From contig JALCKY010000005.1 in the NCBI GenBank assembly GCA_022647575.1, positions 184,370 to 248,369 on the forward strand: a stretch of DNA of 64,000 bases, written 5' to 3'. Of the stretch, positions 1 through 64,000 are shown in pieces (the first letter of the stretch is position 1; each line of letters opens with the position of its first letter). The notes beneath the pieces were generated by a model. It made no database searches, was not told the DNA's origin, and saw nothing but the letters and a program-made list of their open reading frames with translations. The DNA is from Lachnospiraceae bacterium (GTDB taxonomy: Bacteria > Bacillota > Clostridia > Lachnospirales > Lachnospiraceae). The translations under genes were made by a program, and so were the position numbers.

Positions 1-3000
1 CGATTCGCTGAACGCCCTGACGCCGGCTTCACCGTCATCAGCGATTGTCACAATCACATTGCGCTTCTCCAGAACTGCTTTTGCAATCTCCTGATTCAGC
101 GGATGGTCCTCGCACAGAAGCACATGCTTCCCCGCAAGCAGCATCATCTCTTTGTCTGCCTGCATGCTTTTTTTCAGAGATTCTGAATCGAGTGAAGACG
201 CCGACACCGTATCAAACCGGAGCGTGACATAGAATGCCGTCCCTTCGTTCGGAGAACTTAGTACCTTGATGGTACCTCCCATCTGATCCACAATCTTTTT
301 CACGATGGCAAGGCCAAGCCCGGTACCGCGTCGTTCCGAAGCATATTTTCGGTTTTCCTGCGTGAAAGGCTCAAACAGGACTTTCTGAAATTTCTCGCTC
401 ATTCCGATCCCGTCATCCCTGATTTCATGTTCGATCTGCATTTCCCCGGATTCGAGCATTTTACCTGAGACTCTGTATGTAATTGTCCCGCCTTCCGGCG
501 TATATTTCACGGCGTTGGAAAGCAGATTGAAAATGATCTGATTGCATCGCAGTTTATCCGCGATCGGAACCTCATCAAAAATGGTAAATTCTTCATCAAG
601 GATAAATTTCTGTCCTTTTTCCCGGCATAACGGACGGACAATCGCATCAACATATTTATTCAGCTCATCTACCGTATACGGCTCCGGATGCAGTTCGATT
701 TCTCCGCTTTCCGCCTTGGACATGTCCAGCACGTCATTGATAAGGGAAAGCAGGAACTTGGATGAGGTATCGATCTTTTCCAGATTCTCCCTGGCCTTTT
801 GTGGGAGTTCCATCTCCTGCGTCAGATAAGTCATTCCTATGATTCCGTTCAACGGCGTTCGCATATCGTGGCTCATGCGTGACAGGAACTCCGTCTTCGC
901 AGAGTTCGCGCTGTCTGCCGCATCGCGCAGCAGCTTCTCATTTTCAAGCTGCCGCTCAAGCTTATCCTGCAGTTCCACCTCATGCTCGGAAACCCGGTAG
1001 CTCGCATAAAAGATATGTCCTTCGGGACGGATCTCCCGAAGGATCGCCTCCTGGTTGATCCAGACCGGACTTCCGTCCTGCTTCAGGATGCGGTAATTTC
1101 CCACCCGGAAATATTCCTGATCATATCCGTCATGGAAAGCCTTCCTGACCCTTTCAAGATCATCCGGGTGAACCGCGATGAAAGCATCCTTCATATAGGC
1201 ATCGATCAGCGGATTGCTCATCAGGATCTCCCGGGCATTGGAACCGTCCGGTTTCTCCATGCCCAGGATACGGAACATCTGCATGTTGACGAATATCCCT
1301 TCCAGATGGTCGGCATCCGGCATACGGAACGAGACAATGCCTGTGCTGACGGAATCCAGGATATCCTCAACATAGGCATTCTCCTTCTTCTGCTTAAGAA
1401 CTGTATTCGTCACATCGGACTGAACAATCAGGACCGTGTCATGGACATCATCCAGATAATAGTACTGAAGCCTCCGGTACCTGAATTCATCCGGCTTTCC
1501 GGAATCGTGCACACGCACCTGATATTCATAAAACCCTTCTTTTTCAAGATGTCCGGTGATCACATCATTCCTGCAGCTGTCAAGATAGAACTGTCTGTCT
1601 TCGGAAACGACAGAAGTATCTGCCGCAAACTGCGTGACAGTCTCATGCGTGAAAACGGCATCCGGATTACCCAATTTTTCATGGAATTCCGACAGAATCC
1701 TGCTGCTTAAGTTCAGGAAGCGGATTGTATCGGTTTTCAGATCCAAAAGCGCTTCGCAGTCATATTCCCGGTCCGTGATAATGCTGAAGGCCCGGCTGCG
1801 GCATTTCTCATTTGTGACATTGAGCGAATAGATAATGCCTTCGATATCCCCGCTTTCCGGGTTCCGGAGCATCCGGACGAACGACCGCACCCAGATCAGC
1901 CTTCCGCTTTCTGCCTTTCGCCGGTAGTCCACGGAATAATCCGTCTTTCCGTCACGATAGACCTCCAGCAGTTTTTTCCTGTTGAAGTTATTCTGGAACT
2001 CTGCACGTTCTTCCGGATTGGGAATCATATTGGCAGCATTTCCGATCATTCCGTCAACGGAATCTGACTGCAGAGAGTTGAGGACATACCTTGAGACGCC
2101 ATGTGCTTCATAGCAGATGTTTTTCGTCAGATTGACACGGAAAGTACAAAGCGATTCAGGGTTGGCCATGAAAAGGGACTGGATGGTATGGCTGAACATC
2201 TCCCGCTGTTCCTGTTCCTTCACCGCCCTGATATAGGCATTTGCGACTGCATAGGCCAGGGAGACAAGAAGTTCTCCTGTATTCTCAATCTTTTCCGGAG
2301 AGGGATTGTCAATGCCGACAAAACCGATCAGCTGATTCTCATTGTATAAAGGTGCCTCTGCCATGCTGTGAATATCCTGCTCCGTCAGTATCCGGTATTC
2401 TTCCGGCTTACTTTCACGGATCTTCTCGACGTCGGGCGTGACAAGCGCTTTATTTTCTTTAAAATAAGGCATCCAGCGGTCAATAAAATGGATATCTCCC
2501 CCCTGCAGCTTGTCGATCTGCGGTTCGACTCCGTCCCTGCAGCATTCGTAGGCATTATCCAAAGTTCCGTTTTTATTGATCAGGAAAATATAGGAACGGT
2601 CGCCCTGGAAATAATCCACGCTGTTTTTCAAAGCGCTGTTCAGGCGCTCATCGATCGTGCCGCTTCCATTAATAAGCTGAATTGCCGTAGCAAGCTCCCG
2701 CTGCGTATCCAGGACTATCTGCATCTCATGTTCTCTGGCAATATGGTCGCTGACATCGAATGCGACTTCAATTCTGGCATGATGGCCCTGATAGTCAATC
2801 AGGTGATCCTGCAGCTGATAGGTTCTGTTCAGCAGTTCATTATAATGTTCCCAGCAGAATACCTCATCTTTTTTCAGCTTTGCATTCGTACAGAAAGGGC
2901 AGGGAGCATCAAGCCCCTGGATCAGCTTATAGCATTTCTTTCCTGCATAATCATCGCAGTGCAGCGACTGCAGGCTGATCCTGTTCATGTACAGAATCTC

Positions 3001-3081
3001 ATAGGTATCGATATCCGCCACATAGACAGCCTGGTGAAGTTCCTCGACCAGATGGCTGGATTCAACTGCTGAGTTTCCCAT
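1..3081 (-). CDS. Hybrid sensor histidine kinase, 3' end outside window
   Basis: At least 1027 residues are visible and the gene continues past base 1. Read on the minus strand it has an N-terminal PAS-like domain with a CPFC motif, a GAF-like region (about residues 150-300), further PAS domains, a HisKA domain (SRMSHDMRTPLNGIIGM, phospho-accepting His about 738), a HATPase domain (NLLSNAVKYTPEGG, then GTGLGLAIVKKIV), and the first part of a receiver domain (HVLLCEDHPLNQEIAK). The phospho-acceptor Asp of the receiver lies outside. I see no membrane segment, so it is probably cytosolic. The start ATG at 3081 follows GGAGGAAG at good spacing. It is a close paralogue of the next kinase in the kinase core but has a different sensor half, suggesting tandem duplication with sensor exchange. 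Neither carries a DNA-binding output; the partner is unknown. Confidence 0.88.
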   Translation of the reverse strand, partial: MGNSAVESSHLVEELHQAVYVADIDTYEILYMNRISLQSLHCDDYAGKKCYKLIQGLDAPCPFCTNAKLKKDEVFCWEHYNELLNRTYQLQDHLIDYQGHHARIEVAFDVSDHIAREHEMQIVLDTQRELATAIQLINGSGTIDERLNSALKNSVDYFQGDRSYIFLINKNGTLDNAYECCRDGVEPQIDKLQGGDIHFIDRWMPYFKENKALVTPDVEKIRESKPEEYRILTEQDIHSMAEAPLYNENQLIGFVGIDNPSPEKIENTGELLVSLAYAVANAYIRAVKEQEQREMFSHTIQSLFMANPESLCTFRVNLTKNICYEAHGVSRYVLNSLQSDSVDGMIGNAANMIPNPEERAEFQNNFNRKKLLEVYRDGKTDYSVDYRRKAESGRLIWVRSFVRMLRNPESGDIEGIIYSLNVTNEKCRSRAFSIITDREYDCEALLDLKTDTIRFLNLSSRILSEFHEKLGNPDAVFTHETVTQFAADTSVVSEDRQFYLDSCRNDVITGHLEKEGFYEYQVRVHDSGKPDEFRYRRLQYYYLDDVHDTVLIVQSDVTNTVLKQKKENAYVEDILDSVSTGIVSFRMPDADHLEGIFVNMQMFRILGMEKPDGSNAREILMSNPLIDAYMKDAFIAVHPDDLERVRKAFHDGYDQEYFRVGNYRILKQDGSPVWINQEAILREIRPEGHIFYASYRVSEHEVELQDKLERQLENEKLLRDAADSANSAKTEFLSRMSHDMRTPLNGIIGMTYLTQEMELPQKARENLEKIDTSSKFLLSLINDVLDMSKAESGEIELHPEPYTVDELNKYVDAIVRPLCREKGQKFILDEEFTIFDEVPIADKLRCNQIIFNLLSNAVKYTPEGGTITYRVSGKMLESGEMQIEHEIRDDGIGMSEKFQKVLFEPFTQENRKYASERRGTGLGLAIVKKIVDQMGGTIKVLSSPNEGTAFYVTLRFDTVSASSLDSESLKKSMQADKEMMLLAGKHVLLCEDHPLNQEIAKAVLEKRNVIVTIADDGEAGVRAFSES

Positions 3082-3378
3082 GCTCTTCCTCCATCATGCG
3101 CCTGCGCGGCAGGCCCCTCTCATCTTCCTCATGCCATCTCCATCTTTTTCTTCACCTGCCGGGATTTTGCCATCACAGAATCATTCTTTCCAATGGGAAG
3201 TCCGTTTCTTCATTCTCAGGTCAGGTATACTTCTGGTATAAGTGATTTTTTGAGTATTCATTTTAATCAAAGTATAACACCATGAAAAATCAGCCGCAAT
3301 CCTTATTGACTGTTAAGATGTTGCCCGTAAAAGAATCATTCCCATGACAGCCGGATAAAACCTTTTCTTCTCTATGCA

Positions 3379-5550
3379 TTACGCTATACATTTTTGCAAT
3401 GCAGAATAAAGCAGCTTCGGATCAATCGGTTTTGCAATATGTCCATTCATTCCGGCATCCCGGCATTTCTGAATGTCATCCGCAAAAGCATCCGCCGTCA
3501 TGGCGATAATCGGAATTGTCTTTGCATCCGCCCGACTGAGTGCGCGGATTGCCTGTGCGGCTTCTAATCCATTCATAACGGGCATGCGGATATCCATCAG
3601 GATGCAGTCAAAATATCCAACCGGAGCTTTTGAAAATGCATCGACTCCTTTTTGCCCGTCTTCCGCAATCTGAACGAGCATTCCTTTCTCCATCAGCAGT
3701 GTCCTTGCAATCTCCTGGTTGAGCGGATGATCCTCGCAGAGCAGGATGTGCTTCCCTGCAAGGTCACGGAAATCCTGTGCGGAAGAAGCTTTCATATCTG
3801 CTGATTTTTTCTCTTCCAAAACGGAAGTTTTTACACAGGGCGAAACAATGGAAACGATAAAACTGCTCCCTTCATCCTTTTTGCTTTCCACATGGATTGT
3901 TCCATTCATGGCTTCCACGATTCTTTTGACAATGGCAAGGCCGAGACCACTGCTCTGCACATTATGGATATCATTCTGGTTTTCCTGCGTGAACGGCTCA
4001 AACATCGACTTCTGGAATTCTTCGCTCATCCCGATGCCATTGTCGCGCACAGTAATCGTAAAATGGATATGGTTCTCATCCGTCTGCTCTTCTTTTATCC
4101 CAAGAGAAATATTCCCGCCTTCCGGCGTGTATTTTACTGCATTTGAAAGAAGGTTGAAATAGATCTGATTCAGCTTCATGATATCAACAATCGGCGTGCA
4201 GTCCTCTATATGCTTTGCCTCAAACTGGAATTTTTGCCTCTTTTCGTCACAGAGCGGCCGGATTACCGCATCAAGATAAGCGCAGAAATCCTTAAAAGGA
4301 TACGGTTCAGGATGAAACGTGATTTCCTGCTTTTCCGCTTTCGACATGTCAAGGATGTCATTGACAAGGCCGAGAAGAAATTTCGAGGATGTAGAGATCT
4401 TTCCGAGATTCTCCTGCGCCGCCTCCGGCAGCTTCATTTCCTGGGTAAGGTACGTCATGCCGATAATTCCGTTGAGAGGTGTGCGTATATCGTGGCTCAT
4501 GCGGGAGAGGAAATCACTTTTCGCTTTGTTGGCTTCTCTGGCATCTTCCAGAGCTGCCGAAAGCGTCTCTGCCTCATTCTTCCTCAATACCACGAGCCGC
4601 TGTCTCCTGACCATGGAACAAATCAGTATAATTGCGATGCAGATGACAGCAATGCACAGCAGTATAATTCCGGATTGGATTGTCCTGACACGCTCCGCAA
4701 CAGCGGACTGATCCACTACCGTTGCCATCACCCAGCTGCAGTTCTTAATTTCCGTGAGGGGTTCATAATAGACATACTGCTTTTTACCGTTATCGTTCTG
4801 AAGCAGATATCCGTTTTTCCCGGCAGCCAGGTCAGCGGCAGCCGTCTCTGCCCCCTCTGCATCCGATTTATGAAGAAGGAACTGGATAAACGGGCTGTAA
4901 TCAATATTTCTGTTACTGGCCCCGATCACCGTTCCATCTCCGGCAGCAATGAAGGTATCGCTGTTCTGGATGCGCCCGCTGTCAGAAAACCGTGAAAGCA
5001 TATTGTCAAAATTTGTCACTTTGTAGCTTCCATGCAGCACGCCGACGACCTTGTCGCCATGTCGGACAGGTACAGCCAGAATGACATAGGCACTGCTGGG
5101 GTCATATTTTCCTGAATCCACATACTCACATGCACGCTGTCCCCGGAGAGCATCCTGAATATACTGCCGGCCCGACAGATTAATATTTTCCTTGCCGAGA
5201 TAATTGAAAGCAATCCCGTCGGTATTCGTGCGTACCACATAATCGAATTCACAGGCATTCCTCAGGGCAGTCATGGAAGCCATCATCTGCTCCTGCGTAA
5301 GGCCTGTTTCAAAAGCCATGTTCGGTGCGACGGCCTCAAGCGATATATACAGATCATTGATTTTCTGACTTACGACCTGCGCGTTCAGATGCAGGCTGGA
5401 AAGTGTTTCCTCATGGATATCTTTTTCGCTTTCCCTCAGCTGATAGACACCTATGAAAATAACGGCTGAAAGCATGCACAGAATCAGCAGGACAGGAATA
5501 ATAAGTGCTGCTTTCCCGCCTTCTTTAAAAAAAGTTCCTCTCCGCCGCAT
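3379..5550 (-). CDS. Membrane hybrid sensor histidine kinase
   Basis: This 723-residue protein has an N-terminal membrane segment (about 15-33), an extracellular Cache-like sensor region (about 35-290), and a second membrane segment (about 293-313). A HisKA domain with SRMSHDIRTPLNGIIGM (His353), a HATPase domain (NLLSNAVKYTPEGG, GLGLAIVKRIVEAM) and a C-terminal receiver domain with Asp653 in LMDIRMPVMNG follow. It should sense an external ligand and relay phosphate internally to its own receiver. No DNA-binding or HPt domain is present, so output must go through another protein. The ATG is preceded by GGGAGGAG. The kinase core is nearly the same as in the neighbouring partial gene, with which it shares strand; the 297-base gap between them could hold a promoter. 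The ligand is unknown. Confidence 0.92.
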   Translation of the reverse strand: MRRRGTFFKEGGKAALIIPVLLILCMLSAVIFIGVYQLRESEKDIHEETLSSLHLNAQVVSQKINDLYISLEAVAPNMAFETGLTQEQMMASMTALRNACEFDYVVRTNTDGIAFNYLGKENINLSGRQYIQDALRGQRACEYVDSGKYDPSSAYVILAVPVRHGDKVVGVLHGSYKVTNFDNMLSRFSDSGRIQNSDTFIAAGDGTVIGASNRNIDYSPFIQFLLHKSDAEGAETAAADLAAGKNGYLLQNDNGKKQYVYYEPLTEIKNCSWVMATVVDQSAVAERVRTIQSGIILLCIAVICIAIILICSMVRRQRLVVLRKNEAETLSAALEDAREANKAKSDFLSRMSHDIRTPLNGIIGMTYLTQEMKLPEAAQENLGKISTSSKFLLGLVNDILDMSKAEKQEITFHPEPYPFKDFCAYLDAVIRPLCDEKRQKFQFEAKHIEDCTPIVDIMKLNQIYFNLLSNAVKYTPEGGNISLGIKEEQTDENHIHFTITVRDNGIGMSEEFQKSMFEPFTQENQNDIHNVQSSGLGLAIVKRIVEAMNGTIHVESKKDEGSSFIVSIVSPCVKTSVLEEKKSADMKASSAQDFRDLAGKHILLCEDHPLNQEIARTLLMEKGMLVQIAEDGQKGVDAFSKAPVGYFDCILMDIRMPVMNGLEAAQAIRALSRADAKTIPIIAMTADAFADDIQKCRDAGMNGHIAKPIDPKLLYSALQKCIA

Positions 5551-5659
5551 GGCAATCTCCTCCCGGTTCTATGGCCGCTGCCTGCCCGGCATCTTCAATG
5601 ACTGCACGTTCCTGCTTTTACTCCCCAGTCTGAAAATGAATTGTACTATCCCATGATTA

Positions 5660-5706
5660 TAAAAAAATACGCTAATCCCTCCGGTCATTCGGCGGAATCT
5701 GCGTAT
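5660..5706 (-). terminator. Possible rho-independent terminator
   Basis: On the minus strand an imperfect hairpin (ATACGC pairing with GCGTAT at the base) is followed by a run of seven T. It would stop minus-strand transcription arriving from the LacI side. The rest of 5551-5930 shows no gene or other clear signal. The stem contains mismatches, so the call is weak. Confidence 0.35.
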
Positions 5707-5930
5707 TGATTTTCTGTTTGACGGCTTGCCTCATTCATACATATAACACCTTCACATGAAGTTTAGATTAAATGCTGATCAATTACGTTCCTCTTTTCTC
5801 TTATTGTTTTTATTATAGCATAGACAGGTCCGTGAAGATGTAACTCTTTTCAGTGTTTTTCCCTCCGCGATCCGTAACGTATAGCGTGTAAACGGCAGGA
5901 ATTTATGGAGGATGTCATTTATGCTTAACG

Positions 5931-6311
5931 TCCCTGCCTTCCGCGCTTTGGAACGCGCTTGTTTTTGCCGTCACGCCGTTCATCATAGGTCCTTCCGCAA
6001 TTTCTCCGGAAGCAAAATCCCTGGTGATATGGCTTGTACTGATCAATAATATTTTTAACGGACTGGCCTATCCGTTCGCCGGTTCCCTTGGCAACGGACT
6101 GCGTGCTGCAGGCGATGTCAGATTCACGATGAGCGTTTCGATCCTATTAACCATAGCAGCAAGACTGTTCTTTTCCTCGCTGTTCGGCCTGTGGCTTGGA
6201 TGGGGCGTAATCGGGATTGCCATCGGGATGAGCATTGACCTTGTCATCCGCGGCGTGATTTTTATCAGACGGCTGAATTCAAAGAAATGGGCACAGTTTC
6301 AATTGGTGTAG
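5931..6311 (+). pseudogene. C-terminal remnant of a MATE-family efflux pump
   Basis: About 125 residues resemble the last third of MATE (NorM/DinF-type) exporters: a membrane segment near WNALVFAVTPFIIG, the family-typical stretch GNGLRAAGDVRFTM, then two more hydrophobic segments and a basic tail. A full MATE protein is about 450 residues, and the preceding 300 bases show no upstream part in any frame, so this is a truncated relic. The open frame has no convincing start; GTG at 6024 is the first possible one. Its 3' end overlaps the 3' end of the LacI-type gene by 47 bases, tail to tail, which suggests that a rearrangement joined the two. Confidence 0.7.
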
Positions 6312-7317
6312 CAGCATAGCCAACCGACTTTCCTTCTATCAGTTCTCCTCCAACCAATACACTTCCGGTGTGAGGTTTTGCCGGGTGTTCAATGGCCTCT
6401 ATCAGTCTGTCCGCCGCAATGCTTCCTATCTTCTGTGAGTCCTGCCGGACTGTCGTAATCTCAGGCTGCAGGATCCTGGAAATGCTGCTGCCGTCATAGC
6501 CGGCAACAGAGATGTCCTCCGGAATCTTCAGTCCTTCTTTTTCGATTTCACTGAGCCCGCCGACCAGTGACATGTCATCCGGAAACAGGATGCACGTCGG
6601 CCTGTCTTTCCTGTTCAAAAGTTCTCTTGTTTTCTGCGCCGCCAGTTCCGCATCAAGGAAGCTGCCTTCCTGCAGATATCCGTCCGGAAGCGTAATGCCG
6701 TATCTTCCGAGTGTCCGGAAGAATCCTTCCAGCCTTGACTGTACAACCTGAAGGGAACTCTGTCCGTGTATATAGGCAATCTTCCGGTGTCCCATCCTGC
6801 AGATATAGTCCGTAAGCTTCTCCATGTCCCGGACATTGTCAGAAAGCACCGCCATGCAGCGGCTGTCTTCATGGTCAATCGTGACCGTCGGGATTTCGGA
6901 ATCCAGCAGATCGGAAGCCGGCTTTTTCCGGAGATCCACGCAGGCGATGACCGCTCCCTCCAGCTGCCTCGCGCGGCAGTAAGCCGCATAGGAAACCATA
7001 ACATTTCTCCTGGTATTAATAAAGGTAAGATCATAGCCTCCGGCTTCCGCCCGTTTCCTGAAGCCTTCAAGTACCGACATGAAGTATTCATGCATCAGCC
7101 CGCTGCTGCCTTCATCCTGAAACAGCACGCCGATGTTGAAAGTCCTTTTTGTTTTCAGGGTCCTGGCCACTGTGTTCGGACAGTACTGCATCTCCTGTGC
7201 CGCCTGCCGGACAATCTTTCCTGTTGCCTCGGAAATGCCACGGTGATAATTCAGAGCCTTGCTGACAGTCGCCGTTGAAACATGACAACGCGCAGCGACA
7301 TCCCGTATCGATACCAT
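6265..7317 (-). CDS. LacI-family transcriptional regulator
   Basis: A 350-residue protein with an N-terminal LacI helix-turn-helix (IRDVAARCHVSTATVSKALN) followed by the hinge region and a periplasmic-binding-protein-like effector domain (VAGYDGSSISRILQPEITTV, then VGGELIEGKS near the end). It should bind an operator as a dimer and respond to a sugar. Its ATG directly abuts the TGA of the upstream GH3 gene, with GGAGG inside that gene's last codons, so the two are translationally coupled. The natural targets are the GH3/GH31 genes of the same operon. The last 15 or so residues read into the antisense of the MATE relic, so the original C-terminus may have been altered. Confidence 0.93.
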   Translation of the reverse strand: MVSIRDVAARCHVSTATVSKALNYHRGISEATGKIVRQAAQEMQYCPNTVARTLKTKRTFNIGVLFQDEGSSGLMHEYFMSVLEGFRKRAEAGGYDLTFINTRRNVMVSYAAYCRARQLEGAVIACVDLRKKPASDLLDSEIPTVTIDHEDSRCMAVLSDNVRDMEKLTDYICRMGHRKIAYIHGQSSLQVVQSRLEGFFRTLGRYGITLPDGYLQEGSFLDAELAAQKTRELLNRKDRPTCILFPDDMSLVGGLSEIEKEGLKIPEDISVAGYDGSSISRILQPEITTVRQDSQKIGSIAADRLIEAIEHPAKPHTGSVLVGGELIEGKSVGYAATPIETVPISLNSAV

Positions 7318-9567
7318 TCAGAATCCTCCGCCGACAGTGACTTCTGCCGAAAGACGAATATCTTCAAGCGAGCTCCCCACGTAAATGCAGTACGTTCCTT
7401 CATCGACTGCGAAATCATTTCTGTCCGCATGCCAGGATGAAAATGCAGAAAGCGGAAGCTCGGCCGCAACAGTATAAGTCTCTCCCGGATGCAGTTCCGC
7501 CTTGCGGAATGCCTTCAGTTCCTTCACGGGAAAATCATCCGATGCTTCTTTCCGTCCTGCATAGATCTGCACGGTTTCCCGTCCGGTCACGGATCCGGTA
7601 TTTTTGATATCCGCATAAACGAAAATACCCCTGTTCCTGTTTTCCGGCATCCGGATGCGAAGCCCGGAATATGTAAATCTCGTATAAGACAGTCCGTGGC
7701 CGAAACAGAACTGAACCGGAATCCTGAATTTCTCATAGTAGCGGTATCCGACAAAAATTCCTTCCCGGAAGTTTTCCGTCAGGTGCGCATTCATTCTTTT
7801 TTTCTCTTCTTCATCCAGCGGACGTCCCGGATAGTCACCGAGGATGAGCGCCGGGCATAGGTCCGCACGGAAGGGCATGGACATCGGCAGCTTTCCCGAA
7901 GGGTTCACATCTCCGAAAAGGATTCCCGCGAGGGCCTTTCCGTCTTCCATTCCCCCGTACCAGTCCCACAGGATTGCCCTTGCCCGCCCGCTCCAGCGGT
8001 CCATGGAAACGGGACTGCCCGCCTTCATGACGATGACGGCATCCGGACGTTCTTTCAGGACATCTTCAATCAGCTGATCCTGTTCATAGGGAAGTCCCAT
8101 GCCGCTGCGGTCTTTTCCTTCAACATCAAAGTCATGATTCAGGCCGCCGATGACAATAACGGCATCCGCATCCCTGATTTTCAGGACTGCCTCCATACGG
8201 AGCCTCAGCCTCTTCTGTTTCTCCCGCAGCTTTGCCTCACCGTCCTTCTCTTCAGACGGTTTCTCCCAGTTCCGGTTTTCGAGGGATGTCTCCTGCCAGT
8301 TCACGATGCTGCTGCTCTTCATATCCGAGTCATAGCCCCTGGCAAAGTCAACCAGACAGTTTCCGCCGAGCCTGTTCTTAATGCCCATCAGCGGCGAAAT
8401 TTCATACAGCGCCTTGATTTCAGCGGAACCGCCGCCGTCCGCATGGAGCCTCTCCGCGTTATCCCCGATGACAAGGATCCGCTTCATTTTCTCAGGGCAT
8501 AGCGGCAGGAGACCTCCTTCGTTTTTAAGAAGGACAATGGATTCTTCCGAAGCCTTCCTGATGGCAGCCCGATGCTTTTCCGTATTGCAGGAACCGCTCT
8601 TTCTGCCCCTGCGGGGAATGGCGGAAGCATACCTCCCGCCTTCCGATTCAAGCCATACCGCGTCGATCATCTTCAGGCGGAACATCAGCTTCAGTACATG
8701 TCTGACTTTGCTGTCGACACATTCTTCGCTGATGCGTCCTTCCTGTACTTCTTTCAGCAGCGGGTCAGCAAGCCAGTACTGACTGAAATCCGTCGTGACC
8801 GACATCTCAACATCCAGTGACGTTTCGGCGGCTTCCTTCGTATCATGAACGGCACCCCAGTCGGAAACATAGACACCGTCAAACCCCCACTCCTTCCGGA
8901 GAATGCGGTCATTCAGTTCTTTATTTTCGCAGCAGTGCTTTCCCCTGAAAAGATTATAAGCACCCATGATGCATTCGGCTCCGCCTTCTTTTACGGCTGC
9001 CCGGAAAGCGGGAAGATAGATTTCACGAAGCGTACGCTCATCCGCTTCGACATTGACCCAGAGCCGTTCGGTTTCCTGACTGTTCAGCGCAAAATGCTTG
9101 ACGCAGGCCGCGACGTCTGATTTCTGGATTCCCCGGATCAGCGGCACCGCCATCGCCGAGGCAAGGCAGGGATCTTCTCCCATGTACTCGAAATTCCGGC
9201 CGCACAGCGGTGTCCTCTGAATATTGACTCCGGGGGCAAGGATGACATCCTTTCCCCGGGCCCTTGCCTCTTCACCGAGCACCTCGCCGCAAGTTTCGGC
9301 AATCTGCGGATTCCAGGAAGCAGCGATGGCCGTATTGCTCGGACAGTAGCTGACGTAATCATCGGAATTTCCGACCGGCGTCCAACTGTCATCCGGAAAT
9401 TCCTGGCGCACGCCCATCGGTCCGTCGGAAAAGACCAGCGAAGGAATGCCTTTGCTCTTGATTTCCCCTGTACGGAAAAGACCGCATCCGTGGATTATGC
9501 GTATCTTTTCTTCCAGCGTAAGGCTTTTCAGGATGCTCTCCGTTTCTTCACTGTATTCTCTGTTCAT
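7318..9567 (-). CDS. GH3 beta-glucosidase
   Basis: 749 residues in the usual GH3 order: a TIM-barrel domain first (APGVNIQRTPLCGRNFEY, KHFALNSQE, DERTLREIYLPAF), with nucleophile Asp236 in YVSDWGAVHD. The alpha/beta sandwich domain (VIVIGGLNHDFDVEGKDR) and a C-terminal fibronectin-III-like domain (about 640-745) follow. No signal peptide is present, so it acts on imported oligosaccharides and releases glucose from non-reducing ends. The start overlaps the end of the GH31 gene by 20 bases and the stop abuts the LacI gene, giving an operon GH31-GH3-lacI. With GH31 and GH42 it would dismantle xyloglucan oligosaccharides; specificity for beta-glucosides over beta-xylosides is inferred from context only. 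Confidence 0.93.
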   Translation of the reverse strand: MNREYSEETESILKSLTLEEKIRIIHGCGLFRTGEIKSKGIPSLVFSDGPMGVRQEFPDDSWTPVGNSDDYVSYCPSNTAIAASWNPQIAETCGEVLGEEARARGKDVILAPGVNIQRTPLCGRNFEYMGEDPCLASAMAVPLIRGIQKSDVAACVKHFALNSQETERLWVNVEADERTLREIYLPAFRAAVKEGGAECIMGAYNLFRGKHCCENKELNDRILRKEWGFDGVYVSDWGAVHDTKEAAETSLDVEMSVTTDFSQYWLADPLLKEVQEGRISEECVDSKVRHVLKLMFRLKMIDAVWLESEGGRYASAIPRRGRKSGSCNTEKHRAAIRKASEESIVLLKNEGGLLPLCPEKMKRILVIGDNAERLHADGGGSAEIKALYEISPLMGIKNRLGGNCLVDFARGYDSDMKSSSIVNWQETSLENRNWEKPSEEKDGEAKLREKQKRLRLRMEAVLKIRDADAVIVIGGLNHDFDVEGKDRSGMGLPYEQDQLIEDVLKERPDAVIVMKAGSPVSMDRWSGRARAILWDWYGGMEDGKALAGILFGDVNPSGKLPMSMPFRADLCPALILGDYPGRPLDEEEKKRMNAHLTENFREGIFVGYRYYEKFRIPVQFCFGHGLSYTRFTYSGLRIRMPENRNRGIFVYADIKNTGSVTGRETVQIYAGRKEASDDFPVKELKAFRKAELHPGETYTVAAELPLSAFSSWHADRNDFAVDEGTYCIYVGSSLEDIRLSAEVTVGGGF

Positions 9568-11953
9568 TTTTCCCGGCTCCGACTGTAAGTTTGATTTTCC
9601 CGCGGCATCCTGTAAACAGCGTTCCGTCTTTCTGAGAAACAGCCTTTACAGCATCTGAAACCTTTGATACCTTTGAAGCCTTTGAGTCCCCGGCAATTCC
9701 TGCATTCCTGCTGTTCATGAGCTTCACCTGATAGGGATGTCCGCCCTTTGCGTCGATGGAAATAAGGCTGGCCTTTCTTTCAATTTCAAACCGTTCTTCT
9801 TCCGATCCGTCCGGTCCGGTGATGATGATGCTTTTCTTCGTTCCGTCCGCCGGACGGTATATCTTCAGAGTGACGTTTTCAGCATAGTCATATTCCGGTC
9901 CGTCATCATGCGCGCCTTCGGAAATGACGGAGTCCTGCTTCACCCAGAGAGGGAGTTCGCAGTACCCGAGCTTTTCCCTGAACCATTTTCCGCCTTCTCT
10001 TTCCTCGCCGGTGAAATAGTTCGTCCAGATGCCTTCGGGAAGATAGTACTCGGCGATGCCCTCTTCGTTCATGACAGGTGCGGTCAGAAGGCTGCTTCCG
10101 AGCATGTACTGCCGGTCAAGATAAGCGCAGGTGCGGTCTTCCGGGAATTCCATCACCATGCTCCGCATCATCGGGACTCCGTCGGCATGCGCCTCTTCCG
10201 CCGCCGCATAAAGGTACGGCATCAGGGACGCCTTGAGGCGGGTGAAAAAGCGGAGGACATCGACAGCCTCCTCGTCATAGGCCCACGGCACGCGGTAGGA
10301 AGTGCTGCCGTGCAGACGGCTGTGGGAAGAAAGCAGACCGAAGGCACACCATCTCTTATAGACATCCGGCGTAGAGGTTTTTTCAAAACCGCCGATATCA
10401 TGGCTCCAGAAGCTGAAGCCGGACATCAGGAGGGAAAGGCCGCCCCGCAGGCTCTGCTCCATGGCCGTATAGGTTGACCAGCAGTCCCCGCCCCAGTGGA
10501 CCGGAAACTTCTGCCCGCCCACGGAAGCTGAACGTGCAAACAGAACGGCATCTTTGGCCCCTTTCCTGCGGGCCAGAAGTTCATACACGCATTTGTTGTA
10601 AAGATAGGTATAGTAATTGTGCATCCTGACAGGATCCGCCCCGCTGAAATAAACGCAGTCCGTGGGAATCCGTTCGCCGAAATCCGTCTTGAAGCAGTCG
10701 ACTCCCAGATCGAGGAGTCCCGCAAGCTTCTCCTGATACCAGGCGGCTGCGTCCGGATTCGTGAAGTCGACAATGGCCATGCCCGGCTGCCACATATCCC
10801 ACTGCCAGACGGAGCCGTCCTTCCTTTTCAGGAAATATCCCTTCTCCATGCCTTCCTGAAAAAGGGAAGAAGCCTGGGCAATATAGGGATTGATCCATAC
10901 GCAGATGCGCAGGCCTTTCTGATGGATTCTTTCCAGCATTCCGGCAGGATCGGGAAAGATGCCGGCATCCCATGTAAAATCACACCAGTGAAATCCCTTC
11001 ATCCAGAAGGAATCAAAATGGAAGACGCTTAAAGGAATCTTTCTCTGCTCCATGCCGTCGATGAAGCTCATGACGGTTTTCTCATCATATTTCGTCGTAA
11101 ACGAAGTGGACAGCCACAGCCCGAAAGTCCAGGGCGCCGGCAGGGGTGCCCGTCCCGTCAGCTGTGTATAATGCCGCAGCACATCCTTCATGTCGGAGCC
11201 GCCGATGAAGAAATATTCCAGCGACTCACCGGGAACGGAAAACTGGACCTTGTCGACTGCATCGGTTCCGATTTCATAGGAAACCTTCCCGGTATGATTG
11301 ACCAGGATGCCGTAGGAACGGCTGGAAATATAGAACGGGATATTCTTGTAGCTCTGATCCGTGGACGTTCCGCCGTCTTCATTCCAGATGTCGATGCTCT
11401 GTCCGTTTTTCACGAACGGCGTAAAATGCTCGCCCAGTCCGTAGATCTGTTCCCCGACACCGATGGAGAGCCGCTGGCGCATATAGGCATCCGTATCTTC
11501 CGAACTGACGTAGCAGTCTCCTCGGTAATCCGTTTTCATATAGGCAAGGTCTTTCCCGGAAAATGAACATTTCTTCCGGCCCTGATAAAAGAAGGTGAAT
11601 TCCATCGCCGAACCATCGACGCGAAGTTCTGCCTCTCCGCTTTTCACCGTGATATTCTTCCGTTTCTCCCTGATGTCCGCCATCGCCTCCGGATCCGTGT
11701 TCAGTTCAAAACGGGGCCCGTCATCCTTCACGCCGAGATAATGGGATGCCTTCAGGGAAATGATGCCTTCGGCGGGCGTGCTCACTTCGATCGTCAGCAT
11801 CGCTCCGCCCAGCGTATCCCCTTTCTGCATAATGGCATGGGTGGGTGTATAGATCCTGATCCGGTCCGCATCTTTTTCGGTAAAGCTGATCTCCGCCGGT
11901 GCAAAGCAGGCACAGCCTTCTTTCTGAAGCCAACAGCCATTGCTGAATTTCAT
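9548..11953 (-). CDS. yicI: GH31 alpha-xylosidase (YicI type)
   Basis: 801 residues from the ATG at 11953, which follows GGAGGAAGCAAT; a longer reading to 11998 lacks such a site. The sequence tracks E. coli YicI closely: nucleophile Asp424 in CFKTDFGERIPTD, acid/base Asp490 in VHWGGDC, and the stretches GFSFWSHDIGGFEKT and CAFGLLSSHSRLHGS. YicI removes alpha-1,6-xylose from xyloglucan oligosaccharides and isoprimeverose, and these residues support the same activity. It is cytosolic, with no signal peptide. The C-terminal 60 or so residues form a Lys/Ser/Val-rich tail (SKASKVSKVSDAVKAV) that is not part of the usual fold. First gene of an operon with GH3 and lacI, divergent from the YesM-like kinase. 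Confidence 0.92.
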   Translation of the reverse strand: MKFSNGCWLQKEGCACFAPAEISFTEKDADRIRIYTPTHAIMQKGDTLGGAMLTIEVSTPAEGIISLKASHYLGVKDDGPRFELNTDPEAMADIREKRKNITVKSGEAELRVDGSAMEFTFFYQGRKKCSFSGKDLAYMKTDYRGDCYVSSEDTDAYMRQRLSIGVGEQIYGLGEHFTPFVKNGQSIDIWNEDGGTSTDQSYKNIPFYISSRSYGILVNHTGKVSYEIGTDAVDKVQFSVPGESLEYFFIGGSDMKDVLRHYTQLTGRAPLPAPWTFGLWLSTSFTTKYDEKTVMSFIDGMEQRKIPLSVFHFDSFWMKGFHWCDFTWDAGIFPDPAGMLERIHQKGLRICVWINPYIAQASSLFQEGMEKGYFLKRKDGSVWQWDMWQPGMAIVDFTNPDAAAWYQEKLAGLLDLGVDCFKTDFGERIPTDCVYFSGADPVRMHNYYTYLYNKCVYELLARRKGAKDAVLFARSASVGGQKFPVHWGGDCWSTYTAMEQSLRGGLSLLMSGFSFWSHDIGGFEKTSTPDVYKRWCAFGLLSSHSRLHGSTSYRVPWAYDEEAVDVLRFFTRLKASLMPYLYAAAEEAHADGVPMMRSMVMEFPEDRTCAYLDRQYMLGSSLLTAPVMNEEGIAEYYLPEGIWTNYFTGEEREGGKWFREKLGYCELPLWVKQDSVISEGAHDDGPEYDYAENVTLKIYRPADGTKKSIIITGPDGSEEERFEIERKASLISIDAKGGHPYQVKLMNSRNAGIAGDSKASKVSKVSDAVKAVSQKDGTLFTGCRGKIKLTVGAGKNEQRIQ

Positions 11954-12086
11954 ATTGCTTCCTCCGCAACTTTCGAATTTCCTACAGTGTATTCTCAATC
12001 CTCAGGAAGCGATACTGAAATAATTCCACCTTTTTTCTATAAAAATCAGCGTATTTTTCTTACCCCCGTTGGTGTATCCTATAATT

Positions 12087-13745
12087 ATGAAGACAAAACT
12101 CCGCAAATTTTTCGGGTATTTCAAGAACAGCCGGGTCATCCTGCTGGTGTTTCTTTTATGCGCCGCGGCTCCTGTCCTGATCCTGGGCTTCTTCTTCGTC
12201 CATTCCGCCGCAGGACAGATGTCCGAAGAGCATCAGTCGCTCACGGAGCAGACAGCGCAGCGCGTCCGTTCCATTCTCTTCGACCTGACGACCTCCGTCT
12301 ATACGATCAGCGACTCCGCCTTATCCGGGAGCGAATGCATGTATCTCTTCGCATCCGACATGAGCAGCGACACGAACCAGCTTTATTATCAGGACATTTC
12401 CGCCTCTCTGGCCAATCTTGCGGAAAACAACGCTTCGATTTCCTCCGCCCATATCTATACGGACAATCCCGCCATTCCCGACAATACCTATATCACTTAC
12501 GATTCCGGTCATTACGGAAATGAAGAATGGTACCGGAAACTGACCAATGATTCCTGGAGCGAATGGATACTGCTGTCCAATTCCAATCCCATCAACCAGG
12601 ATAAGAACCAGCTGTCCCTGATCCGCCGGATTCCGATCGTCTCTCCCGCCTATACGGCTTACCTGGTGATCCGGCTCGACAGCAACAACATGAAAAACCG
12701 TATCGGTGAAGACAGCCACCGGATTTACATCACCCTGGAAGACGGTACGATCGTCTATTCCTCCGGTGCAGAAGCCAAAGGCGAAATACTTTCATTGCCT
12801 GAAGACTACAGCGGCGAAAATGAATACATCGGCCGCACGAAGGCAGACGGCGCGCCTGTCCTCAGCGTCCTGCGCACGCTTCTGCCCTATCGTTCGGACA
12901 GCAAGTTCATCATCGAGGCCTGCGACCTGTCGGCATTTTCCGGCATCGCCCGGATTACAGACTACTATCTGGTCATCATCGCCATTGCCATTGCCACCAT
13001 CATAGCGGTCATTTTATTCTTCTCGAAAAAACTGGCACGTCAGGAGCTGATCAATAAACAGCAGGAAATGGAATTCAAGATGCTCTCTGCGCAGATCAAT
13101 CCTCATTTCCTGTACAACACCCTGGAAACGATCCGCATGCAGGCACTGATGAGCCAGAACAGGGATGTTGCGCAGTCGATCAAGCTCCTGGGAAAATCCA
13201 TGCACTATGTCCTTGAGAATACCGGAACGCACATGACAACCCTGGAAAAAGAACTGGACCATGTAAAGACTTACCTCATGATCCAGCAGATCCGCTTCGG
13301 GGACAGGATCAACTTCACCTTTGAAATAGATCCCGAAATTCACCCCGAGACCTATCCGATCCTGCCGCTGCTCCTTCAGCCGATCGTGGAAAATGCCGTC
13401 GTCCACGGACTCGAAGACAATACGAAGCAGGGTTTTCTGAAAATAGGGGCTGCTTCCGATGATTCATTCCTGCACCTGTCCGTCCGTGACAGCGGACGCG
13501 GAATGACGGAAGAAGAGCTTGCCGCCGTAAGAAACCGGATTGACAATGCAGGCACGGAACCGGACGTACCGCATTCCAGCATCGCCCTTTACAATATCCG
13601 GCAGCGCATCCTCTTGTGCTACGGCATCAAGTCCTCGATGACCGTCGACAGCAGCCCGGGGATGGGAACCTGCGTCACGCTCACGCTTCCCCATCCGTCC
13701 AAGACACGAAAGAAACAGAAGGAGAACTTATGGAACAGAACATGA
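12087..13745 (+). CDS. Sensor histidine kinase, YesM/LytS type
   Basis: 552 residues from ATG 12087. A membrane segment (about 14-36), an extracellular sensor domain (about 40-290), a second membrane segment (about 297-318), then a HisKA_5 domain with AQINPHFLYNTLETIRM and a HATPase domain (PIVENAVVHGLEDN, DSGRGMTEEEL). It pairs with the overlapping YesN-like regulator; the two genes share 16 bases. The pair is expected to sense an extracellular sugar and switch on the adjacent importer and glycosidases. A TATAAT lies one base before the ATG and there is no good ribosome binding site; a TTG 18 bases upstream (12069) is an alternative start with no better site. Confidence 0.9.
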   Translation: MKTKLRKFFGYFKNSRVILLVFLLCAAAPVLILGFFFVHSAAGQMSEEHQSLTEQTAQRVRSILFDLTTSVYTISDSALSGSECMYLFASDMSSDTNQLYYQDISASLANLAENNASISSAHIYTDNPAIPDNTYITYDSGHYGNEEWYRKLTNDSWSEWILLSNSNPINQDKNQLSLIRRIPIVSPAYTAYLVIRLDSNNMKNRIGEDSHRIYITLEDGTIVYSSGAEAKGEILSLPEDYSGENEYIGRTKADGAPVLSVLRTLLPYRSDSKFIIEACDLSAFSGIARITDYYLVIIAIAIATIIAVILFFSKKLARQELINKQQEMEFKMLSAQINPHFLYNTLETIRMQALMSQNRDVAQSIKLLGKSMHYVLENTGTHMTTLEKELDHVKTYLMIQQIRFGDRINFTFEIDPEIHPETYPILPLLLQPIVENAVVHGLEDNTKQGFLKIGAASDDSFLHLSVRDSGRGMTEEELAAVRNRIDNAGTEPDVPHSSIALYNIRQRILLCYGIKSSMTVDSSPGMGTCVTLTLPHPSKTRKKQKENLWNRT

Positions 13746-15280
13746 TTCACGTACTGCTTGCGGATGACGAACAGATTGTCCGGAACGGACTGAAATACAT
13801 CATTGACTGGGAAGAAGCCGGCTTCTGCATCTGCGGCGAAGCAGGCGACGGCGAAGAAGCCCTTTCGAAGATCCGGAGCCTGCAGCCCGAACTGGTGTTG
13901 ATCGATATCCGGATGCCGAAGCTTTCCGGAACCGAACTGATTGAAAAAGCCCGGGAGGAAGGCTACAGCGGGGAATTCATCATCCTCAGCGGGTATTCCG
14001 AATTCTCCTATGCGCAGACAGCCATCCGCAACGGCGTCGCCTATTATCTGACGAAGCCGATCGACGAAGATGAACTGGCGCTTGCCCTGAAGGAAATCAA
14101 AAAAAGGATTCTGGAAAAAAAAGATTCCACCCGTTCCCTTGAGCAGTACCGTCAGAAGGCCAAGCCTTCCGTCATTGCCGACCTTCTGACCGGCTCCGAT
14201 TTCAATCCGGCGCTGAACTATGCGGAAATGGGACTCCTTGCCCCGGTCTACCAGGCCGCCGCCTGCGAATGGTTTTCCGACCAGTACCATTCCTACAGTT
14301 TTCTTGACCTGCTCCGCGTAAGCAATGAGAAGGAGGATGCCTTCGAGCATATCGTCCTCGACGGCCATGATGTCCTTCTGCTGAAGGGCACTTCCGCGCT
14401 TGAACGCTTCAGCCGCATTCTCCGGTATTATGAAGACGGGCCTCAGAAGGGTTCGCCTCTGGACGGCATTTTCCTGGTCTACGGACCGTCTGTGACCGGG
14501 CTGGAAAAGATCCGCGATTCCTACCATGCCTGCACGGAACTGCTCGGCCGCCGCTTCTTCTGCGATGAGAACCAGCATGTCCTTTCCTATGATCAACTGC
14601 CGGAAGCTTCGGCCTCGTCAGCCGGACTCAGTTCCGGAACCGGACAGTCCTACAGCGAACAGCTGGTCAACTATATCCAGTCCTACAACCGCCGCGAGAT
14701 TTCCGAAACCCTGAACAGCCTCCGCACCATGCTTTACAACAGCGGAGAGGATATCCGGAAAATCAAATATTTCCTCGCCGATATTTTCCTGGAAATAAAG
14801 TCGGCCATCCTTGCCCGCTACAAAGGCATCCAGATACCGTTTGACTCCAATGCGGACATTCTCGAGACCATCGAAAATAAAAAGTATCTTTATGAGATCC
14901 TGCTGTTCTTTTCCGAACAGTTCGAAATGATCGTCAGCACCATCGGCAACAACTCCAGCGACAGCGTCTTTGACGATATCGTCTACTACATTGCCCACAA
15001 TTACAGCCAGCCTCTGAAGCTGGAATCCATGGCCCCGCTCTTCGGCTACAACAGCTCCTATCTGGGAAAGCTTTTCGCCCAGAAGACCGGCGTCAGCTTC
15101 AATACCTACCTGGATACGCTGCGCGTGCGCCGGGCCACCCAGCTGCTGGATGAAACGAATCTCAAAGTCTATGAAATCGCCTCTCAGGTCGGCTATAAAA
15201 ACGTGGACTATTTCCATCAGAAATTTAAGAAGCAGATGAACATGAGCCCGGCTGAATACCGGAACCGCAGCACTTCCTGA
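13730..15280 (+). CDS. AraC-type response regulator, YesN family
   Basis: 516 residues from ATG 13730, chosen because AAGGAGAACTT precedes it and the receiver domain starts at once (IHVLLADDEQIVRNGLK). An N-terminal receiver domain with phospho-acceptor Asp in LVLIDIRMPKLSG, a long middle region (about 130-410), and a C-terminal AraC/XylS DNA-binding domain with two helix-turn-helix units (YNSSYLGKLFAQKTGVSF and YEIASQVGYKNVDYFHQKF). It is the partner of the overlapping kinase. A likely target is the pair of direct repeats at 21124-21154 between the importer operon and yesL. Confidence 0.92.
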   Translation: MEQNMIHVLLADDEQIVRNGLKYIIDWEEAGFCICGEAGDGEEALSKIRSLQPELVLIDIRMPKLSGTELIEKAREEGYSGEFIILSGYSEFSYAQTAIRNGVAYYLTKPIDEDELALALKEIKKRILEKKDSTRSLEQYRQKAKPSVIADLLTGSDFNPALNYAEMGLLAPVYQAAACEWFSDQYHSYSFLDLLRVSNEKEDAFEHIVLDGHDVLLLKGTSALERFSRILRYYEDGPQKGSPLDGIFLVYGPSVTGLEKIRDSYHACTELLGRRFFCDENQHVLSYDQLPEASASSAGLSSGTGQSYSEQLVNYIQSYNRREISETLNSLRTMLYNSGEDIRKIKYFLADIFLEIKSAILARYKGIQIPFDSNADILETIENKKYLYEILLFFSEQFEMIVSTIGNNSSDSVFDDIVYYIAHNYSQPLKLESMAPLFGYNSSYLGKLFAQKTGVSFNTYLDTLRVRRATQLLDETNLKVYEIASQVGYKNVDYFHQKFKKQMNMSPAEYRNRSTS

Positions 15281-15348
15281 AACGGATCTCTGATCCATCA
15301 TCGCGCGGCGTTTTCCGGAATTCTTTTCCTGATCCGGTTTCCTGTCTT

Positions 15349-17358
15349 TCAGACTGTTTTGAGGATCAGGACATCCTTCGGTCCGAGAACATAACTTCCC
15401 GGCTTTCTTTCCTCATTCTTCAGAGCGTCCCAGGCAGCCCAGGGAAGCTCAATCGTCTGCTCCTCACTGCTGTGGTTCAGGATGAAATACCAGGTTCCCT
15501 TGTCATTCACCCGGCTGCAGGCCTCGACTCCCTCCGGCACATCAAGCACCGGCGTGATTCCCGCTTCGCTGCAGATATCCCGGCACAGCGTCCTGTAAAA
15601 TTCATCGGAAGAAGCCGTTCCGACGTAATAAGCCTTTCCGTTTCCAAATGAATTCTTCGTGACGGCGGGCATACTCTGATAGAAATCGGAGCCGTATCCC
15701 GAATCATCCAGCCTCCGGGCATGTTCCGTATGAATCAGGTCGCAGATAATCTCTGCCGGATACTCCCTGCCGTGATAGGAAAATGAATTCCGCATTCCCG
15801 GCAGAAGGCCGTCGCTTTCCTCGACCCAGATTCCCAGAATATCCCTCAGCTTTCCGGGATATCCTCCCAGGGTCACCTGATCGTTCTCATCAACGATTCC
15901 GCTCATAAAGGAAGTGACGAAGGTTCCCCCGTTCTTCGTGAAGCTGCGGATCTTCTCATCCTCTCCCGTCCGCACCATGAACATGGCCGGCGCAAAGATG
16001 ACCCGATAGGGTGAGAAATCATCCTCAGGCGAAAGGATATCCGTATTGATGTTCAGCTCCCGCAGCGCCCGGTAAAAACGCCGGACTTCCGTCAGGTATT
16101 CAAAATCCTGCGACGGACCGGACATCCAGTCCACGGCCCACCAGTTGTCCCAGGTAAAAAGGATTCCGACTCCGGACGGCGTGCGTGCCCCCAGCGTTCC
16201 GTCCCCGAGTGTTTCCAGTTCTTTTCCCAGCTTCGCAACCTCGCGGTAGACCCTGGTATTTCCCGTACCCGTATGATCGATGACCGCTCCGTGAAACTGT
16301 TCATACCCGCCGCGGCTTTTGCGCATCTGGAAGAACATGACCGTATCGGCTCCGTGCGCGACAGCCTGCCAGCTCCAAAGACGCATGACGCCCGGCCGCT
16401 TCAGTTCATTATAGGGCCGCCAGGCCGCCGTGCCCGGCGTCTGCTCCATCAGGGCAAAGGAACGTCCGCCCTTTACGCCGCGCATCAGATCATGCGGCAT
16501 GGCGATGTCCGCCCAGACATCCGAGTTCGTCGGATAATTATCCCAGGAAATGAAATCCATTTCCCCGGCCCATTTCTGATAATCCAGTCCCTTGAAAAAT
16601 CCCATCAGGTTGGTCGTGACCTGCGCATCCGGAATCTCTTTTTTGATGGCATCCCGCTCCAGCTTAAAGCATTCCAGCAGAGAATCCGACTGGAAGCGCC
16701 GGTAATCGAGGGAAATGACCGGATACCTCGAATGCCTCTCATCATCGCACTCGCTCCGTAAATCCGGCACGGTGATTTCATCCCAGTCATAGAACGTATG
16801 GCTCCAGAAGGCGGTGTACCAGGCCTCGTTCAGAGCCTTGAGCGTCCCGTATTTTTCCTTGAGCCACAGCCGGAATGCCGCGGCGCAGCTGTCGCAGAAA
16901 CATTCTCCGCCGTACTCATTGCACACATGCCACGCTTCGATGTTTTCAAAAGTGCGGTAGCGGCGCGCCAGGGTGCCGGCCAGAGCGGCCGACAGCCGCC
17001 GGTAATTCGTGCTGTTCGGACAGGAATTATGCCGCTGCCCGTATCTTCTTCCGATTCCCCGGAAATCCGTACGCAGAACGTCCGGATATTTTTCTGCCAT
17101 CCAGGCCGGATGGACTGCGGTCGAAGTCGCCATGATAACATGAAGATGGTTCTTTCGAACCATCTCCATTATCCTGTCCAGCCGGCTGAAATCGTACCTG
17201 TCCTCCGAGGGCTGGATTTCAGCCCAGGAGAACACATTCAGCGTTACCGTATCGATGCCTGCATTTTTCAGCAGCTTCATGTCATCCGGCCAGATTTCTT
17301 CCGGCCACTGCTCGGGGTTATAATCCCCGCCGTAAAGGATCTTGTTTATTTTCTTCAT
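15349..17358 (-). CDS. GH42 beta-galactosidase
   Basis: 669 residues starting KKINKILYGGDYNPEQWPE, the standard GH42 N-terminus. The acid/base Glu148 sits in WHVCNEYGG and is followed by the metal-binding cysteines of CFCDSC; the nucleophile Glu is in ALMEQTPGTAAW. A trimerisation domain (about 400-600) and a small C-terminal beta domain follow. Cytosolic; removes terminal beta-galactose from imported oligosaccharides. I start it at ATG 17358 after GGAGAG; GTG 17367, which overlaps the TAG of the binding-protein gene by one base, is also possible. It is the last gene of the operon permease-permease-binding protein-GH42. With GH31 and GH3 it fits galactosylated xyloglucan side chains; arabinogalactan or galactan oligosaccharides are alternatives. 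Confidence 0.93.
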   Translation of the reverse strand: MKKINKILYGGDYNPEQWPEEIWPDDMKLLKNAGIDTVTLNVFSWAEIQPSEDRYDFSRLDRIMEMVRKNHLHVIMATSTAVHPAWMAEKYPDVLRTDFRGIGRRYGQRHNSCPNSTNYRRLSAALAGTLARRYRTFENIEAWHVCNEYGGECFCDSCAAAFRLWLKEKYGTLKALNEAWYTAFWSHTFYDWDEITVPDLRSECDDERHSRYPVISLDYRRFQSDSLLECFKLERDAIKKEIPDAQVTTNLMGFFKGLDYQKWAGEMDFISWDNYPTNSDVWADIAMPHDLMRGVKGGRSFALMEQTPGTAAWRPYNELKRPGVMRLWSWQAVAHGADTVMFFQMRKSRGGYEQFHGAVIDHTGTGNTRVYREVAKLGKELETLGDGTLGARTPSGVGILFTWDNWWAVDWMSGPSQDFEYLTEVRRFYRALRELNINTDILSPEDDFSPYRVIFAPAMFMVRTGEDEKIRSFTKNGGTFVTSFMSGIVDENDQVTLGGYPGKLRDILGIWVEESDGLLPGMRNSFSYHGREYPAEIICDLIHTEHARRLDDSGYGSDFYQSMPAVTKNSFGNGKAYYVGTASSDEFYRTLCRDICSEAGITPVLDVPEGVEACSRVNDKGTWYFILNHSSEEQTIELPWAAWDALKNEERKPGSYVLGPKDVLILKTV

Positions 17359-17366
17359 ACTCTCCA

Positions 17367-19151
17367 CTATTTCGTGCTGGCATAGGAGGCGAACTTATCC
17401 TGGCAGTTCTGCTTGTCAACCGCAAGCACCTGATCATAGCCAAGTCCGTTGACCGTGTCCTGCATATCCTTGAGGTCGGCATTGAATTCATCTTCGCTTG
17501 CCGCAAATACCATCTGCCAGGAATCCTGGACAATGATCTGCTTGCACTGTTCCTTGATCGTGCTGATTTCCGTTTCATATTCCGGAATGGCGTAATTGCT
17601 TCCCGGAACGACCGTCAGCATCTTTTTGTCGTTAAGATATTCGATAGCCGTCTTGGCATTGTCGTAATGGGAAGACCAGTCTTCGGAAAGCTTCGTCGCC
17701 GTCTGCTTCTGGTAATCATCCCACCGCGAATAGTTGTAGCAGATGCCCGTATCCGGATCGCAGTCGACCAGTCCGAGAGCCTTATAGTTCAGAGCGGAAA
17801 CACCGTCTTTCCAGGTACCCGAGCCCCAGTCAGAGGGAACCTGCAGGCCGTCCGTCATCTTGACGAATGCTTCGACGCCGAAATCTGTCAGCTTCGGTGT
17901 ACCGCTTTCGTTCGTCCATGTCATGCCTTCCGGACCGCAGCTGGAACCTGTCTGAGCGCAGGAATCCTCCACGCCTTCCGGAGAATACAGCCAGTCGATG
18001 AAGTCAGCGATACGCTGCGGATCCTTGGCCTGTGAACCGATCATCATGCCGTTCCCCATTTTTCCAAGAGTATAGGAGCCGTAGGAAAGACACTTCATAT
18101 CATCGATGACTGCTGTCTCAAAGCCTTTGCCTGCTGCCGTATTGTCCGTCGAATTGTAATAGCCTGCTCCCAGCCACGGCCAGAAGGAATACAGGATCTG
18201 TCCGCTTGTGTATTTCGCATTCAGGGTATCGAAGTTCTGGGTCGTGGACTCAGGATCGACCAGGCCTGCCTGGTTGGCATCAAAGAGGAACTTCAGAGCC
18301 TTCACGTAAATGCCGTCGCTGTCGATAACGCTCTGTACATCCTTTGTAGAGCTGTCTGCCAGGGCGAAGCCGACCGGCTCATAGCCGTAGAGAGCTGCCA
18401 GGGCACCGGCATTCTGCATGATGTCTCCGTCCCAGTCCTTGAAGAGGGATAAGGCATAGCACTGTTTTCCGTCCGCTGTCGTTCCGGCTTTATCCTGCAT
18501 CTGCTTGAGCACAGTCAGGAGGTCATCCATATTCTTCATTTCCGGATAGCCGACTGCCCCGTAGACATCCCAGCGGAGTGAAGGAGCATCCGTAGGATCG
18601 GTAGCCTCGCAGGGCTCCGTAGCCGGCTGGGTGGAAACCTCGCTGGGCACCGCCCACATGCCGTCCTTGCCGGCCAGAGCACTTGCTCCGGTAATGGCAT
18701 CCTTGTATTTCTGAAGATTCGTGCAGCTGCCGATGTAATCCGACATATCCAGCACCAGACCGGCGCTGACCATATCGGACAGACGGTTGGAATCCAGATT
18801 CGTGATGATGAGATCACCCAGGTTTCCGTTCGCCGAACGCGTCTGGTAAAGCGTATCGCCGCCGCCGGCAACGTTCGGGGCAATGATGTTGAGCTTCATA
18901 TTGAACTTGTCCTTGACGATTTTTGCGAACCATCCAGACTGCTCGCCCTGGAAGTTTGCCTGTGAATCGAAGACATCGATGGTGATTTCATCGGTATACG
19001 GACCGCCGTGCTGTGATCCCGAAGCCGTCGTCGTGCCGCCCGCAGCGGCCGTGCTTCCCGCATCGGAAGAACCGCAGCCCGTCAGCAGGCCTGTCATCAT
19101 TGCCGTACAGAGTGCAGCTGTCAAAACCCTTTTAATCAGTTTCCCTTTCAT
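17367..19151 (-). CDS. Sugar ABC transporter lipoprotein (LplA-like)
   Basis: 594 residues from ATG 19151, which has AAAGGAGAAG in front. An upstream ATG at 19181 overlaps the permease stop by four bases (ATGA) and adds only ten basic residues. A lipoprotein signal peptide ends in LLTGCGSS, followed by a Ser/Thr/Ala/Gly linker and a large type-II solute-binding fold of the length seen with LplA/YtcQ proteins. It captures an oligosaccharide at the cell surface for the two permeases encoded just upstream. No ATPase is encoded nearby, as is usual for this class, which shares an MsmX-type ATPase from elsewhere in the genome. Confidence 0.92.
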   Translation of the reverse strand: MKGKLIKRVLTAALCTAMMTGLLTGCGSSDAGSTAAAGGTTTASGSQHGGPYTDEITIDVFDSQANFQGEQSGWFAKIVKDKFNMKLNIIAPNVAGGGDTLYQTRSANGNLGDLIITNLDSNRLSDMVSAGLVLDMSDYIGSCTNLQKYKDAITGASALAGKDGMWAVPSEVSTQPATEPCEATDPTDAPSLRWDVYGAVGYPEMKNMDDLLTVLKQMQDKAGTTADGKQCYALSLFKDWDGDIMQNAGALAALYGYEPVGFALADSSTKDVQSVIDSDGIYVKALKFLFDANQAGLVDPESTTQNFDTLNAKYTSGQILYSFWPWLGAGYYNSTDNTAAGKGFETAVIDDMKCLSYGSYTLGKMGNGMMIGSQAKDPQRIADFIDWLYSPEGVEDSCAQTGSSCGPEGMTWTNESGTPKLTDFGVEAFVKMTDGLQVPSDWGSGTWKDGVSALNYKALGLVDCDPDTGICYNYSRWDDYQKQTATKLSEDWSSHYDNAKTAIEYLNDKKMLTVVPGSNYAIPEYETEISTIKEQCKQIIVQDSWQMVFAASEDEFNADLKDMQDTVNGLGYDQVLAVDKQNCQDKFASYASTK

Positions 19152-19177
19152 TTTTCTTCTCCTTTGTAAGTTCTCTT

Positions 19178-20095
19178 TCATCCCTTGACGGAACCAATCA
19201 TGATTCCTTTGACAAAATGTTTCTGGAATGCCGGATAGATAAACAGAATCGGCAGAACAACAATGACGGAAATCGTCATCCGGATCGATGTAGGCGTCTG
19301 CATCGTTGCCACCGATGCCACCGCCGCCGTACCTCCTGTCTTTACAAGGGCTGCCAGCGAACTTGCCTGGTTAAGATAAGTATACAGCAGATACTGGAGG
19401 GAATACAATTTCTGATCCGTGATGTAAATCAATGTATCCTGGAAAGAGTTCCACTGTCCCACGGCCGCCCAGATCGCGATGGTCGCCAGGATCGGCGTAC
19501 AGACAGGCAGGACCACTTTGAAGAATCTTGTCAGAACGCCTGCACCGTCCATCTCCGCTGCTTCCTGAAGCGAAGGAGGCAGAGACTCGATGTAGGTCTT
19601 CACCATGATGATATTGAACGGCTGCACGATTGCGGGAATGATGTATACCCAGAAGGTATTTGTCAGATGCAGGGTCTTCATCGTCATGAACATCGGGATC
19701 AGGCCGGCATTGAAATACATCGTTATGACGATCAGCCTGTACCAGAGTTTCCGGTGCCACAGATGCGGCTGCGTAAACATGAATCCCAGATACGCGGAGG
19801 CAAGCACCGTGCAGACCGTGCCGATGACGGTTCTGCCGACGGAGACAAGTGCCGCCATCGGGATGCCGCTCAGCTTGAAAACATCGATGTAGTTCTGGAA
19901 GTGGATGCCTTCCGGAATGAGGTTGATGGCTCCCGCCGCACTTAAGTCATTCGCACTGATCGAGTTGATGATCAGATAGTAGAAAGGATAAGCGCAAAGA
20001 AAAGTCAGAATTCCAAAAATCAGATAGTTCACGATGGAAAATGCACGGTCTCCCGGTTTCTGACGGATTACAGTGCCTGAAATATTCCTGGCCAT
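19178..20095 (-). CDS. Carbohydrate ABC transporter permease (LplC/YtcP-like)
   Basis: 305 residues from ATG 20095, selected for the AGAGGAGAGAAG ribosome site. Six membrane segments and the binding-protein-dependent transport signature EAAEMDGAGVLTRFFKVVLP, which contacts the ATPase, mark it as the MalG-like partner. It lies between the other permease and the binding protein in one operon. The C-terminus GIMIGSVKG is typical of this subfamily. Substrate follows the locus: probably a plant-cell-wall oligosaccharide. Confidence 0.93.
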   Translation of the reverse strand: MARNISGTVIRQKPGDRAFSIVNYLIFGILTFLCAYPFYYLIINSISANDLSAAGAINLIPEGIHFQNYIDVFKLSGIPMAALVSVGRTVIGTVCTVLASAYLGFMFTQPHLWHRKLWYRLIVITMYFNAGLIPMFMTMKTLHLTNTFWVYIIPAIVQPFNIIMVKTYIESLPPSLQEAAEMDGAGVLTRFFKVVLPVCTPILATIAIWAAVGQWNSFQDTLIYITDQKLYSLQYLLYTYLNQASSLAALVKTGGTAAVASVATMQTPTSIRMTISVIVVLPILFIYPAFQKHFVKGIMIGSVKG

Positions 20096-20114
20096 TTTTC
20101 TTCTCTCCTCTTTT

Positions 20115-21044
20115 CTATATGATGCTTTCACCGCGGACTTTTTTCGAGGTGAAATTGACAATCATCAGGAGCGTGACGCTGACCAGCGATTTCATGACAC
20201 CGATCGCAGTTGCAAGAGAAAGGCTTTTGCCGGTCATGCCGATGTTGTAAACGTAAAGGTCAAGAACCTGGATGGCATCTTTATTGAAAGAATTCTGGAA
20301 CACGTAGTACTGATCCATGCCGTTATTGAGGAAGTTCGCCACGGAAAGCATCAGCATGACGAAATAGGTAGGCATCAGTGAAGGAATCGTGATGTTCTTG
20401 ATCAGCTGCCATCTGCCGGCCCCGTCCACGCGGGCCGCCTCGTACATTTCCTGATCGATCCCGGCTATCGCAGCCAGGTACATGATGGCACCCCAGCCAA
20501 GTCCTTTCCAGGTGCTCCATAAGATCATCCGAAGCCATACATGCTGGCTGTTGTCCAGGAACTTGATCGGCGCGGAAATCCATCCCCAGTTCTGGAGCAC
20601 AGAATTGACCATGCCGGTAGAAGAGAAAAGACAGAAGGCCACGGCGTAAACCAGCGTCCAGGAAATGAAGTTCGGCAGCGTCGTCAGCGTCTGTACGCAG
20701 TTCTTGAACCATTTGCATTTGATCTCATTAAGAAAGACTGCGAATAATACAGGAAGAAACGAAGTGGCAATTCCGAGCAGGCTCATGGCGAATGTATTTC
20801 TTAAGACAGTGAGCAGCTGTTTTACCTGTGTGGGATTGCTGAAAAGCATCTGGAACCATTTGAATCCGACAAACTCGCATTGCGAAAGCTTCATGGGTGC
20901 ACGGTAATCATAAAAAGCGTAAATCCAGCCGTGCAGCGGGAAATAAGAAAACAGAAAACTGAGAATGAGGAAAGGAAGTATCAGCAGGAACATCTTCTTG
21001 CCCTGCGCAGATCTTCCCTTCATTTTGGAACGTGCATCATCCAT
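20115..21044 (-). CDS. Carbohydrate ABC transporter permease (LplB/YteP-like)
   Basis: 309 residues with six predicted membrane segments and the coupling loop YEAARVDGAGRWQLIKNITIP. It is the MalF-like half of the importer and the first gene of the operon. The ATG at 21044 follows AAAGGAGGGCGGTAGGT. The intergenic region upstream, shared with divergent yesL, carries the direct repeats proposed as YesN binding sites, so transcription of the importer and GH42 is probably switched on by the local two-component system. Confidence 0.93.
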   Translation of the reverse strand: MDDARSKMKGRSAQGKKMFLLILPFLILSFLFSYFPLHGWIYAFYDYRAPMKLSQCEFVGFKWFQMLFSNPTQVKQLLTVLRNTFAMSLLGIATSFLPVLFAVFLNEIKCKWFKNCVQTLTTLPNFISWTLVYAVAFCLFSSTGMVNSVLQNWGWISAPIKFLDNSQHVWLRMILWSTWKGLGWGAIMYLAAIAGIDQEMYEAARVDGAGRWQLIKNITIPSLMPTYFVMLMLSVANFLNNGMDQYYVFQNSFNKDAIQVLDLYVYNIGMTGKSLSLATAIGVMKSLVSVTLLMIVNFTSKKVRGESII

Positions 21045-21074
21045 ACCTACCGCCCTCCTTTAATCGATAGGCCT

Positions 21075-21154
21075 AGTTTAGCATTGGATTTTTTGCTCTT
21101 CTACGAAGGATATTCCACCAGAATTGGATGAGAAATGAGAGATTGGATGAGAAT
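21075..21154 (-). promoter_or_regulatory. Direct repeats and -10 box upstream of importer operon
   Basis: ATTGGATGAGAA occurs twice, at 21124-21135 and 21143-21154, with a 19-base period. A TAAACT-like -10 box for the minus-strand permease gene lies at 21075-21080 without a matching -35, as expected for an activated promoter. Paired direct repeats of this size suit the two helix-turn-helix units of an AraC-type regulator such as the YesN-like protein at 13730. Binding is inferred. Confidence 0.55.
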
Positions 21155-21264
21155 AATCAGTGTTATCTTTAGTTTTTCATGCATTAAGAATCTTTTTTTT
21201 CGGGTATACGCGCCCTCTGCGGCTTCTTAAAATAGAAGCAAAGAAATGAACCGAAGGAGGACAT

Positions 21265-21903
21265 ATGAGATTCCGTCTAAGCAGCCCGGTATGGGAATAT
21301 CTGAATACGGCCGTACAGTACATCGGCCTCAACCTCGTCTTCATCGTATGCTGCCTGCCGATTGTCACAATCGGGCCGGCCATTGCTGCACTCTGCCAGG
21401 TCATGCTCCGCGAATCCCGCGGCGAACACGGCTATCTGATCCGCAGGTTTTTTCAGCACTTTAAGGAAATGTTCGTCCAGGCAGCCCTGACCTTCTTCTT
21501 ATTTGCAGGCTTGTTTTTTGTTCTCCTGTACTCCCTGGTGTTCTGGCACTCCCTGAGCGGAACTGCGGCTGCCGCAGCTTTTGCCTTCACGCTTGTCCTT
21601 GCCTTCTATATCTTCAGCGGTTTCCTGTTCGCATTCCCGCTGATGGCGCGTTTTAAGAACAGCTTCTGGAAAACCATCCATAATGCCTTCCTGCTGTCGA
21701 TGACCAACCTGAAGCTGACTGCAGCACTGCTTCTGATTTATGCCGTACTGGCATGCATGGCCTATTTATTCCCGAAGCCTACCGAAATCTTCATGATTGT
21801 CATAGGCTTTTCATTTCTGACCTATGGATCCTCTTTTATCTTTAACAGAATTTTCAAGGCCTATGTTGCTTCACAGGATGGAAATATTTCCGACGAAATG
21901 TAG
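21265..21903 (+). CDS. yesL: YesL family membrane protein (DUF624)
   Basis: 212 residues, five or six hydrophobic segments, and the DUF624 opening with a cytosolic N-terminus and CCLPIVTIGPAIAAL. The ATG follows GAAGGAGGACAT. YesL proteins are found almost only beside YesM/YesN and LplABC-type importers, and a role in transport or sensing has been proposed, but the function is not known. Here it is divergent from the importer operon and shares its regulatory region. A stretch of T follows the stop but no clear terminator hairpin. Confidence 0.88.
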   Translation: MRFRLSSPVWEYLNTAVQYIGLNLVFIVCCLPIVTIGPAIAALCQVMLRESRGEHGYLIRRFFQHFKEMFVQAALTFFLFAGLFFVLLYSLVFWHSLSGTAAAAAFAFTLVLAFYIFSGFLFAFPLMARFKNSFWKTIHNAFLLSMTNLKLTAALLLIYAVLACMAYLFPKPTEIFMIVIGFSFLTYGSSFIFNRIFKAYVASQDGNISDEM

Positions 21904-21965
21904 TTTTTTTCTTTCGGATTGAATCGGCAGATTCCTATGCTGATTTTCTGACAGTGTGAACATAC

Positions 21966-22063
21966 AAATAAAAGAACCGGATTCTGCCCTATTTTAAAGG
22001 CAAAATCCGGTTCTTCCATTTTGACAGTGGAAGAGGGAACCAAACCTTCATTGACGGTTTGAC
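21966..22063. repeat. Repeat A: degenerate copy of the hairpin/T-arm core
   Basis: Carries the hairpin (AACCGGATT at 21975 pairing with AATCCGGTT) and a worn form of the adjoining T-arm-like segment and TTGACGGTTT. Neither the left nor the right arm found at the other copies is recognisable, so this is an old or solo core. It lies between yesL and the DUF1304 gene and could act as a terminator on the minus strand, where the hairpin is followed by T-rich sequence. Confidence 0.7.
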
Positions 22064-22084
22064 ACGCCGAACATCAGTGGAACG

Positions 22085-22450
22085 TTATCCGGCTAAAAGT
22101 ACAAGGACCAATGCAATCGCTGCCGGAGCCGCCTGCTTCAGCAGGATCCCCTTTGTTACCGTAACAGCTCCGTAGATACCTGCGATGACCATGCAGGCAA
22201 GAAAGAAGACCGCCGTTGAAACAGCCTGCCCGCGGTTTCCCATGAAGACGGACCAGATCATGCCGGCTCCGAGGAATCCATTATACAGTCCCTGATTGGC
22301 CGCCATGGATACCGTCTTATGGAAATATCCGGGTTCAGGTTCCGGGAAGAATCTGGCTCCGCTCTTCTCCCATGAAAACATCTCCAGACCCATGATGAAA
22401 AAACACATCAGACCGACCAGCGTTACGATGATTCTGGCAAATACGGACAT
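22085..22450 (-). CDS. DUF1304 family small membrane protein
   Basis: 121 residues with four membrane segments and the family pattern around the first loop (GLEMFSWEKSGARFF) and GLYNGFLGAGMIWSV. Its biochemical role is unknown; relatives are small inner-membrane proteins. It lies downstream of the metallo-hydrolase gene on the same strand with a gap of 29 bases, so the two are probably co-transcribed under the OhrR-type operator. Confidence 0.85.
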   Translation of the reverse strand: MSVFARIIVTLVGLMCFFIMGLEMFSWEKSGARFFPEPEPGYFHKTVSMAANQGLYNGFLGAGMIWSVFMGNRGQAVSTAVFFLACMVIAGIYGAVTVTKGILLKQAAPAAIALVLVLLAG

Positions 22451-22479
22451 ATTTCCTTCCCCCTTAAATAATCTTTATT

Positions 22480-23229
22480 TTACAGCTGCATGATTTCTGC
22501 TTTTTCCAGATGCTCGATTCCTTCCGGCGTATGCGTGGACAGATAGACTGTCGGGTTCTTCATTATGAATTCACGCACTTTCTCTTCGCTCTCCCTGGCC
22601 AGTTCCTTATCCTCAAACACGACGGAAAGCTCATTCCTCCTCAGCGCCTCATCCGTATAGGAAATGTCACCATGGAACATCCAGAATTTTCCGTCGTATT
22701 CCAGAACTGCGATCGAGTTCCCTTTCGTGTGTCCCGGGGCCGGCAGCATTACCAGCGAATCCGCGATCTTCTGGCTCTTTACAAAATTGTGATATGGTCC
22801 GTCCGTATAATCCACACGGATGATATTGGCACCTTTTAATTCCAGAGCATCAGCATCCGTACGGGAAATAAAGACTTTCGCATTCGGGAACATCCTGAGT
22901 TCTCCCGTATGGTCCGGATGCTTGTGCGTCACCACGATCTTGTCGACATCTTCCGCTTTATACCCTGCGCCTTCCAGCGCCTCCGGGAAAGACTGAATCT
23001 TCTCCCCGACATAAAGCTTTGCGTCCGGCTCCTTCTTAAAATCCGGTGTTTCCTTCGGAAGTCCGGTATCAATCAGGATGACCTCTTTGCCGGTATCGAT
23101 CAGATAATTCTGCAGGCTGGAGGGATATCTTTTATCCATATCAATCTTTTCCGGTGCCAGCGATCCTCCCATGGCGAAAGCTTCCTGCATTTCCCCGTTC
23201 TTATAATACTTCAGTGCGATGATCTTCAT
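22480..23229 (-). CDS. MBL-fold metallo-hydrolase, N-acyl homoserine lactonase-like
   Basis: 249 residues of the metallo-beta-lactamase fold. The metal-binding motif reads VTHKHPDHTGEL (HxHxDH, with Lys between the first two His), with further ligands in PAPGHTKGNS and FHGDISYTD. The layout, with an N-terminal beta-strand region and ILIDTGLPKE, is close to AiiA-type lactonases, but many relatives act on other esters or lactones. Cytosolic. ATG 23229 follows AGGAGGACATAAA. It is divergent from the OhrR-type regulator, and one copy of the shared operator sequence lies about 25 bases upstream of the start, implying that it is induced by organic peroxide or a similar stress. Confidence 0.85.
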   Translation of the reverse strand: MKIIALKYYKNGEMQEAFAMGGSLAPEKIDMDKRYPSSLQNYLIDTGKEVILIDTGLPKETPDFKKEPDAKLYVGEKIQSFPEALEGAGYKAEDVDKIVVTHKHPDHTGELRMFPNAKVFISRTDADALELKGANIIRVDYTDGPYHNFVKSQKIADSLVMLPAPGHTKGNSIAVLEYDGKFWMFHGDISYTDEALRRNELSVVFEDKELARESEEKVREFIMKNPTVYLSTHTPEGIEHLEKAEIMQL

Positions 23230-23254
23230 TTTATGTCCTCCTATTTAATTTATG

Positions 23255-23340
23255 TAAATTTAATTGTGCTAAATCTTTATGCCTGTACTTTACTCTTTTC
23301 AGGTCCTGCTGTCAACAGTTTTTCTAAATTTAATTGTGCA
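23255..23340. promoter_or_regulatory. Two putative OhrR-type operators
   Basis: The 15-base sequence TAAATTTAATTGTGC occurs at 23255-23269 and again at 23325-23339, one copy near each of the two divergent genes. It resembles the AT-rich OhrR operator known in Bacillus subtilis (repeats of an ACAATTAAATTGT type). Two copies placed one per promoter suggest that the regulator represses both itself and the metallo-hydrolase gene. Confidence 0.65.
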
Positions 23341-23417
23341 ATCTACATTTCTCTGTTATACTGCTTTTATAAAACATGACGTTTTTCATCATCCGTCGTT
23401 ATGCAAAGCATGGGGGT

Positions 23418-23855
23418 ATGAATATGAAATGTGATACAGACAGCCTGAAACTAGAGAACCAGCTCTGCTTCCCGATCTACGCCTGCTCGCATGAGATCAT
23501 AAAAAAATATAAGCCGTTCCTCGATAAAATCGGCCTGACCTATACGCAGTACATCACCATGATGGTGCTGTGGGACAGACAGGAAATCAGTGCACGGGAT
23601 TTAGGCATCATGCTCCATCTGGATTCCGGTACCCTGACCCCGCTGCTGAAGCGGATGCAGGGAATGGGGCTGATCACCCGTACGCGCAGCGATGCGGATG
23701 AACGCGTCCTCAATGTCAAAATCACTCCTTCCGGAAATGCGCTGAAAGAGAAGGCGGCCTCTATACCGAAGCAGATCCGTTCCTGCGTCGATCTGACAGA
23801 AGAAGAAAGCAGGACCCTTTACAGGATCCTGTATAAGATACTTGAGACAGTCTGA
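23418..23855 (+). CDS. ohrR: MarR-family regulator, OhrR type
   Basis: 145 residues from ATG 23418, with GGGGG in front; an upstream reading from 23376 adds 14 unlikely residues. The protein aligns along its length with B. subtilis OhrR: LENQLCFPIYACS contains the reactive cysteine that senses organic hydroperoxides, then the winged-helix core LHLDSGTLTPLLKRM and the wing RSDADERVLNV. A second Cys five residues after the first may allow intramolecular disulfide sensing. There is no ohr peroxidase gene in the window; the divergent metallo-hydrolase is the apparent target. Confidence 0.9.
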   Translation: MNMKCDTDSLKLENQLCFPIYACSHEIIKKYKPFLDKIGLTYTQYITMMVLWDRQEISARDLGIMLHLDSGTLTPLLKRMQGMGLITRTRSDADERVLNVKITPSGNALKEKAASIPKQIRSCVDLTEEESRTLYRILYKILETV

Positions 23856-23949
23856 GGATTGTCATCATTTTTACTCGGTTTCTTTCGACTCGGTTTCGTT
23901 TGAATAAATTGTGCTGCGCTTCATCAAACTCAGCAGCCGCTGAATCGAA

Positions 23950-25170
23950 TTATGCCTTACGGAATTCCCCCGCCCATTCAAAACCTTTCTTGGCAATGAT
24001 GACCGCAATGATTTCATTGATGACAGCGGCGGCGGCAATCGTCCCCTGGATGATTTTCGCGCATTCCGGAGCCGCTTCTGAAAGAGTGGAGACCGCGATT
24101 CCTGTAAACACCAGGGATACGCCTGAGTGCGGAAGCAGTGTCAGTCCGAGATATTTCTGCACGGTCTTCGGCATCCCGGTTGCCCTGGCACCGATCCTTG
24201 CACCGAAATATTTCCCAAAGGCGCGGGACACGATATAGATCACCGTGAACATTCCCGCCCCGAGGATCGCATGGTAGTCAAGCGGAGCTCCGAGGTTCAG
24301 TATGACGGCAATCATGGATACCCCGAGGACGGGATTGAAGTCATTGACTATCTGCGAAAGTCTTTCTTCCGGCACGATATTGGAAAATGCCGCTGAAAAA
24401 GCCATTCCCATCAGCATGAAGTTCAGGACCGGGGACGGCATCAGGAAGGTGTTGAAAATGAACCCGATCCCGGCCGTTGCCAGTATCATCCCTATCAGGA
24501 TGCAGAGGGTGACCGGCCTGCTGCTTTCCTTCTTCAGCAGATATCCTGCCGGTATGCCGACTGCACTTCCGATCACCAGCGGCAGGAGGATGATGACCGG
24601 TATCATCCAGACCGGCATGGAAGCGCCGGATAGATGCCGTGCAACGATTGCAATGGCGGTAAAGAATACGGCAACCCCGACCATGTCATCGAGCGCAGCC
24701 ATGGGGATCAGCGTCCTTGTCACCGGGCCGTCCGTCCTGAACTCCCGGACAATGGAAAGCGCGGGGGCCGGGGCTGTGGCAAGCGCAATCCCTCCGAACA
24801 GGAAGGCCAGGTAAATCGGAATCCCCCTGATGGCAAATGTAATGCAGAACACCGCTGAGACAACCGCAAAAGTACCGAGGGACTGCGTAAGCGTCGTGAT
24901 CAGCAGTGCTTTTCCGTATTTCCTGATCCGTTTCCAGACAAGCTCCGTGCCGATCATCAATCCGACGGCACATTCCAGCACATGGATCGTATTCTCGTAC
25001 CAGGCGGCATTGATCAGCTCATCCGGCAGAAGTGAAAAAGCATACGGACCGAGCACCATGCCGCCGATCAGCCATCCGAGGATGGACGGGAGCTTCAGCT
25101 TCGATACGAGTTTCCCGAAAATGAAAGCGATTGCCATGGCAGCAATCCAGCGAAGGATCAGAAGGATCAT
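23950..25170 (-). CDS. Cation:proton antiporter (CPA2 type)
   Basis: 406 residues with about 12 hydrophobic segments and the Na+/H+ exchanger fold: GWLIGGMVLGPYAF near the N-terminus and the acidic pair region MAALDDMVGVAVFF in the middle, where Asp residues probably carry the ion. There is no C-terminal TrkA domain. It lies in the plasma membrane. Its ATG overlaps the TGA of the TetR gene (ATGA), so the two form an operon and the regulator probably controls the antiporter. Confidence 0.9.
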   Translation of the reverse strand: MILLILRWIAAMAIAFIFGKLVSKLKLPSILGWLIGGMVLGPYAFSLLPDELINAAWYENTIHVLECAVGLMIGTELVWKRIRKYGKALLITTLTQSLGTFAVVSAVFCITFAIRGIPIYLAFLFGGIALATAPAPALSIVREFRTDGPVTRTLIPMAALDDMVGVAVFFTAIAIVARHLSGASMPVWMIPVIILLPLVIGSAVGIPAGYLLKKESSRPVTLCILIGMILATAGIGFIFNTFLMPSPVLNFMLMGMAFSAAFSNIVPEERLSQIVNDFNPVLGVSMIAVILNLGAPLDYHAILGAGMFTVIYIVSRAFGKYFGARIGARATGMPKTVQKYLGLTLLPHSGVSLVFTGIAVSTLSEAAPECAKIIQGTIAAAAVINEIIAVIIAKKGFEWAGEFRKA

Positions 25171-25778
25171 GATTCCTCTCCCCTCTTCGCGATTCCGTAA
25201 AGCATGAAATCAAGCATTTTGGAAACGCCCTCTTCGTGTGCCGCCATCGTGTCCCGGAAGGACAGGCCGCTGACCGCCGGAGAGCTGAAATACCCGTTGA
25301 ACATATCCTGTATCATTTTAAAATAACGCATGGCATCTTCATCGGTCACGCCCGGACGCAGGGAAATGGTGCCGAGGATTTCTTTATACAGTCTGCGGTT
25401 GAAGGCGTCAAATTCGGCACGGGCCTTATCGATCTCCTTCCGCAGCGCTTTGGGCGGCTGCAGGATTGATTCGCAGAAGATGCGAGCCTCATTTTCATGC
25501 TCACGGAAAAACTTCAGGCGCGCCCCTGTATAGCGGTGAAGATCGGTGCCGATCTCCGCAGCCTTCAGATATTCCGTCAGCGCATGGAAGCACTGTTCCA
25601 CGCAGGCAAGATAAAGGGCGTCCTTGTTTTCATAATTATGGTAAAGCAGTCCTTTCGCAATTCCGGTGTGGCAGATGCTGTTCAGCGATGAGGCTGCATA
25701 GCCGTTTGTTCCGAATTCCTGCATGGCTGCCGCCAGGATTTTTTCCTTCGTCAGTTCTGTTTTGATTTCTTTCCGCAT
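25167..25778 (-). CDS. TetR-family regulator
   Basis: 203 residues: N-terminal TetR helix-turn-helix (ILAAAMQEFGTNGYAASSLN, then GIAKGLLYHNYENKDALY) and an all-helical ligand-binding domain. It precedes the antiporter gene with a four-base overlap. A perfect inverted repeat lies 23 bases upstream of the start, so autoregulation of the operon is likely. The inducer is unknown. Confidence 0.93.
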   Translation of the reverse strand: MRKEIKTELTKEKILAAAMQEFGTNGYAASSLNSICHTGIAKGLLYHNYENKDALYLACVEQCFHALTEYLKAAEIGTDLHRYTGARLKFFREHENEARIFCESILQPPKALRKEIDKARAEFDAFNRRLYKEILGTISLRPGVTDEDAMRYFKMIQDMFNGYFSSPAVSGLSFRDTMAAHEEGVSKMLDFMLYGIAKRGEES

Positions 25779-25800
25779 GAAAATGCCTCCCGCTGCATAT

Positions 25801-25820
25801 TATAGACCATCCGGTCTATA
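25801..25820. promoter_or_regulatory. TetR operator palindrome
   Basis: TATAGACC-ATCC-GGTCTATA, eight-base arms with a four-base centre, directly upstream of the TetR gene. Such GACCGGTC-like palindromes are typical operators of TetR repressors. It should block the promoter of the TetR-antiporter operon. Confidence 0.8.
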
Positions 25821-25952
25821 TTTTAGCAGCTGCAGGCATTGAAATCAATATCAAATCCGTGTTCGCATAACATCAATCGCTGTTGCAGAGCTGTTATAAA
25901 GCTCGCCATGTCTCAACATGATAAAAAGCATAGCGGAGCTTTACCTCCGGTT

Positions 25953-27281
25953 TCAGTGTCCGCCCTGCATGGAAGAATTCGGATTTGTAAAATCAATCCC
26001 CAGTGCATTCGCCACCGCCTCGAGAATTCCGTTCGATGAGAATGTAGCTCCTGACACTGTCGAGACATCAACACTCTGTGACTCCAGTATCTCGGATATG
26101 ATTGTTCCCTGGGCACGTTCAAAGTACTGACTGTCGTCTTCATAGGAAACAATTTCAACGGATGTGATTACACCGCCTGAAACCGTAACCGAAACTTCCG
26201 TGGTTCCGCGCAGTCCTGTCCCGGTACCGCTGTAAGTTCCGTCTGCATATTGACCGGCGGAAGCTGACGCAGATGCTGCGGCAGATTCCGCCGATGACTC
26301 CGCCGTACCTGTGCTGCTTTCCGCGGCAGCAGCTGTGTTTTCTGCGCTGCTTTCAGCAGCTGATGCATCAGTACTCCCGGAAACAGTTTGTGCCGCCTGA
26401 GCTGCTGCTTCCGATGCACTCTGGACAGCGGACTGTTCCATCGCATCTGTATAAAGGTTTCCCACATAGATCATCCCGGACATAGCCGCAATGGCAACGG
26501 CAGCCGTAACTATCGGTGCCTGATTGGCAGTTGCATTTCCTTTCGGACAGACGTCTGTGCAGGCAAAGCAGTCAATACATTCTCCTGACTTCACGATATC
26601 TGTCTCACCCAGAGGAATCCCCATGGAACATTTATAGGTACAAAGCGAGCATTTGTCGCATTTCCTGCGGGGCTTCCTGATACGGAAAAGCCGGATTCTC
26701 GATGTCAGGCAGAAAAGCGCTCCCAGCGGGCAGAGATACCGGCAGAAAAAGCGTTCGATTAAAAGAGACCCTGCTATGATAATTAAAAGGAGAAGCGCTC
26801 CGACTGTCAGAAGAAATGTCGGCTGGCTCCAGCTTTTAACAGACGCCGCCATGGCAAAGACTGTCCATGGACTCGAATACCCGTCAAAATCGAATACCGC
26901 GAATGTCCATCCGATCAGGACAATGACCAGCAATACCGCATACTTGAGGTATTTCAGAATCCGGTCTGCCTGCGAACTGACACGGAACCGCGGTTTCAGC
27001 GTATGGGATGATATAAACCACATGAGATCACCCATTGCTCCGAAAGAACAAATAAATCCGCAGAAGAATCTTCCGAATATGATTGTTACCAGGAATACGG
27101 CAATAATAAGAAATACGGAAGGTGCCTGTACGCTCCACGCGAATTTTCCCGAAATAAGTGCTGTATAGATGTCCTTGACCGCCAGGAAAACCGAAACAAA
27201 AAGTCCCGGATATATGATGAATGCAGCAAGCTGGCAGGCGTGTCTGATGATTTGCATCACGGATATCTTTCTTTTTTTCAT
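25953..27281 (-). CDS. Membrane 4Fe-4S protein with C-terminal FMN-binding domain
   Basis: 442 residues from ATG 27281, which has GGAGGGG in front. The N-terminal part is NapH/RnfD-like: four or five membrane segments with cysteine motifs FFCGFICSFGA and FFCRYLCPLGA, then two [4Fe-4S] motifs (CDKCSLCTYKC and CIDCFACTDVCPKG). A single membrane segment leads to an Ala/Ser-rich linker (about 305-365) and an extracellular FMN_bind domain ending in VSGATFSSNG, whose Thr is the expected site of covalent FMN attachment. It should pass electrons across the membrane to an outside acceptor. No ApbE flavin transferase gene is in the window. Divergent from an AraC-type regulator. Confidence 0.9.
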   Translation of the reverse strand: MKKRKISVMQIIRHACQLAAFIIYPGLFVSVFLAVKDIYTALISGKFAWSVQAPSVFLIIAVFLVTIIFGRFFCGFICSFGAMGDLMWFISSHTLKPRFRVSSQADRILKYLKYAVLLVIVLIGWTFAVFDFDGYSSPWTVFAMAASVKSWSQPTFLLTVGALLLLIIIAGSLLIERFFCRYLCPLGALFCLTSRIRLFRIRKPRRKCDKCSLCTYKCSMGIPLGETDIVKSGECIDCFACTDVCPKGNATANQAPIVTAAVAIAAMSGMIYVGNLYTDAMEQSAVQSASEAAAQAAQTVSGSTDASAAESSAENTAAAAESSTGTAESSAESAAASASASAGQYADGTYSGTGTGLRGTTEVSVTVSGGVITSVEIVSYEDDSQYFERAQGTIISEILESQSVDVSTVSGATFSSNGILEAVANALGIDFTNPNSSMQGGH

Positions 27282-27401
27282 GATTCGTCCCCTCCATTGT
27301 TGAATCGTGTAAGTCCGAAAAATGGAATTACGATAAGATAATTTCGAACAACTTATCACACTCTGCAGATTTTATACACATTATTCTTTAAAATTCGTCG
27401 T

Positions 27402-27431
27402 ATCCTGCAAATGTTTTGTCTAATCCTGCAA
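27402..27431. promoter_or_regulatory. Direct repeats, probable AraC-type site
   Basis: ATCCTGCAA occurs at 27402-27410 and 27423-27431, exactly two helical turns (21 bases) apart, between the flavoprotein and the AraC-type gene. This is the expected spacing for the two DNA-binding helices of one AraC monomer pair or dimer. It suggests control of both divergent genes by the regulator at 27512. Confidence 0.55.
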
Positions 27432-27511
27432 GTTATGGCATCGCATATTTTGTCCTTTTGTTATAAAATCGTTTCAGGAAATTGGCAAAAGATAATAATT
27501 CAGGGAGTGCC

Positions 27512-28399
27512 ATGCAAAACGATATTACGGAAAAAGTAACCAATATGGAAATGCATCACACGGCAGATGCCATGGCCGGTTTCATAGACAGCCTGCAAAT
27601 TAATGTTCAGGGACAGGGTATCATCTGCAGATCTGAGCTGAAAGTCCTTGCTGATTTTCTGGTGTCCTCTTTTCTTCTGATCAGCATCCTGGAAGGTGAA
27701 ATCGAAGTTCACCATCAAGAAAAATGTGACTGCTGCACACCGGGTACAATGTACCTCTTCGTCCCTTTTCAGTCCTATACTGCCTGCAGCGTCGGAAAAG
27801 ATGATTTGAAATTTATCTACCTCAATTTTGATGTCTATCCTTTTGCCCAAAGGAACAGCATAGAAAAAGTATTGCTGAAAGGAAACGGAAGCTGTCTGGA
27901 TGCAAAACAATTCCGCAGCATGGCCGGTACACTAACCGCACTCTGCCGCCCTGAAAATAAAATAAAAGCCGGGAGTGAAACTCTCCTGCGGCTTTACATC
28001 GATTCGCTGCTGATTTATATTCTTCGTGACCGTCTCGTTTATTTCAAAGATATCAACGTCCTGATACCTGACGCAGGCTCCATAAACCTGGTCAACAAAG
28101 CAGTAATCTATACGGAAAATCATCTTTCCGACAGAATGGAAATTGTCCCTATCGCAAAAGCAATCGGTGTAAGCAAATCAACCTTATACAATGCCTTTAT
28201 TGATACAGTGTCCGTGTCCCCTTCAAAATTCCTGACAAGGTATAAAATGAAGAAAGCTACGCAGATGCTTCAGGATCAGATGCCGATGAAGGAAATAGCA
28301 GACATCCTCGGCTATTCCTCCATCTCTCATTTCAGCAACACCTTTAAAGAAGTGATGGGCCTATCTCCTTCTAAATGGAAAAGATACCGATCCAGATAA
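27512..28399 (+). CDS. AraC-family transcriptional regulator
   Basis: 295 residues from ATG 27512, selected for CAGGGAG upstream; TTG 27482 would add ten residues. An N-terminal cupin-like sensing region (GEIEVHHQEK, CTPGTMYLFVPFQ) and a C-terminal AraC DNA-binding domain (VPIAKAIGVSKSTLYNAF; IADILGYSSISHFSNTFKEV). It is divergent from the ferredoxin/FMN-binding gene, which it probably controls through the direct repeats between them. Confidence 0.9.
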   Translation: MQNDITEKVTNMEMHHTADAMAGFIDSLQINVQGQGIICRSELKVLADFLVSSFLLISILEGEIEVHHQEKCDCCTPGTMYLFVPFQSYTACSVGKDDLKFIYLNFDVYPFAQRNSIEKVLLKGNGSCLDAKQFRSMAGTLTALCRPENKIKAGSETLLRLYIDSLLIYILRDRLVYFKDINVLIPDAGSINLVNKAVIYTENHLSDRMEIVPIAKAIGVSKSTLYNAFIDTVSVSPSKFLTRYKMKKATQMLQDQMPMKEIADILGYSSISHFSNTFKEVMGLSPSKWKRYRSR

Positions 28400-28454
28400 A
28401 GCGGTCTCATTTGACCAGAGAAAGAGGAAGTCGAACACCATTTATTGAATGATT

Positions 28455-28961
28455 TTACAGTGCGTACCGTAATTGATAATATTCATACAGGGCAAATGCT
28501 GCATTGCCCGGCGCTTTCGGGAACAGATATTTCGGCACCTCTTCTGCCGGCACCCATGATGCCGAATCAACTTCTTCAGAAAGACGGAATTCACATTTTT
28601 TCACCCTGGCAATGAATCCTATCATCAGCATTTCCCTGGTCCCGAACCAGTATGTTCCGACCAGCTCCGGCTTTTCAACAGGTATGCCCAGTTCTTCCCT
28701 GACTTCACGGATTGCTGCGTCTTCCGCACTTTCACCGGGAGACATATATCCGGAAACAAGGGAAGAATACCGGTCCGACAGATATTCCTGCCGGAGAAGG
28801 GCGATCTCATGCTGTTCATCCGCCACAAGGATGATGACGCATGTTGAGAACGAATCGAACCAGTATCTCCCGCAGTTTTCGCAGTAAGGTACCTTCCCGT
28901 CATCCCCCGCATTTTTTTCCTCAAGTTTCCTCCCGCACACCGGGCAATAAACATAGTGCAT
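28455..28961 (-). CDS. Nudix hydrolase with zinc ribbon (NudC-like)
   Basis: 168 residues: an N-terminal zinc ribbon (CPVCGRK ... CENCGRYWF) and a Nudix domain whose box (GYMSPGESAEDAAIREVREE, then LGI) matches GX5EX7REUXEEXGU. This is the C-terminal two-thirds of an NADH pyrophosphatase; the N-terminal NudC domain is absent. It may hydrolyse NAD(H) or another nucleotide diphosphate. Single gene, head to head with the HxlR-type gene. Confidence 0.88.
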   Translation of the reverse strand: MHYVYCPVCGRKLEEKNAGDDGKVPYCENCGRYWFDSFSTCVIILVADEQHEIALLRQEYLSDRYSSLVSGYMSPGESAEDAAIREVREELGIPVEKPELVGTYWFGTREMLMIGFIARVKKCEFRLSEEVDSASWVPAEEVPKYLFPKAPGNAAFALYEYYQLRYAL

Positions 28962-29033
28962 TCATATCCTCCTCGCCCTATAATATAAAAGGCAGTTTAT
29001 TTATAGGCATATTATTTCAAAAGGAGATTTCCC

Positions 29034-29402
29034 ATGCAGAAAGAAGTCACCTATAAAATCGGCAAGCCTGAAGATAATGTCGATAAGGCAGGCTGCCCTA
29101 TCCTATATGCTCTCGGGATTGTCGGATCTAAATGGAAGCTCCCGATTCTCTGGCACCTGTTTGACCAGGAAACCACCCGTTATAATGAGCTTAAACGAAG
29201 CGTACCCGGAATCACCAATATCATGCTGACAAAATCATTAAAGGAGCTGGAAGAAGACAATCTTGTTAAACGGAAGCAGTTCGATTCCGCATCTCCGCAT
29301 GTCGAATATTCCCTGACCGAACGGGGAAAGGCCCTTCTGCCCACCCTCAACGATCTGTATAAATGGGGACAGGAACAAATGAATCTCAGCAGCGTAAAAT
29401 AA
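29034..29402 (+). CDS. HxlR-family transcriptional regulator
   Basis: 122 residues with a winged helix in the HxlR arrangement: GCPILYALGIVGSKWKLPIL, where the Cys is the usual redox- or aldehyde-sensing position, then RYNELKRSVPGITNIMLTKS. ATG 29034 follows AAAAGGAGATTTCCC. The 3' end overlaps the convergent nitroreductase gene by 17 bases. HxlR genes often control a neighbouring nitroreductase, which fits here. Confidence 0.92.
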   Translation: MQKEVTYKIGKPEDNVDKAGCPILYALGIVGSKWKLPILWHLFDQETTRYNELKRSVPGITNIMLTKSLKELEEDNLVKRKQFDSASPHVEYSLTERGKALLPTLNDLYKWGQEQMNLSSVK

Positions 29403-30036
29403 GATAGTTTTCAGGTTCCAGCCGTCCGGACCGGAAACTGTTCATCGGATGGTTCGTAGGATAGCCGAGCCCGATCCCCATGGAGATCATCTCATTATCC
29501 GGGATGCTTAATTCTTTCCGGAGGACATCCGGATACATGACATAAGCGTATGCCGGAATGGAATCTACGCCATGATCCTTCGCGGCTAAAAGCAGCATCT
29601 GACCGAATGCCCCCAAATCATAGACGGACCACTGGGAAGCATTCTTCGGAAGCGTAAGATATACGACCGCCGACGCCTTGAAGAGTTCACCCTGTCCTTT
29701 TCTGAAATCTGTCAGTTCCGGATCCTTCGTGCAGTCGATAAGCTTTCTGTTGAATTCCGCCATATTTTCCTGCGACTGCCTGCTGAAGTCAATGCGGTGC
29801 TGAGTCGGCATGTCCGGATTCCCTTTCACTTTGGAATCTGCCCTGTCGCTGAAAATGCGTCTGATTGTTTTCAGTGATTCACCATAAGCGATGTACACCT
29901 TCCACGGCTGACTGTTTTCCCAGGAGGGCGTCCTTCCTGCTTCACGTACGATTTCGCGCAGTGTATCTTCCGGAACTGCATCCGGGCAAAATTCCCTTAC
30001 TGAATGGCGCGCATATAAGACATCTTTGAATTCCAT
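29386..30036 (-). CDS. Nitroreductase family protein
   Basis: 216 residues from ATG 30036 (AAAGGAGAAAAGCC in front). The N-terminus FKDVLYARHSVREF gives the FMN-phosphate-binding Arg and Ser, PSWENSQPWKVYIA the second FMN contact, and SMGIGLGYPTNHPMN the C-terminal motif. A cytosolic FMN-dependent NAD(P)H reductase acting on nitroaromatics or quinones. Convergent with the HxlR regulator. Confidence 0.92.
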   Translation of the reverse strand: MEFKDVLYARHSVREFCPDAVPEDTLREIVREAGRTPSWENSQPWKVYIAYGESLKTIRRIFSDRADSKVKGNPDMPTQHRIDFSRQSQENMAEFNRKLIDCTKDPELTDFRKGQGELFKASAVVYLTLPKNASQWSVYDLGAFGQMLLLAAKDHGVDSIPAYAYVMYPDVLRKELSIPDNEMISMGIGLGYPTNHPMNSFRSGRLEPENYLILRC

Positions 30037-30235
30037 GGCTTTTCTCCTTTTCATTATGCATTGAAGCATTCATATAACTCCTTCGCAGTACCAATTCTAT
30101 TTCGCTGAATCTGGACCGGAGTCAGATATCTTTCCTATTGTTTGATTATATTTCCCCTTGCGGAACTGCACAAGAACGCACATTTTTCTGCCTTAGTCAG
30201 GGCTGCCGCAAAGGCGGAACCGACCGGAATTCATA

Positions 30236-30560
30236 TGATGGGGTACATTCCCATCATAAATGCCGCTTCACAATCGAAGCGGTATTGAACGATTCCATCA
30301 TTGTTGTTTAATGACTCCCTTATTAAGAGGCGAACTACAACAAGAAAACCGGAATTTGCCTGTTTTAAAATGCAAAATCCGGTTCGTTCATCTTGACAGG
30401 GGAAGATGGAGTCGAACCCCCATTGACAGTTTTGGAGGACGTGGACTACCCCCGGTAAAAGCCGCGCAGATTCAACACATTTTTGCAAAACCGCGATTAA
30501 GCCAATGGGTTAGCCAATAGCAAAATATGGATCATTTTGGTCAGATTCGTTATTTTGCAT
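30236..30560. repeat. Repeat B: hairpins, core and R1 arm
   Basis: Starts with two perfect small hairpins (ATGATGGG/CCCATCAT at 30236-30258 and CCGCTTC/GAAGCGG nearby), then the core: hairpin from 30347 and the T-arm-like segment (GAGTCGAACCCCCATTGA). The R1 arm follows: GGAGGACGTGGACTACCCCC, then AAGCCAATGGGTTAGCCAAT with paired AGCCAAT motifs, ending near TTATTTTGCATAA. No L arm lies to its left. It marks the left edge of AbiE cassette 1. The remainder of 30037-30630 holds no gene. Confidence 0.8.
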
Positions 30561-30630
30561 AATATCGATATGAACATACTTTACTACATGATTATTTTTT
30601 TATTCTTCAAAACCACTGAATATTAATGTT

Positions 30631-30813
30631 TCATCTGTGCCCTGCTTTTCTCTTATGCTTCAAGACCATCATGCGAATGGCTTCTTCGTATGAAATTTCC
30701 TTCTTAAGGCACTTCTCCATCAGTTTTTTATTTTCATCAGAAAGAAGCATCCCTTCCATCTTCATGGATGCCTCCGTATCGCTGATCATTTGTTCATTAG
30801 TCATTTCTCTCAT
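30631..30813 (-). CDS. Small antitoxin-like protein (VbhA family-like)
   Basis: 60 residues with the pattern of VbhA-type antitoxins, which normally inhibit Fic toxins: ASMKMEGMLLSDENKKL followed by KKEISYEEAIRMMVLKH. Its start overlaps the end of the AbiEii gene by 17 bases, so it is the third gene of the operon. There is no Fic gene in the window. It could be a second antitoxin of the AbiE system or an orphan. ATG 30804 is an alternative start. The family call rests on pattern recognition of a short protein. Confidence 0.6.
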   Translation of the reverse strand: MREMTNEQMISDTEASMKMEGMLLSDENKKLMEKCLKKEISYEEAIRMMVLKHKRKAGHR

Positions 30814-31729
30814 CTGAATTCATTCCTTGTGCTGGCAATTCCCATGTAACTTTCCCAGATGACCAATGTTCATGGAAATCATTTTCTTCAATGACCGCTG
30901 TATACGGTTTACAGAGGAATATTCCAATTGTATCAATCGCTGTTCCCAAGTCAGCATCTCCTGCAATCTTTCTTGAAAATGCTTTCCACTTCTTCTGCAT
31001 GCCTTCGTCCTTCTTGAATGTCATAATCCGTTCAAATTGTTCCGCTGTAAAATTCCGGTTTCGATTATGAAAAGTCCTGCGTATTGCTTCTGTCAGTATT
31101 TTCCCATCAAAATCGAATTTATTTGCCAAATAATACAGATCGTAATAGTCTTTCATCCTGCTGGAGAATTCCATAAGGTCAAGTATTGCATCCAGTTTTT
31201 CGGTAACGGTTGTTTCAACAGAATAAGTGTTAATATAAGGTGCAGCAAAGTCCGGCAGCTGTGTAGGGATTCTCCTTTTAACCTGTTTTGGTACGATAAT
31301 ATCCCCTACCCCGAAATCAATTGAAATCGGTGTCCTCGTATTTTTTATCCGGGCGATTAAAGAAATTCCGACTCCTGCATACTTCTTATTGACGGCAATC
31401 TGTTCCGCATTCTTTATTTCAAATGAAATAAATGTGTTGCCCGTATCAACAGGGATGATTTCTTCCAGCATTTCACGAAGATGTTCAGGCGTTCCCGGCT
31501 GCCTCTTCAGTAGAAAATCGACGTCGACCGTCACACGGCTGTCATAATCCGTAATGGAATAAAGGAACAGGCCCCCTTTTAAGACAAGATTATCCGCATA
31601 CTGCGATTTTTCCACGCGGCGTAAAAATTCTTCCTGGCAAAAAAGCTGCAGGCACAGCTGATAACTTCTGCCGCTTTCAGCCGCCTTGTTTTTCAGTCTC
31701 GCCAATACCGAAGCACCGCAATCAGCCAT
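30797..31729 (-). CDS. abiEii: AbiEii/AbiGii nucleotidyltransferase toxin (module 1)
   Basis: 310 residues. The nucleotidyltransferase motif is clear: LKGG (Lys51-Gly53) and Asp69/Asp71 in RVTVDVDFLL, then a second core element ISIDFGVGDIIVP and a C-terminal helical region with KLDAILDLMEFSSRMKDYYD. AbiEii enzymes are toxins neutralised by AbiEi, in some cases by modifying tRNA acceptor ends, and cause abortive infection of phage-infected cells. It overlaps abiEi by eight bases and the small VbhA-like gene by 17. Confidence 0.92.
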   Translation of the reverse strand: MADCGASVLARLKNKAAESGRSYQLCLQLFCQEEFLRRVEKSQYADNLVLKGGLFLYSITDYDSRVTVDVDFLLKRQPGTPEHLREMLEEIIPVDTGNTFISFEIKNAEQIAVNKKYAGVGISLIARIKNTRTPISIDFGVGDIIVPKQVKRRIPTQLPDFAAPYINTYSVETTVTEKLDAILDLMEFSSRMKDYYDLYYLANKFDFDGKILTEAIRRTFHNRNRNFTAEQFERIMTFKKDEGMQKKWKAFSRKIAGDADLGTAIDTIGIFLCKPYTAVIEENDFHEHWSSGKVTWELPAQGMNSDERND

Positions 31730-32330
31730 TCAGGATTACCTCCATCAGATCATTTACTCTCTTCGTCAGTTTCATCTCTTCCGTATACTTCGAAAGATTA
31801 TAAAGATTCTTTTTTTCGTCGGCTGCATATGCATGGACTGCCTTGTTAAATATTTCGGCATCCAGCTTCGTGCGGTATTTGAAGCAATCACAAAGCGTAC
31901 GTTCCCTGTCATAAACAGGAAGTTCAACAGCGTTGAATACATCTTTCGTTTTTCCGATATTGATCTGTTCATCAGGGATATAATATATTTTCATTTGAAT
32001 CCTGTCTATCTTCAGCCTGCTTCGCGATATTGTCCTTGGAACGGCCACATTCCAGATACGCGGCATAAAGTCACTGTAGCCATAATGAAAAAGAGCAGAC
32101 TCCACACAAATGATGCCTTCAGGCAGAAGAAGAGAAAGAATCTTTTCATCAGAAATGTCTGCATCACCGGCAAGCATATAATAGCTATGGCGGATTCGTT
32201 CCAAAAATCCCTCATCGCACAGGCGGCACACCTCATATCTGGCCAGACCGGCTTCCTCAAATTCAGATGTCTTTACAATACCGCCAGATACTTTAATGAT
32301 TTTTTTTACAAGTTCCCGCTTTGTCATCAT
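31722..32330 (-). CDS. abiEi: AbiEi antitoxin/repressor (module 1)
   Basis: 202 residues from ATG 32330 (a TTG at 32336 is also possible; no strong ribosome site). N-terminal winged helix (VSGGIVKTSEFEEAGLARYE), then the AbiEi_4-like C-terminal domain (VYDRERTLCDCFKY). AbiEi antitoxins act by repressing the operon, binding inverted repeats at the promoter; such repeats are present just upstream. First gene of the operon abiEi-abiEii-small ORF. Confidence 0.9.
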   Translation of the reverse strand: MMTKRELVKKIIKVSGGIVKTSEFEEAGLARYEVCRLCDEGFLERIRHSYYMLAGDADISDEKILSLLLPEGIICVESALFHYGYSDFMPRIWNVAVPRTISRSRLKIDRIQMKIYYIPDEQINIGKTKDVFNAVELPVYDRERTLCDCFKYRTKLDAEIFNKAVHAYAADEKKNLYNLSKYTEEMKLTKRVNDLMEVILNG

Positions 32331-32360
32331 TTTCAACTTTCAATACACAGAATTATTTTT

Positions 32361-32404
32361 TTGTGTTTTAATTGTAGTATATCCTGTTCTATTGTAAAAC
32401 ACAA
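32361..32404 (-). promoter_or_regulatory. AbiE module 1 promoter and AbiEi operator
   Basis: On the minus strand TTGTGT (32399-32404) and TATACT (32376-32381) are spaced by 17 bases, a good sigma-A promoter. The nine-base inverted repeat TTGTGTTTT/AAAACACAA (32361-32369 and 32396-32404) covers the -35 box with one arm and the transcription start with the other, exactly where AbiEi would repress. Confidence 0.75.
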
Positions 32405-32453
32405 TATTCTTTTTTTTTAGTTCAACGCATTGGCGCTTTTCTCTTTTTGTCTT

Positions 32454-32822
32454 GTTTCACAAATTCATACAGAATCTAGCCAACAATTAGCCAAAACCAA
32501 CTGGCTATCTCCGGCTATCCGCGGTACATTTTGACAATATCTGGCAGTTCAACTTCGCAGCGGCCGATATTTTTATTTCTCGACAACCTGCATAGATACA
32601 AATAAAACCGGATTCTGCCTCATTTCAAAGGCAAAATCCGGTTCGTTAATCTTGACCGGGGGAAGAGGGAGTCGAACCCCCATTGACGGTTTGACCCCAA
32701 GGGCCCATAGTGGAGGTCGCAAGTTAGCCCCGGAAAAAGCGCGGAAAATCAAGTTATTTTGACAAAGCATCTGCTGTGGGCGAAATCTTTTCGGTGGGCA
32801 AATTCGTCATTTTACACAATAT
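32454..32822. repeat. Repeat C: L arm, core and R2 arm
   Basis: The L arm (from 32454; TAGCCAACAATTAGCCAAAA, then ACTGGCTAT and GCGGTACATTTTG) leads into the core hairpin (AACCGGATT at 32606) and T-arm-like segment. After the core comes the R2 arm (GGAGGTCGCAAGT, CCCCGGAAAAAG), which differs from R1 and carries an extra 18 or so bases (GACCCCAAGGGCCCATAG). It closes AbiE cassette 1 on the right. On the minus strand the hairpin is followed by T-rich sequence and could terminate transcription. The rest of 32337-32971 has no gene. Confidence 0.8.
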
Positions 32823-32971
32823 AAAATATAGATGATTCTTTGTGGCAGATGCCTTTCTATTCGTTCAACTATATTACAGAATATGATTTATATGCAAGCA
32901 ATTCTCCAGGTCTGCATCTCAGGGGACTCAGCGCAGTTTCACCATTACGGATACAATGATTCTGTCAGTTG

Positions 32972-35653
32972 TCATGACATAGACATGCTTCCTGATTTTG
33001 TTTCCTCCGCATGACGCAGAATTTCCATTTTCTCAATGTGAAGGCCTCCTTCACTAAAATAAAGGCCGAGCTTTCCTTTTCCCGCATCGTTTTTCGGAAA
33101 ATGAACCTCTCCTGTTTTTTCTTCTTTGCCATGAAAAGAGACTGTCTCAAGATGCCTTGAATTCCAGTAAAAAGAGAATGGAACCTGCGCCATTTCGGAT
33201 TGACTGCAGCTTATTTTCCATAAAAGATCATACTGTGCGGATTTCTGGAAATCCAATTCAAAAAGGACCATCGTTCCTTTTTCGATTTTATCTGTATCGA
33301 TATCAAGCGAAACCGAATCCGTGTCTATAGATACTTTTCGAATGTCCCTGTCTTCCGCTTCACAGGACGGTTCATGCAGTACTTCCAGTTTTTCTGCCGG
33401 ATGAACATCAGAGGAAGCAGGCAGGCACCGGATCAGTTCACAGATATTTTTGGCGCTTCGGAGCAGTTCTGCACGGGTCAGCGTATTATCCCGAAGAGCC
33501 TGTGCCGCATTGCCTGTCTTATCCGTCGAAGCGTCTGTAGTCACCATATAGATATCGTTCTGGGCACGAAGCATAGCCGCATTGTCATCAGGGGATGCAT
33601 CTTTTCCTATTTCATTCATCTTGGCCCACCAGTCTGTCATGACCATTCCGGAGAACCCCCACTCCTCCCGCAGAATGTCTGTCAGCAATTCCTTGTTCGA
33701 GGCAGACCAGATTCCATTAACCGGATTATACGAAGTCATCAGGCATTTTGCCCCGCCTTGCTTTACAGCAATTTCAAATGGTTTCAGGTAGATTTCCCGC
33801 AATGTTCGCTGCGAAACGACAGCATTCACCTCATTCCTGTTATGCTCCTGGTTATTGCATGCAAAATGCTTGAGTGTTCCTGAAACACCATTTACTGCGA
33901 GACCCTTAATTATGCAGGAAGCCATAGTGCCGCTCAAAAATGGATCCTCAGAAAAATATTCAAAATTTCTTCCACACAGAGGATGTCTTTGAATATTCGT
34001 GCCCGGGCCCAGGAGCACATCAACTCTGTTCTTTATCATTTCCATGCCGAGCATTTCATAAAGGGATTTGACAAGCTCCGGATCAAACGTACAGGCAAGT
34101 GAAGTCCCACAGGGAAGACTAAAAGCCATTGCGCCGCTGTCCATGCGGATTCCCGAAGGCCCGTCAGCGCAGCAGCAGATTGGGATTCCGTAAGCTGACA
34201 GTTCCTTTGTGATTCCGCCGAAGACGGCTGCCGTTCCCGGCGTTCCCTTCGGAGAGCACATCCCCTCCCCATACGTCAACAGCAGGAGTTCTTCATTTGA
34301 CAGCTGATTCAGGAACATTTCCGGACTGACTGCACGGTGCATGACATCCTGCCAGATATATCTCCTTTTCCTCGCAAGGCACTCTCCATGTGCCATCCCT
34401 TCTGCCGGCGCCAGCTGTTTTCTTTCTGAAGCATCCTGTGCTTCTTCTGTCTTTTCGAAAACCTGAAGGCAGGATGCCTTCCAAAAAGCTGTCTGCTCTG
34501 CACTTCTGACATCAAATCCTGCATAGAATTCATAAGTCCCCGGTTCCAGCACCCAACAGCCGGGATGTCCTGTTTTCCCCATATCATCATAAGAGGCAAA
34601 TGAATCTGCTAAGATATGAAAACTGATAACGCAGGTTTCGCCCTGTTTCAAAAATGGAGTCTTTTTGAAAGCAATCAGATTTCTAAACGGTTTATCCAGT
34701 TTTCCCTGCGGAGGGCAGACATACAGCTGCAATACCTCCCGCCCGGGTATTTCACCGGTATTCTCTACGCACAGATCCAGATTGATTTCCCGGCTGCTGC
34801 ATTCGCTTTTGGTGAGTCTCCAGGAAAAATTGCTGTAAGACATTCCGTAACCGAACGGATATCGCACCTGTTTTTTCGCAAAAGTTTCAAAATACCGGTA
34901 GCCGACATAAATTCCCTCTTCATAGATATTCTCAGTATCACCGCCGAAATTCTTATCTGACGGATAATCCGTCAGGCTGTATGCAATCGTATCCGTAAGT
35001 TTTCCGCACGGGTTCATTGCTCCGCTCAAAACATCTGCGGCTGCATTGCCTGTCTCGCATCCTCCCTGCCATAAATAAAGAACAGCATCCGGACATACAG
35101 AATCCATCCAGTTCATATCGATGACGCTGCCGGTATTCAGCACAACAGCCATACGTCGAAAGGCACTCCTTACGGTATGAAGCATCTTCATTTCGTCATC
35201 TGTCAGATAATAGCTTCCCGCACATGCCGCATAATCCTTGTCTTCCCCGGCGGTACGTCCGATTACTGCAATTCCGATATCTGCATGTTCGGCAGCTTCC
35301 TCTGCATCTTCTGCAGCCAATGGCATTTCTGCCTGCATCCATGGTTCCCCTGCCCATCCATTTCCTTTTTCCGGCGGATTGGCTGCTGTCCAAGCCAGAT
35401 ATTTCCGGGCAATCGGTTCATAAACCTTTCTCTGTTTTTTCAGTCCCTCCAAGATTGATATCCGATACGGTGCATGAACCATTCCGCCGGATCCCGTTCC
35501 GCAGGTATAGGTATCTGTCTGTACTCTGCCGAATAATGCCGCCGTCTCAGACGGCAGAATCGGAAGCGTCCGGTTTTTATTTTCCAGCAATACGCATCCT
35601 TCTGCTGCGCAGCGGCGTTCAAGAAGTGCGTATTCACGATAATCAAGTTTCAA
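32972..35653 (-). CDS. GH3 beta-glucosidase with permuted domain order
   Basis: 894 residues from TTG 35653, chosen for AGGAGGAG seven bases upstream and because the reading before it is not GH3-like. The C-terminal GH3 parts come first: sandwich domain (about 20-250, IAVIGRTAGEDKDYA) and fibronectin-III-like domain (about 270-370). A linker and then the TIM barrel (about 440-760) with LLGPGTNIQRHPLCGRN, KHFACNNQEHN, and nucleophile Asp674 in MVMTDWWAK follow. The last 120 residues form an extra beta domain. This reversed order is known from ruminal Butyrivibrio and Ruminococcus beta-glucosidases. Cytosolic; it should hydrolyse short beta-gluco-oligosaccharides. It is the last gene of the second glycan locus. 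Confidence 0.9.
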   Translation of the reverse strand: MKLDYREYALLERRCAAEGCVLLENKNRTLPILPSETAALFGRVQTDTYTCGTGSGGMVHAPYRISILEGLKKQRKVYEPIARKYLAWTAANPPEKGNGWAGEPWMQAEMPLAAEDAEEAAEHADIGIAVIGRTAGEDKDYAACAGSYYLTDDEMKMLHTVRSAFRRMAVVLNTGSVIDMNWMDSVCPDAVLYLWQGGCETGNAAADVLSGAMNPCGKLTDTIAYSLTDYPSDKNFGGDTENIYEEGIYVGYRYFETFAKKQVRYPFGYGMSYSNFSWRLTKSECSSREINLDLCVENTGEIPGREVLQLYVCPPQGKLDKPFRNLIAFKKTPFLKQGETCVISFHILADSFASYDDMGKTGHPGCWVLEPGTYEFYAGFDVRSAEQTAFWKASCLQVFEKTEEAQDASERKQLAPAEGMAHGECLARKRRYIWQDVMHRAVSPEMFLNQLSNEELLLLTYGEGMCSPKGTPGTAAVFGGITKELSAYGIPICCCADGPSGIRMDSGAMAFSLPCGTSLACTFDPELVKSLYEMLGMEMIKNRVDVLLGPGTNIQRHPLCGRNFEYFSEDPFLSGTMASCIIKGLAVNGVSGTLKHFACNNQEHNRNEVNAVVSQRTLREIYLKPFEIAVKQGGAKCLMTSYNPVNGIWSASNKELLTDILREEWGFSGMVMTDWWAKMNEIGKDASPDDNAAMLRAQNDIYMVTTDASTDKTGNAAQALRDNTLTRAELLRSAKNICELIRCLPASSDVHPAEKLEVLHEPSCEAEDRDIRKVSIDTDSVSLDIDTDKIEKGTMVLFELDFQKSAQYDLLWKISCSQSEMAQVPFSFYWNSRHLETVSFHGKEEKTGEVHFPKNDAGKGKLGLYFSEGGLHIEKMEILRHAEETKSGSMSMS

Positions 35654-35675
35654 ATGAAGACTCCTCCTATGGCCG

Positions 35676-37139
35676 TCAGGTATTTCCAATCCGTGAATTG
35701 TTACGATAATCGCTTGGCGAAACCCCGTAAAGATTCTTAAAGGTTTTCATGAAATGCTTGGGATTTCCATATCCGACCCGGGCACTGATTTCCGAAATTT
35801 TAATATCGGTATCCTTCAGCAGCTTTTTTGCCTCTTCTATCCGCAGATCTCTGAGATAATTCACGAAATTCTTACCAGTATACTGTTTAAATGCAAACGA
35901 GAATATATAATAGTTCATCTGAATGTGATTGGAAACAATTGCCATATTCAATTCACCGGAATAATGCTGATGGATATATTCCACCGCCTCTTCGATTTTC
36001 TTTTTTTCTCTTCTGTATTCAACCTGCTTTTTGACGTCCTCATGGAGCTTCAGGATCTTTTCCATAAAAACATCCTTGTACTCATCAAGTCCGTCGTATG
36101 CAAAGACCGGATAAAGAGGTGCCATTTCTCCCTCTCCCACAACGCTTTTATAAATATCTTTCAAATCACCCAGGAATTCTGACAGAACCTGTGAAAATTC
36201 ATCCGGTGTCATCCGCCCGCTTCTGACGACTTGAAAGAACTGATTCCAATATTCTATGAGTTCTTCTGTGGATCCGCCTCCAACTGTCTGCACACGCCGG
36301 ATTCTGGCTTCCTCAGACAGAAGTTTCTGAACTTCAGTCAGCATGGCTTCCGGGATATGATGCTTCATTTCCTGCAGATTAGATACAGACCTGTTTTCAC
36401 AGAAAGCTGCCTTCCTTAAAAGAAAGGCTTCATGATAAGCGTCTTTTAGCTGGTCGAAAGATTCAAAGGAGCTGCTGATGCCCGGATGCTTCTTTTCGGG
36501 AAGCATCTCAGACAGGAATGCCATCTGCGGCTTTTTCAAAATCAGGGTGGTTCCATCCTGCTCCTGATCCAGGTACAGGCCCTGCATGTCATTCTGGAGA
36601 CTGGCGCATTTCCCGAGGCAGCATACCTGGTAACCACTGTTGAACAGTTCTTCAAAACGTTTTTTTAACGCAGACAGTTCAGCCGGACCAAGATGGTTTC
36701 CGGCAAGGTAATATTTCAGCTGAAGGACCCAGAGTTTCCTGTTTTCTTTTTCCGCCGCTTCACCGGCTTGTATTTCTGTTTCAAACTTCTGCAGGAATTC
36801 CGTAATTTTTTCCTGTTCAACCGGCTTTAAGATATAGCCGCGCACGCCATAATGCATCATTTCCACCGCATAGGTGAACTCATCGTATCCGCTGACGGCA
36901 AACGTCAGCGGTTTGTGCGGAAGATCCTGCATCTTTTTTACAAGCTCGATTCCGCTCATGCCGTCCATATTAATGTCCGTCATCATGGCATCGATTTCCT
37001 GGCTCTTTAAAACCTCAAAGGCCTCTTCTCCGCTTGCGCACTCAATGATGCTTTCAATCGGCACTTTACTGCGCTCCGCCATGATACGAAGTTCTTTACG
37101 AATCAGCCGTTCATCTTCAACAATCAGCAAGTTTTTCAT
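35676..37139 (-). CDS. AraC-type response regulator (YesN-like), second locus
   Basis: 487 residues from ATG 37139 with AAAGG seven bases ahead (an ATG at 37145 is too close to that site). Receiver domain at the N-terminus (NLLIVEDERLIRKEL, phospho-acceptor Asp in AMMTDINMDGMSG), a middle region, and a C-terminal AraC domain (IVSNHIQMNYYIFSFAFKQY; ISARVGYGNPKHFMKTF). It follows the permease genes on the same strand. Its kinase partner is most likely the YesM-like protein at 41972, from which it is separated by the binding-protein and permease genes. A candidate target is the repeat pair at 49586-49615. Confidence 0.9.
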   Translation of the reverse strand: MKNLLIVEDERLIRKELRIMAERSKVPIESIIECASGEEAFEVLKSQEIDAMMTDINMDGMSGIELVKKMQDLPHKPLTFAVSGYDEFTYAVEMMHYGVRGYILKPVEQEKITEFLQKFETEIQAGEAAEKENRKLWVLQLKYYLAGNHLGPAELSALKKRFEELFNSGYQVCCLGKCASLQNDMQGLYLDQEQDGTTLILKKPQMAFLSEMLPEKKHPGISSSFESFDQLKDAYHEAFLLRKAAFCENRSVSNLQEMKHHIPEAMLTEVQKLLSEEARIRRVQTVGGGSTEELIEYWNQFFQVVRSGRMTPDEFSQVLSEFLGDLKDIYKSVVGEGEMAPLYPVFAYDGLDEYKDVFMEKILKLHEDVKKQVEYRREKKKIEEAVEYIHQHYSGELNMAIVSNHIQMNYYIFSFAFKQYTGKNFVNYLRDLRIEEAKKLLKDTDIKISEISARVGYGNPKHFMKTFKNLYGVSPSDYRNNSRIGNT

Positions 37140-37238
37140 ATTCATACCTTTTTTGATAATACGCAGCAGGGATGCGGAATATGCCGTATCTCCTGCTGCA
37201 CTTATCGTATCATGTATCCTTAGCGGCTGCAAAACATA

Positions 37239-38081
37239 TTATTCTTTCACGCCGCCTGCTGAAATACTGCTGATAATGTATTTCGAGCAGAAACAGAATA
37301 CAATCAGGATCGGAATAACCGAAATGGCAACACCAAGATAGATTGCACCCTGATTCTTCTGCAGATCCGTTGCTGCATTCAATGTGGTCAGCATGACCGG
37401 AAGAGTCATTTTATCCGGATCATTCAGCAGGATCAAGGGTGTCAGGTAATTATTCCAGTTGGCGATAAACGTGCCGATCGACATGGTGGCGATGCCCGGC
37501 GAAATAATCGGAATGACAATGCTGTGGAAAATCTTCAGTTCCGATGCGCCATCAATCCGGGCCGCTTCCAAAAGGGATTTTGAAAGGCTGGACTGCACAT
37601 ACTGACGCAGGAAAAAGACAATTCCCGGAGCTGCGATTGCCGGTACAATGAGCGGGATGTAGCTGTTGACCATATGCAGGGCTTGGCACAGATTGTAAAA
37701 ACCAATCAGGCTCAGCTGCCCCGGAATCATCATGAAAACGACAATGATCTTGAACAGCCACTTATTCCCTTTAAAGTCGTACATAGCCATGGCATAGGCC
37801 GTAATCGCAGAAAAATAGCCTGTTAGTATCGTAGCTGGAACTGCAACAATGACGCTGTTGAAAAGTCCCCGAAACAGATTGACATAGTTAAAAAGTGCTT
37901 TCCAGTTCTCTGCAAAACTGCTTCCGGGCAGGAAAGAAAATGACTTTGTGATTTCCACGCCGCTTCTGGAAGAATTAACGATCATCAGCCAAAAGGGAAG
38001 GATACAGGCTAATGCCAGAAGAGCCAGCAGCGCATACAGCACAATTGTTTTAATATAAAATCCGGGCTTCCGTGCATTCAT
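37239..38081 (-). CDS. Carbohydrate ABC permease, MalG-like
   Basis: 280 residues, six membrane segments, coupling loop EAARIDGASELKIFHSIVIP. ATG 38081 follows AAGGAGG, and the stop of the preceding permease gene is one base away. Forms the inner-membrane channel with the next protein. The ATPase is encoded elsewhere, as is usual for MsmX-dependent importers. Confidence 0.93.
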   Translation of the reverse strand: MNARKPGFYIKTIVLYALLALLALACILPFWLMIVNSSRSGVEITKSFSFLPGSSFAENWKALFNYVNLFRGLFNSVIVAVPATILTGYFSAITAYAMAMYDFKGNKWLFKIIVVFMMIPGQLSLIGFYNLCQALHMVNSYIPLIVPAIAAPGIVFFLRQYVQSSLSKSLLEAARIDGASELKIFHSIVIPIISPGIATMSIGTFIANWNNYLTPLILLNDPDKMTLPVMLTTLNAATDLQKNQGAIYLGVAISVIPILIVFCFCSKYIISSISAGGVKE

Positions 38082-38082
38082 C

Positions 38083-38985
38083 TTACTTATCCTCCTTTCC
38101 TATCGTCTTGAACTGAATGATGGAAACGATCAGGATAATAAGAAAAAGAGTATAGGCAATTGCTGCCGCATAACCCACCTGATTCGTTTCAAAACCGAAT
38201 TTATAGAGATACATGACAACTGTCTGAAGGCTTCCCGAAGGTGCACCGGCAGTTCCTCCGCTGATCAGATAAGGAATATCAAACATCTGCAGACCGCCGA
38301 TCAGGGAAGTGATAAATACATAGAGAATAATCGGCCTAAGCAGCGGAACCGTAATGTTTGTAAATGTTTTCCATCGTCCTGCACCGTCAAGCGCTGCCGC
38401 TTCAAAGTAATCTTTAGGAATGCCCTGCACTCCGGCCATAAGGATAATAAAAGAATTGCCGAACCACATCCAGGCGCTGATCAATCCTGTGACATTCGGG
38501 GCTGTCGTAACCTGCCCGAGCCAGTTGATTGGCGTCTTTGTCAGCCCGATTGCCATCAGAATCTGATTGATACTGCCATATTTCCAGTCCAGCAGCGTCT
38601 TGAAAAGAAAAGCAACCGAAACAGCTGAAATCAGATTCGGCAGATAATAAATCGCACGGAATATGGAAAGTCCTTTCATCTTATAGCGGATATCACTGAA
38701 AACAATTGTCAGCAGGAAAGCCAGGCCCAGCTGGACAACGATATTCAATCCCCAGATTTTTATCGTATTCAGGAACGAAATCCAGAAAAACTTATCTCCG
38801 AAAACACGGATATAGTTCTTCAGCCCGATAAAAACCGGCGACCCGAATCCTTTATAGTTCGTAAAACTCAGGTATAGTGTCCGAAGTACCGGATAGACAC
38901 TGAATATGGCAAAAACAACAACAAAAGGAATAATGAAAATGTAAGCAGCATTATTCAGATTTTTTTTCTTCATATTGGTTTTCAT
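38083..38985 (-). CDS. Carbohydrate ABC permease, MalF-like
   Basis: 300 residues, six membrane segments, coupling loop FEAAALDGAGRWKTFTNITVP. ATG 38985 follows GGGAGTGAAAA. It lies between the binding-protein gene, from which it is separated by a strong stem-loop, and the MalG-like permease. Confidence 0.93.
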   Translation of the reverse strand: MKTNMKKKNLNNAAYIFIIPFVVVFAIFSVYPVLRTLYLSFTNYKGFGSPVFIGLKNYIRVFGDKFFWISFLNTIKIWGLNIVVQLGLAFLLTIVFSDIRYKMKGLSIFRAIYYLPNLISAVSVAFLFKTLLDWKYGSINQILMAIGLTKTPINWLGQVTTAPNVTGLISAWMWFGNSFIILMAGVQGIPKDYFEAAALDGAGRWKTFTNITVPLLRPIILYVFITSLIGGLQMFDIPYLISGGTAGAPSGSLQTVVMYLYKFGFETNQVGYAAAIAYTLFLIILIVSIIQFKTIGKEDK

Positions 38986-39003
38986 TTTTCACTCCCAGAA
39001 AGG

Positions 39004-39025
39004 TGTCCGGGGTTTCCCCCGGACA
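39004..39025 (-). other. Intercistronic stem-loop with GNRA loop
   Basis: TGTCCGGGG pairs perfectly with CCCCGGACA around a GAAA tetraloop on the minus strand, 16 bases after the stop of the binding-protein gene and before the permease gene. There is no T-run, so it is more likely an RNA-stability or attenuation element that raises the level of binding protein over permease, as in other sugar importer operons. Confidence 0.75.
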
Positions 39026-39040
39026 TTGAAGGCAGCCTCA

Positions 39041-40513
39041 TCAGCGGTCAATTGTGATTTCCGGATAGGTAGATGAAACGACATCATAGAAATTATTGAT
39101 GGCATCTTCCTGTGATGACTGTCCTGTCTTTATTGCATCAATGGCATCTGACCATGCTTTGCCGATTGCAGTATCATATTTCGTAACCTTTGAATAATCG
39201 ATTTTTTCAGCCTGCTTCAGCCAGAATGCGTACAGCTTTTCTCCGCCGTAAACATCGTTCGTATCATCTTTATGCTGATCAAGGACGCTCTTGAGTGAAA
39301 CCGTATCTCCCTGTGACTTCTCAATCCACCAGTTTGCCGTATCTTCATTCAGCGTACAGAATTTGATGAAATCCCAGGCAGCTTCTTTCTGTTTGGAAAG
39401 TTTCGAGATTCCGATGAACGTGCCGCCGCCGAAGCCGGAAGACGGACCTGAGCAGACTCCCCACTGTCCGGAAGTTGCACCTACATTGTCGCGGAGGGTC
39501 AGGACACCCCATGAAGGAAGTCCGTATGCGAAAACTTCTGTCGTCTTATTATCTTTCGTCGCAGCACTGAAAGTATCCTTATCAGCCCAGACGTTTACAT
39601 TGGAATCGGTACCGTTCTGCACATCCGCAGAAAGAATCGGAACCGGCCCTGACATTGCCTGATACCACGGTGTCGACCACTGGCTTGCATAAGCTGTCAG
39701 ATCGTTTTTATAAAGATTGACACAAAGATCCATATAATCTTTTCTCGACTGATCGACGTTCAGTTTATCATCCTGCACCCAGGCGCTGTTGCCTGCGAAA
39801 TAACTCATCTCACCGTCTGATGCAAAGATCCGATAGCCGGCATCCTTCATTTTCTGTGCAGTCGTAAGAACGGTATTATAATCCTTGAAATATTCCCCTA
39901 CCTGATCGGGATCATCCGTTCCGAGCACCTTTTTCGCAATATCCCTTCTGTAATAAATACCGGCCGGCGTAATCTGATAAGAAATTGCCTTCTGATGTCC
40001 GTCGGAAGACTGCCCTGCTTTCCATACATAGTCTACGATCTGCCCGCTATACTGCTGCGCGTTATAGGGCTGCTGATCAAGATCTTCAAAATAATCCGCA
40101 TCATAGAAATCCGGAAGCATCTGCGGTTCGCCGACGATAATGTCCGGTTCCGTCTGACCCGCATTCAATGCTGTCTGAACCTTGGTCACATAGTTTGCCG
40201 GCTCGATGACGACAGTCTGGATCTGTACATCCGGATTCGATTCCACATACTTGTCAGCAAATGTCTGCAAGTCCTTTGCCTGTGTCCAGATAACAAGTTT
40301 CGTCTTTGCATCGCTTTTTCCGGCTGTTGCTTCCGTCGTCTTGTCAGAGGTATCTGCCGTTGATTCTGCTGTTGACTCCGCTGCGGATGCCGCCGTGGAT
40401 GCTGTCGTAGATGCTGTCGTGGATGCTGTTCCGCTGCCGGAATTCCCGCATGCCGCAAGTGTAAGCATCATACTTCCTGCAAGGAAAGCCGCTAAAACCT
40501 TTTTCATTTTCAT
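39041..40513 (-). CDS. Sugar-binding lipoprotein of the second importer
   Basis: 490 residues. Lipoprotein signal peptide ending LTLAACGNSG, a low-complexity Ser/Thr/Ala/Glu linker (about 27-70, with repeated AST and AEST units), then a type-I/II extracellular solute-binding fold (LVIWTQAKDLQTFADKYV onward). ATG 40513 follows AAGGAGGAATAAAC. It delivers an oligosaccharide to the two permeases encoded after it. The linker is built of short DNA repeats that could vary in length by slippage. Confidence 0.92.
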   Translation of the reverse strand: MKMKKVLAAFLAGSMMLTLAACGNSGSGTASTTASTTASTAASAAESTAESTADTSDKTTEATAGKSDAKTKLVIWTQAKDLQTFADKYVESNPDVQIQTVVIEPANYVTKVQTALNAGQTEPDIIVGEPQMLPDFYDADYFEDLDQQPYNAQQYSGQIVDYVWKAGQSSDGHQKAISYQITPAGIYYRRDIAKKVLGTDDPDQVGEYFKDYNTVLTTAQKMKDAGYRIFASDGEMSYFAGNSAWVQDDKLNVDQSRKDYMDLCVNLYKNDLTAYASQWSTPWYQAMSGPVPILSADVQNGTDSNVNVWADKDTFSAATKDNKTTEVFAYGLPSWGVLTLRDNVGATSGQWGVCSGPSSGFGGGTFIGISKLSKQKEAAWDFIKFCTLNEDTANWWIEKSQGDTVSLKSVLDQHKDDTNDVYGGEKLYAFWLKQAEKIDYSKVTKYDTAIGKAWSDAIDAIKTGQSSQEDAINNFYDVVSSTYPEITIDR

Positions 40514-40559
40514 GTTTATTCCTCCTTAGAAATTGAAATATCATTTCCTGATGGTCTTC

Positions 40560-40565
40560 AGTATA
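40560..40565 (-). promoter_or_regulatory. -10 box upstream of second importer operon
   Basis: TATACT on the minus strand about 47 bases before the binding-protein start; the expected -35 position is poor. It lies just after the terminator of the preceding gene, so the importer has its own promoter, probably activator-dependent. Confidence 0.4.
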
Positions 40566-40631
40566 GCCACCGTCGTGAGCCGATAAAATGACCCATTTTT
40601 GACAAAGGTGTCCTTTTTTAAAAAATAAAAA

Positions 40632-40666
40632 ACCCGCAGATTCGAAAGTTTTCCGAATCTGCGGGT
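40632..40666 (-). terminator. Rho-independent terminator
   Basis: A perfect 13-base stem (ACCCGCAGATTCG/CGAATCTGCGGGT) with a nine-base loop, followed on the minus strand by TTTTTTATTTTTT. It ends the transcript of the upstream phosphorylase-kinase-binding-protein genes. Confidence 0.93.
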
Positions 40667-40686
40667 ATCTTTTTCTTCACAAAAAA

Positions 40687-42003
40687 TTATCGGTTTATGG
40701 CTTCCTCCTGTTCTTTCATAAATGCATCTGCGTCGGCATCGGCCGTAAAGAGAGACTGTACGCTTTCGTTATGAGCCTGTGCTGCTGCAGGCGGCAAAGC
40801 CGTATCCCAGGCCAGAACCCCGTTCTTCCCTTCCTGCATCAGCTCGCGGACCTGCTTTGCCAGAGGCTTTGCATCTCCTGCATCTGTTCCTGTTTTCCAG
40901 GCACTGAAACCATTCTGTCCTTCGTAGGAATCGTTGCCGAATTTTTCACTGATGTAGGCGATAAAATCTGCACACTCCTGCTTATAGGCCGTATTGTTAT
41001 TGGCAAAAAAGCCATCAACAAAACCTCCGCAGTAATCTCCCTCGTCTCCCTTGCCTGCAATCATCGGAATCCGGACCGCCGTCACATCATCCAGAGATAT
41101 CGTCGTATCTTCCGTGCTGCTGTATAGAGTGTTGATGTACCAGCTCCCCGCCAGCCGCATTGCTGCCTCGCCTGTCTGGAATTTGCTGTTGGCATCATCG
41201 TTGCTTTCGTCCAAAGGAGACTTTCCGAATGCACCCATTCGGAAAAGTTCCATTACCTTTTCCGCACTTTCTCTGTATCCCTTGTCTTCACCGAAAGCAG
41301 CTGTGCCGCTGAGCATCTGATTGATCTTATCCGCACCCACTTCACGAAGGGCCAGCGCCTGATAAATCAAGGCGGCATTCCAGCTGTCACGTGCTCCTGA
41401 GGCTATCGGTGTTTTTCCATCTGCCGTAATCTTTTTTACCGCATCCAGAAGCTCATCATAGTTTTCCGGAATGGAAGCGCCGGCTTCCTTAAAAATCGCT
41501 TTGTCACAGAACAGCGTCAGATACCAGGAATACATCGGCAGCGCATATATTTTCCCCTGATCGGTAAATGAATCCAGTGAATCCGGAACAAGTCTGTCTT
41601 CAATATCCTTCGGCAGATATTCGTTTAAGGCGAGCAGCTTATCGGCACTGATGAATTTCTTCGCCGCTCCGCTTCCCCAATAAAAGAAAACATCGATATC
41701 ACCGGCATCACCTGTGAATTCTGACGTAATTTTTGTCTTATAGGCATCGGTGTCAAGGGTCGTTGTATGGATGCTGATTTCCGGATGTGCACCCTCATAT
41801 TCGGTAACTGCTTCATCATAAAATTTTTTCATGATATCATTTTCGCCCGCCCATTGATGCCAGACATTCAAGGTAACAGACGGGCTTGACACCATTGAAG
41901 ATGTTTCTGCCTCTCTTCCGGTACATCCGGTCAGCAGTAAAGCAAGAACCGCGGCAGCGGCCGGAACAGCTTTAAGACGGTTCATGTGTTTCAGGATTTT
42001 CAT
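40687..42003 (-). CDS. Second extracellular solute-binding lipoprotein, coupled to kinase
   Basis: 438 residues from ATG 42003 (GAAGGAGGATCGCG upstream); the longer reading to 42099 has no ribosome site. A basic N-terminus and hydrophobic segment end in the lipobox LLLTGCTG, followed by a solute-binding fold (TLNVWHQWAGENDIMKKF). The gene overlaps the end of the YesM-like kinase gene by 32 bases and is cut off from the permeases by a terminator, while the importer has its own binding protein. It may therefore serve as a ligand-sensing partner of the kinase rather than a transport component. That role is inferred from gene order only. Confidence 0.88.
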   Translation of the reverse strand: MKILKHMNRLKAVPAAAAVLALLLTGCTGREAETSSMVSSPSVTLNVWHQWAGENDIMKKFYDEAVTEYEGAHPEISIHTTTLDTDAYKTKITSEFTGDAGDIDVFFYWGSGAAKKFISADKLLALNEYLPKDIEDRLVPDSLDSFTDQGKIYALPMYSWYLTLFCDKAIFKEAGASIPENYDELLDAVKKITADGKTPIASGARDSWNAALIYQALALREVGADKINQMLSGTAAFGEDKGYRESAEKVMELFRMGAFGKSPLDESNDDANSKFQTGEAAMRLAGSWYINTLYSSTEDTTISLDDVTAVRIPMIAGKGDEGDYCGGFVDGFFANNNTAYKQECADFIAYISEKFGNDSYEGQNGFSAWKTGTDAGDAKPLAKQVRELMQEGKNGVLAWDTALPPAAAQAHNESVQSLFTADADADAFMKEQEEAINR

Positions 42004-43774
42004 TTCCGCGATCCTCCTTCGGCATTTTTGTGACATGCAGGATAATCTCAGTGCCGCATCCTTCCGAACTGTTGATAGACATCGGTTCCTCAATTCCATA
42101 GTAGAGTCGGATCCGCTCGATAATGCTGTGCAGCCCGTATCCGGAGCGGCTGCTCCCTGCTTTTCCGTTCAGAATATCCTGAATTTTTTCTCCGCTGATT
42201 CCGCTTCCGTCATCCTTAACGGAAAAAAAGATATCATCCATATCGCTGTATACCCGGATGCAGACTGTCCCTTTTTCATATTTGGCATTAATTCCATGAT
42301 GGATGGCATTTTCAACAATCGGCTGAAGGATCAGTTTCAATACCTCACAGTCAAGCAGTTCCTCATCAACGGAATATTTCACGGTAATCGTATCGCCGTA
42401 CCGGATATTCAAAATCCGTACATAATTTTTCACACATTCGATTTCATCCCTGACCGTCACGACCTGACGGCCGCCGCTTAAGGACACCCTGTAGAACTTG
42501 CCGACCGCCTGGATCATTTCCGCACATTCCTCATTTTCTCCCATCAGGGCAAGCGCGGAAGCCGTATCCAGCGTATTGTACAGAAAGTGCGGATTCACCT
42601 GTGAGAGAAGAAGGTCAAGTTCATTTTTCGATGCCGTCTGCTGCTCTTCCCTGACCTGTTCAATCAGGTTCTTAATGGAATGAATCATGTGATTAAAAAC
42701 GGTTTTCAGCCTGGATATCTCATTGCGGCTGTCGTCTGTTTCAATGGGCTCAAGACGTCCCTCATCAACGAGCTGCATCTGCAGTTCCAGCTTTTCCAAC
42801 GGCCGGAAGAATGCAAAATTGATCAGGATCGAACCAAAGACAACAAAACCGGCGGCAATTCCGATTATCAGCAGTATGAGTCCGTAGTAATACGGAAGCA
42901 TCTGCTTTGCTCCGCTTTTCTCAAAAATTCCCACAAGATACCAGCTGCCGTCCGTCATAGGCATTTTAACCGAAAGAGCCGTCTGGTCATCCATTCTGAT
43001 TGGAACGGTTTCATCTTTGTCCCCCAGAATCAGCGGAAGATTATCCTTGATTTCATCTGTCTTATTTTCCGGGCGGACCACATAATTTCCATCTTTGTCC
43101 GCAATAAAGAAAGAAGTGTCATAATCGCTGCTGACCTTGTTGAAGTACGTACGGATTGTTGTCTCGTCAACCGTTACCATTAAGAGTGCAAGGCTTTCGT
43201 AGGTGTCCACATCGCGTATTTCCCGGATATAGGTAATATAATCCTTATCGCTTGCATACTGAATGATGCCGTCGCTTCCGTGAATAAAGAATCCGTTTCC
43301 CTGGTGGCCGGAAAGAGATTGATACCAGGAGGTTTCCGGAATCTTATCTGCCTCGATTTTTTTCGGCTTTTCATTATAGGAACGGTAAAAATGTCCGTCC
43401 CTGTCCAGGATATAGGCGCCTGAAATATAATCCGATGAAAGGACCATATTGACCAGACTGTCTGTGATGCTCTTATTGATATCCGGATTCTCAGAATAGG
43501 ATGCGACATCTTTCAGGGAATTCTGGACATCTTTGTCAAAATAAATAATATCAGCAATTTTCGTAACGTTATCAAGGATCAGGGAAATATTTCCGTCAAC
43601 GGTTTCCGTTACCTGTCTTCCGGACTTTTCGATCTCTTCATTAATGTACCGGTAATTTATCCATGACGTTACCAGGCCTGCCGCCGTCATGGCAATCAGG
43701 GCAAGTGCAAGGAGGATTAAAAGGAACTTAGTCCTCAGACGCATGTTGTAAAAACAGGTTCGGATTTTCCCCAC
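41972..43774 (-). CDS. Sensor histidine kinase, YesM type, second locus
   Basis: 600 residues from GTG 43774 with CGGAGAG four bases ahead. Two membrane segments (about 14-35 and 295-318) enclose a dCache-like sensor; a HAMP-like stretch follows, then HisKA_5 with LSQVNPHFLYNTLDTASAL and a HATPase domain (PIVENAIHHGINAKYEKG, KDDGSGISGEKI). It should phosphorylate the AraC-type regulator at 35676. It sits after the phosphorylase genes and overlaps the gene of a binding lipoprotein. Confidence 0.92.
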   Translation of the reverse strand: MGKIRTCFYNMRLRTKFLLILLALALIAMTAAGLVTSWINYRYINEEIEKSGRQVTETVDGNISLILDNVTKIADIIYFDKDVQNSLKDVASYSENPDINKSITDSLVNMVLSSDYISGAYILDRDGHFYRSYNEKPKKIEADKIPETSWYQSLSGHQGNGFFIHGSDGIIQYASDKDYITYIREIRDVDTYESLALLMVTVDETTIRTYFNKVSSDYDTSFFIADKDGNYVVRPENKTDEIKDNLPLILGDKDETVPIRMDDQTALSVKMPMTDGSWYLVGIFEKSGAKQMLPYYYGLILLIIGIAAGFVVFGSILINFAFFRPLEKLELQMQLVDEGRLEPIETDDSRNEISRLKTVFNHMIHSIKNLIEQVREEQQTASKNELDLLLSQVNPHFLYNTLDTASALALMGENEECAEMIQAVGKFYRVSLSGGRQVVTVRDEIECVKNYVRILNIRYGDTITVKYSVDEELLDCEVLKLILQPIVENAIHHGINAKYEKGTVCIRVYSDMDDIFFSVKDDGSGISGEKIQDILNGKAGSSRSGYGLHSIIERIRLYYGIEEPMSINSSEGCGTEIILHVTKMPKEDRGNENPETHEPS

Positions 43775-43794
43775 TGGTCTCTCCGTATCTCAGA

Positions 43795-46700
43795 TCATTT
43801 TTTTAAAACTGCTTTTATGGCTTTAATCTTTCCTTCCCTTACCTGAAGTGCAGGTGAGGCCGCCAATTCTCCCATTCCGTATACACTCCGAGTTCCATTT
43901 TCATCTTCCAGTTCGTAAAATGCAACCTGATACTGACCCGGTACGGCTTCTTCCATCCCTTCGAGTTCATAGGTCACCATTGTCCGGCCGAGGAAAACGG
44001 CGCTGACTTTCTTATCCGAAGGAACCAGGCAGGATGGAATATACGGCTGCAGCTTCATTTTCAGTCTTCCTTCGGAATCACAGGAAAACGGTTCCGGTCC
44101 GAAAAACATCAGATTCCAGATTTCAAGGAACTCTGCCGTCGAACCCGAAAGCCTTGCAACAAATCCCCTGCCATGCACGCCCTGATCCGGGTTTGCCGAC
44201 GAAGCAATAAAAGAAACATTCTCATACGTGCTGCGGCCGTAAACCTCCGGAACCATAAACGGAACCGCTGCCGAAACGAAGGCATCGCGGAATTCTGGAT
44301 ACAGCCCGCTCCTTAAAAGCTCCAGCAGATATTTATATTCCATATGAAGCCATATAGATTCGTTTTCCAGCCATCCCGGCGTAAAGGCCAGTGCCCTTCC
44401 GGCTTCATAACTGACCCCTGCGAGAGATTCATTTACTTTATACATCTGCAGTTCCCGGTCGTAAAGTCCGCTGGCCTTAATCTTTTCCGCCATCTTCCTT
44501 TTTTCATCCAACGGAGCCGAAAGCTTCAGCCAGTGAACGGGGCCTTCCAGAAACAGCGGCAGCATTTTCGGCTGACTGCCTTCCTCATAGGTAAAATAAG
44601 TCGGACAGATTCCGTCTCCCCTGCGTACGGCATCCGCGATTCCTCTTTCTAAAGTCTCCCGGATGTTCCTGAAAATTTTCAGGACTCCGGCACAGTCGAG
44701 AGTTTTTCGTTCTCCCGTCAGGGTATACGCGGTACGCTCCCTGTATTTTTCCTTCGCTTCATTCAGTGCATTCCAGCGTTCAAACGCGGATGATGCTGCC
44801 GCATAGGCACATGCCGTCTCATCCAAAAGGTCCGCCATCTCTGAATAAAGACTGATTTTCTCTTCCTGCTCTGCAAGGAGATTCTCCATGAACCGCAGCA
44901 TCCGTACCAGTTCGCAGGTCTCCGCTACAGAGGAGCCAAGCAGCCCCGGAAGTCCATTCAAAGCATCATACCAGCCCGGCTTCCCGCCTTCCATTTCCAT
45001 TCCCATTCCGCCGGCATCAATCGTCGCGCTTTTAATGGTACAGAGAAAAATCATCTTCTCCGCAAGTGTGCTTCGAGCGGTTTCACCTGTTTCCGTCTGC
45101 AGCCAGCGCTTTTTTGTTTCAGCCTTGCGTGCAGGATCCAGCGCATGATACTGCCTGCGTCCATTTTCCGTTTCTGCATATCTCTTCTGCCGCGGATTGA
45201 CAAATGCATGCGTTTCATACCACCGAAGATTCCGCCCGCCAAATAGCAGCTCTTTTCTCTGCTCCGGATATATCACCAGATATTTCTCTATCAGGTCGGA
45301 AAGATATGTCCAGTGGTCGCACCAGTATCCTTCCTGAAAATCCGCATTCGGGCTGCATTCCGCTGAACTGAAAATCCGGCTTAAGAAATCACGAATCTGG
45401 CTTTCATCCAGCCCGCAGTCTTCCGCAAACATAGCTGCCTCGCCTGGTGTGAAATCCCTGCCGAACAGTTTTCCGGCTTCTTCCTGTTCTGTGCTCGGGA
45501 ACCAAAGTGTACACACCTTCGCCGCTTCCGGTGAAAGCCTGTATGTACTGCGTTTCAGGACAAGCGGATTATATCCGTCGCTTTGAATCATTTCAAAAAA
45601 CATCCGGATATTATAATCTTTGACTTCCGGATAAAACAGCACATCGCATCGCCTGTTCTGACAGACATCCCTGAAGTTTCCGTTTCCCTGGGCATAATAT
45701 TCCCTGCCCAGAGAAAATGCATTGTATTCCCGCTCCGGATCGCCATGTTTTCTTGAATATAGATAAAATGGCGTTCTTTCTTTTCCCTGACCGAAAAAGA
45801 CAGGCACTCCGCCGCGCAGGAGATTATCGAGATACGTCTGCCGGCAGTAAGCATCAAATGTTTTATTTGCCGTATGTGTATCAATTTTATCTGTCAGTTC
45901 TGCGACAAGTTCAGAAGCCTCCTGCCGCTTGGCATGATACCATCCCGGTCCGCTGATTTTCTTTACAAGTTCCGGGATTTCCTCCTTCTTCCCGCATTGT
46001 CCGAATACAGAAAAAATCTGCATCTCTTCCCCCGGCTGCAATGTTCCTTTCGCTGCAAAAAAACAGCAGGGAAATTCATTTACCGCATCCTGCGGCATGG
46101 CCAGCATTTCATCCAGAGTATGTGAAATGAATCCCTCCGCGCGGCTTAGGGAAGTATCCTGAGCAAAAATCAATTCCGGCTTTAAGATTGCGCGAAGCAC
46201 ATCCCCGCTGCCGCTGATGCCGAAACCGAAATTGCCACCGTCCACTTTCGTGACACAGGCGGTGTCTTCCATCGAAGCACGTACACGGAAAACCGGGAGT
46301 CCCGGCTGCAGTTCCTCTGCCTGCATCCAGGCTTTCGACAGCTGCGTCATCATTTTCAGGCTTTCATTATTGACCCCGTAAGGAACCAGGGCCGGCATGC
46401 CGTCAAGCAGTTCAAGTCTGCAGGCTTCCTCCGAAATGTTCTTAACCGTCAGAATACGGGCAAGCATGGCTGCCCGCTCTCCCGGAATTCCGAAAATAGA
46501 CCGCTTCCGTACGTACCTCCGCATTCTGCCAGAAAACCTTCAGTTCCGACGGACGGATCTCCATATCGCAGCATCCTGTAAAGGCTTCCAGATATTCACC
46601 ATCCGCCATCAAAAATGTCCGAAAGCCGGTTCTTGCATTATTTTGATACGCGGGTATGTGCCCGGACAGAATTCCATAATGGCGTGGTCTTTATCATCCG

Positions 46701-46849
46701 CCCCGAAGCTGCAGATTCCCTGCCCCCGGTTATTGTAATAGGCCCACAGCGGTATCCCGAATTCACCGGCAATTCCCGGGAGGAAACTCGAGAAAGGCGG
46801 GTTTATGCAGATAGTCTTTCATGATAAAAGCATCTGTGCGTTTATTCAT
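43795..46849 (-). pseudogene. GH94-like oligoglucan phosphorylase, frameshifted near 5' end
   Basis: Reading from ATG 46849 (AAGGAG upstream) with four corrections gives one protein of about 1017 residues. Its opening ([20 protein letters not shown]) and RKHGDPEREYN, QGNGNFRDVCQNRRCDV and FEMIQSDGYNPL match the large GH94-type beta-glucan phosphorylases. Listeria 1,2-beta-oligoglucan phosphorylase is the closest I can recall; GH149 or GH161 beta-1,3-glucan phosphorylases are alternatives. The last 909 residues are open without interruption. The breaks are at about 46784-46795, 46661-46663, 46652-46654 and 46493-46496; each is cured by dropping one base from a run. It would cleave beta-glucans with phosphate, yielding glucose 1-phosphate. 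It may be intact in the organism. Confidence 0.72.
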
Positions 46850-46856
46850 TTTGATT

Positions 46857-49521
46857 TTACTCCTTATCTTTTATTTCTTCCAGTTCAACTGTCACACGAT
46901 ACGTTTCTTCCGCAGAAGCATCAAAATCGGCCGACGGAATAAAAATTCTTCCGTTTTCACATGGGATTTTCTTCCCATTGATTTCCGCTTCCTTCAGACA
47001 GTAGCTTCCCCATTCCAGCATCCCGGGATTCCTGTACCGGATCTTCAGTTTTCTTCCGCGGAAACGGCACTGCATTTCCGTCTCTTTAGTTTTATTAAAC
47101 TGTTCTGCCGTTAGTTTCGGTTCAATGACCAAATTTCCTTCCTCACCGTGAACACCGAATACCTGCGTACGCATCGTCAGGAGGAACCAGCTTGCCGCTC
47201 CTGTAAGATACGGATACATGCCTCTTCCGGTAAGATCAAAATATTCCGGTATGCCCGGCAGAATCCTGCTGACAGGGAAGGACGTACTCTGAAGATAAAG
47301 AGCCTTTAATACCTTCCAACCTTCCTTCGCATGTCCGCAGCAGTAAAGCGCATACGCATACATGACGGCCATATGGCTGAAGACTGCTCCGTTTTCCTTT
47401 GTCCCATAGGCAAATCCGAACATGCGTCCCCATATCCATCTTTACTTCTTTAAAATCCGTATTCAGGAAAACGCCTCCCCTGTCTGCATCAAAAAGATAT
47501 CTGTCCACGGCATGTATGACCGCATTTTCCTGATCCTTCGTCGCAGCCCCTGAAAGCAGGGGAAAACACCTGTCCCGTAAGCATCATCCGGACATGTTCA
47601 CCGCACAGACCGTCGGACTGCCGCCCGTGGTCATCATAGTAACTGTTGAACCAATTTTGATTGGCTTGATCGCCTGTCCATTCATCCTGCCTGATACGGA
47701 CACAGATCCATTCGGCCATGCCGTGAAGCCGTTCTGAAAGCAGCTGCAGCGATACCCTGCTCTTTTCCCCCTCGGCATAGGCCTTTCTGCAGAAGTCCGT
47801 CAGCGCTTCCCTCATGGCTGTCGGATTGCCGTATTCTTCCTGGCTGAAATTCATAAGTTCTGCCAGAGATTTTAAAATCTCGGTCTTTTCGATACCGCGC
47901 CGAAAAGCTTCCTGCAGGATTTCACTGAGTTTATCAAGGCTCCAGGCATAGGCGGCCGTAAAGGCAACGCTCTCCCCGCGGTGTGATGCCATGTCCAGTC
48001 CGTCATTCCAGTCGGCACCATGAAGCCGCATGTTTCCATGTTCTCCGACATCGAAAAATGAAGTCACATTTTCAAGGATCAGGTGCTCCAGCACTGTTCC
48101 CTCTTCAGTCTTTCCGGGGTCTGCAGGCTTCTCGCCGTCTCCCCGGATAGAGAACCCGTCCCTGAAATAGGTCTGGTTTTCCCAGAAGAGGCTTGAATCT
48201 CCTGTTTCATCAAAATACAGCGCAGCCGTAAAAGACGGCCAGAATGCATGATCCATCCACACACGGGGAATATGGTTCCGGTCGGACTTAAACTCTCCCG
48301 GCTTATCTCCGATAATCGTGGCATTCGTCCCATCGGGCCCGCACACCGGCAAAATAAGACAGCAAAGACTGCCGCATTGCCGAAGAATCATCAAGAAGCA
48401 GAGCAAGGCTGTCCTGCCAGAGATCCCCGCCAGCCGCGGCCCCCTCGTCCGTAATCATGATGCGGAAGGAAACTGCAGCCGCATATTCTCCGCATCAGAG
48501 GCTGGGCACTGACCCACCGCATCCAGAAAGTAAATTTCCGGTCAGAGGCTGCAAAACAGTCTTCAGTCCTGCGCTTCCAGAATTCTTTTGTTCTCTTTAA
48601 AGCCTGTGCTGTCCCTTCCGGGGTCAGATAAGGTGTCGGATCATCCTCGATGGCAAGAACGACCCGGAAACTTTTCTTCGCACCCGGCGGAAGTACGATT
48701 CCGGGTGAAGAAAAGGGCAGCATTCATTTCCCCACCTTCCGCCGATTCTCCTGCACGGAGACGGCCATCGGATATATCGGGACAGACAACCGCCTGCGGC
48801 CAGTCATAGTTCCCCGCTCCGATAAAATCGGATACGCGCGGAATCACATAGGAAGGACTTTCCCCCTTTGTCACCGGCTGCCCAGACCCGGTAATTAACC
48901 TCCGCGGGATGGTGTCCGCGTTCGTCAAATGTCAGCGTCGGTTTGATCCGGATTCCGTACGGCTCGATGAATGCACGCTGCAGAAGTGAGGTTACATGCC
49001 TGTGATCACGGATATTATCCGCACTTCTTCCGAAAATCGGGGATGACGGCAGCACAGTCCATCTTCAGATTTTCATGTCCGGTATTTTCAATTGTGACCT
49101 GCATGATTTCGCAGCGCGTCTGATCCGACGGCACAAAACTCAGTACCTCCGCACATAAGCCGTTTGCTGTGCTGTGCCGGGTCAGGCTCTGCCACAGCAG
49201 ACCTCCGCGCAGTTCACAGGATTCTTCATTCGTAAATCTGCGGGCTGTCTGCAATGCACTTTGCCCGCAGGCCGACCATGGTGCCTGACCTTCCGTCATG
49301 ATCCAGAAGTTTCTTGATGTACGGTTTTCCAGCAGCGTCTGTTCGCTGGCCGGCTCCATGAGGTATGTATTCTGTCCGGTCTTACAGTCGCCGGCCAGAA
49401 ACGGCGTTACGGAAGAAATCATCCCCGCCTCATTGAGAAGAGGAAAATAGATGTCCGGAGCATATTGAGCCTCAGTCAGAATGAAATCTCCTTCAGTTCC
49501 GATGTATTCTAAATTGGGCAT
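46857..49521 (-). pseudogene. GH94/GH36-type phosphorylase, seven frameshifts
   Basis: ATG 49521 follows AAAAGGAGGTCTTTCT; the TAA is at 46857, eight bases before the next start. The pieces join into about 885 residues in family order: N-terminal beta domain (EYIGTEGDFILTEAQYAP), FGRSADNIRDHRHVTSLLQR, FLPHHDYGRGGRGWRDLWQD, PDGTNATIIGDKPGEF, the catalytic-acid motif GADWNDGLDMA, FGFAYGTKENG, and a C-terminal beta domain. The breaks are at 49033-49036, 48862-48866, about 48715-48725, 48425-48428, 48338-48340, 47563-47566 and 47428-47431. All are single extra bases, mostly in runs of three to five. Exact substrate unknown; a disaccharide or oligo-beta-glucan phosphorylase is likely. First gene of the operon. 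Confidence 0.75.
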
Positions 49522-49585
49522 AGAAAGACCTCCTTTTATCTGATTTTATTCTGTTCCAATATTGAATCAGATAAAAGCAGGCAGA

Positions 49586-49615
49586 TTTAATTCAGGTATG
49601 TTTTTTTAATTCAGG
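49586..49615. promoter_or_regulatory. Direct repeats upstream of phosphorylase operon
   Basis: TTTAATTCAGG occurs at 49586-49596 and 49605-49615, a 19-base period, about 65-95 bases upstream of the first gene of the second glycan locus. The layout equals that of the repeats at 21124-21154 in the first locus although the sequence differs. It is a candidate site for the YesN-like regulator at 35676. Confidence 0.5.
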
Positions 49616-49774
49616 CGTCAGGATTTTATATCGTCTTTTGTCCAGCTTCTGTCCAATTCAAGATAATTTTCTGCGTAAAAAAGCAGATGAAAAAAGCAGA
49701 AAATATGCAAAATGAATAAATCCAGTACTCCCTGAACCAATACTTGTCTTTTTGAAATTCCTTATATTTACAAC

Positions 49775-49955
49775 GAAAAACCGGATTCTGCCTCATTTTA
49801 AAGGCAAAATCCGGTTCGTTCATTTTGACAGGGGAAGAGGGAGTCGAACCCCCATTGACGGTTTTGGAGGACGTGGACTACCCCCGGTAAAAACCGCGCA
49901 GATGCGATACTTCTATTTTAAAACCGCGATTTAGCCAATGGGTTAGCCAATGACT
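49775..49955. repeat. Repeat D: core and R1 arm
   Basis: Core hairpin (AACCGGATT at 49779 with AATCCGGTT), T-arm-like GAGTCGAACCCCCATTGA, then the R1 arm GGAGGACGTGGACTACCCCC and TTTAGCCAATGGGTTAGCCA. No L arm to the left. It opens AbiE cassette 2. The flanking parts of 49522-50042 hold no gene; a short minus-strand frame there crosses the hairpin and is not real. Confidence 0.82.
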
Positions 49956-50042
49956 TTTTTGTTCATATTTGATCATTTCTACGATATGACGGCATCCAAT
50001 AATCTCAAAGAAATATTTCACTATATGTCGTAAATTATCATT

Positions 50043-50885
50043 TCACACAGTTGTCAAAGCCAGATTGGCCAATTGCAGCACGGAATCATTTGCCTCATCC
50101 CATGAAATATTTCCGACAAAATAGGACTGCCTGCAATAATTCTCCCATTGGTTTCTCATCATTTCGTTTTCGCGGATTTCCTTCAATATCTCATGAATGG
50201 AATCCAAGTTCTTCAATGTCCCTCTTTTTAAGCTCGTCGCATGAAAAGCTTCCTTTAAATGTTCTGCATTATAAGTGGTTTTTTCCCGGATCACTGTAAT
50301 ATCGTAAAAGTCACGCATTCTTGTATTAGCCAGACCGCGTGAAAGAATCGTCTCCAGTTTTTCAGCAAGCAGCGTCTCCGTATTATAGGTCATTATGGAA
50401 ATGGTCCTGTCTTCCAGCATCAAAGGATAATTATATTCTACCGCTCCGGGAGTTATGACATCCCCAGTAGAAATATCAATTTTCAGCGGCTGAACCATAT
50501 TGTCAATTGCGGCCTCCAGCATGAAACGGATTCCAGGATAATCCGCTTCGTCCATGATTTCTTTTTCGCTCATGATTCTAAAACGAAAGCCATCCGTCAA
50601 TTCGATGGAGATAATATCCGTGATGATCCTGTTCGCATTTTCTTCATTTAAAGCAAGTGCCCGTACCGTGGCATCGATGTCGAGTGTCGCTCTCGTTTCC
50701 AGACCAACAATGGAGGCTACCAGCATCCCACCTTTCAGGACAAACTGACTGCGGTATTTTGAGACAGACATTCTTTCCAGAAATCTTTCCATGACATAGT
50801 TCCGGATTAATGTCTGTGATTTCCTGCTGTCGCCTCCGGACAGATTCCGTATTTTTGCTTTGATCTGCATCGCTGTATGAATCAT
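50043..50885 (-). CDS. abiEii: AbiEii nucleotidyltransferase toxin (module 2)
   Basis: 280 residues with the same core layout as module 1: LKGG at 50-53 and Asp69/Asp71 in RATLDIDATV, then IDISTGDVITPG and a C-terminal region (ETILSRGLANTRMRDFYDI). Overall sequence differs strongly from module 1, so the two are not a recent duplication. Its ATG overlaps the stop of abiEi (ATGA). Expected action as a phage-responsive toxin. No third small gene follows here. Confidence 0.92.
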   Translation of the reverse strand: MIHTAMQIKAKIRNLSGGDSRKSQTLIRNYVMERFLERMSVSKYRSQFVLKGGMLVASIVGLETRATLDIDATVRALALNEENANRIITDIISIELTDGFRFRIMSEKEIMDEADYPGIRFMLEAAIDNMVQPLKIDISTGDVITPGAVEYNYPLMLEDRTISIMTYNTETLLAEKLETILSRGLANTRMRDFYDITVIREKTTYNAEHLKEAFHATSLKRGTLKNLDSIHEILKEIRENEMMRNQWENYCRQSYFVGNISWDEANDSVLQLANLALTTV

Positions 50886-51505
50886 AGCAGCACCTCAGTG
50901 TAGGTTCTGACTTTATCCTCAATCCCCATGGCAGCGGCATATCGCATCAGTTTTCTCACGTCTTTTTCTTTTCCCTTCATATATCCTTTCACCGCCGTCT
51001 GGAAGACCTGGATGTCCATTTTTTCTTTGCGGATGATAATATCACAGATTGTACGTTCCCTGTCATAGGTCCGGACCTGATGCCCATAAGGTGTTTTTAC
51101 TTCCGTGATCCCCAATGGAAAAAGATTGTCGCTGATCCGATAGACGCGAATTCCCTTCGACCGAAGATTGGATCCATTATAATTATGCTTTACCGTAACG
51201 GAATATTCCGAAGGCTCGCGATCCATGAGGTGATGCAGATACAAGGCCGTCTCATGGGAAAAACAGACCTCCCTGCTCCGGACATTGATCAGGAAAAGTT
51301 CATCCTGCCAGGCATCCTCGGAAATATAGACACCCTGCGACGCACGGATCAATTTTTTCTTCTTCACATAGGCGGCAAGCGAAACTCTCGAAATCCCGGC
51401 AGACGATACATCACGGGTCAGGAGGTAGCCTCCGTTTTTCTTCAGGAGTTCCTCCAGTTTATCCTCTATGGTTTTCCGCATCATATTTTCTTCATTTACA
51501 TTCAT
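50882..51505 (-). CDS. abiEi: AbiEi antitoxin/repressor (module 2)
   Basis: 207 residues if started at 51505, or 200 from ATG 51484. N-terminal winged helix (KNGGYLLTRDVSSAGISRVS), middle domain with EVCFSHETALYLHHL, and C-terminal RTYDRERTICDIIIRKEKMD. A good promoter lies so close that transcription would begin about at the first ATG; the inner ATG pair at 51484 then becomes attractive, preceded by GAAG. It should repress the operon and neutralise AbiEii. Confidence 0.9.
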   Translation of the reverse strand: MNVNEENMMRKTIEDKLEELLKKNGGYLLTRDVSSAGISRVSLAAYVKKKKLIRASQGVYISEDAWQDELFLINVRSREVCFSHETALYLHHLMDREPSEYSVTVKHNYNGSNLRSKGIRVYRISDNLFPLGITEVKTPYGHQVRTYDRERTICDIIIRKEKMDIQVFQTAVKGYMKGKEKDVRKLMRYAAAMGIEDKVRTYTEVLL

Positions 51506-51511
51506 GCCCTT

Positions 51512-51540
51512 ATATTATCTTATTAGGTCATATTTGTAAA
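51512..51540 (-). promoter_or_regulatory. AbiE module 2 promoter
   Basis: On the minus strand TTTACA (51535-51540) and TAATAT (51512-51517) with a 17-base spacer. The predicted start of transcription falls at the first ATG of abiEi, giving a leaderless or very short-leader message. Confidence 0.75.
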
Positions 51541-51583
51541 GCATCATAAGGCGGCATTAATACTTCTCTCCTCCTATCTCGCG

Positions 51584-51790
51584 TTACAAATCCATGCAAA
51601 ATCTAGCCATCGATTAGCCAAAATCTACTGGTTATCTCCGGTCATCCCCGGTACATTTTGGCAAAACCTGGCAGATCAGCTTCGCAACGGCCTGTATTTT
51701 AATTTTCCTATAACCTGCACAAATACAAAGAAAAACCGGATTCTGCCTCATTTTAAAGGCAAAATTCGGTTCGTTCATTTTGACCAGACA
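51584..51790. repeat. Repeat E, left part: L arm and core hairpin
   Basis: L arm (TAGCCATCGATTAGCCAAAA, CCGGTACATTTTGGCAAAAC) and the core hairpin at 51734, with one change in the right stem (AATTCGGTT). It breaks off after TTCATTTTGAC where the IS110-type element begins; the sequence resumes at 54195. About 25-30 bases of the T-arm-like core are lost at the insertion. Confidence 0.8.
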
Positions 51791-51791
51791 A

Positions 51792-53315
51792 TATGAAGTG
51801 ACCTCGCATTTGTAGAATCGTGGGATTTACCTGTACACTATTAATTGTTGGAACCAATAGGGACAGGGATTTACCACATACAAAAGGAGGCCGCATGAAC
51901 AGTATAGTTTACGTAGGGATGGATGTCCATAAGGAAAGTTACAGCGTCTGCTGCTACAACTTTGACTCAGATGCAGTCTTATACAGACAAAAACTTGGAC
52001 CGGATTATAAATTGATTCTGAAATACATTGAACAGATCAGAAATAGATTTCCGGAAGGTACAGAATTCGTAAGCGGTTATGAGGCGGGATGCCTTGGCTA
52101 TTCTTTATACAGACAGCTTACGGAACATGGCATGAAATGTATCATCCTGGCGCCGACAACAATGGCTGTCACGAATACGAACCGGATAAAGACAGATAAG
52201 AGGGACGCCGGAAACATCGCGAGATGCCTCGCCTTCCATACATACAGCGAAGTCCATGTGCCGACGGACGAAGACAATGCGATAAAGGAATACATCCGTA
52301 TGAGGGACGACCAGAAGATTGCATTAAAAAAAGTAAAGCAGCAGATCCTGGCATTGGTCATGCGCCAAGGAAAAAGATATGAGGGTGGAAAAGCCTATTG
52401 GACCATCGCACACGTGAAATGGCTGAAAGCCCTGGATCTTGAAGGCATCCTTCAAGAGACACTCAATGAATACCTCATCACCTACGAATACTCCGTCGGA
52501 AAAATCGAGCGTCTTGATCAACGGATTGAGGAACTGGCATGCGAAGAAAGGTATCAGGAAAAGACAAAAAAGCTTGGATGCTTCATGGGGATAAAGCCGC
52601 ATACGGCGCTGTCGCTGCTGTCTGAAGTCGGTGACTTCGACCGGTTTGCAAAACCGGAGAAATTTGCATCCTTTCTCGGGCTTGTACCCAGCGAGAATTC
52701 CAGCGGGGAAAGCCAGAACCGGTATGGAATCAGGCAAGGCCGGAAACAGCCATTTGAGGAGACTTCTGGTGGAGGCGGCACAGCCTTATACAAGAGGGAT
52801 GGTCTGACATAAATCGGAAGCCCTTGAAAAAAAGACAAAAGGGAAATGACCCGAAAACTGTAGCCTATGCCGATAAGGCGAACGAAAGACTGCGGAGGCG
52901 TTATTACAAAATGACATTAAACAAGGGAGTCCAAAGAAACATCGCGGCAACTGCGGTTGCCAGGGAACTGGCCTGCTTCATATGGGGTATGATGACGGAT
53001 AATATATCATGAACGGTAAGCAGGAATGGAAATTCATATCTACAGATGACAGGATCTGAAAAAGGCTGGGACATATGGATAGGGTCTTAGGGCGGCATTC
53101 AAGGTTCGAACGATCTACGATTCCCCTATGTTGACACGGTTTTAAAGCACTGTGATTGAGACTAGACAGTGCGTTCACGGCGGACCATTGATGATGGCAG
53201 GAAAACCTGATCCACGAATAACAGATGAGCTGGAGTCTAGGACTCTATATATGTCCCGGAAAAAACAAAAACACAAAGAGTGATGAAACTTCTACTTGAC
53301 AGAGGTCACTTCATA
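51792..53315 (+). mobile_element. IS110-family element (IS1111-like)
   Basis: About 1.5 kb bounded by a perfect 14-base inverted repeat, TATGAAGTGACCTC at 51792-51805 and its complement at 53302-53315. Terminal or subterminal inverted repeats are a mark of the IS1111 group of IS110. One transposase gene lies inside. It interrupts repeat E within the core, which fits the taste of this family for structured targets. Confidence 0.75.
51895..53012 (+). pseudogene. IS110-family DEDD transposase, frameshifted
   Basis: ATG 51895 follows AAAAGGAGGCCGC. The N-terminal RuvC-like DEDD domain is intact (VYVGMDVHKESYSVCCYN ... NRIKTDKRDAGNIAR) and the C-terminal transposase_20 domain begins (MGIKPHTALSLLSEVGDF, LGLVPSENSSGESQNRYG). 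The frame then slips near 52735, an in-frame TGA lies near 52808, and the frame slips again near 52824 before the C-terminal part (KTVAYADKANERLRRR) ending at 53012. The slips are single extra bases; the TGA looks like a substitution. The element is probably inactive unless these are sequence errors. Confidence 0.85.
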
Positions 53316-54194
53316 ACAGGGGAAGAAGCATTGTATAATGGTACCGTAAATTAAGACAGTTTCTTGGATATAATGAATCTGATATACTAGGTTCAGATAA
53401 GCGACAGCAGATCGTTCTTGAAGCCATCAAGGGTGAGGCTGGGACGAATGATGGACTATTCCTCGAGCATGCCTCTTGTTTTTGACGAGAAACGCGACGA
53501 GAACATCCGCGATAAGCTTGACGAGACACGAAAGGAAAAGGGTACGCCAGGAAAAGTCGACCATGCAGGTCGACTCTATCGAGTTGCTTGGGAAAGCAAA
53601 TTTACCCTATGTGTGCACACGCGTTTTAACAGCAGCATATATTGCATTGCATCTCACATTCGAGCTTGACGAGACTGCACAGACATGGGGGCGCGGCGTA
53701 GCGTCAGAAACGCGGCTCGGATTGGAAGGAAAAGGGTACGGCATGAACGACCATCGATGACCTGATCTCTCGAAGCGCATGCAGGCAAAACCCGTACCTG
53801 ATCGACAGGCCGAACCACGTCAAATATCACTTATTTGAAGAGCCATGGCCGATTATCGACTGGGCTTCGCGCTGTATCGTTGGATGGGAGCTACGTGGAT
53901 GAGTCATCGAGGCGCTAGGCACTCTATCCATATGTCAATTCCAGGGAATACGGAAATCGCAAAAACAACGGCAAACACATCATGAGAGTTCTTTCAAATA
54001 TGACTGAATATCATCCGTGAAATCTTACAACTTACTCCGCCATCGGCAACAGACTCCGGCATCTTGTTACTATCCAATAGCTGACACGTAGCCTGACTAA
54101 GCATCAACCTTCTTATCCACAGACCGTAACCGTTAACCGATATCTATTCATTATATTTTTAAAAGAAAATTGTCTTGACAACTGACCCCACTAT
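53316..54194. other. Degenerate region beside the IS element
   Basis: Short open stretches in several frames (such as YNESDILGSDKRQQIVLEA near 53370 and IELLGKANLPYVCTRVLTAA near 53580) suggest broken coding sequence. I cannot assign a family. One stretch (IIDWASRCIVGWEL near 53850) faintly recalls an integrase core. It lies between the right inverted repeat of the IS110 element and the resumption of repeat E, so it probably arrived with or after that insertion. Confidence 0.4.
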
Positions 54195-54339
54195 ATTGAC
54201 GGTTTTGGAGGACGTGGACTACCCCCTGTAAAAACCGCTAAGATGCGGCATTTTTTCTGTAAAACCGCGATTTAGCCAATAGGTTAGCCAACAGCAAAAT
54301 ATGGATCATTTTGTCCAGAATCGTCATTTGCACAACACC
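54195..54339. repeat. Repeat E, right part: end of core and R1 arm
   Basis: Resumes at TTGACGGTTTTGGAGGACG and continues through TTTAGCCAATAGGTTAGCCA to TCGTCATTTGCACAACACC. The R1 type of arm here means that a further cassette starts at this point. 54340-54581 has no recognisable feature. Confidence 0.8.
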
Positions 54340-54581
54340 AAATGAAGATTAATCAGATGAAATGCAAAATCTTCGATCCATACCTGGACTATCCAAAAGA
54401 TGAATATCAGTATAATGTTGTCTCATTGCAATGATTACTTCAATTGTTCTAACACTTTTTGGATATCCCCATCTATGCAGATTGACCTGTCTGCGATCTC
54501 GACCGGAGCATATGCTTCTCCCTTATTCAAGCAAGCATAACTGGAATTTTATTCTCTGCTGTGTATCGCCAGAACGGATAT

Positions 54582-55315
54582 TTAATGATCACCGGCGTGT
54601 TCATGCCTACCCCCCAGTTCCAGGTACAGCGTTTTCATTCTGCTATGCCGTCTCAGGAATTCAGCATATCTGAGCGATGCCGCATGCCATCCATTATCTT
54701 CCACAAATGAATCATCTGCCCTCAAATTCATCGTCATTTCAGCACCGCAGTCCGGGCAATGTGGAACAAGTTCTGCCGGAACAGCCATTTTTATCTGTAC
54801 ATCCTGCGGGATGATAAGATTTCCATCCTCCGCAATCATAAACTCCTGAGCTTCTATCATCTTTCTGGTTACAGGCTCGTTATCATAAGTAATCTGACGG
54901 CATGAATTACTGCACTGAAAAAGGCCATAATCTCCCTGCGTGTAAAACAGACGTTTCTTATCAAAGCCGCTTCGCTGGAAACAGTGATCCACATTGGTCG
55001 TAAGAACAAAATAATCCTTCTCTTTTATGAGATCAAAAAGCCTTTTGTACACATCATTCGGAATCGGTGCATATCTGTTCAGCCAGATATGCCTTGACCA
55101 CCAGGCCCAGCGCTCTTCAGCGTTGGGAAATGGATAAAATCCTCCTGAATACATATCCCGTATGCCATACTTTTCTATAAAATCCGGGAAATATTTCCGG
55201 AAGCTCTCGCCTGAATATTCATAGCCTGCCGCCGTGGAAAGGCCGGATCCGGGCACCGATGACGACTGCATCCGCATCAAGGAGCGTTTTCCTTCAGTTT
55301 CCTGATATCATCCAA
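54582..55315 (-). pseudogene. SirTM-class sirtuin, two frameshifts at the 5' end
   Basis: Start TTG 55315 (CGGAG upstream) overlaps the stop of the macrodomain gene. After two one-base corrections near 55263 and 55285 the protein reads ADAVVIGAGSGLSTAAGYEY, then FVLTTNVDHCFQRSG (NAD-site Asn and Asp), a CPDCG zinc pair, and NGWHAASLRYAEFL. Length is about 243 residues. This is the class M sirtuin that works as a protein ADP-ribosyltransferase in Staphylococcus and Streptococcus, coupled to a macrodomain that removes the mark. The 232 residues from 55280 onward are open. Confidence 0.85.
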
Positions 55316-56085
55316 GCAGACTCCGGTAGATTGCTTCATCTGTATCTCTGAAAACATTGAAAATCACCTTCTTCACTGATGTACCGTTCTTCAGGAAATC
55401 TCTGACTGTCCTGACTGCAATTTCAGCTGCACGTCTTTGGGGAAACAGGAATACCCCGGTAGAAAATACAGCAGAATGCTATGCTCCGCAAATCATCTTC
55501 AGCAGCAATCTCCAGACAGGAACGATAGCATGACCCGAGCAGTTCCTCGTGTTCCTTTGTCAGATTTCCCTGTACAATCGGGACCGACGGTATGAATGAC
55601 GTGACGGGCCGGAAGATTTATAGCCTGGCGTGATCTTCGCCTGTCCTGCCGGCTCTTCATATCCCTGTGCCTCCATGATGTCAGCGCACTTCTTCCGCAA
55701 TTGTATCCCGGCATATGTATGGATGCAGTTGTCGATGCAGTTGTGGTTCGGCCTGTAACATCCCGTCATTCCGCTGTTGGCTGCATTGACGATTGCATCA
55801 CACTGCAGCCTCGTGATATCACCCTTCCAGAGGATCATGCCGGGTTCAGCTTCCTCAAGTTCCTCAGCACTGACATCGCCTTTCTGATGCCGCACTTCCT
55901 GTAAGTATTCATCCTGAACTTTGAGAAATTCTTCGTCGGCATCTCCTGGCATCCTGATATTCATCAAGCCCCGAAGAAGCTGACGCTGTTTCTGTCTCAC
56001 CCGCCGGTATATCCATTCCGGCATATTGCCTGTTCTCACTCAGGAGCCATTTTATCAGATAGATTCTTTTTTCTTCATGCTCCAC
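55308..56085 (-). pseudogene. Macrodomain ADP-ribose hydrolase, about four frameshifts
   Basis: Corrected reading from GTG 56085 gives IKWLLSENRQYAG, ALMN-type region (RGLMNIRMPGDADEEFLKVQ), the macro core LWKGDITRLQCDAIVNAANS, RHVIHTVGPIVQG, and [20 protein letters not shown], ending with a TGA at 55308. The breaks lie near 56005, 55619, 55588 and 55476; each is cured by removing one base of a run. It belongs to the SirTM-linked macrodomains with an N-terminal extension, which reverse ADP-ribosylation. It overlaps the sirtuin gene. Confidence 0.82.
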
Positions 56086-56240
56086 TGGCTTCGCCTTCTT
56101 TCAACTGCTCCCACCGGACAGATTTCCTTACATCTGTCCGGTGAAGGCAATGATTCTGAATAATGAGTGCAGGAGTTACTGTTACATCGATGCACCCTCT
56201 GCGGACATATTTTTAAACATGATCCGCATGTTTTATCCAT
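56055..56240 (-). pseudogene. Small ferredoxin-like protein, frameshifted
   Basis: Starting at ATG 56240: DKTCGSCLKICPQR gives one [4Fe-4S] motif, then the frame slips near 56205, and a second motif CKEICPVGAVERR appears in the original frame after another slip near 56147. About 60 residues. It sits directly after the flavin-oxidase/ferredoxin gene, so it may be a small electron carrier or a broken-off tail of that gene. Confidence 0.55.
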
Positions 56241-56245
56241 ATCAT

Positions 56246-56869
56246 TTATCTCTTCTTTACTGCACCGAACGGACAATATTTCAAACAGTTTCCGCAGTGC
56301 AGACAGTTCTCCTGAATGATGACCAAAGGTTTCCTTGTAATGTCAATGCACTTCAGCGGACATTTTGAATAGCATATCTTACAGCCGCTGCATTTTTCGG
56401 AAATAAAATAACCATGCTCTTCCTTCTTAACATTTCCGATAAAAAATCCCCTCTTGAAATCGGTTTTGATGACAGGTCAATAAAGTTTCCCGTTGCTTCA
56501 TATATCTGAAAGACTTCCAATGCATCTCTGTTTTTCCGGCTCCGGATAAATCTCTGCCATATATGGATTCTTCTTAAATATTGCATCCAGCCGGCTGTTA
56601 CCAATGTTCTTCACTTTCCCGCGAATGGAAACAGCCTTCTTATTCATGGATCCTTCCCCGCCTGTCATTCCGGAAGCCGCTATATATCCCTGCTCCATCA
56701 GCTGTGCATAAAAATCTTTTCCCTTCGCGGTAAGGAAGTAGATGCCTTCTTCATCATAGAGCATCATGTCTATCGCTCTGGCCACTGGATGCCCGTCCTC
56801 CCCGATAGTTGCCACTATCGTGGAATGGATATCCTCGACAAATATCTTAAGATAATCAACTGGCTGCAT
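56246..56869 (-). pseudogene. PNPOx-like flavin protein fused to ferredoxin domain, frameshifted
   Basis: ATG 56869 follows GGAGGTCCATC. The N-terminal split-barrel domain (VATIGEDGHPVARAIDMML, GIYFLTAKGKDFYAQL) binds FMN in relatives. After breaks near 56540 and 56450 the protein continues FISEKCSGCKICYSKCPLKC and ENCLHCGNCLKYCPFGAV, two [4Fe-4S] clusters. It is downstream of the riboflavin transporter gene ribU by 12 bases. Both breaks are in runs of A or T/G. Probably a redox enzyme using FMN from imported riboflavin. Confidence 0.75.
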
Positions 56870-56880
56870 GATGGACCTCC

Positions 56881-57486
56881 TCATTGTCTTCCTTTCAGGA
56901 TTGGTGAAAGTCGTTTGTATAACAGGATCGTTACCGCACTGACGGCAAATCCCTTCAACAGGTTGAACGGAAGAGCATTCAGGAAAATGATATCAAATTT
57001 TGTCCTGATGAATGGTAAAAATTCGGAAAAAGAAGCAATCAGCCGGTCCACCGGCATAAATGTCTCAAATAGAGGAAGCAGGATGAAATAATTAGCAGCG
57101 GCAGCCATGGCTGCCATAGCAGTGCTTCCTGCCAGACAGCCGATCAGGGCCGCTTTTTTTGTTCTGTGCCTTTCATAGATCAGCCCGGCTGCCCCGACAA
57201 ATGAAGCCCCCATCAGGAAATTTGCCAGTTCCCCTATTCCGCCCGTCGTCGAAGAGAAAAAACGGAGAAGATTCTTGATCAATTCTATCATGATGCCTTC
57301 AATCGGTCCGAAGGCAAAAGCCCCAATCATTGCCGGCAGATCCGACAGGTCAAACTTCGCGAATGAAGGTGAAAGCGGAACCGGAAACTCTGCAAAAGCC
57401 AGAACAAAGGCCACCGCCGAAAGCATCGCGATCGATACGGCGCTTCTGGTATCCAGTTTTCTTAACGCTGCACTCCCTTTTTCCAT
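56881..57486 (-). CDS. ribU: ECF transporter S component, riboflavin (RibU)
   Basis: 201 residues from ATG 57486, which follows AAGGCGG; an ATG at 57573 would add a 29-residue polar N-terminus without a ribosome site. Five or six membrane segments with the RibU signature KFDLSDLPAMIGAFAFGPIE and IELIKNLL. It binds riboflavin and works with the shared EcfAAT module encoded elsewhere. I found no FMN riboswitch in the 170 bases upstream. The following genes encode flavin-binding proteins, which makes the order sensible. Confidence 0.82.
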   Translation of the reverse strand: MEKGSAALRKLDTRSAVSIAMLSAVAFVLAFAEFPVPLSPSFAKFDLSDLPAMIGAFAFGPIEGIMIELIKNLLRFFSSTTGGIGELANFLMGASFVGAAGLIYERHRTKKAALIGCLAGSTAMAAMAAAANYFILLPLFETFMPVDRLIASFSEFLPFIRTKFDIIFLNALPFNLLKGFAVSAVTILLYKRLSPILKGRQ

Positions 57487-57660
57487 CCGGTTCCGCCTTT
57501 CTGATTGTATAATTCCTGGTACTGCTTCGGGATTCATCCCTTCCGCATTCTTGATGGCATCTTCCTTTTCCATGATGCTGCCGGAGCATTGACGCAGACG
57601 TCAGGATGAACTTATATGAGATGATGCCTGCGGTATGCAGTGCTCCATTTCACGCAGTTT

Positions 57661-58071
57661 TTATTCGACGGTTTCTGTAGGAGCAAAGCCCTTAGCCAGC
57701 TTGCAGGCAGGCTTATCCATATAGATAATCTCGAATACCGGATTGTCCCAGGACTTGTACATGCCTTTTACCAACGGGTCGATGCGCTCGAAGAGAGCCT
57801 TCTTCTCGTCCGGATCCGTGACGGCCTTCACCTCTCCTGTCATGCGGACTGTGTACCTGCCCGTGGGCTCCATATAGGTGAAGCCGACAAGCGGATGGGC
57901 AGTCATCTGGCCCCAGGAATCCTTATTGTTTGCAGTGCCGAAGTAATACCTGTCGTTCTCCTCGAACTGGAATTCCCAGCCGCGGGTCTCCGGAGTGCCG
58001 TCTTCTCTGACGGTAGAGAACAATCCGTAGGTCTTCTTTGGAAGGTAAGTCAGAAATTCTTCTTTCTTCAT
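57661..58071 (-). CDS. Pyridoxamine 5'-phosphate oxidase-like flavin protein
   Basis: 136 residues of the split-barrel fold: YGLFSTVREDGTPETRGWEF, YYFGTANNKDSWGQMTAHP, YTVRMTGEVKAVTD. Such small proteins bind FMN or F420 and reduce small molecules; substrate unknown. The promoter region holds a copy of the palindrome found before the MarR gene, so it is probably repressed by that MarR protein. Confidence 0.9.
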   Translation of the reverse strand: MKKEEFLTYLPKKTYGLFSTVREDGTPETRGWEFQFEENDRYYFGTANNKDSWGQMTAHPLVGFTYMEPTGRYTVRMTGEVKAVTDPDEKKALFERIDPLVKGMYKSWDNPVFEIIYMDKPACKLAKGFAPTETVE

Positions 58072-58097
58072 GGTGATGATCTCCTTTATATTTTATT

Positions 58098-58113
58098 ATT
58101 TGTATATGCAAAT
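58098..58113. promoter_or_regulatory. MarR-type operator upstream of the flavin protein
   Basis: ATTTGTATATGCAAAT, one mismatch from a perfect 16-base palindrome, 27 bases before the start. The same motif, perfect, precedes the MarR gene at 58617. Confidence 0.75.
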
Positions 58114-58152
58114 GATGGCTTAAAAAAATTTGTGACACCATAATTGCCTGAA

Positions 58153-58587
58153 TCAAAAAGATTCCTCCAGCTTTTCCGCTGCAGCCACCATCTCCGCCGG
58201 CAGGCTTTTCGCAGCCTCCGGCCCGAGGATGCCATTGCACCGCTGCGCGAGTTCCATCATCGCCGCATCGATCTTTTCCGTCTTTTTGCGTCCTTCGACC
58301 GTCAGGCAGATGTGGACAGTCTTCCAATCCGTTTCCTTGCGAAGGATGCCCTGCTTTTCCAAAGCATTCACAAAACGCGTACAGGTAGAAGGAGCGATAT
58401 CCAGCTTCGCGCTCAACTCTGTCATTGTGATCTCAGGATATTGGTTCACAACGATCAGCAGGTAGATGGAAGGAGTAGAAAGCCCGGTGGATTTGTAGAC
58501 GTCGTTCGCCATTCGTCTCATGACATTTGAAAGACGATTGGAAGTGAAGAACAAGCATTTCGTCAAAGCTGATTCATCCATCTGCAT
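58153..58587 (-). CDS. MarR-family regulator
   Basis: 144 residues, winged helix with ITMTELSAKLDIAPSTCTRF and LEKQGILRKETDWKTVHICL. ATG 58587 follows AAAGGAGGAATGATGAA. Palindromes before its own gene and before the downstream flavin protein indicate autorepression and control of that gene. A Cys at position 11 might sense oxidants, but this is speculative. Confidence 0.92.
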   Translation of the reverse strand: MQMDESALTKCLFFTSNRLSNVMRRMANDVYKSTGLSTPSIYLLIVVNQYPEITMTELSAKLDIAPSTCTRFVNALEKQGILRKETDWKTVHICLTVEGRKKTEKIDAAMMELAQRCNGILGPEAAKSLPAEMVAAAEKLEESF

Positions 58588-58616
58588 TTCATCATTCCTC
58601 CTTTCGCCCTTTTTTC

Positions 58617-58632
58617 ATTTGCATATGCAAAT
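58617..58632. promoter_or_regulatory. MarR operator
   Basis: Perfect palindrome ATTTGCATATGCAAAT (18 bases with the outer C and G) 29 bases before the MarR start. Confidence 0.82.
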
Positions 58633-58868
58633 GATACTGCATAATCATCTTCCTGTCAATAGAAATATAAATTTTTTTCAACAGTACCCGATTTACAGCA
58701 TACGTTAATCCAAAAACACTTCATTAAATTCATCAAAACCGCCTTGTAGTATATTACCAGCCTTCCTTCTAAAAAGCATCGTTCAATTTAGCCAGTCAAT
58801 TGCTCTTTTGTCTCTGAGTCAATTAGGCTGTCAGCAGAAAAAACATAATCTTCATGCAGCATGCATTT

Positions 58869-59230
58869 TACAAATTCATGCAGCATCTAGCCAACAATTA
58901 GCCAAAACCAACTGGCTATTTCCGGCTATCCGCGGTACATTTTGGCAATACCCGGCAGATCAGCTTCGCGACGGCCTGTATTTTTATTTTCCTATGACCT
59001 GCACAAATACAAAGAAAAACCGGATTCTGCCCTGTTATAAAGGCAAAATCCGGTTCATTCATTTTGACAGGGGAAGAGGGAGTCGAACCCCCATTGACGG
59101 TTTTGGAGGTCGCAAGTCAACCCCGGAAAAAGAGCGGAAAATCAATACTTTTTCGGCACGTTCTCCAACAATCCAAATCGCAATCCAAATTCATTTTTCA
59201 ATCCAAATTCGTCATTTTGCACAACACAAC
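58869..59230. repeat. Repeat F: L arm, core and R2 arm
   Basis: L arm (TAGCCAACAATTAGCCAAAA, GGCTATTTCCGGCTATCC), core hairpin at 59018 and T-arm-like GAGTCGAACCCCCATTGA, then the R2 arm GGAGGTCGCAAGTCAACCCC with four CAATCCAAA-type repeats near 59168-59213, ending at TCGTCATTTTGCACAACAC. It closes the sirtuin cassette. Directly after it the serine recombinase gene is cut short. The 58634-58868 interval has no gene. Confidence 0.82.
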
Positions 59231-59238
59231 ATCTAGTA

Positions 59239-59628
59239 TTACCCCTGATCCTTTAACATCCTTACATAAGTAAGTGTGTCCAGCAGATTACGTGAAAATC
59301 TTGAAATTGATTTTGTCATAACCACATCAATCATTCCATTCATGCAGTCTTCAATCATTTTCAAAAATCCGTCTCTGTTTTTCGTTTTCGTACCAGTAAT
59401 TGCTTCATCAGCATATATTTCCACCATGACCCAGTCCTTATTCTGTGAAATCTTATCCTGATAATACTGTTTCTGCGACTGAAAACTCTGTAACTGTTCC
59501 TCTCCGTCCGTGCTGACACGAACATATGCAGCCACTCTTTTGCGAGTAAGCTGAACTGGTTTTCCAACCATTCTTACATCTCTGACAATCGGTCCATCCG
59601 ATGCCTGTATTACTTGTACCTCTGCCAT
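59239..59628 (-). pseudogene. Serine recombinase, N-terminal stump
   Basis: 129 residues from ATG 59628 (AAGGAGG upstream). The resolvase domain has the catalytic serine in VAAYVRVSTDGEEQ, then YADEAITGTKTKNRDGF and MTKSISRFSRN. Full proteins of this kind are about 500 residues. The frame runs into repeat F and stops, so the C-terminal DNA-binding part is missing; integration or rearrangement at the repeat removed it. Preceded by a small gene, a pairing known from Tn1549-like conjugative elements. Confidence 0.88.
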
Positions 59629-59729
59629 AAGCAATTCCTCCTTCTGCTACCGACTATACATCCGAATCAAAATATGAACGAATGTACAGTCGAAATAATA
59701 TTCCAAAATCTATAAGTTCAAAAATCCTT

Positions 59730-59873
59730 CTACGCAGTCATAAAGCTGACCACATTGTAGGATGCCATAATCTTGTATTTTGCTCTGCTGTACTCATCTT
59801 CCGTAATAAGCTGGTTGTGATAAATCCAGCCCAGTACAGCCAGCTTCTTTGCTAACTCAAGCTCCTTCGTCAT
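59730..59873 (-). CDS. Small SHOCT-like protein
   Basis: 47 residues from ATG 59873 with AAGGAGGGG seven bases ahead: LAKKLAVLGWIYHNQLITED then EYSRAKYKIM. The short helical pattern, with a hydrophobic start and ITEDEYxxAK, is that of SHOCT domains. It stands just before the serine recombinase on the same strand, as in related conjugative elements; function unknown. Confidence 0.7.
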   Translation of the reverse strand: MTKELELAKKLAVLGWIYHNQLITEDEYSRAKYKIMASYNVVSFMTA

Positions 59874-59923
59874 ACCAAATCCCCTCCTTCTCTTAAAATT
59901 TCTTGATCACCTTCTTTCTTCCA

Positions 59924-60240
59924 TCAGCAAGCTGATGTTTCTAAAGTGAATAAATGTTGTAATCCAGCAAGAAAATGGTTTGGCTTTCTACGTATCTCCA
60001 GTCTGGTTTCTTTAGCAACAGTTTTAACTAAACCTGCCTGTGGGCCTCTCCTGTGCGAGATCCTCTCCCACCCTTGACGGAAGTGTCTATTGTCATAAGG
60101 AGGGACCCACTTGTGGGAAGATTCCTTATGACCCTTCGCTCCACTTAATCTCATTAAGTCTCATGGCAAAGCTGTTGACTGGAAATACAGCCTATTTACT
60201 TTTCAATGTGCGGTTGAAACTCCTAAAGTTCTTATAGAAC
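59924..60240 (-). other. Conserved-looking non-coding segment with stable hairpin
   Basis: A hairpin at 60094-60130 (CATAAGGA with its complement outside, CCCAC/GTGGG inside) lies in a stretch with further complementary pieces (GGGCCTCTCCTGTGCGAG). A 76-residue minus frame crosses it but has no ribosome site. The segment looks like a structured RNA or an untranslated leader of the recombinase module. The remainder up to 60408 holds no gene. Confidence 0.4.
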
Positions 60241-60408
60241 ATAAGTTTGTTTCGTGTTATAATCTTTGTAGCTACTTTGCTTTGAATCTGATGCTTTGCA
60301 GCTACGTTTCATGAGTTTATTGTAGCGGAATCTATTATGAAAAATAATTGACGGACTATTGACCAAGACTTGACATAGAAAATAAAACGGAAGGAATCAA
60401 AGATACCT

Positions 60409-60687
60409 ATGAGAAACAGAATGACCTTTGCCAATGTAGTTGGCATCTTACTTGAAAATAGCAATAAGACTTACCCACAGCACCTGCTCATCCGCAATCT
60501 GTTCTCAGAGTGTCTGGATGATACACTTCCCGCTTCTGAAATCTTAGATGGAGAACGCATCGAATACAGTCGTTGGTGTACAGGTGCACGACCAGTCACC
60601 ATTGCTATCATCAATACTTATGAGCCTGATAACTGGGATATTGTATCTGTCAACCCAAAATTAGGTCAACTGCTCATTGAATTCTAG
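60409..60687 (+). pseudogene. Unknown protein truncated by IS21
   Basis: 92 residues starting at ATG 60409 after GAAGGAATC. I do not recognise the family; the sequence is mixed helix and strand with LPASEILDGERIEYSRWCTG. The last 13 or so residues and the stop are supplied by the left end of the IS21 element, so this is the N-terminal part of a longer protein. Confidence 0.55.
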
Positions 60688-60756
60688 GTCACTTAAGACC
60701 ACTTTGTACACCCATGCGCCAGCATGGGTGCATTCTTTAACTGGCATGTTCTATTG

Positions 60757-61533
60757 TTACTCCGCGGATTCCTCCTTGACATGATCGAATGTAGCACCAT
60801 TTGTTCGTAGTGTCTCTCTCAGACGGTAGGAATCCCCTTCCATATCGACCAGGATGGCTTTATAGGTCAACCGATCGACTAATGCGCTTGTTATTGCTGC
60901 ATCTCCAAATACTTCGTCCCATCGCTCAAATGTTAGGTTTGAGGTGATAATGGTCGATTTCTGTGAAGCACGGAGGGAAAGATTGCTGAACAACAGATCT
61001 GCGCCTTCCCTATCGAAAGATATGTATCCAAGTTCATCCGCTATTACGAGATCATATTTCTCAAATCTTTTTTCATAGGAGCGTAGCTTCTTTGCATCAT
61101 TGCATTCCTTTAGTTCGGTTACAAGATACGGAATTGTTGTATAGAGAACCTTGTAACCCTGCTCACAGGCTTTCATTCCAAGACCGATTGCTGTATGGCT
61201 CTTTCCTGTACCAGGATTGCCTGTCATGATAAGATTCTGTCCCTTCTGGATGAAATCCAACGTAGCAAGCTCTGGGAGCTTCTTTTGCATTGTCTTGGGC
61301 AGACAGTCCAGTTCCAGATCTTCCAGGTATTTACGGTATGGAAATCTTGCACTGCGTATCCGATTCTCTCTGGCTCTTTTCTCTGCTTCTGCAAGTTCAC
61401 AGGTTAGGAGTTTATGAAGAAAATCCTCATAGTCAGCAGCATCTTTTTCCAACTCCTCGAAATTCTGTCCCATTCCTTTTAACTTCAACAGCTTACAGTA
61501 TTCTTTTATCTCTTCATTGATCTTTGCCTTCAT
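60757..61533 (-). CDS. istB: IS21 helper ATPase IstB
   Basis: 258 residues with an AAA+ core: Walker A GNPGTGKSHTAIGLG, Walker B LVIADELGYISFDREGADLL. IstB assembles on target DNA and directs the IstA transposase. Its ATG shares one base with the TGA of istA (TGATG). Confidence 0.96.
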   Translation of the reverse strand: MKAKINEEIKEYCKLLKLKGMGQNFEELEKDAADYEDFLHKLLTCELAEAEKRARENRIRSARFPYRKYLEDLELDCLPKTMQKKLPELATLDFIQKGQNLIMTGNPGTGKSHTAIGLGMKACEQGYKVLYTTIPYLVTELKECNDAKKLRSYEKRFEKYDLVIADELGYISFDREGADLLFSNLSLRASQKSTIITSNLTFERWDEVFGDAAITSALVDRLTYKAILVDMEGDSYRLRETLRTNGATFDHVKEESAE

Positions 61534-63113
61534 CAGACCACCATCCTTTCTTCTTTGCTCTGTAACTGACAGAGCCTATCATACTGTCCAAGTGTGCTCT
61601 TGGATTTCTGGCTCAGGCGGTCTGTTCCGGTCTTCATTATGGAATTCTTATTTTCGCTTATCTTGTCACATATCACCTTTACCTTGTCTGCGCTCATATC
61701 CATCGGGGAGAGAGATTCCAGTTTCAATAATGCGGTTGCTACTTCGTCTACGCCTTTTTCGTATATGATTTCTAAAACCTCTAGAAAAGTTCTGGCATCA
61801 CTGCTATAATAGGTTTCGAAAAGTTTTTTAATCCGGGTGTCCGACTGAAGCAGTGCTGTGCTTTGGTGAAGAGCACCTGGTTTTCTTTTCAGGGTATGCA
61901 GGTAATGATAAATATCGATTTTCCAGTCATGCCCTTTAAAGCTTCGTTCATGGCGAGCAACAATCTCTCCGCCATGATAGATGATAATCTTATCTGTATA
62001 GGTGCGGATGTCCACGTCTTTGCCGACCAATGTATCAGGAACGGAATAATGATTCTGCGCTACTGTTACAGTAGAATACTTATCGACGTGTCCTCTGCTT
62101 TTCTTACAGCTTTCGAATTTTGGCATCCCAGGAAGAAGGTTCTTTTTCTCATTTTCAAATGATTCTGCCGGAATCGTGCCATCATAGATATCTCTGGCAT
62201 TCAGTTTCATGCATTCTCGGTATAGAAATGTATTTGCATCCGCAAGCGTATCGAAGACATCGTTCCCGGGTCCACAGAAGACCTTTCGTCTTACATATTC
62301 AACGCTGCGCTCTACATGACCTTTTTCATTTCCACTCCGAATGTTACAGAAGCGGAAGCAGTGGCCATAATAAAGTGACAACTGGGTCAGTGCTTCTGTA
62401 GGCTCTTTCTCATGAAGCCCCACAAACTTCCTGACAGCGACCCTCATGTTGTCGTAGACCATAGTGTGAAATACACCATGACAATGAGCGAAATAGTCTG
62501 CATGGGATTCCTGAAATGCAGGTGTGTCCTGTGACTTATATAGTTTTGCAAAACGGTAATTCGTTTTCGCTGCTGTGAACACGGCCATCTGGTAGTTCTT
62601 GTAACCTGTGCCATCAATATCAAGTTTTACAGTTCCCCAGTCGAATTCGGAAATGTCGCCATCTTCATACTCCTGACGGATATATGCTTCCTGGCTTCTT
62701 TCATCGATTTTCCTGATCAGACGTTTAACAGTGGAATAACTGATGTCATAGCCTTCTTTGATTAAGTACTCATGGATATCGATTTTTTTCATCTGCTGCT
62801 TATGCAGCCCTCTTGCTCGACGTATTTCATTTAATTTCAGACATTCCTCAATTATAAGCATTGCATCTTCTGTTTTCTTTAATGGGCCACGGTTATGGCT
62901 GTCATACTTTGGCTTTTCGACGAAAGCCTGGATAATTTCTGACTGTTCCAGTTCTGGATTCATGAATAGAAGCTCGTTCCGTTTCTCATCATACTCTTTT
63001 ACATATTTATTGACGGTATCTTTGCTCATATGCATCTGTCGGGCAATTTCTCTGTTGCTAACGTTATTCAGATGCTTCAGAATGACTGTTTGCTTTTGTG
63101 TCAAATCAATCAC
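61533..63113 (-). CDS. istA: IS21 transposase IstA
   Basis: 526 residues. N-terminal helix-turn-helix (NREIARQMHMSKDTVNKYV), DDE catalytic core beginning FDWGTVKLDIDG, second Asp in MVYDNMRVAV, Glu in GNEKGHVERSVEYVRR, and a C-terminal beta-barrel region (DVDIRTYTDKIIIYHGG). Length and motifs are as in intact IstA. Confidence 0.96.
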   Translation of the reverse strand: MIDLTQKQTVILKHLNNVSNREIARQMHMSKDTVNKYVKEYDEKRNELLFMNPELEQSEIIQAFVEKPKYDSHNRGPLKKTEDAMLIIEECLKLNEIRRARGLHKQQMKKIDIHEYLIKEGYDISYSTVKRLIRKIDERSQEAYIRQEYEDGDISEFDWGTVKLDIDGTGYKNYQMAVFTAAKTNYRFAKLYKSQDTPAFQESHADYFAHCHGVFHTMVYDNMRVAVRKFVGLHEKEPTEALTQLSLYYGHCFRFCNIRSGNEKGHVERSVEYVRRKVFCGPGNDVFDTLADANTFLYRECMKLNARDIYDGTIPAESFENEKKNLLPGMPKFESCKKSRGHVDKYSTVTVAQNHYSVPDTLVGKDVDIRTYTDKIIIYHGGEIVARHERSFKGHDWKIDIYHYLHTLKRKPGALHQSTALLQSDTRIKKLFETYYSSDARTFLEVLEIIYEKGVDEVATALLKLESLSPMDMSADKVKVICDKISENKNSIMKTGTDRLSQKSKSTLGQYDRLCQLQSKEERMVV

Positions 63114-63213
63114 TTTCCTTTCTTTGCCTCCTCTCAGTGTGATACTGATAGGATAGCATGTCTTGGGTGGAAAGTGACCTAGTTTTCAATGAACCATCTG
63201 ACCTATATTTAGA

Positions 63214-63786
63214 TTAGCACAAACAATCTGTTCCCACTGTGGAGTCCGTATCCATAATCAGGCAACCATTGTTATTAGGTTCTCTGTTGAAATCATAATC
63301 CAGATAATAGTCTTCGTCCTCCATTGTCTGCATCACTGGATAATCTATAACAGTATCTTCGATTTTAAGCCAGCCAATCATATCTGGATTCTGTTCATAA
63401 AGTGGCTGATATTCTGGGAGTATCTCTGCTGGTGCAGATAATTTTTCTACATTCCTTAATATATCTCGAAAGACTCTCTCGATCCCTGCGACAGGTAATT
63501 CATAAAGCTTCTTTGTTTCATTTTCCCTTATTTCACTGATCTCTTTGCTCATCTCGTTCTGTGTCTGCAGGGTACGTTCGTTATCTTTGTGCCTGCACCA
63601 CATAACAATTACAATTGCAATAACACTCATAGTAAAGATAACTGCTGCTATTCTTGTACAAAACATATATCTTCTTTCACTTCGTCTTTTATGACGAAGA
63701 CGGGTGACTTTCGCCACCCGTCTATTCTGTAGGTTCTTTTCATTTTCCCTACACTTTGATTTATGATTGTCGGATTCCGTCTTCAT
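63214..63786 (-). pseudogene. Class B sortase, truncated by IS21
   Basis: 190 residues from ATG 63786 (GAGGG upstream). Cytosolic basic N-terminus, one membrane segment (about 42-62), a coiled linker, and the beginning of the sortase fold (IGWLKIEDTVIDYPVMQT, NREPNNNGCLIMDTDS). The catalytic His and Cys region is absent because the frame leaves sortase sequence at the IS21 end. It follows the LPXTG protein gene, its likely substrate. Confidence 0.88.
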
Positions 63787-63801
63787 ATCATCCCTCATCT
63801 G

Positions 63802-64000
63802 TTATCTAAGTGTTTTCTTCTTTCTTCCTAAACATAGAAGTGTACCACCACTAACCATTACAAGAACGAATAACCATACGATTGGTGAATGATCTCCAGT
63901 CTTAGGAACTTCATCCTTTTGAGTATCTGTTGTACTAGTCGCTTCCTCTGTTACAGCTTCTTTTACTGTAAATGTTGTTGCTGCAGAACCATCTGTCCAC
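63802..64000 (-). CDS. LPXTG-type surface protein, C-terminal end
   Basis: Only the last 65 residues lie in the window; the start is beyond base 64000. The cell-wall sorting signal is complete: VPKTGD, a hydrophobic segment (WLFVLVMVSGGTLLCL) and a basic tail RKKKTLR, preceded by a Thr/Glu-rich spacer. It would be joined to peptidoglycan by a sortase. The sortase B gene after it is truncated. Together they resemble the adhesin module of Tn1549-like elements. Confidence 0.9.
   Translation of the reverse strand, partial: WTDGSAATTFTVKEAVTEEATSTTDTQKDEVPKTGDHSPIVWLFVLVMVSGGTLLCLGRKKKTLR

Follow-up and report, generated by a model that had tools for sequence, protein, structure and literature searches.

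Tandem islands in tRNA genes are usually recognised through their integrase genes, and integron gene cassettes form rows of cargo modules, each ended by a recombination site. Elements that accrete in tandem at tRNA or tmRNA genes, some of them devoid of an integrase, have been described (PMC5704250; PMC3146451). CIMEs, or cis-mobilizable elements, carry attL and attR, contain no integration or transfer genes and accrete in tandem at a gene end, next to ICEs or IMEs (PMC5704250); they are mobilised in cis together with a neighbouring element. The ssrA islands of Dehalococcoides likewise stand in tandem, with copies of the end of an RNA gene at their boundaries, and 15 of them, lacking an integration module, were discussed as possible cis-mobilizable elements (PMC3146451). 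In Methylophilaceae, the repeats of an additive flexible genomic island consist of the last 20 bp of a tRNA-Lys gene, and the variable island holds 1 to 63 genes (PMC10872708). The anticodon-loop class of Islander combines a tRNA 3' fragment with a crossover centred on the anticodon, and tandem arrays are known, a member of an array being accepted only if it has its own integrase (PMC4383910). Tycheposons are defined by a tRNA border and a tyrosine recombinase within the element (PMC10872708).

Several of these features recur in a locus of a Lachnospiraceae bacterium, analysed here within a stretch of 64,000 nt (the window), where small defence/stress gene packets stand in a row, each ending in the back half of a tRNA-Trp gene. 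We consider it rather likely that cassettes lacking an integrase have accumulated here in a tandem array, through repeated site-specific recombination at the tRNA-Trp gene. The original prediction, which knew of no named system with this layout, went too far in this respect, given the published descriptions of CIMEs (PMC5704250) and of the Dehalococcoides ssrA islands (PMC3146451). As in CIMEs, attL/attR flanks are found in three cassettes (the core E, common to the second and third of them, is broken at present), genes for integration or transfer are absent from their interior, an IS110 transposase sitting in the broken E core, and the units appear to have accreted in tandem. Unlike CIMEs, the array has several very small single-operon units in a row and more than one type of arm motif per core, and no ICE or IME partner was seen. 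It differs from the Dehalococcoides islands in that these have a serine recombinase (DsiB), a tmRNA gene and a 20 bp repeat (PMC3146451), and from the Methylophilaceae island in that the repeat of the latter is 20 bp (PMC10872708). In the sense of Islander, which also expects an intact tRNA gene at the other end, a displaced tRNA fragment is present at the boundary, while the cassettes have no integrase of their own; because Islander demands one for each member, the units of this array would be missed. With respect to Tycheposons, the tRNA half is present and the recombinase absent. Compared with integron cassettes, the junction here consists of a tRNA-Trp half and its arms, and no integron integrase was seen.

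On the plus strand of the window, a unit reads R arm, cargo, L arm, terminator-like hairpin, tRNA-Trp 3' half. Three cassettes (AbiE 1, AbiE 2 and sirtuin/macro) are bounded by L and R1, each with core-R1 on its left and L-core on its right, just as had been predicted for cassettes with their own ends at one core. The core is the 3' half of a tRNA-Trp(CCA) gene, from the anticodon loop to the acceptor end, followed by the hairpin, all on the minus strand. Copy B (30347-30437) comprises the hairpin at 30347-30384 and the tRNA half at 30397-30437, which has two differences from that of D; copy C (32606-32715) comprises the hairpin at 32606-32643 and the tRNA half at 32657-32715, with an 18-bp anticodon-loop insert at 32693-32710. 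In copy D (49779-49869), the hairpin (49779-49816) folds strongly (z -8.35) and the tRNA half spans 41 nt (49829-49869); copy F (59018-59108; hairpin 59018-59055) has the same tRNA-half sequence as D at 59068-59108. Copy A (21975-22082; hairpin and core 21975-22060) is a decayed hairpin plus tRNA-Trp 3' half with a 17-bp anticodon insert. At E, the hairpin and the left stub of the core (51734-51785) are separated from the right stub (54195-54210) by a 2.4 kb insertion (51786-54194) carrying an IS110-family transposase gene at 51820-52812 on the plus strand. Apart from the split E, the copies (A, B, C, D and F) align at 78.4-92.1% pairwise identity, so that the common core that had been proposed is real.

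The core had been called tRNA-like, a description that can now be made precise. In all 26 loci matched in congeners (genomes other than G000 and G004), a complete tRNA-Trp encloses the matched stretch; the 41 nt of D occur identically in 17 and are closely matched in the remaining 9, and the identity of the window repeats to these loci ends after TTTTGGAG (23 of the 26 loci compared). The crossover most likely lies in the anticodon loop, the place at which the right-hand sequences start to differ. That the core might be a complete tRNA was rejected, since neither ARAGORN nor Rfam at the gathering threshold detected one anywhere in the window, and the assembly as searched yielded no intact tRNA-Trp. 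The window ends where contig C5 ends, 4.8 kb to the right of F, and the array is cut there; an intact tRNA-Trp presumably lies past the contig end. Comparison of the window end with all 21 other contig ends gave no match, and none of those ends holds tRNA-Trp. Among the G001 proteins flanking tRNA-Trp, one matched the window (23439-23843, 52%).

The hairpins may insulate transcription of the tRNA and of the cargo from each other. That the repeats are simply dispersed terminators with no mobile meaning is very improbable: their folding is strong and hairpin copies with no core or a poor one do exist (G000 C6; UBA1066 C205, C347 and C288), but the combination of hairpin, tRNA half and arms was found, within the sequences searched, only in this array and in the congener UBA1066.

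The arms to the left of the hairpins are alike at C (32457-32605), E (51584-51733) and F (58868-59017), with 79.5-86.2% identity, and those to the right (R1) at B (30438-30518), D (49870-49951) and E (54211-54292), with 83.1-86.8%; both groups are as predicted. The third predicted class, R2, proved to be two types of arm, that of C (32716-32831, the start of the C-D unit) and that of F (59109-59236), which are alike at only 64.8%; R1 shares 53.0-57.1% identity with these two. Each L arm has a pair of short direct repeats with a period of 11: TAGCCAA at 32477 and 32488 (C) and at 58888 and 58899 (F), and TAGCCAT at 51604 with TAGCCAA at 51615 (E). At C, at F and in UBA1066 C206, where the motif is GGGCGAAAT, the pair lies 123-131 nt from the hairpin. 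The R1 arms have pairs with a period of 12, TAGCCAA at 49932 and 49944 (D) and at 54273 and 54285 (E), and a TAAGCCAAT/TTAGCCAAT pair at B. The TAGCCAA pairs claimed for L and R1 are thus exact at C, F, D and the right side of E, while one copy is degenerate at B (AAGCCAA) and on the left of E. The third type, at F, has ATCCAAAT at 59171 and 59183 (period 12) and again at 59201, and starts a unit running past the contig end.

Measured from TGGAGG at the tRNA-Trp core, the period-12 pair of the right arms starts at offset 64-65 with three motifs in one place: TTAGCCAAT at B, D, E and the end of UBA1066 C206, AATCCAAAT at F, and TGGGCGAAAT at the start of UBA1066 C206. When the F flank was shuffled by mononucleotides 200,000 times, 17 of the shuffles contained a perfect 9-mer pair with this period at an offset of 62-72. 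The right arm of C has a lone GGGCGAAAT at 32778 and no period-12 pair, its one match being unrelated and of period 11; over 122 nt it is 76% identical to the beginning of the unit in UBA1066. Tyrosine integrases probably use the paired direct repeats of 8-9 bp as their arm-type sites.

Of the 13 flanks on the left side, only 3 gave a pair in the test for period 11, for which the chance rate is 10.7% per flank at periods 11-12. No pair passed at A and B; the pairs at D were all A-rich with a period of 13, and the single one at E had a period of 10. A weak TGTCCA pair considered as a left arm of D failed a further test, and a matched L arm is absent there, so that by the arm-pair tests neither the A-B nor the C-D unit has matched ends. 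Other TTAGCCAA pairs (period 10-13, up to one mismatch, either strand) were absent from the window, with a filter that also misses the pair on the left of E. The L arm is present in one of 42 congener genomes, at three sites, all in this array; a 23-nt match occurs besides in G016.

A layout like that of the array was found in only one other genome, the fragmented MAG UBA1066, which reads core-R2-[flavodoxin/reductase cargo]-L2-core'-R1. The unit begun by the R2-type arm has the GGGCGAAAT pair at its far end too. R2, proposed as the original flank of the empty site, is therefore not that flank and starts further units; the true flank is the tRNA 5' half, into which the core continues in all 26 congener loci, and UBA1066 contig C226 begins in the core and reads into that half. 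The G000 homologue of the GH2 gene adjoining tRNA-Trp in UBA1066 lies on C4, where the 20 kb inspected contain no tRNA. The stretch from R1 onward to 5 nt short of AbiE 2 (173 nt, 91.3%) has another left neighbour in UBA1066, where AbiE 2 itself was not found. Since an R2-type arm starts a unit there, the array in the window probably has at least five units rather than three: AbiE 1, the 17-kb C-D block, AbiE 2, the sirtuin cassette and the unit starting at F. Its G+C content is 40-48%, against 51.6% in 190 kb of other sequence of the genome; it is 48.4% between A and B and 51.3% to the left of A, which is the probable distal (oldest) end of the array.

In the genome_contigs collection, the R-junction pattern matched two stretches, the UBA1066 contig (L050) and a Kiritimatiellales contig; the latter, with neither core nor hairpin in its flank, is a chance match. 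Among 397 genomes of the family (G004 was not in the draw), the pattern gave the bacterium's own genome and one site with one mismatch. Five patterns of arm motifs had no exact match in viral_contigs. The F region (58850-59270) had no match in plasmids and matched 21 phage records; in each of the 20 listed, the match covers 49 nt of the query at 84%, and 16 of these 20 have a tRNA-Trp annotation there.

The arms match at both ends in four small units, three in the window and one in UBA1066, and yet the cores join unlike arms (L with R2 at C, L with the F type at F, L2 with R1 in UBA1066). A single tRNA-Trp core thus appears to be open to several integrase specificities, different units using different arm motifs on a common core. 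RecA recombination between the hairpin-core repeats of about 90 nt could have shuffled the blocks with no need of an integrase, as might be suggested by their 78-92% identity and by the reassortment of left and right arms. We consider this improbable, because it leaves unexplained why three different paired motifs have a common offset and period, why the two arms of a unit agree and why divergence sets in at the tRNA anticodon loop.

A tyrosine integrase would act on the units in trans or from a neighbouring element. As predicted, no integrase is encoded in the three cassettes: Pfam scans of 10 ORFs found no integration or transfer genes, and PF00589 had no match on contig C5 at E <= 0.001. 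The search that had been suggested for an integrase gene with the same arms found none near any of the 11 integrase loci that the two genomes contain. Arm pairs with up to one mismatch were absent from 26 retrieved loci, among them 10 of these 11. At the remaining one, UBA1066 C288, a single GGGCGAAAT lies to the left of a core; the recombinase of C288 was rejected as the cognate integrase, since the ORF next to it contains an IS91 zinc-binding domain and is cut short at a hairpin, and we read the region as an IS91-type insertion. The integrase on C7 adjoins tRNA-Pro. In tblastn, 8 of the 11 integrase proteins (L069, L070 and L074 left out) matched none of the 26 congener tRNA-Trp loci, many of which are cut by contig ends.

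The genes of the three cassettes all lie on the minus strand, in accordance with the predicted common direction, which does not extend to the unit of UBA1066, in which a LysR gene runs against the remaining genes. Cassette 1 encodes an AbiEii toxin (30797-31729; Pfam PF08843, 1.1e-45; PADLOC AbiEii, 2.3e-87) and an AbiEi antitoxin (31722-32336), and cassette 2 another AbiEii (50043-50885) and AbiEi (50882-51505), these last three also assigned by Pfam and PADLOC. Cassette 3 contains an apparently broken sirtuin-like ORF (54582-55280; NF001753, 8.2e-5, 21.7 bits against a cut-off of 243; SIR2, E 0.033), a truncated frame for a macro-domain ADP-ribose hydrolase (55560-56039; NF003163, 3.6e-51, 174 bits against a cut-off of 272) and, at 56498-58587, genes for two PNPOx-like proteins, an ECF transporter S component and a MarR regulator. 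The C-D unit (32832-49778) holds GH3, two-component system, sugar ABC transporter, GH149-like and broken GH94 genes.

The array is partly decayed, with E destroyed, A degraded and the cargo of cassette 3 apparently broken. It is quite conceivable, although we incline against it, that the units all go back to complete ICEs, IMEs or prophages, inserted in tandem with integrases of their own that were later deleted, and that nothing moves now. The broken sirtuin, macro and GH94 frames and the state of E and A would fit such an origin, which is the one usually given for CIMEs (PMC5704250). Against it, the AbiE frames are open in both AbiE cassettes, and three units of about 2-5 kb keep both arms, so that separate deletions sparing the arms each time would be a less simple account. 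The best reading of these sequences is that of an accreted, CIME-like, partly decayed array of candidate mobile units.

A bolder proposal, which we make tentatively and hold to be rather unlikely, is that the one chromosomal tRNA-Trp core is a common docking port for cassettes free of integrases and the arm repeats are address labels, with one integrase per label acting in trans and the array growing in an integron-like manner. If true, this would be a modular defence/stress array whose sites derive from a tRNA and whose units each include a terminator. In any case, complete att-like ends with arm repeats can enclose small operons such as AbiE in the absence of an integrase, and such units are therefore overlooked by island finders. 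Because the arm motifs at the two ends of a unit agree, sequence alone allows a test of how units and integrases belong together; the agreement also predicts recombination products, which a simple PCR can check.

The core shared by the six hairpin-and-core copies (A to F, from left to right) is, as judged from comparison with congeners, the 3' half of a tRNA-Trp(CCA) gene. When the repeat at D was searched against 42 same-genus genomes, including the window's own and that of Lachnospiraceae bacterium UBA1066, matches were obtained in 28 and none in the other 14. The sequence of UBA1066 contig C206 equals that of DCDB01000305.1, which places the genus in the family Lachnospiraceae. In the 26 matching genomes besides these two, the match covered 41-47 nt (100% identity in 17, 98% in 1 and 81-93% in 8), and ARAGORN found a complete tRNA-Trp(CCA) at all 26 loci, and none at the two UBA1066 loci. 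The window repeats diverge from the tRNA gene past TTTTGGAG, within the anticodon loop (23 of the 26 loci compared). An intact tRNA-Trp was not found in the window's genome by pattern searches allowing up to three mismatches: the 3' pattern had no matches besides B, C, D and F, and the 5'-half pattern gave zero matches. Three congeners (G020, G030 and G034) each had two tRNA-Trp matches on different contigs, which may reflect either two genes or a duplication in the assembly.

At the far side of the core lies a terminator-like hairpin that ends in a T run and whose fold as minus-strand RNA is strong (-29 kcal/mol, z -8.35). Because the 23 congener tRNA-Trp loci compared have different sequences at this position, the hairpin and the tRNA half seem to travel together. 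An extra 18-bp stretch in the anticodon loop is present in C (32693-32710) and in two UBA1066 cores (contigs C206 and C288, stretches L050 and L051), and one of 17 bp in A (22061-22077), making four such core copies across the two genomes. With up to three mismatches, the form shared by C and C206 occurs, among the 42 genomes, only in these two.

The structure, boundaries and arm logic of the array are regarded as shown. The L arms, left of the hairpin at C, E and F, are 79.5-86.2% identical in pairs, and the R1 arms, right of B, D and E, 83.1-86.8%; cross-class identity (L with the sequence left of B and D, R1 with that right of C and F) is 50.3-57.1%. Direct repeats that occur in pairs at fixed spacing and flank a tRNA-derived core have the appearance of arm-type sites of lambda-like tyrosine integrases. 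Counting from a common TGGAGG, six of the eight right flanks compared have a pair of period 12 that begins at 64-65 nt, with the motif TTAGCCAAT at B, D, E and the end of UBA1066 C206, AATCCAAAT at F, and GGGCGAAAT at the start of C206. In the right flank of C the one match is unrelated and of period 11, and no pair was found in those of UBA1066 C288, A and three core-less hairpins. On the left side of the hairpin, 3 of 13 flanks passed the test for a pair of period 11, namely C and F (TAGCCAA) and C206 (GGGCGAAAT); sub-threshold pairs occur at E (TAGCCAT/TAGCCAA) and UBA1066 C205 (GGGCGAAAT/AGGAGAAAT), pairs with other periods at D, E, C288 and contig C6 of the window's genome, and no passing pair at A, B, C205, C288b, C312 and C347. 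It should be noted that the chance of a period 11-12 pair in random window stretches is not small (5% for 160 nt, 10.7% for 330 nt). The evidential weight lies in three motifs that agree in offset and period, and in the repetition of a motif at both ends of a unit; when the F flank was shuffled 200,000 times, 17 of the shuffles produced a perfect 9-mer pair close to the right offset.

The repetition of a motif at both ends was observed in each of the window's three cassettes and in the C206 unit of UBA1066, while individual cores in both genomes connect unlike arms. UBA1066 retains the R1 arm plus the 86 nt that follow it (173 nt at 91.3%), the similarity stopping 5 nt before the stop codon of AbiE 2; the contig ends there, and a search of that genome for AbiEii found none. 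To the left of this R1 core, UBA1066 has an L2 arm and a block of LysR, hydrolase, flavodoxin, aldo-keto reductase and FMN reductase genes, where the window has broken GH94 genes. R1 with different left neighbours is the best sign that units have reassorted at the core.

Cassettes 1 (B-C) and 2 (D-E) carry AbiE operons with open frames; cassette 3 (E-F) carries a broken sirtuin-like/macro-domain pair, two PNPOx-like proteins, an ECF transporter S component and a MarR regulator. A third AbiE pair in the window's genome (contig C2, L108 8270-9695) has no cores or arms nearby. The E core is interrupted by 2.4 kb holding an IS110 transposase; breaks right after the hairpin were seen at E and in UBA1066 C205 and C288, the last with a tyrosine recombinase and an IS91 zinc-binding ORF cut at the hairpin (L051 3-883).

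The original prediction regarded R2, the right arm at C and F, as the original flank. This view had to be abandoned: the two right sides are 64.8% alike, F bears an arm pair of its own, and the right side of C resembles the first part of the UBA1066 unit (76% over 122 nt). Moreover, UBA1066 contig C226 begins inside the core and runs into the tRNA 5' half, which is the true flank, so that R2 marks the beginning of further units. The C-D unit (17 kb) contains GH3, a two-component regulator, a sugar ABC transporter, a GH149-like gene and broken GH94, and D has no matched L arm for it. The unit starting at F includes a truncated Ccr-like serine recombinase, IS21 and a sortase-like fragment, and continues off the contig, whose right end coincides with the last base of the window (assembly of 3.03 Mb in 11 contigs). 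The recombinase fragment (59239-59634, 131 aa, N-terminal), just right of the F arm, is closest to the SCCmec CcrB model. At the other end, A, the copy with the most decay, lies at a G+C step (51.3% to its left, 48.4% between A and B), consistent with the oldest, distal end of the array.

The general kind of array is already known, since accretion of CIMEs (PMC5704250), Dehalococcoides ssrA islands, 15 of them without integration modules (PMC3146451), additive islands with tRNA-Lys repeats (PMC10872708) and anticodon-class tandem islands in Islander (PMC4383910) have been described. Among the titles and abstract openings searched, no integrase-less array in which arm motifs of several types share one tRNA core was encountered.

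Integrase-family matches occur at three loci of the window's genome, one under the cut-off, and none of the array's arms was found in the sequence around them; one, a 410-aa tyrosine integrase (contig C7, L110 8959-10391), adjoins tRNA-Pro(cgg) and probably belongs to a separate island. As regards the enzyme and the present mobility of the units, we infer that most likely a tyrosine integrase, coded by an element now absent or past the contig end, would act on circular units, joining the anticodon loop of each to tRNA-Trp or to a core already in place. Every incoming unit would thus bring a new tRNA 3' half and terminator, and the older half would stay as the next boundary.
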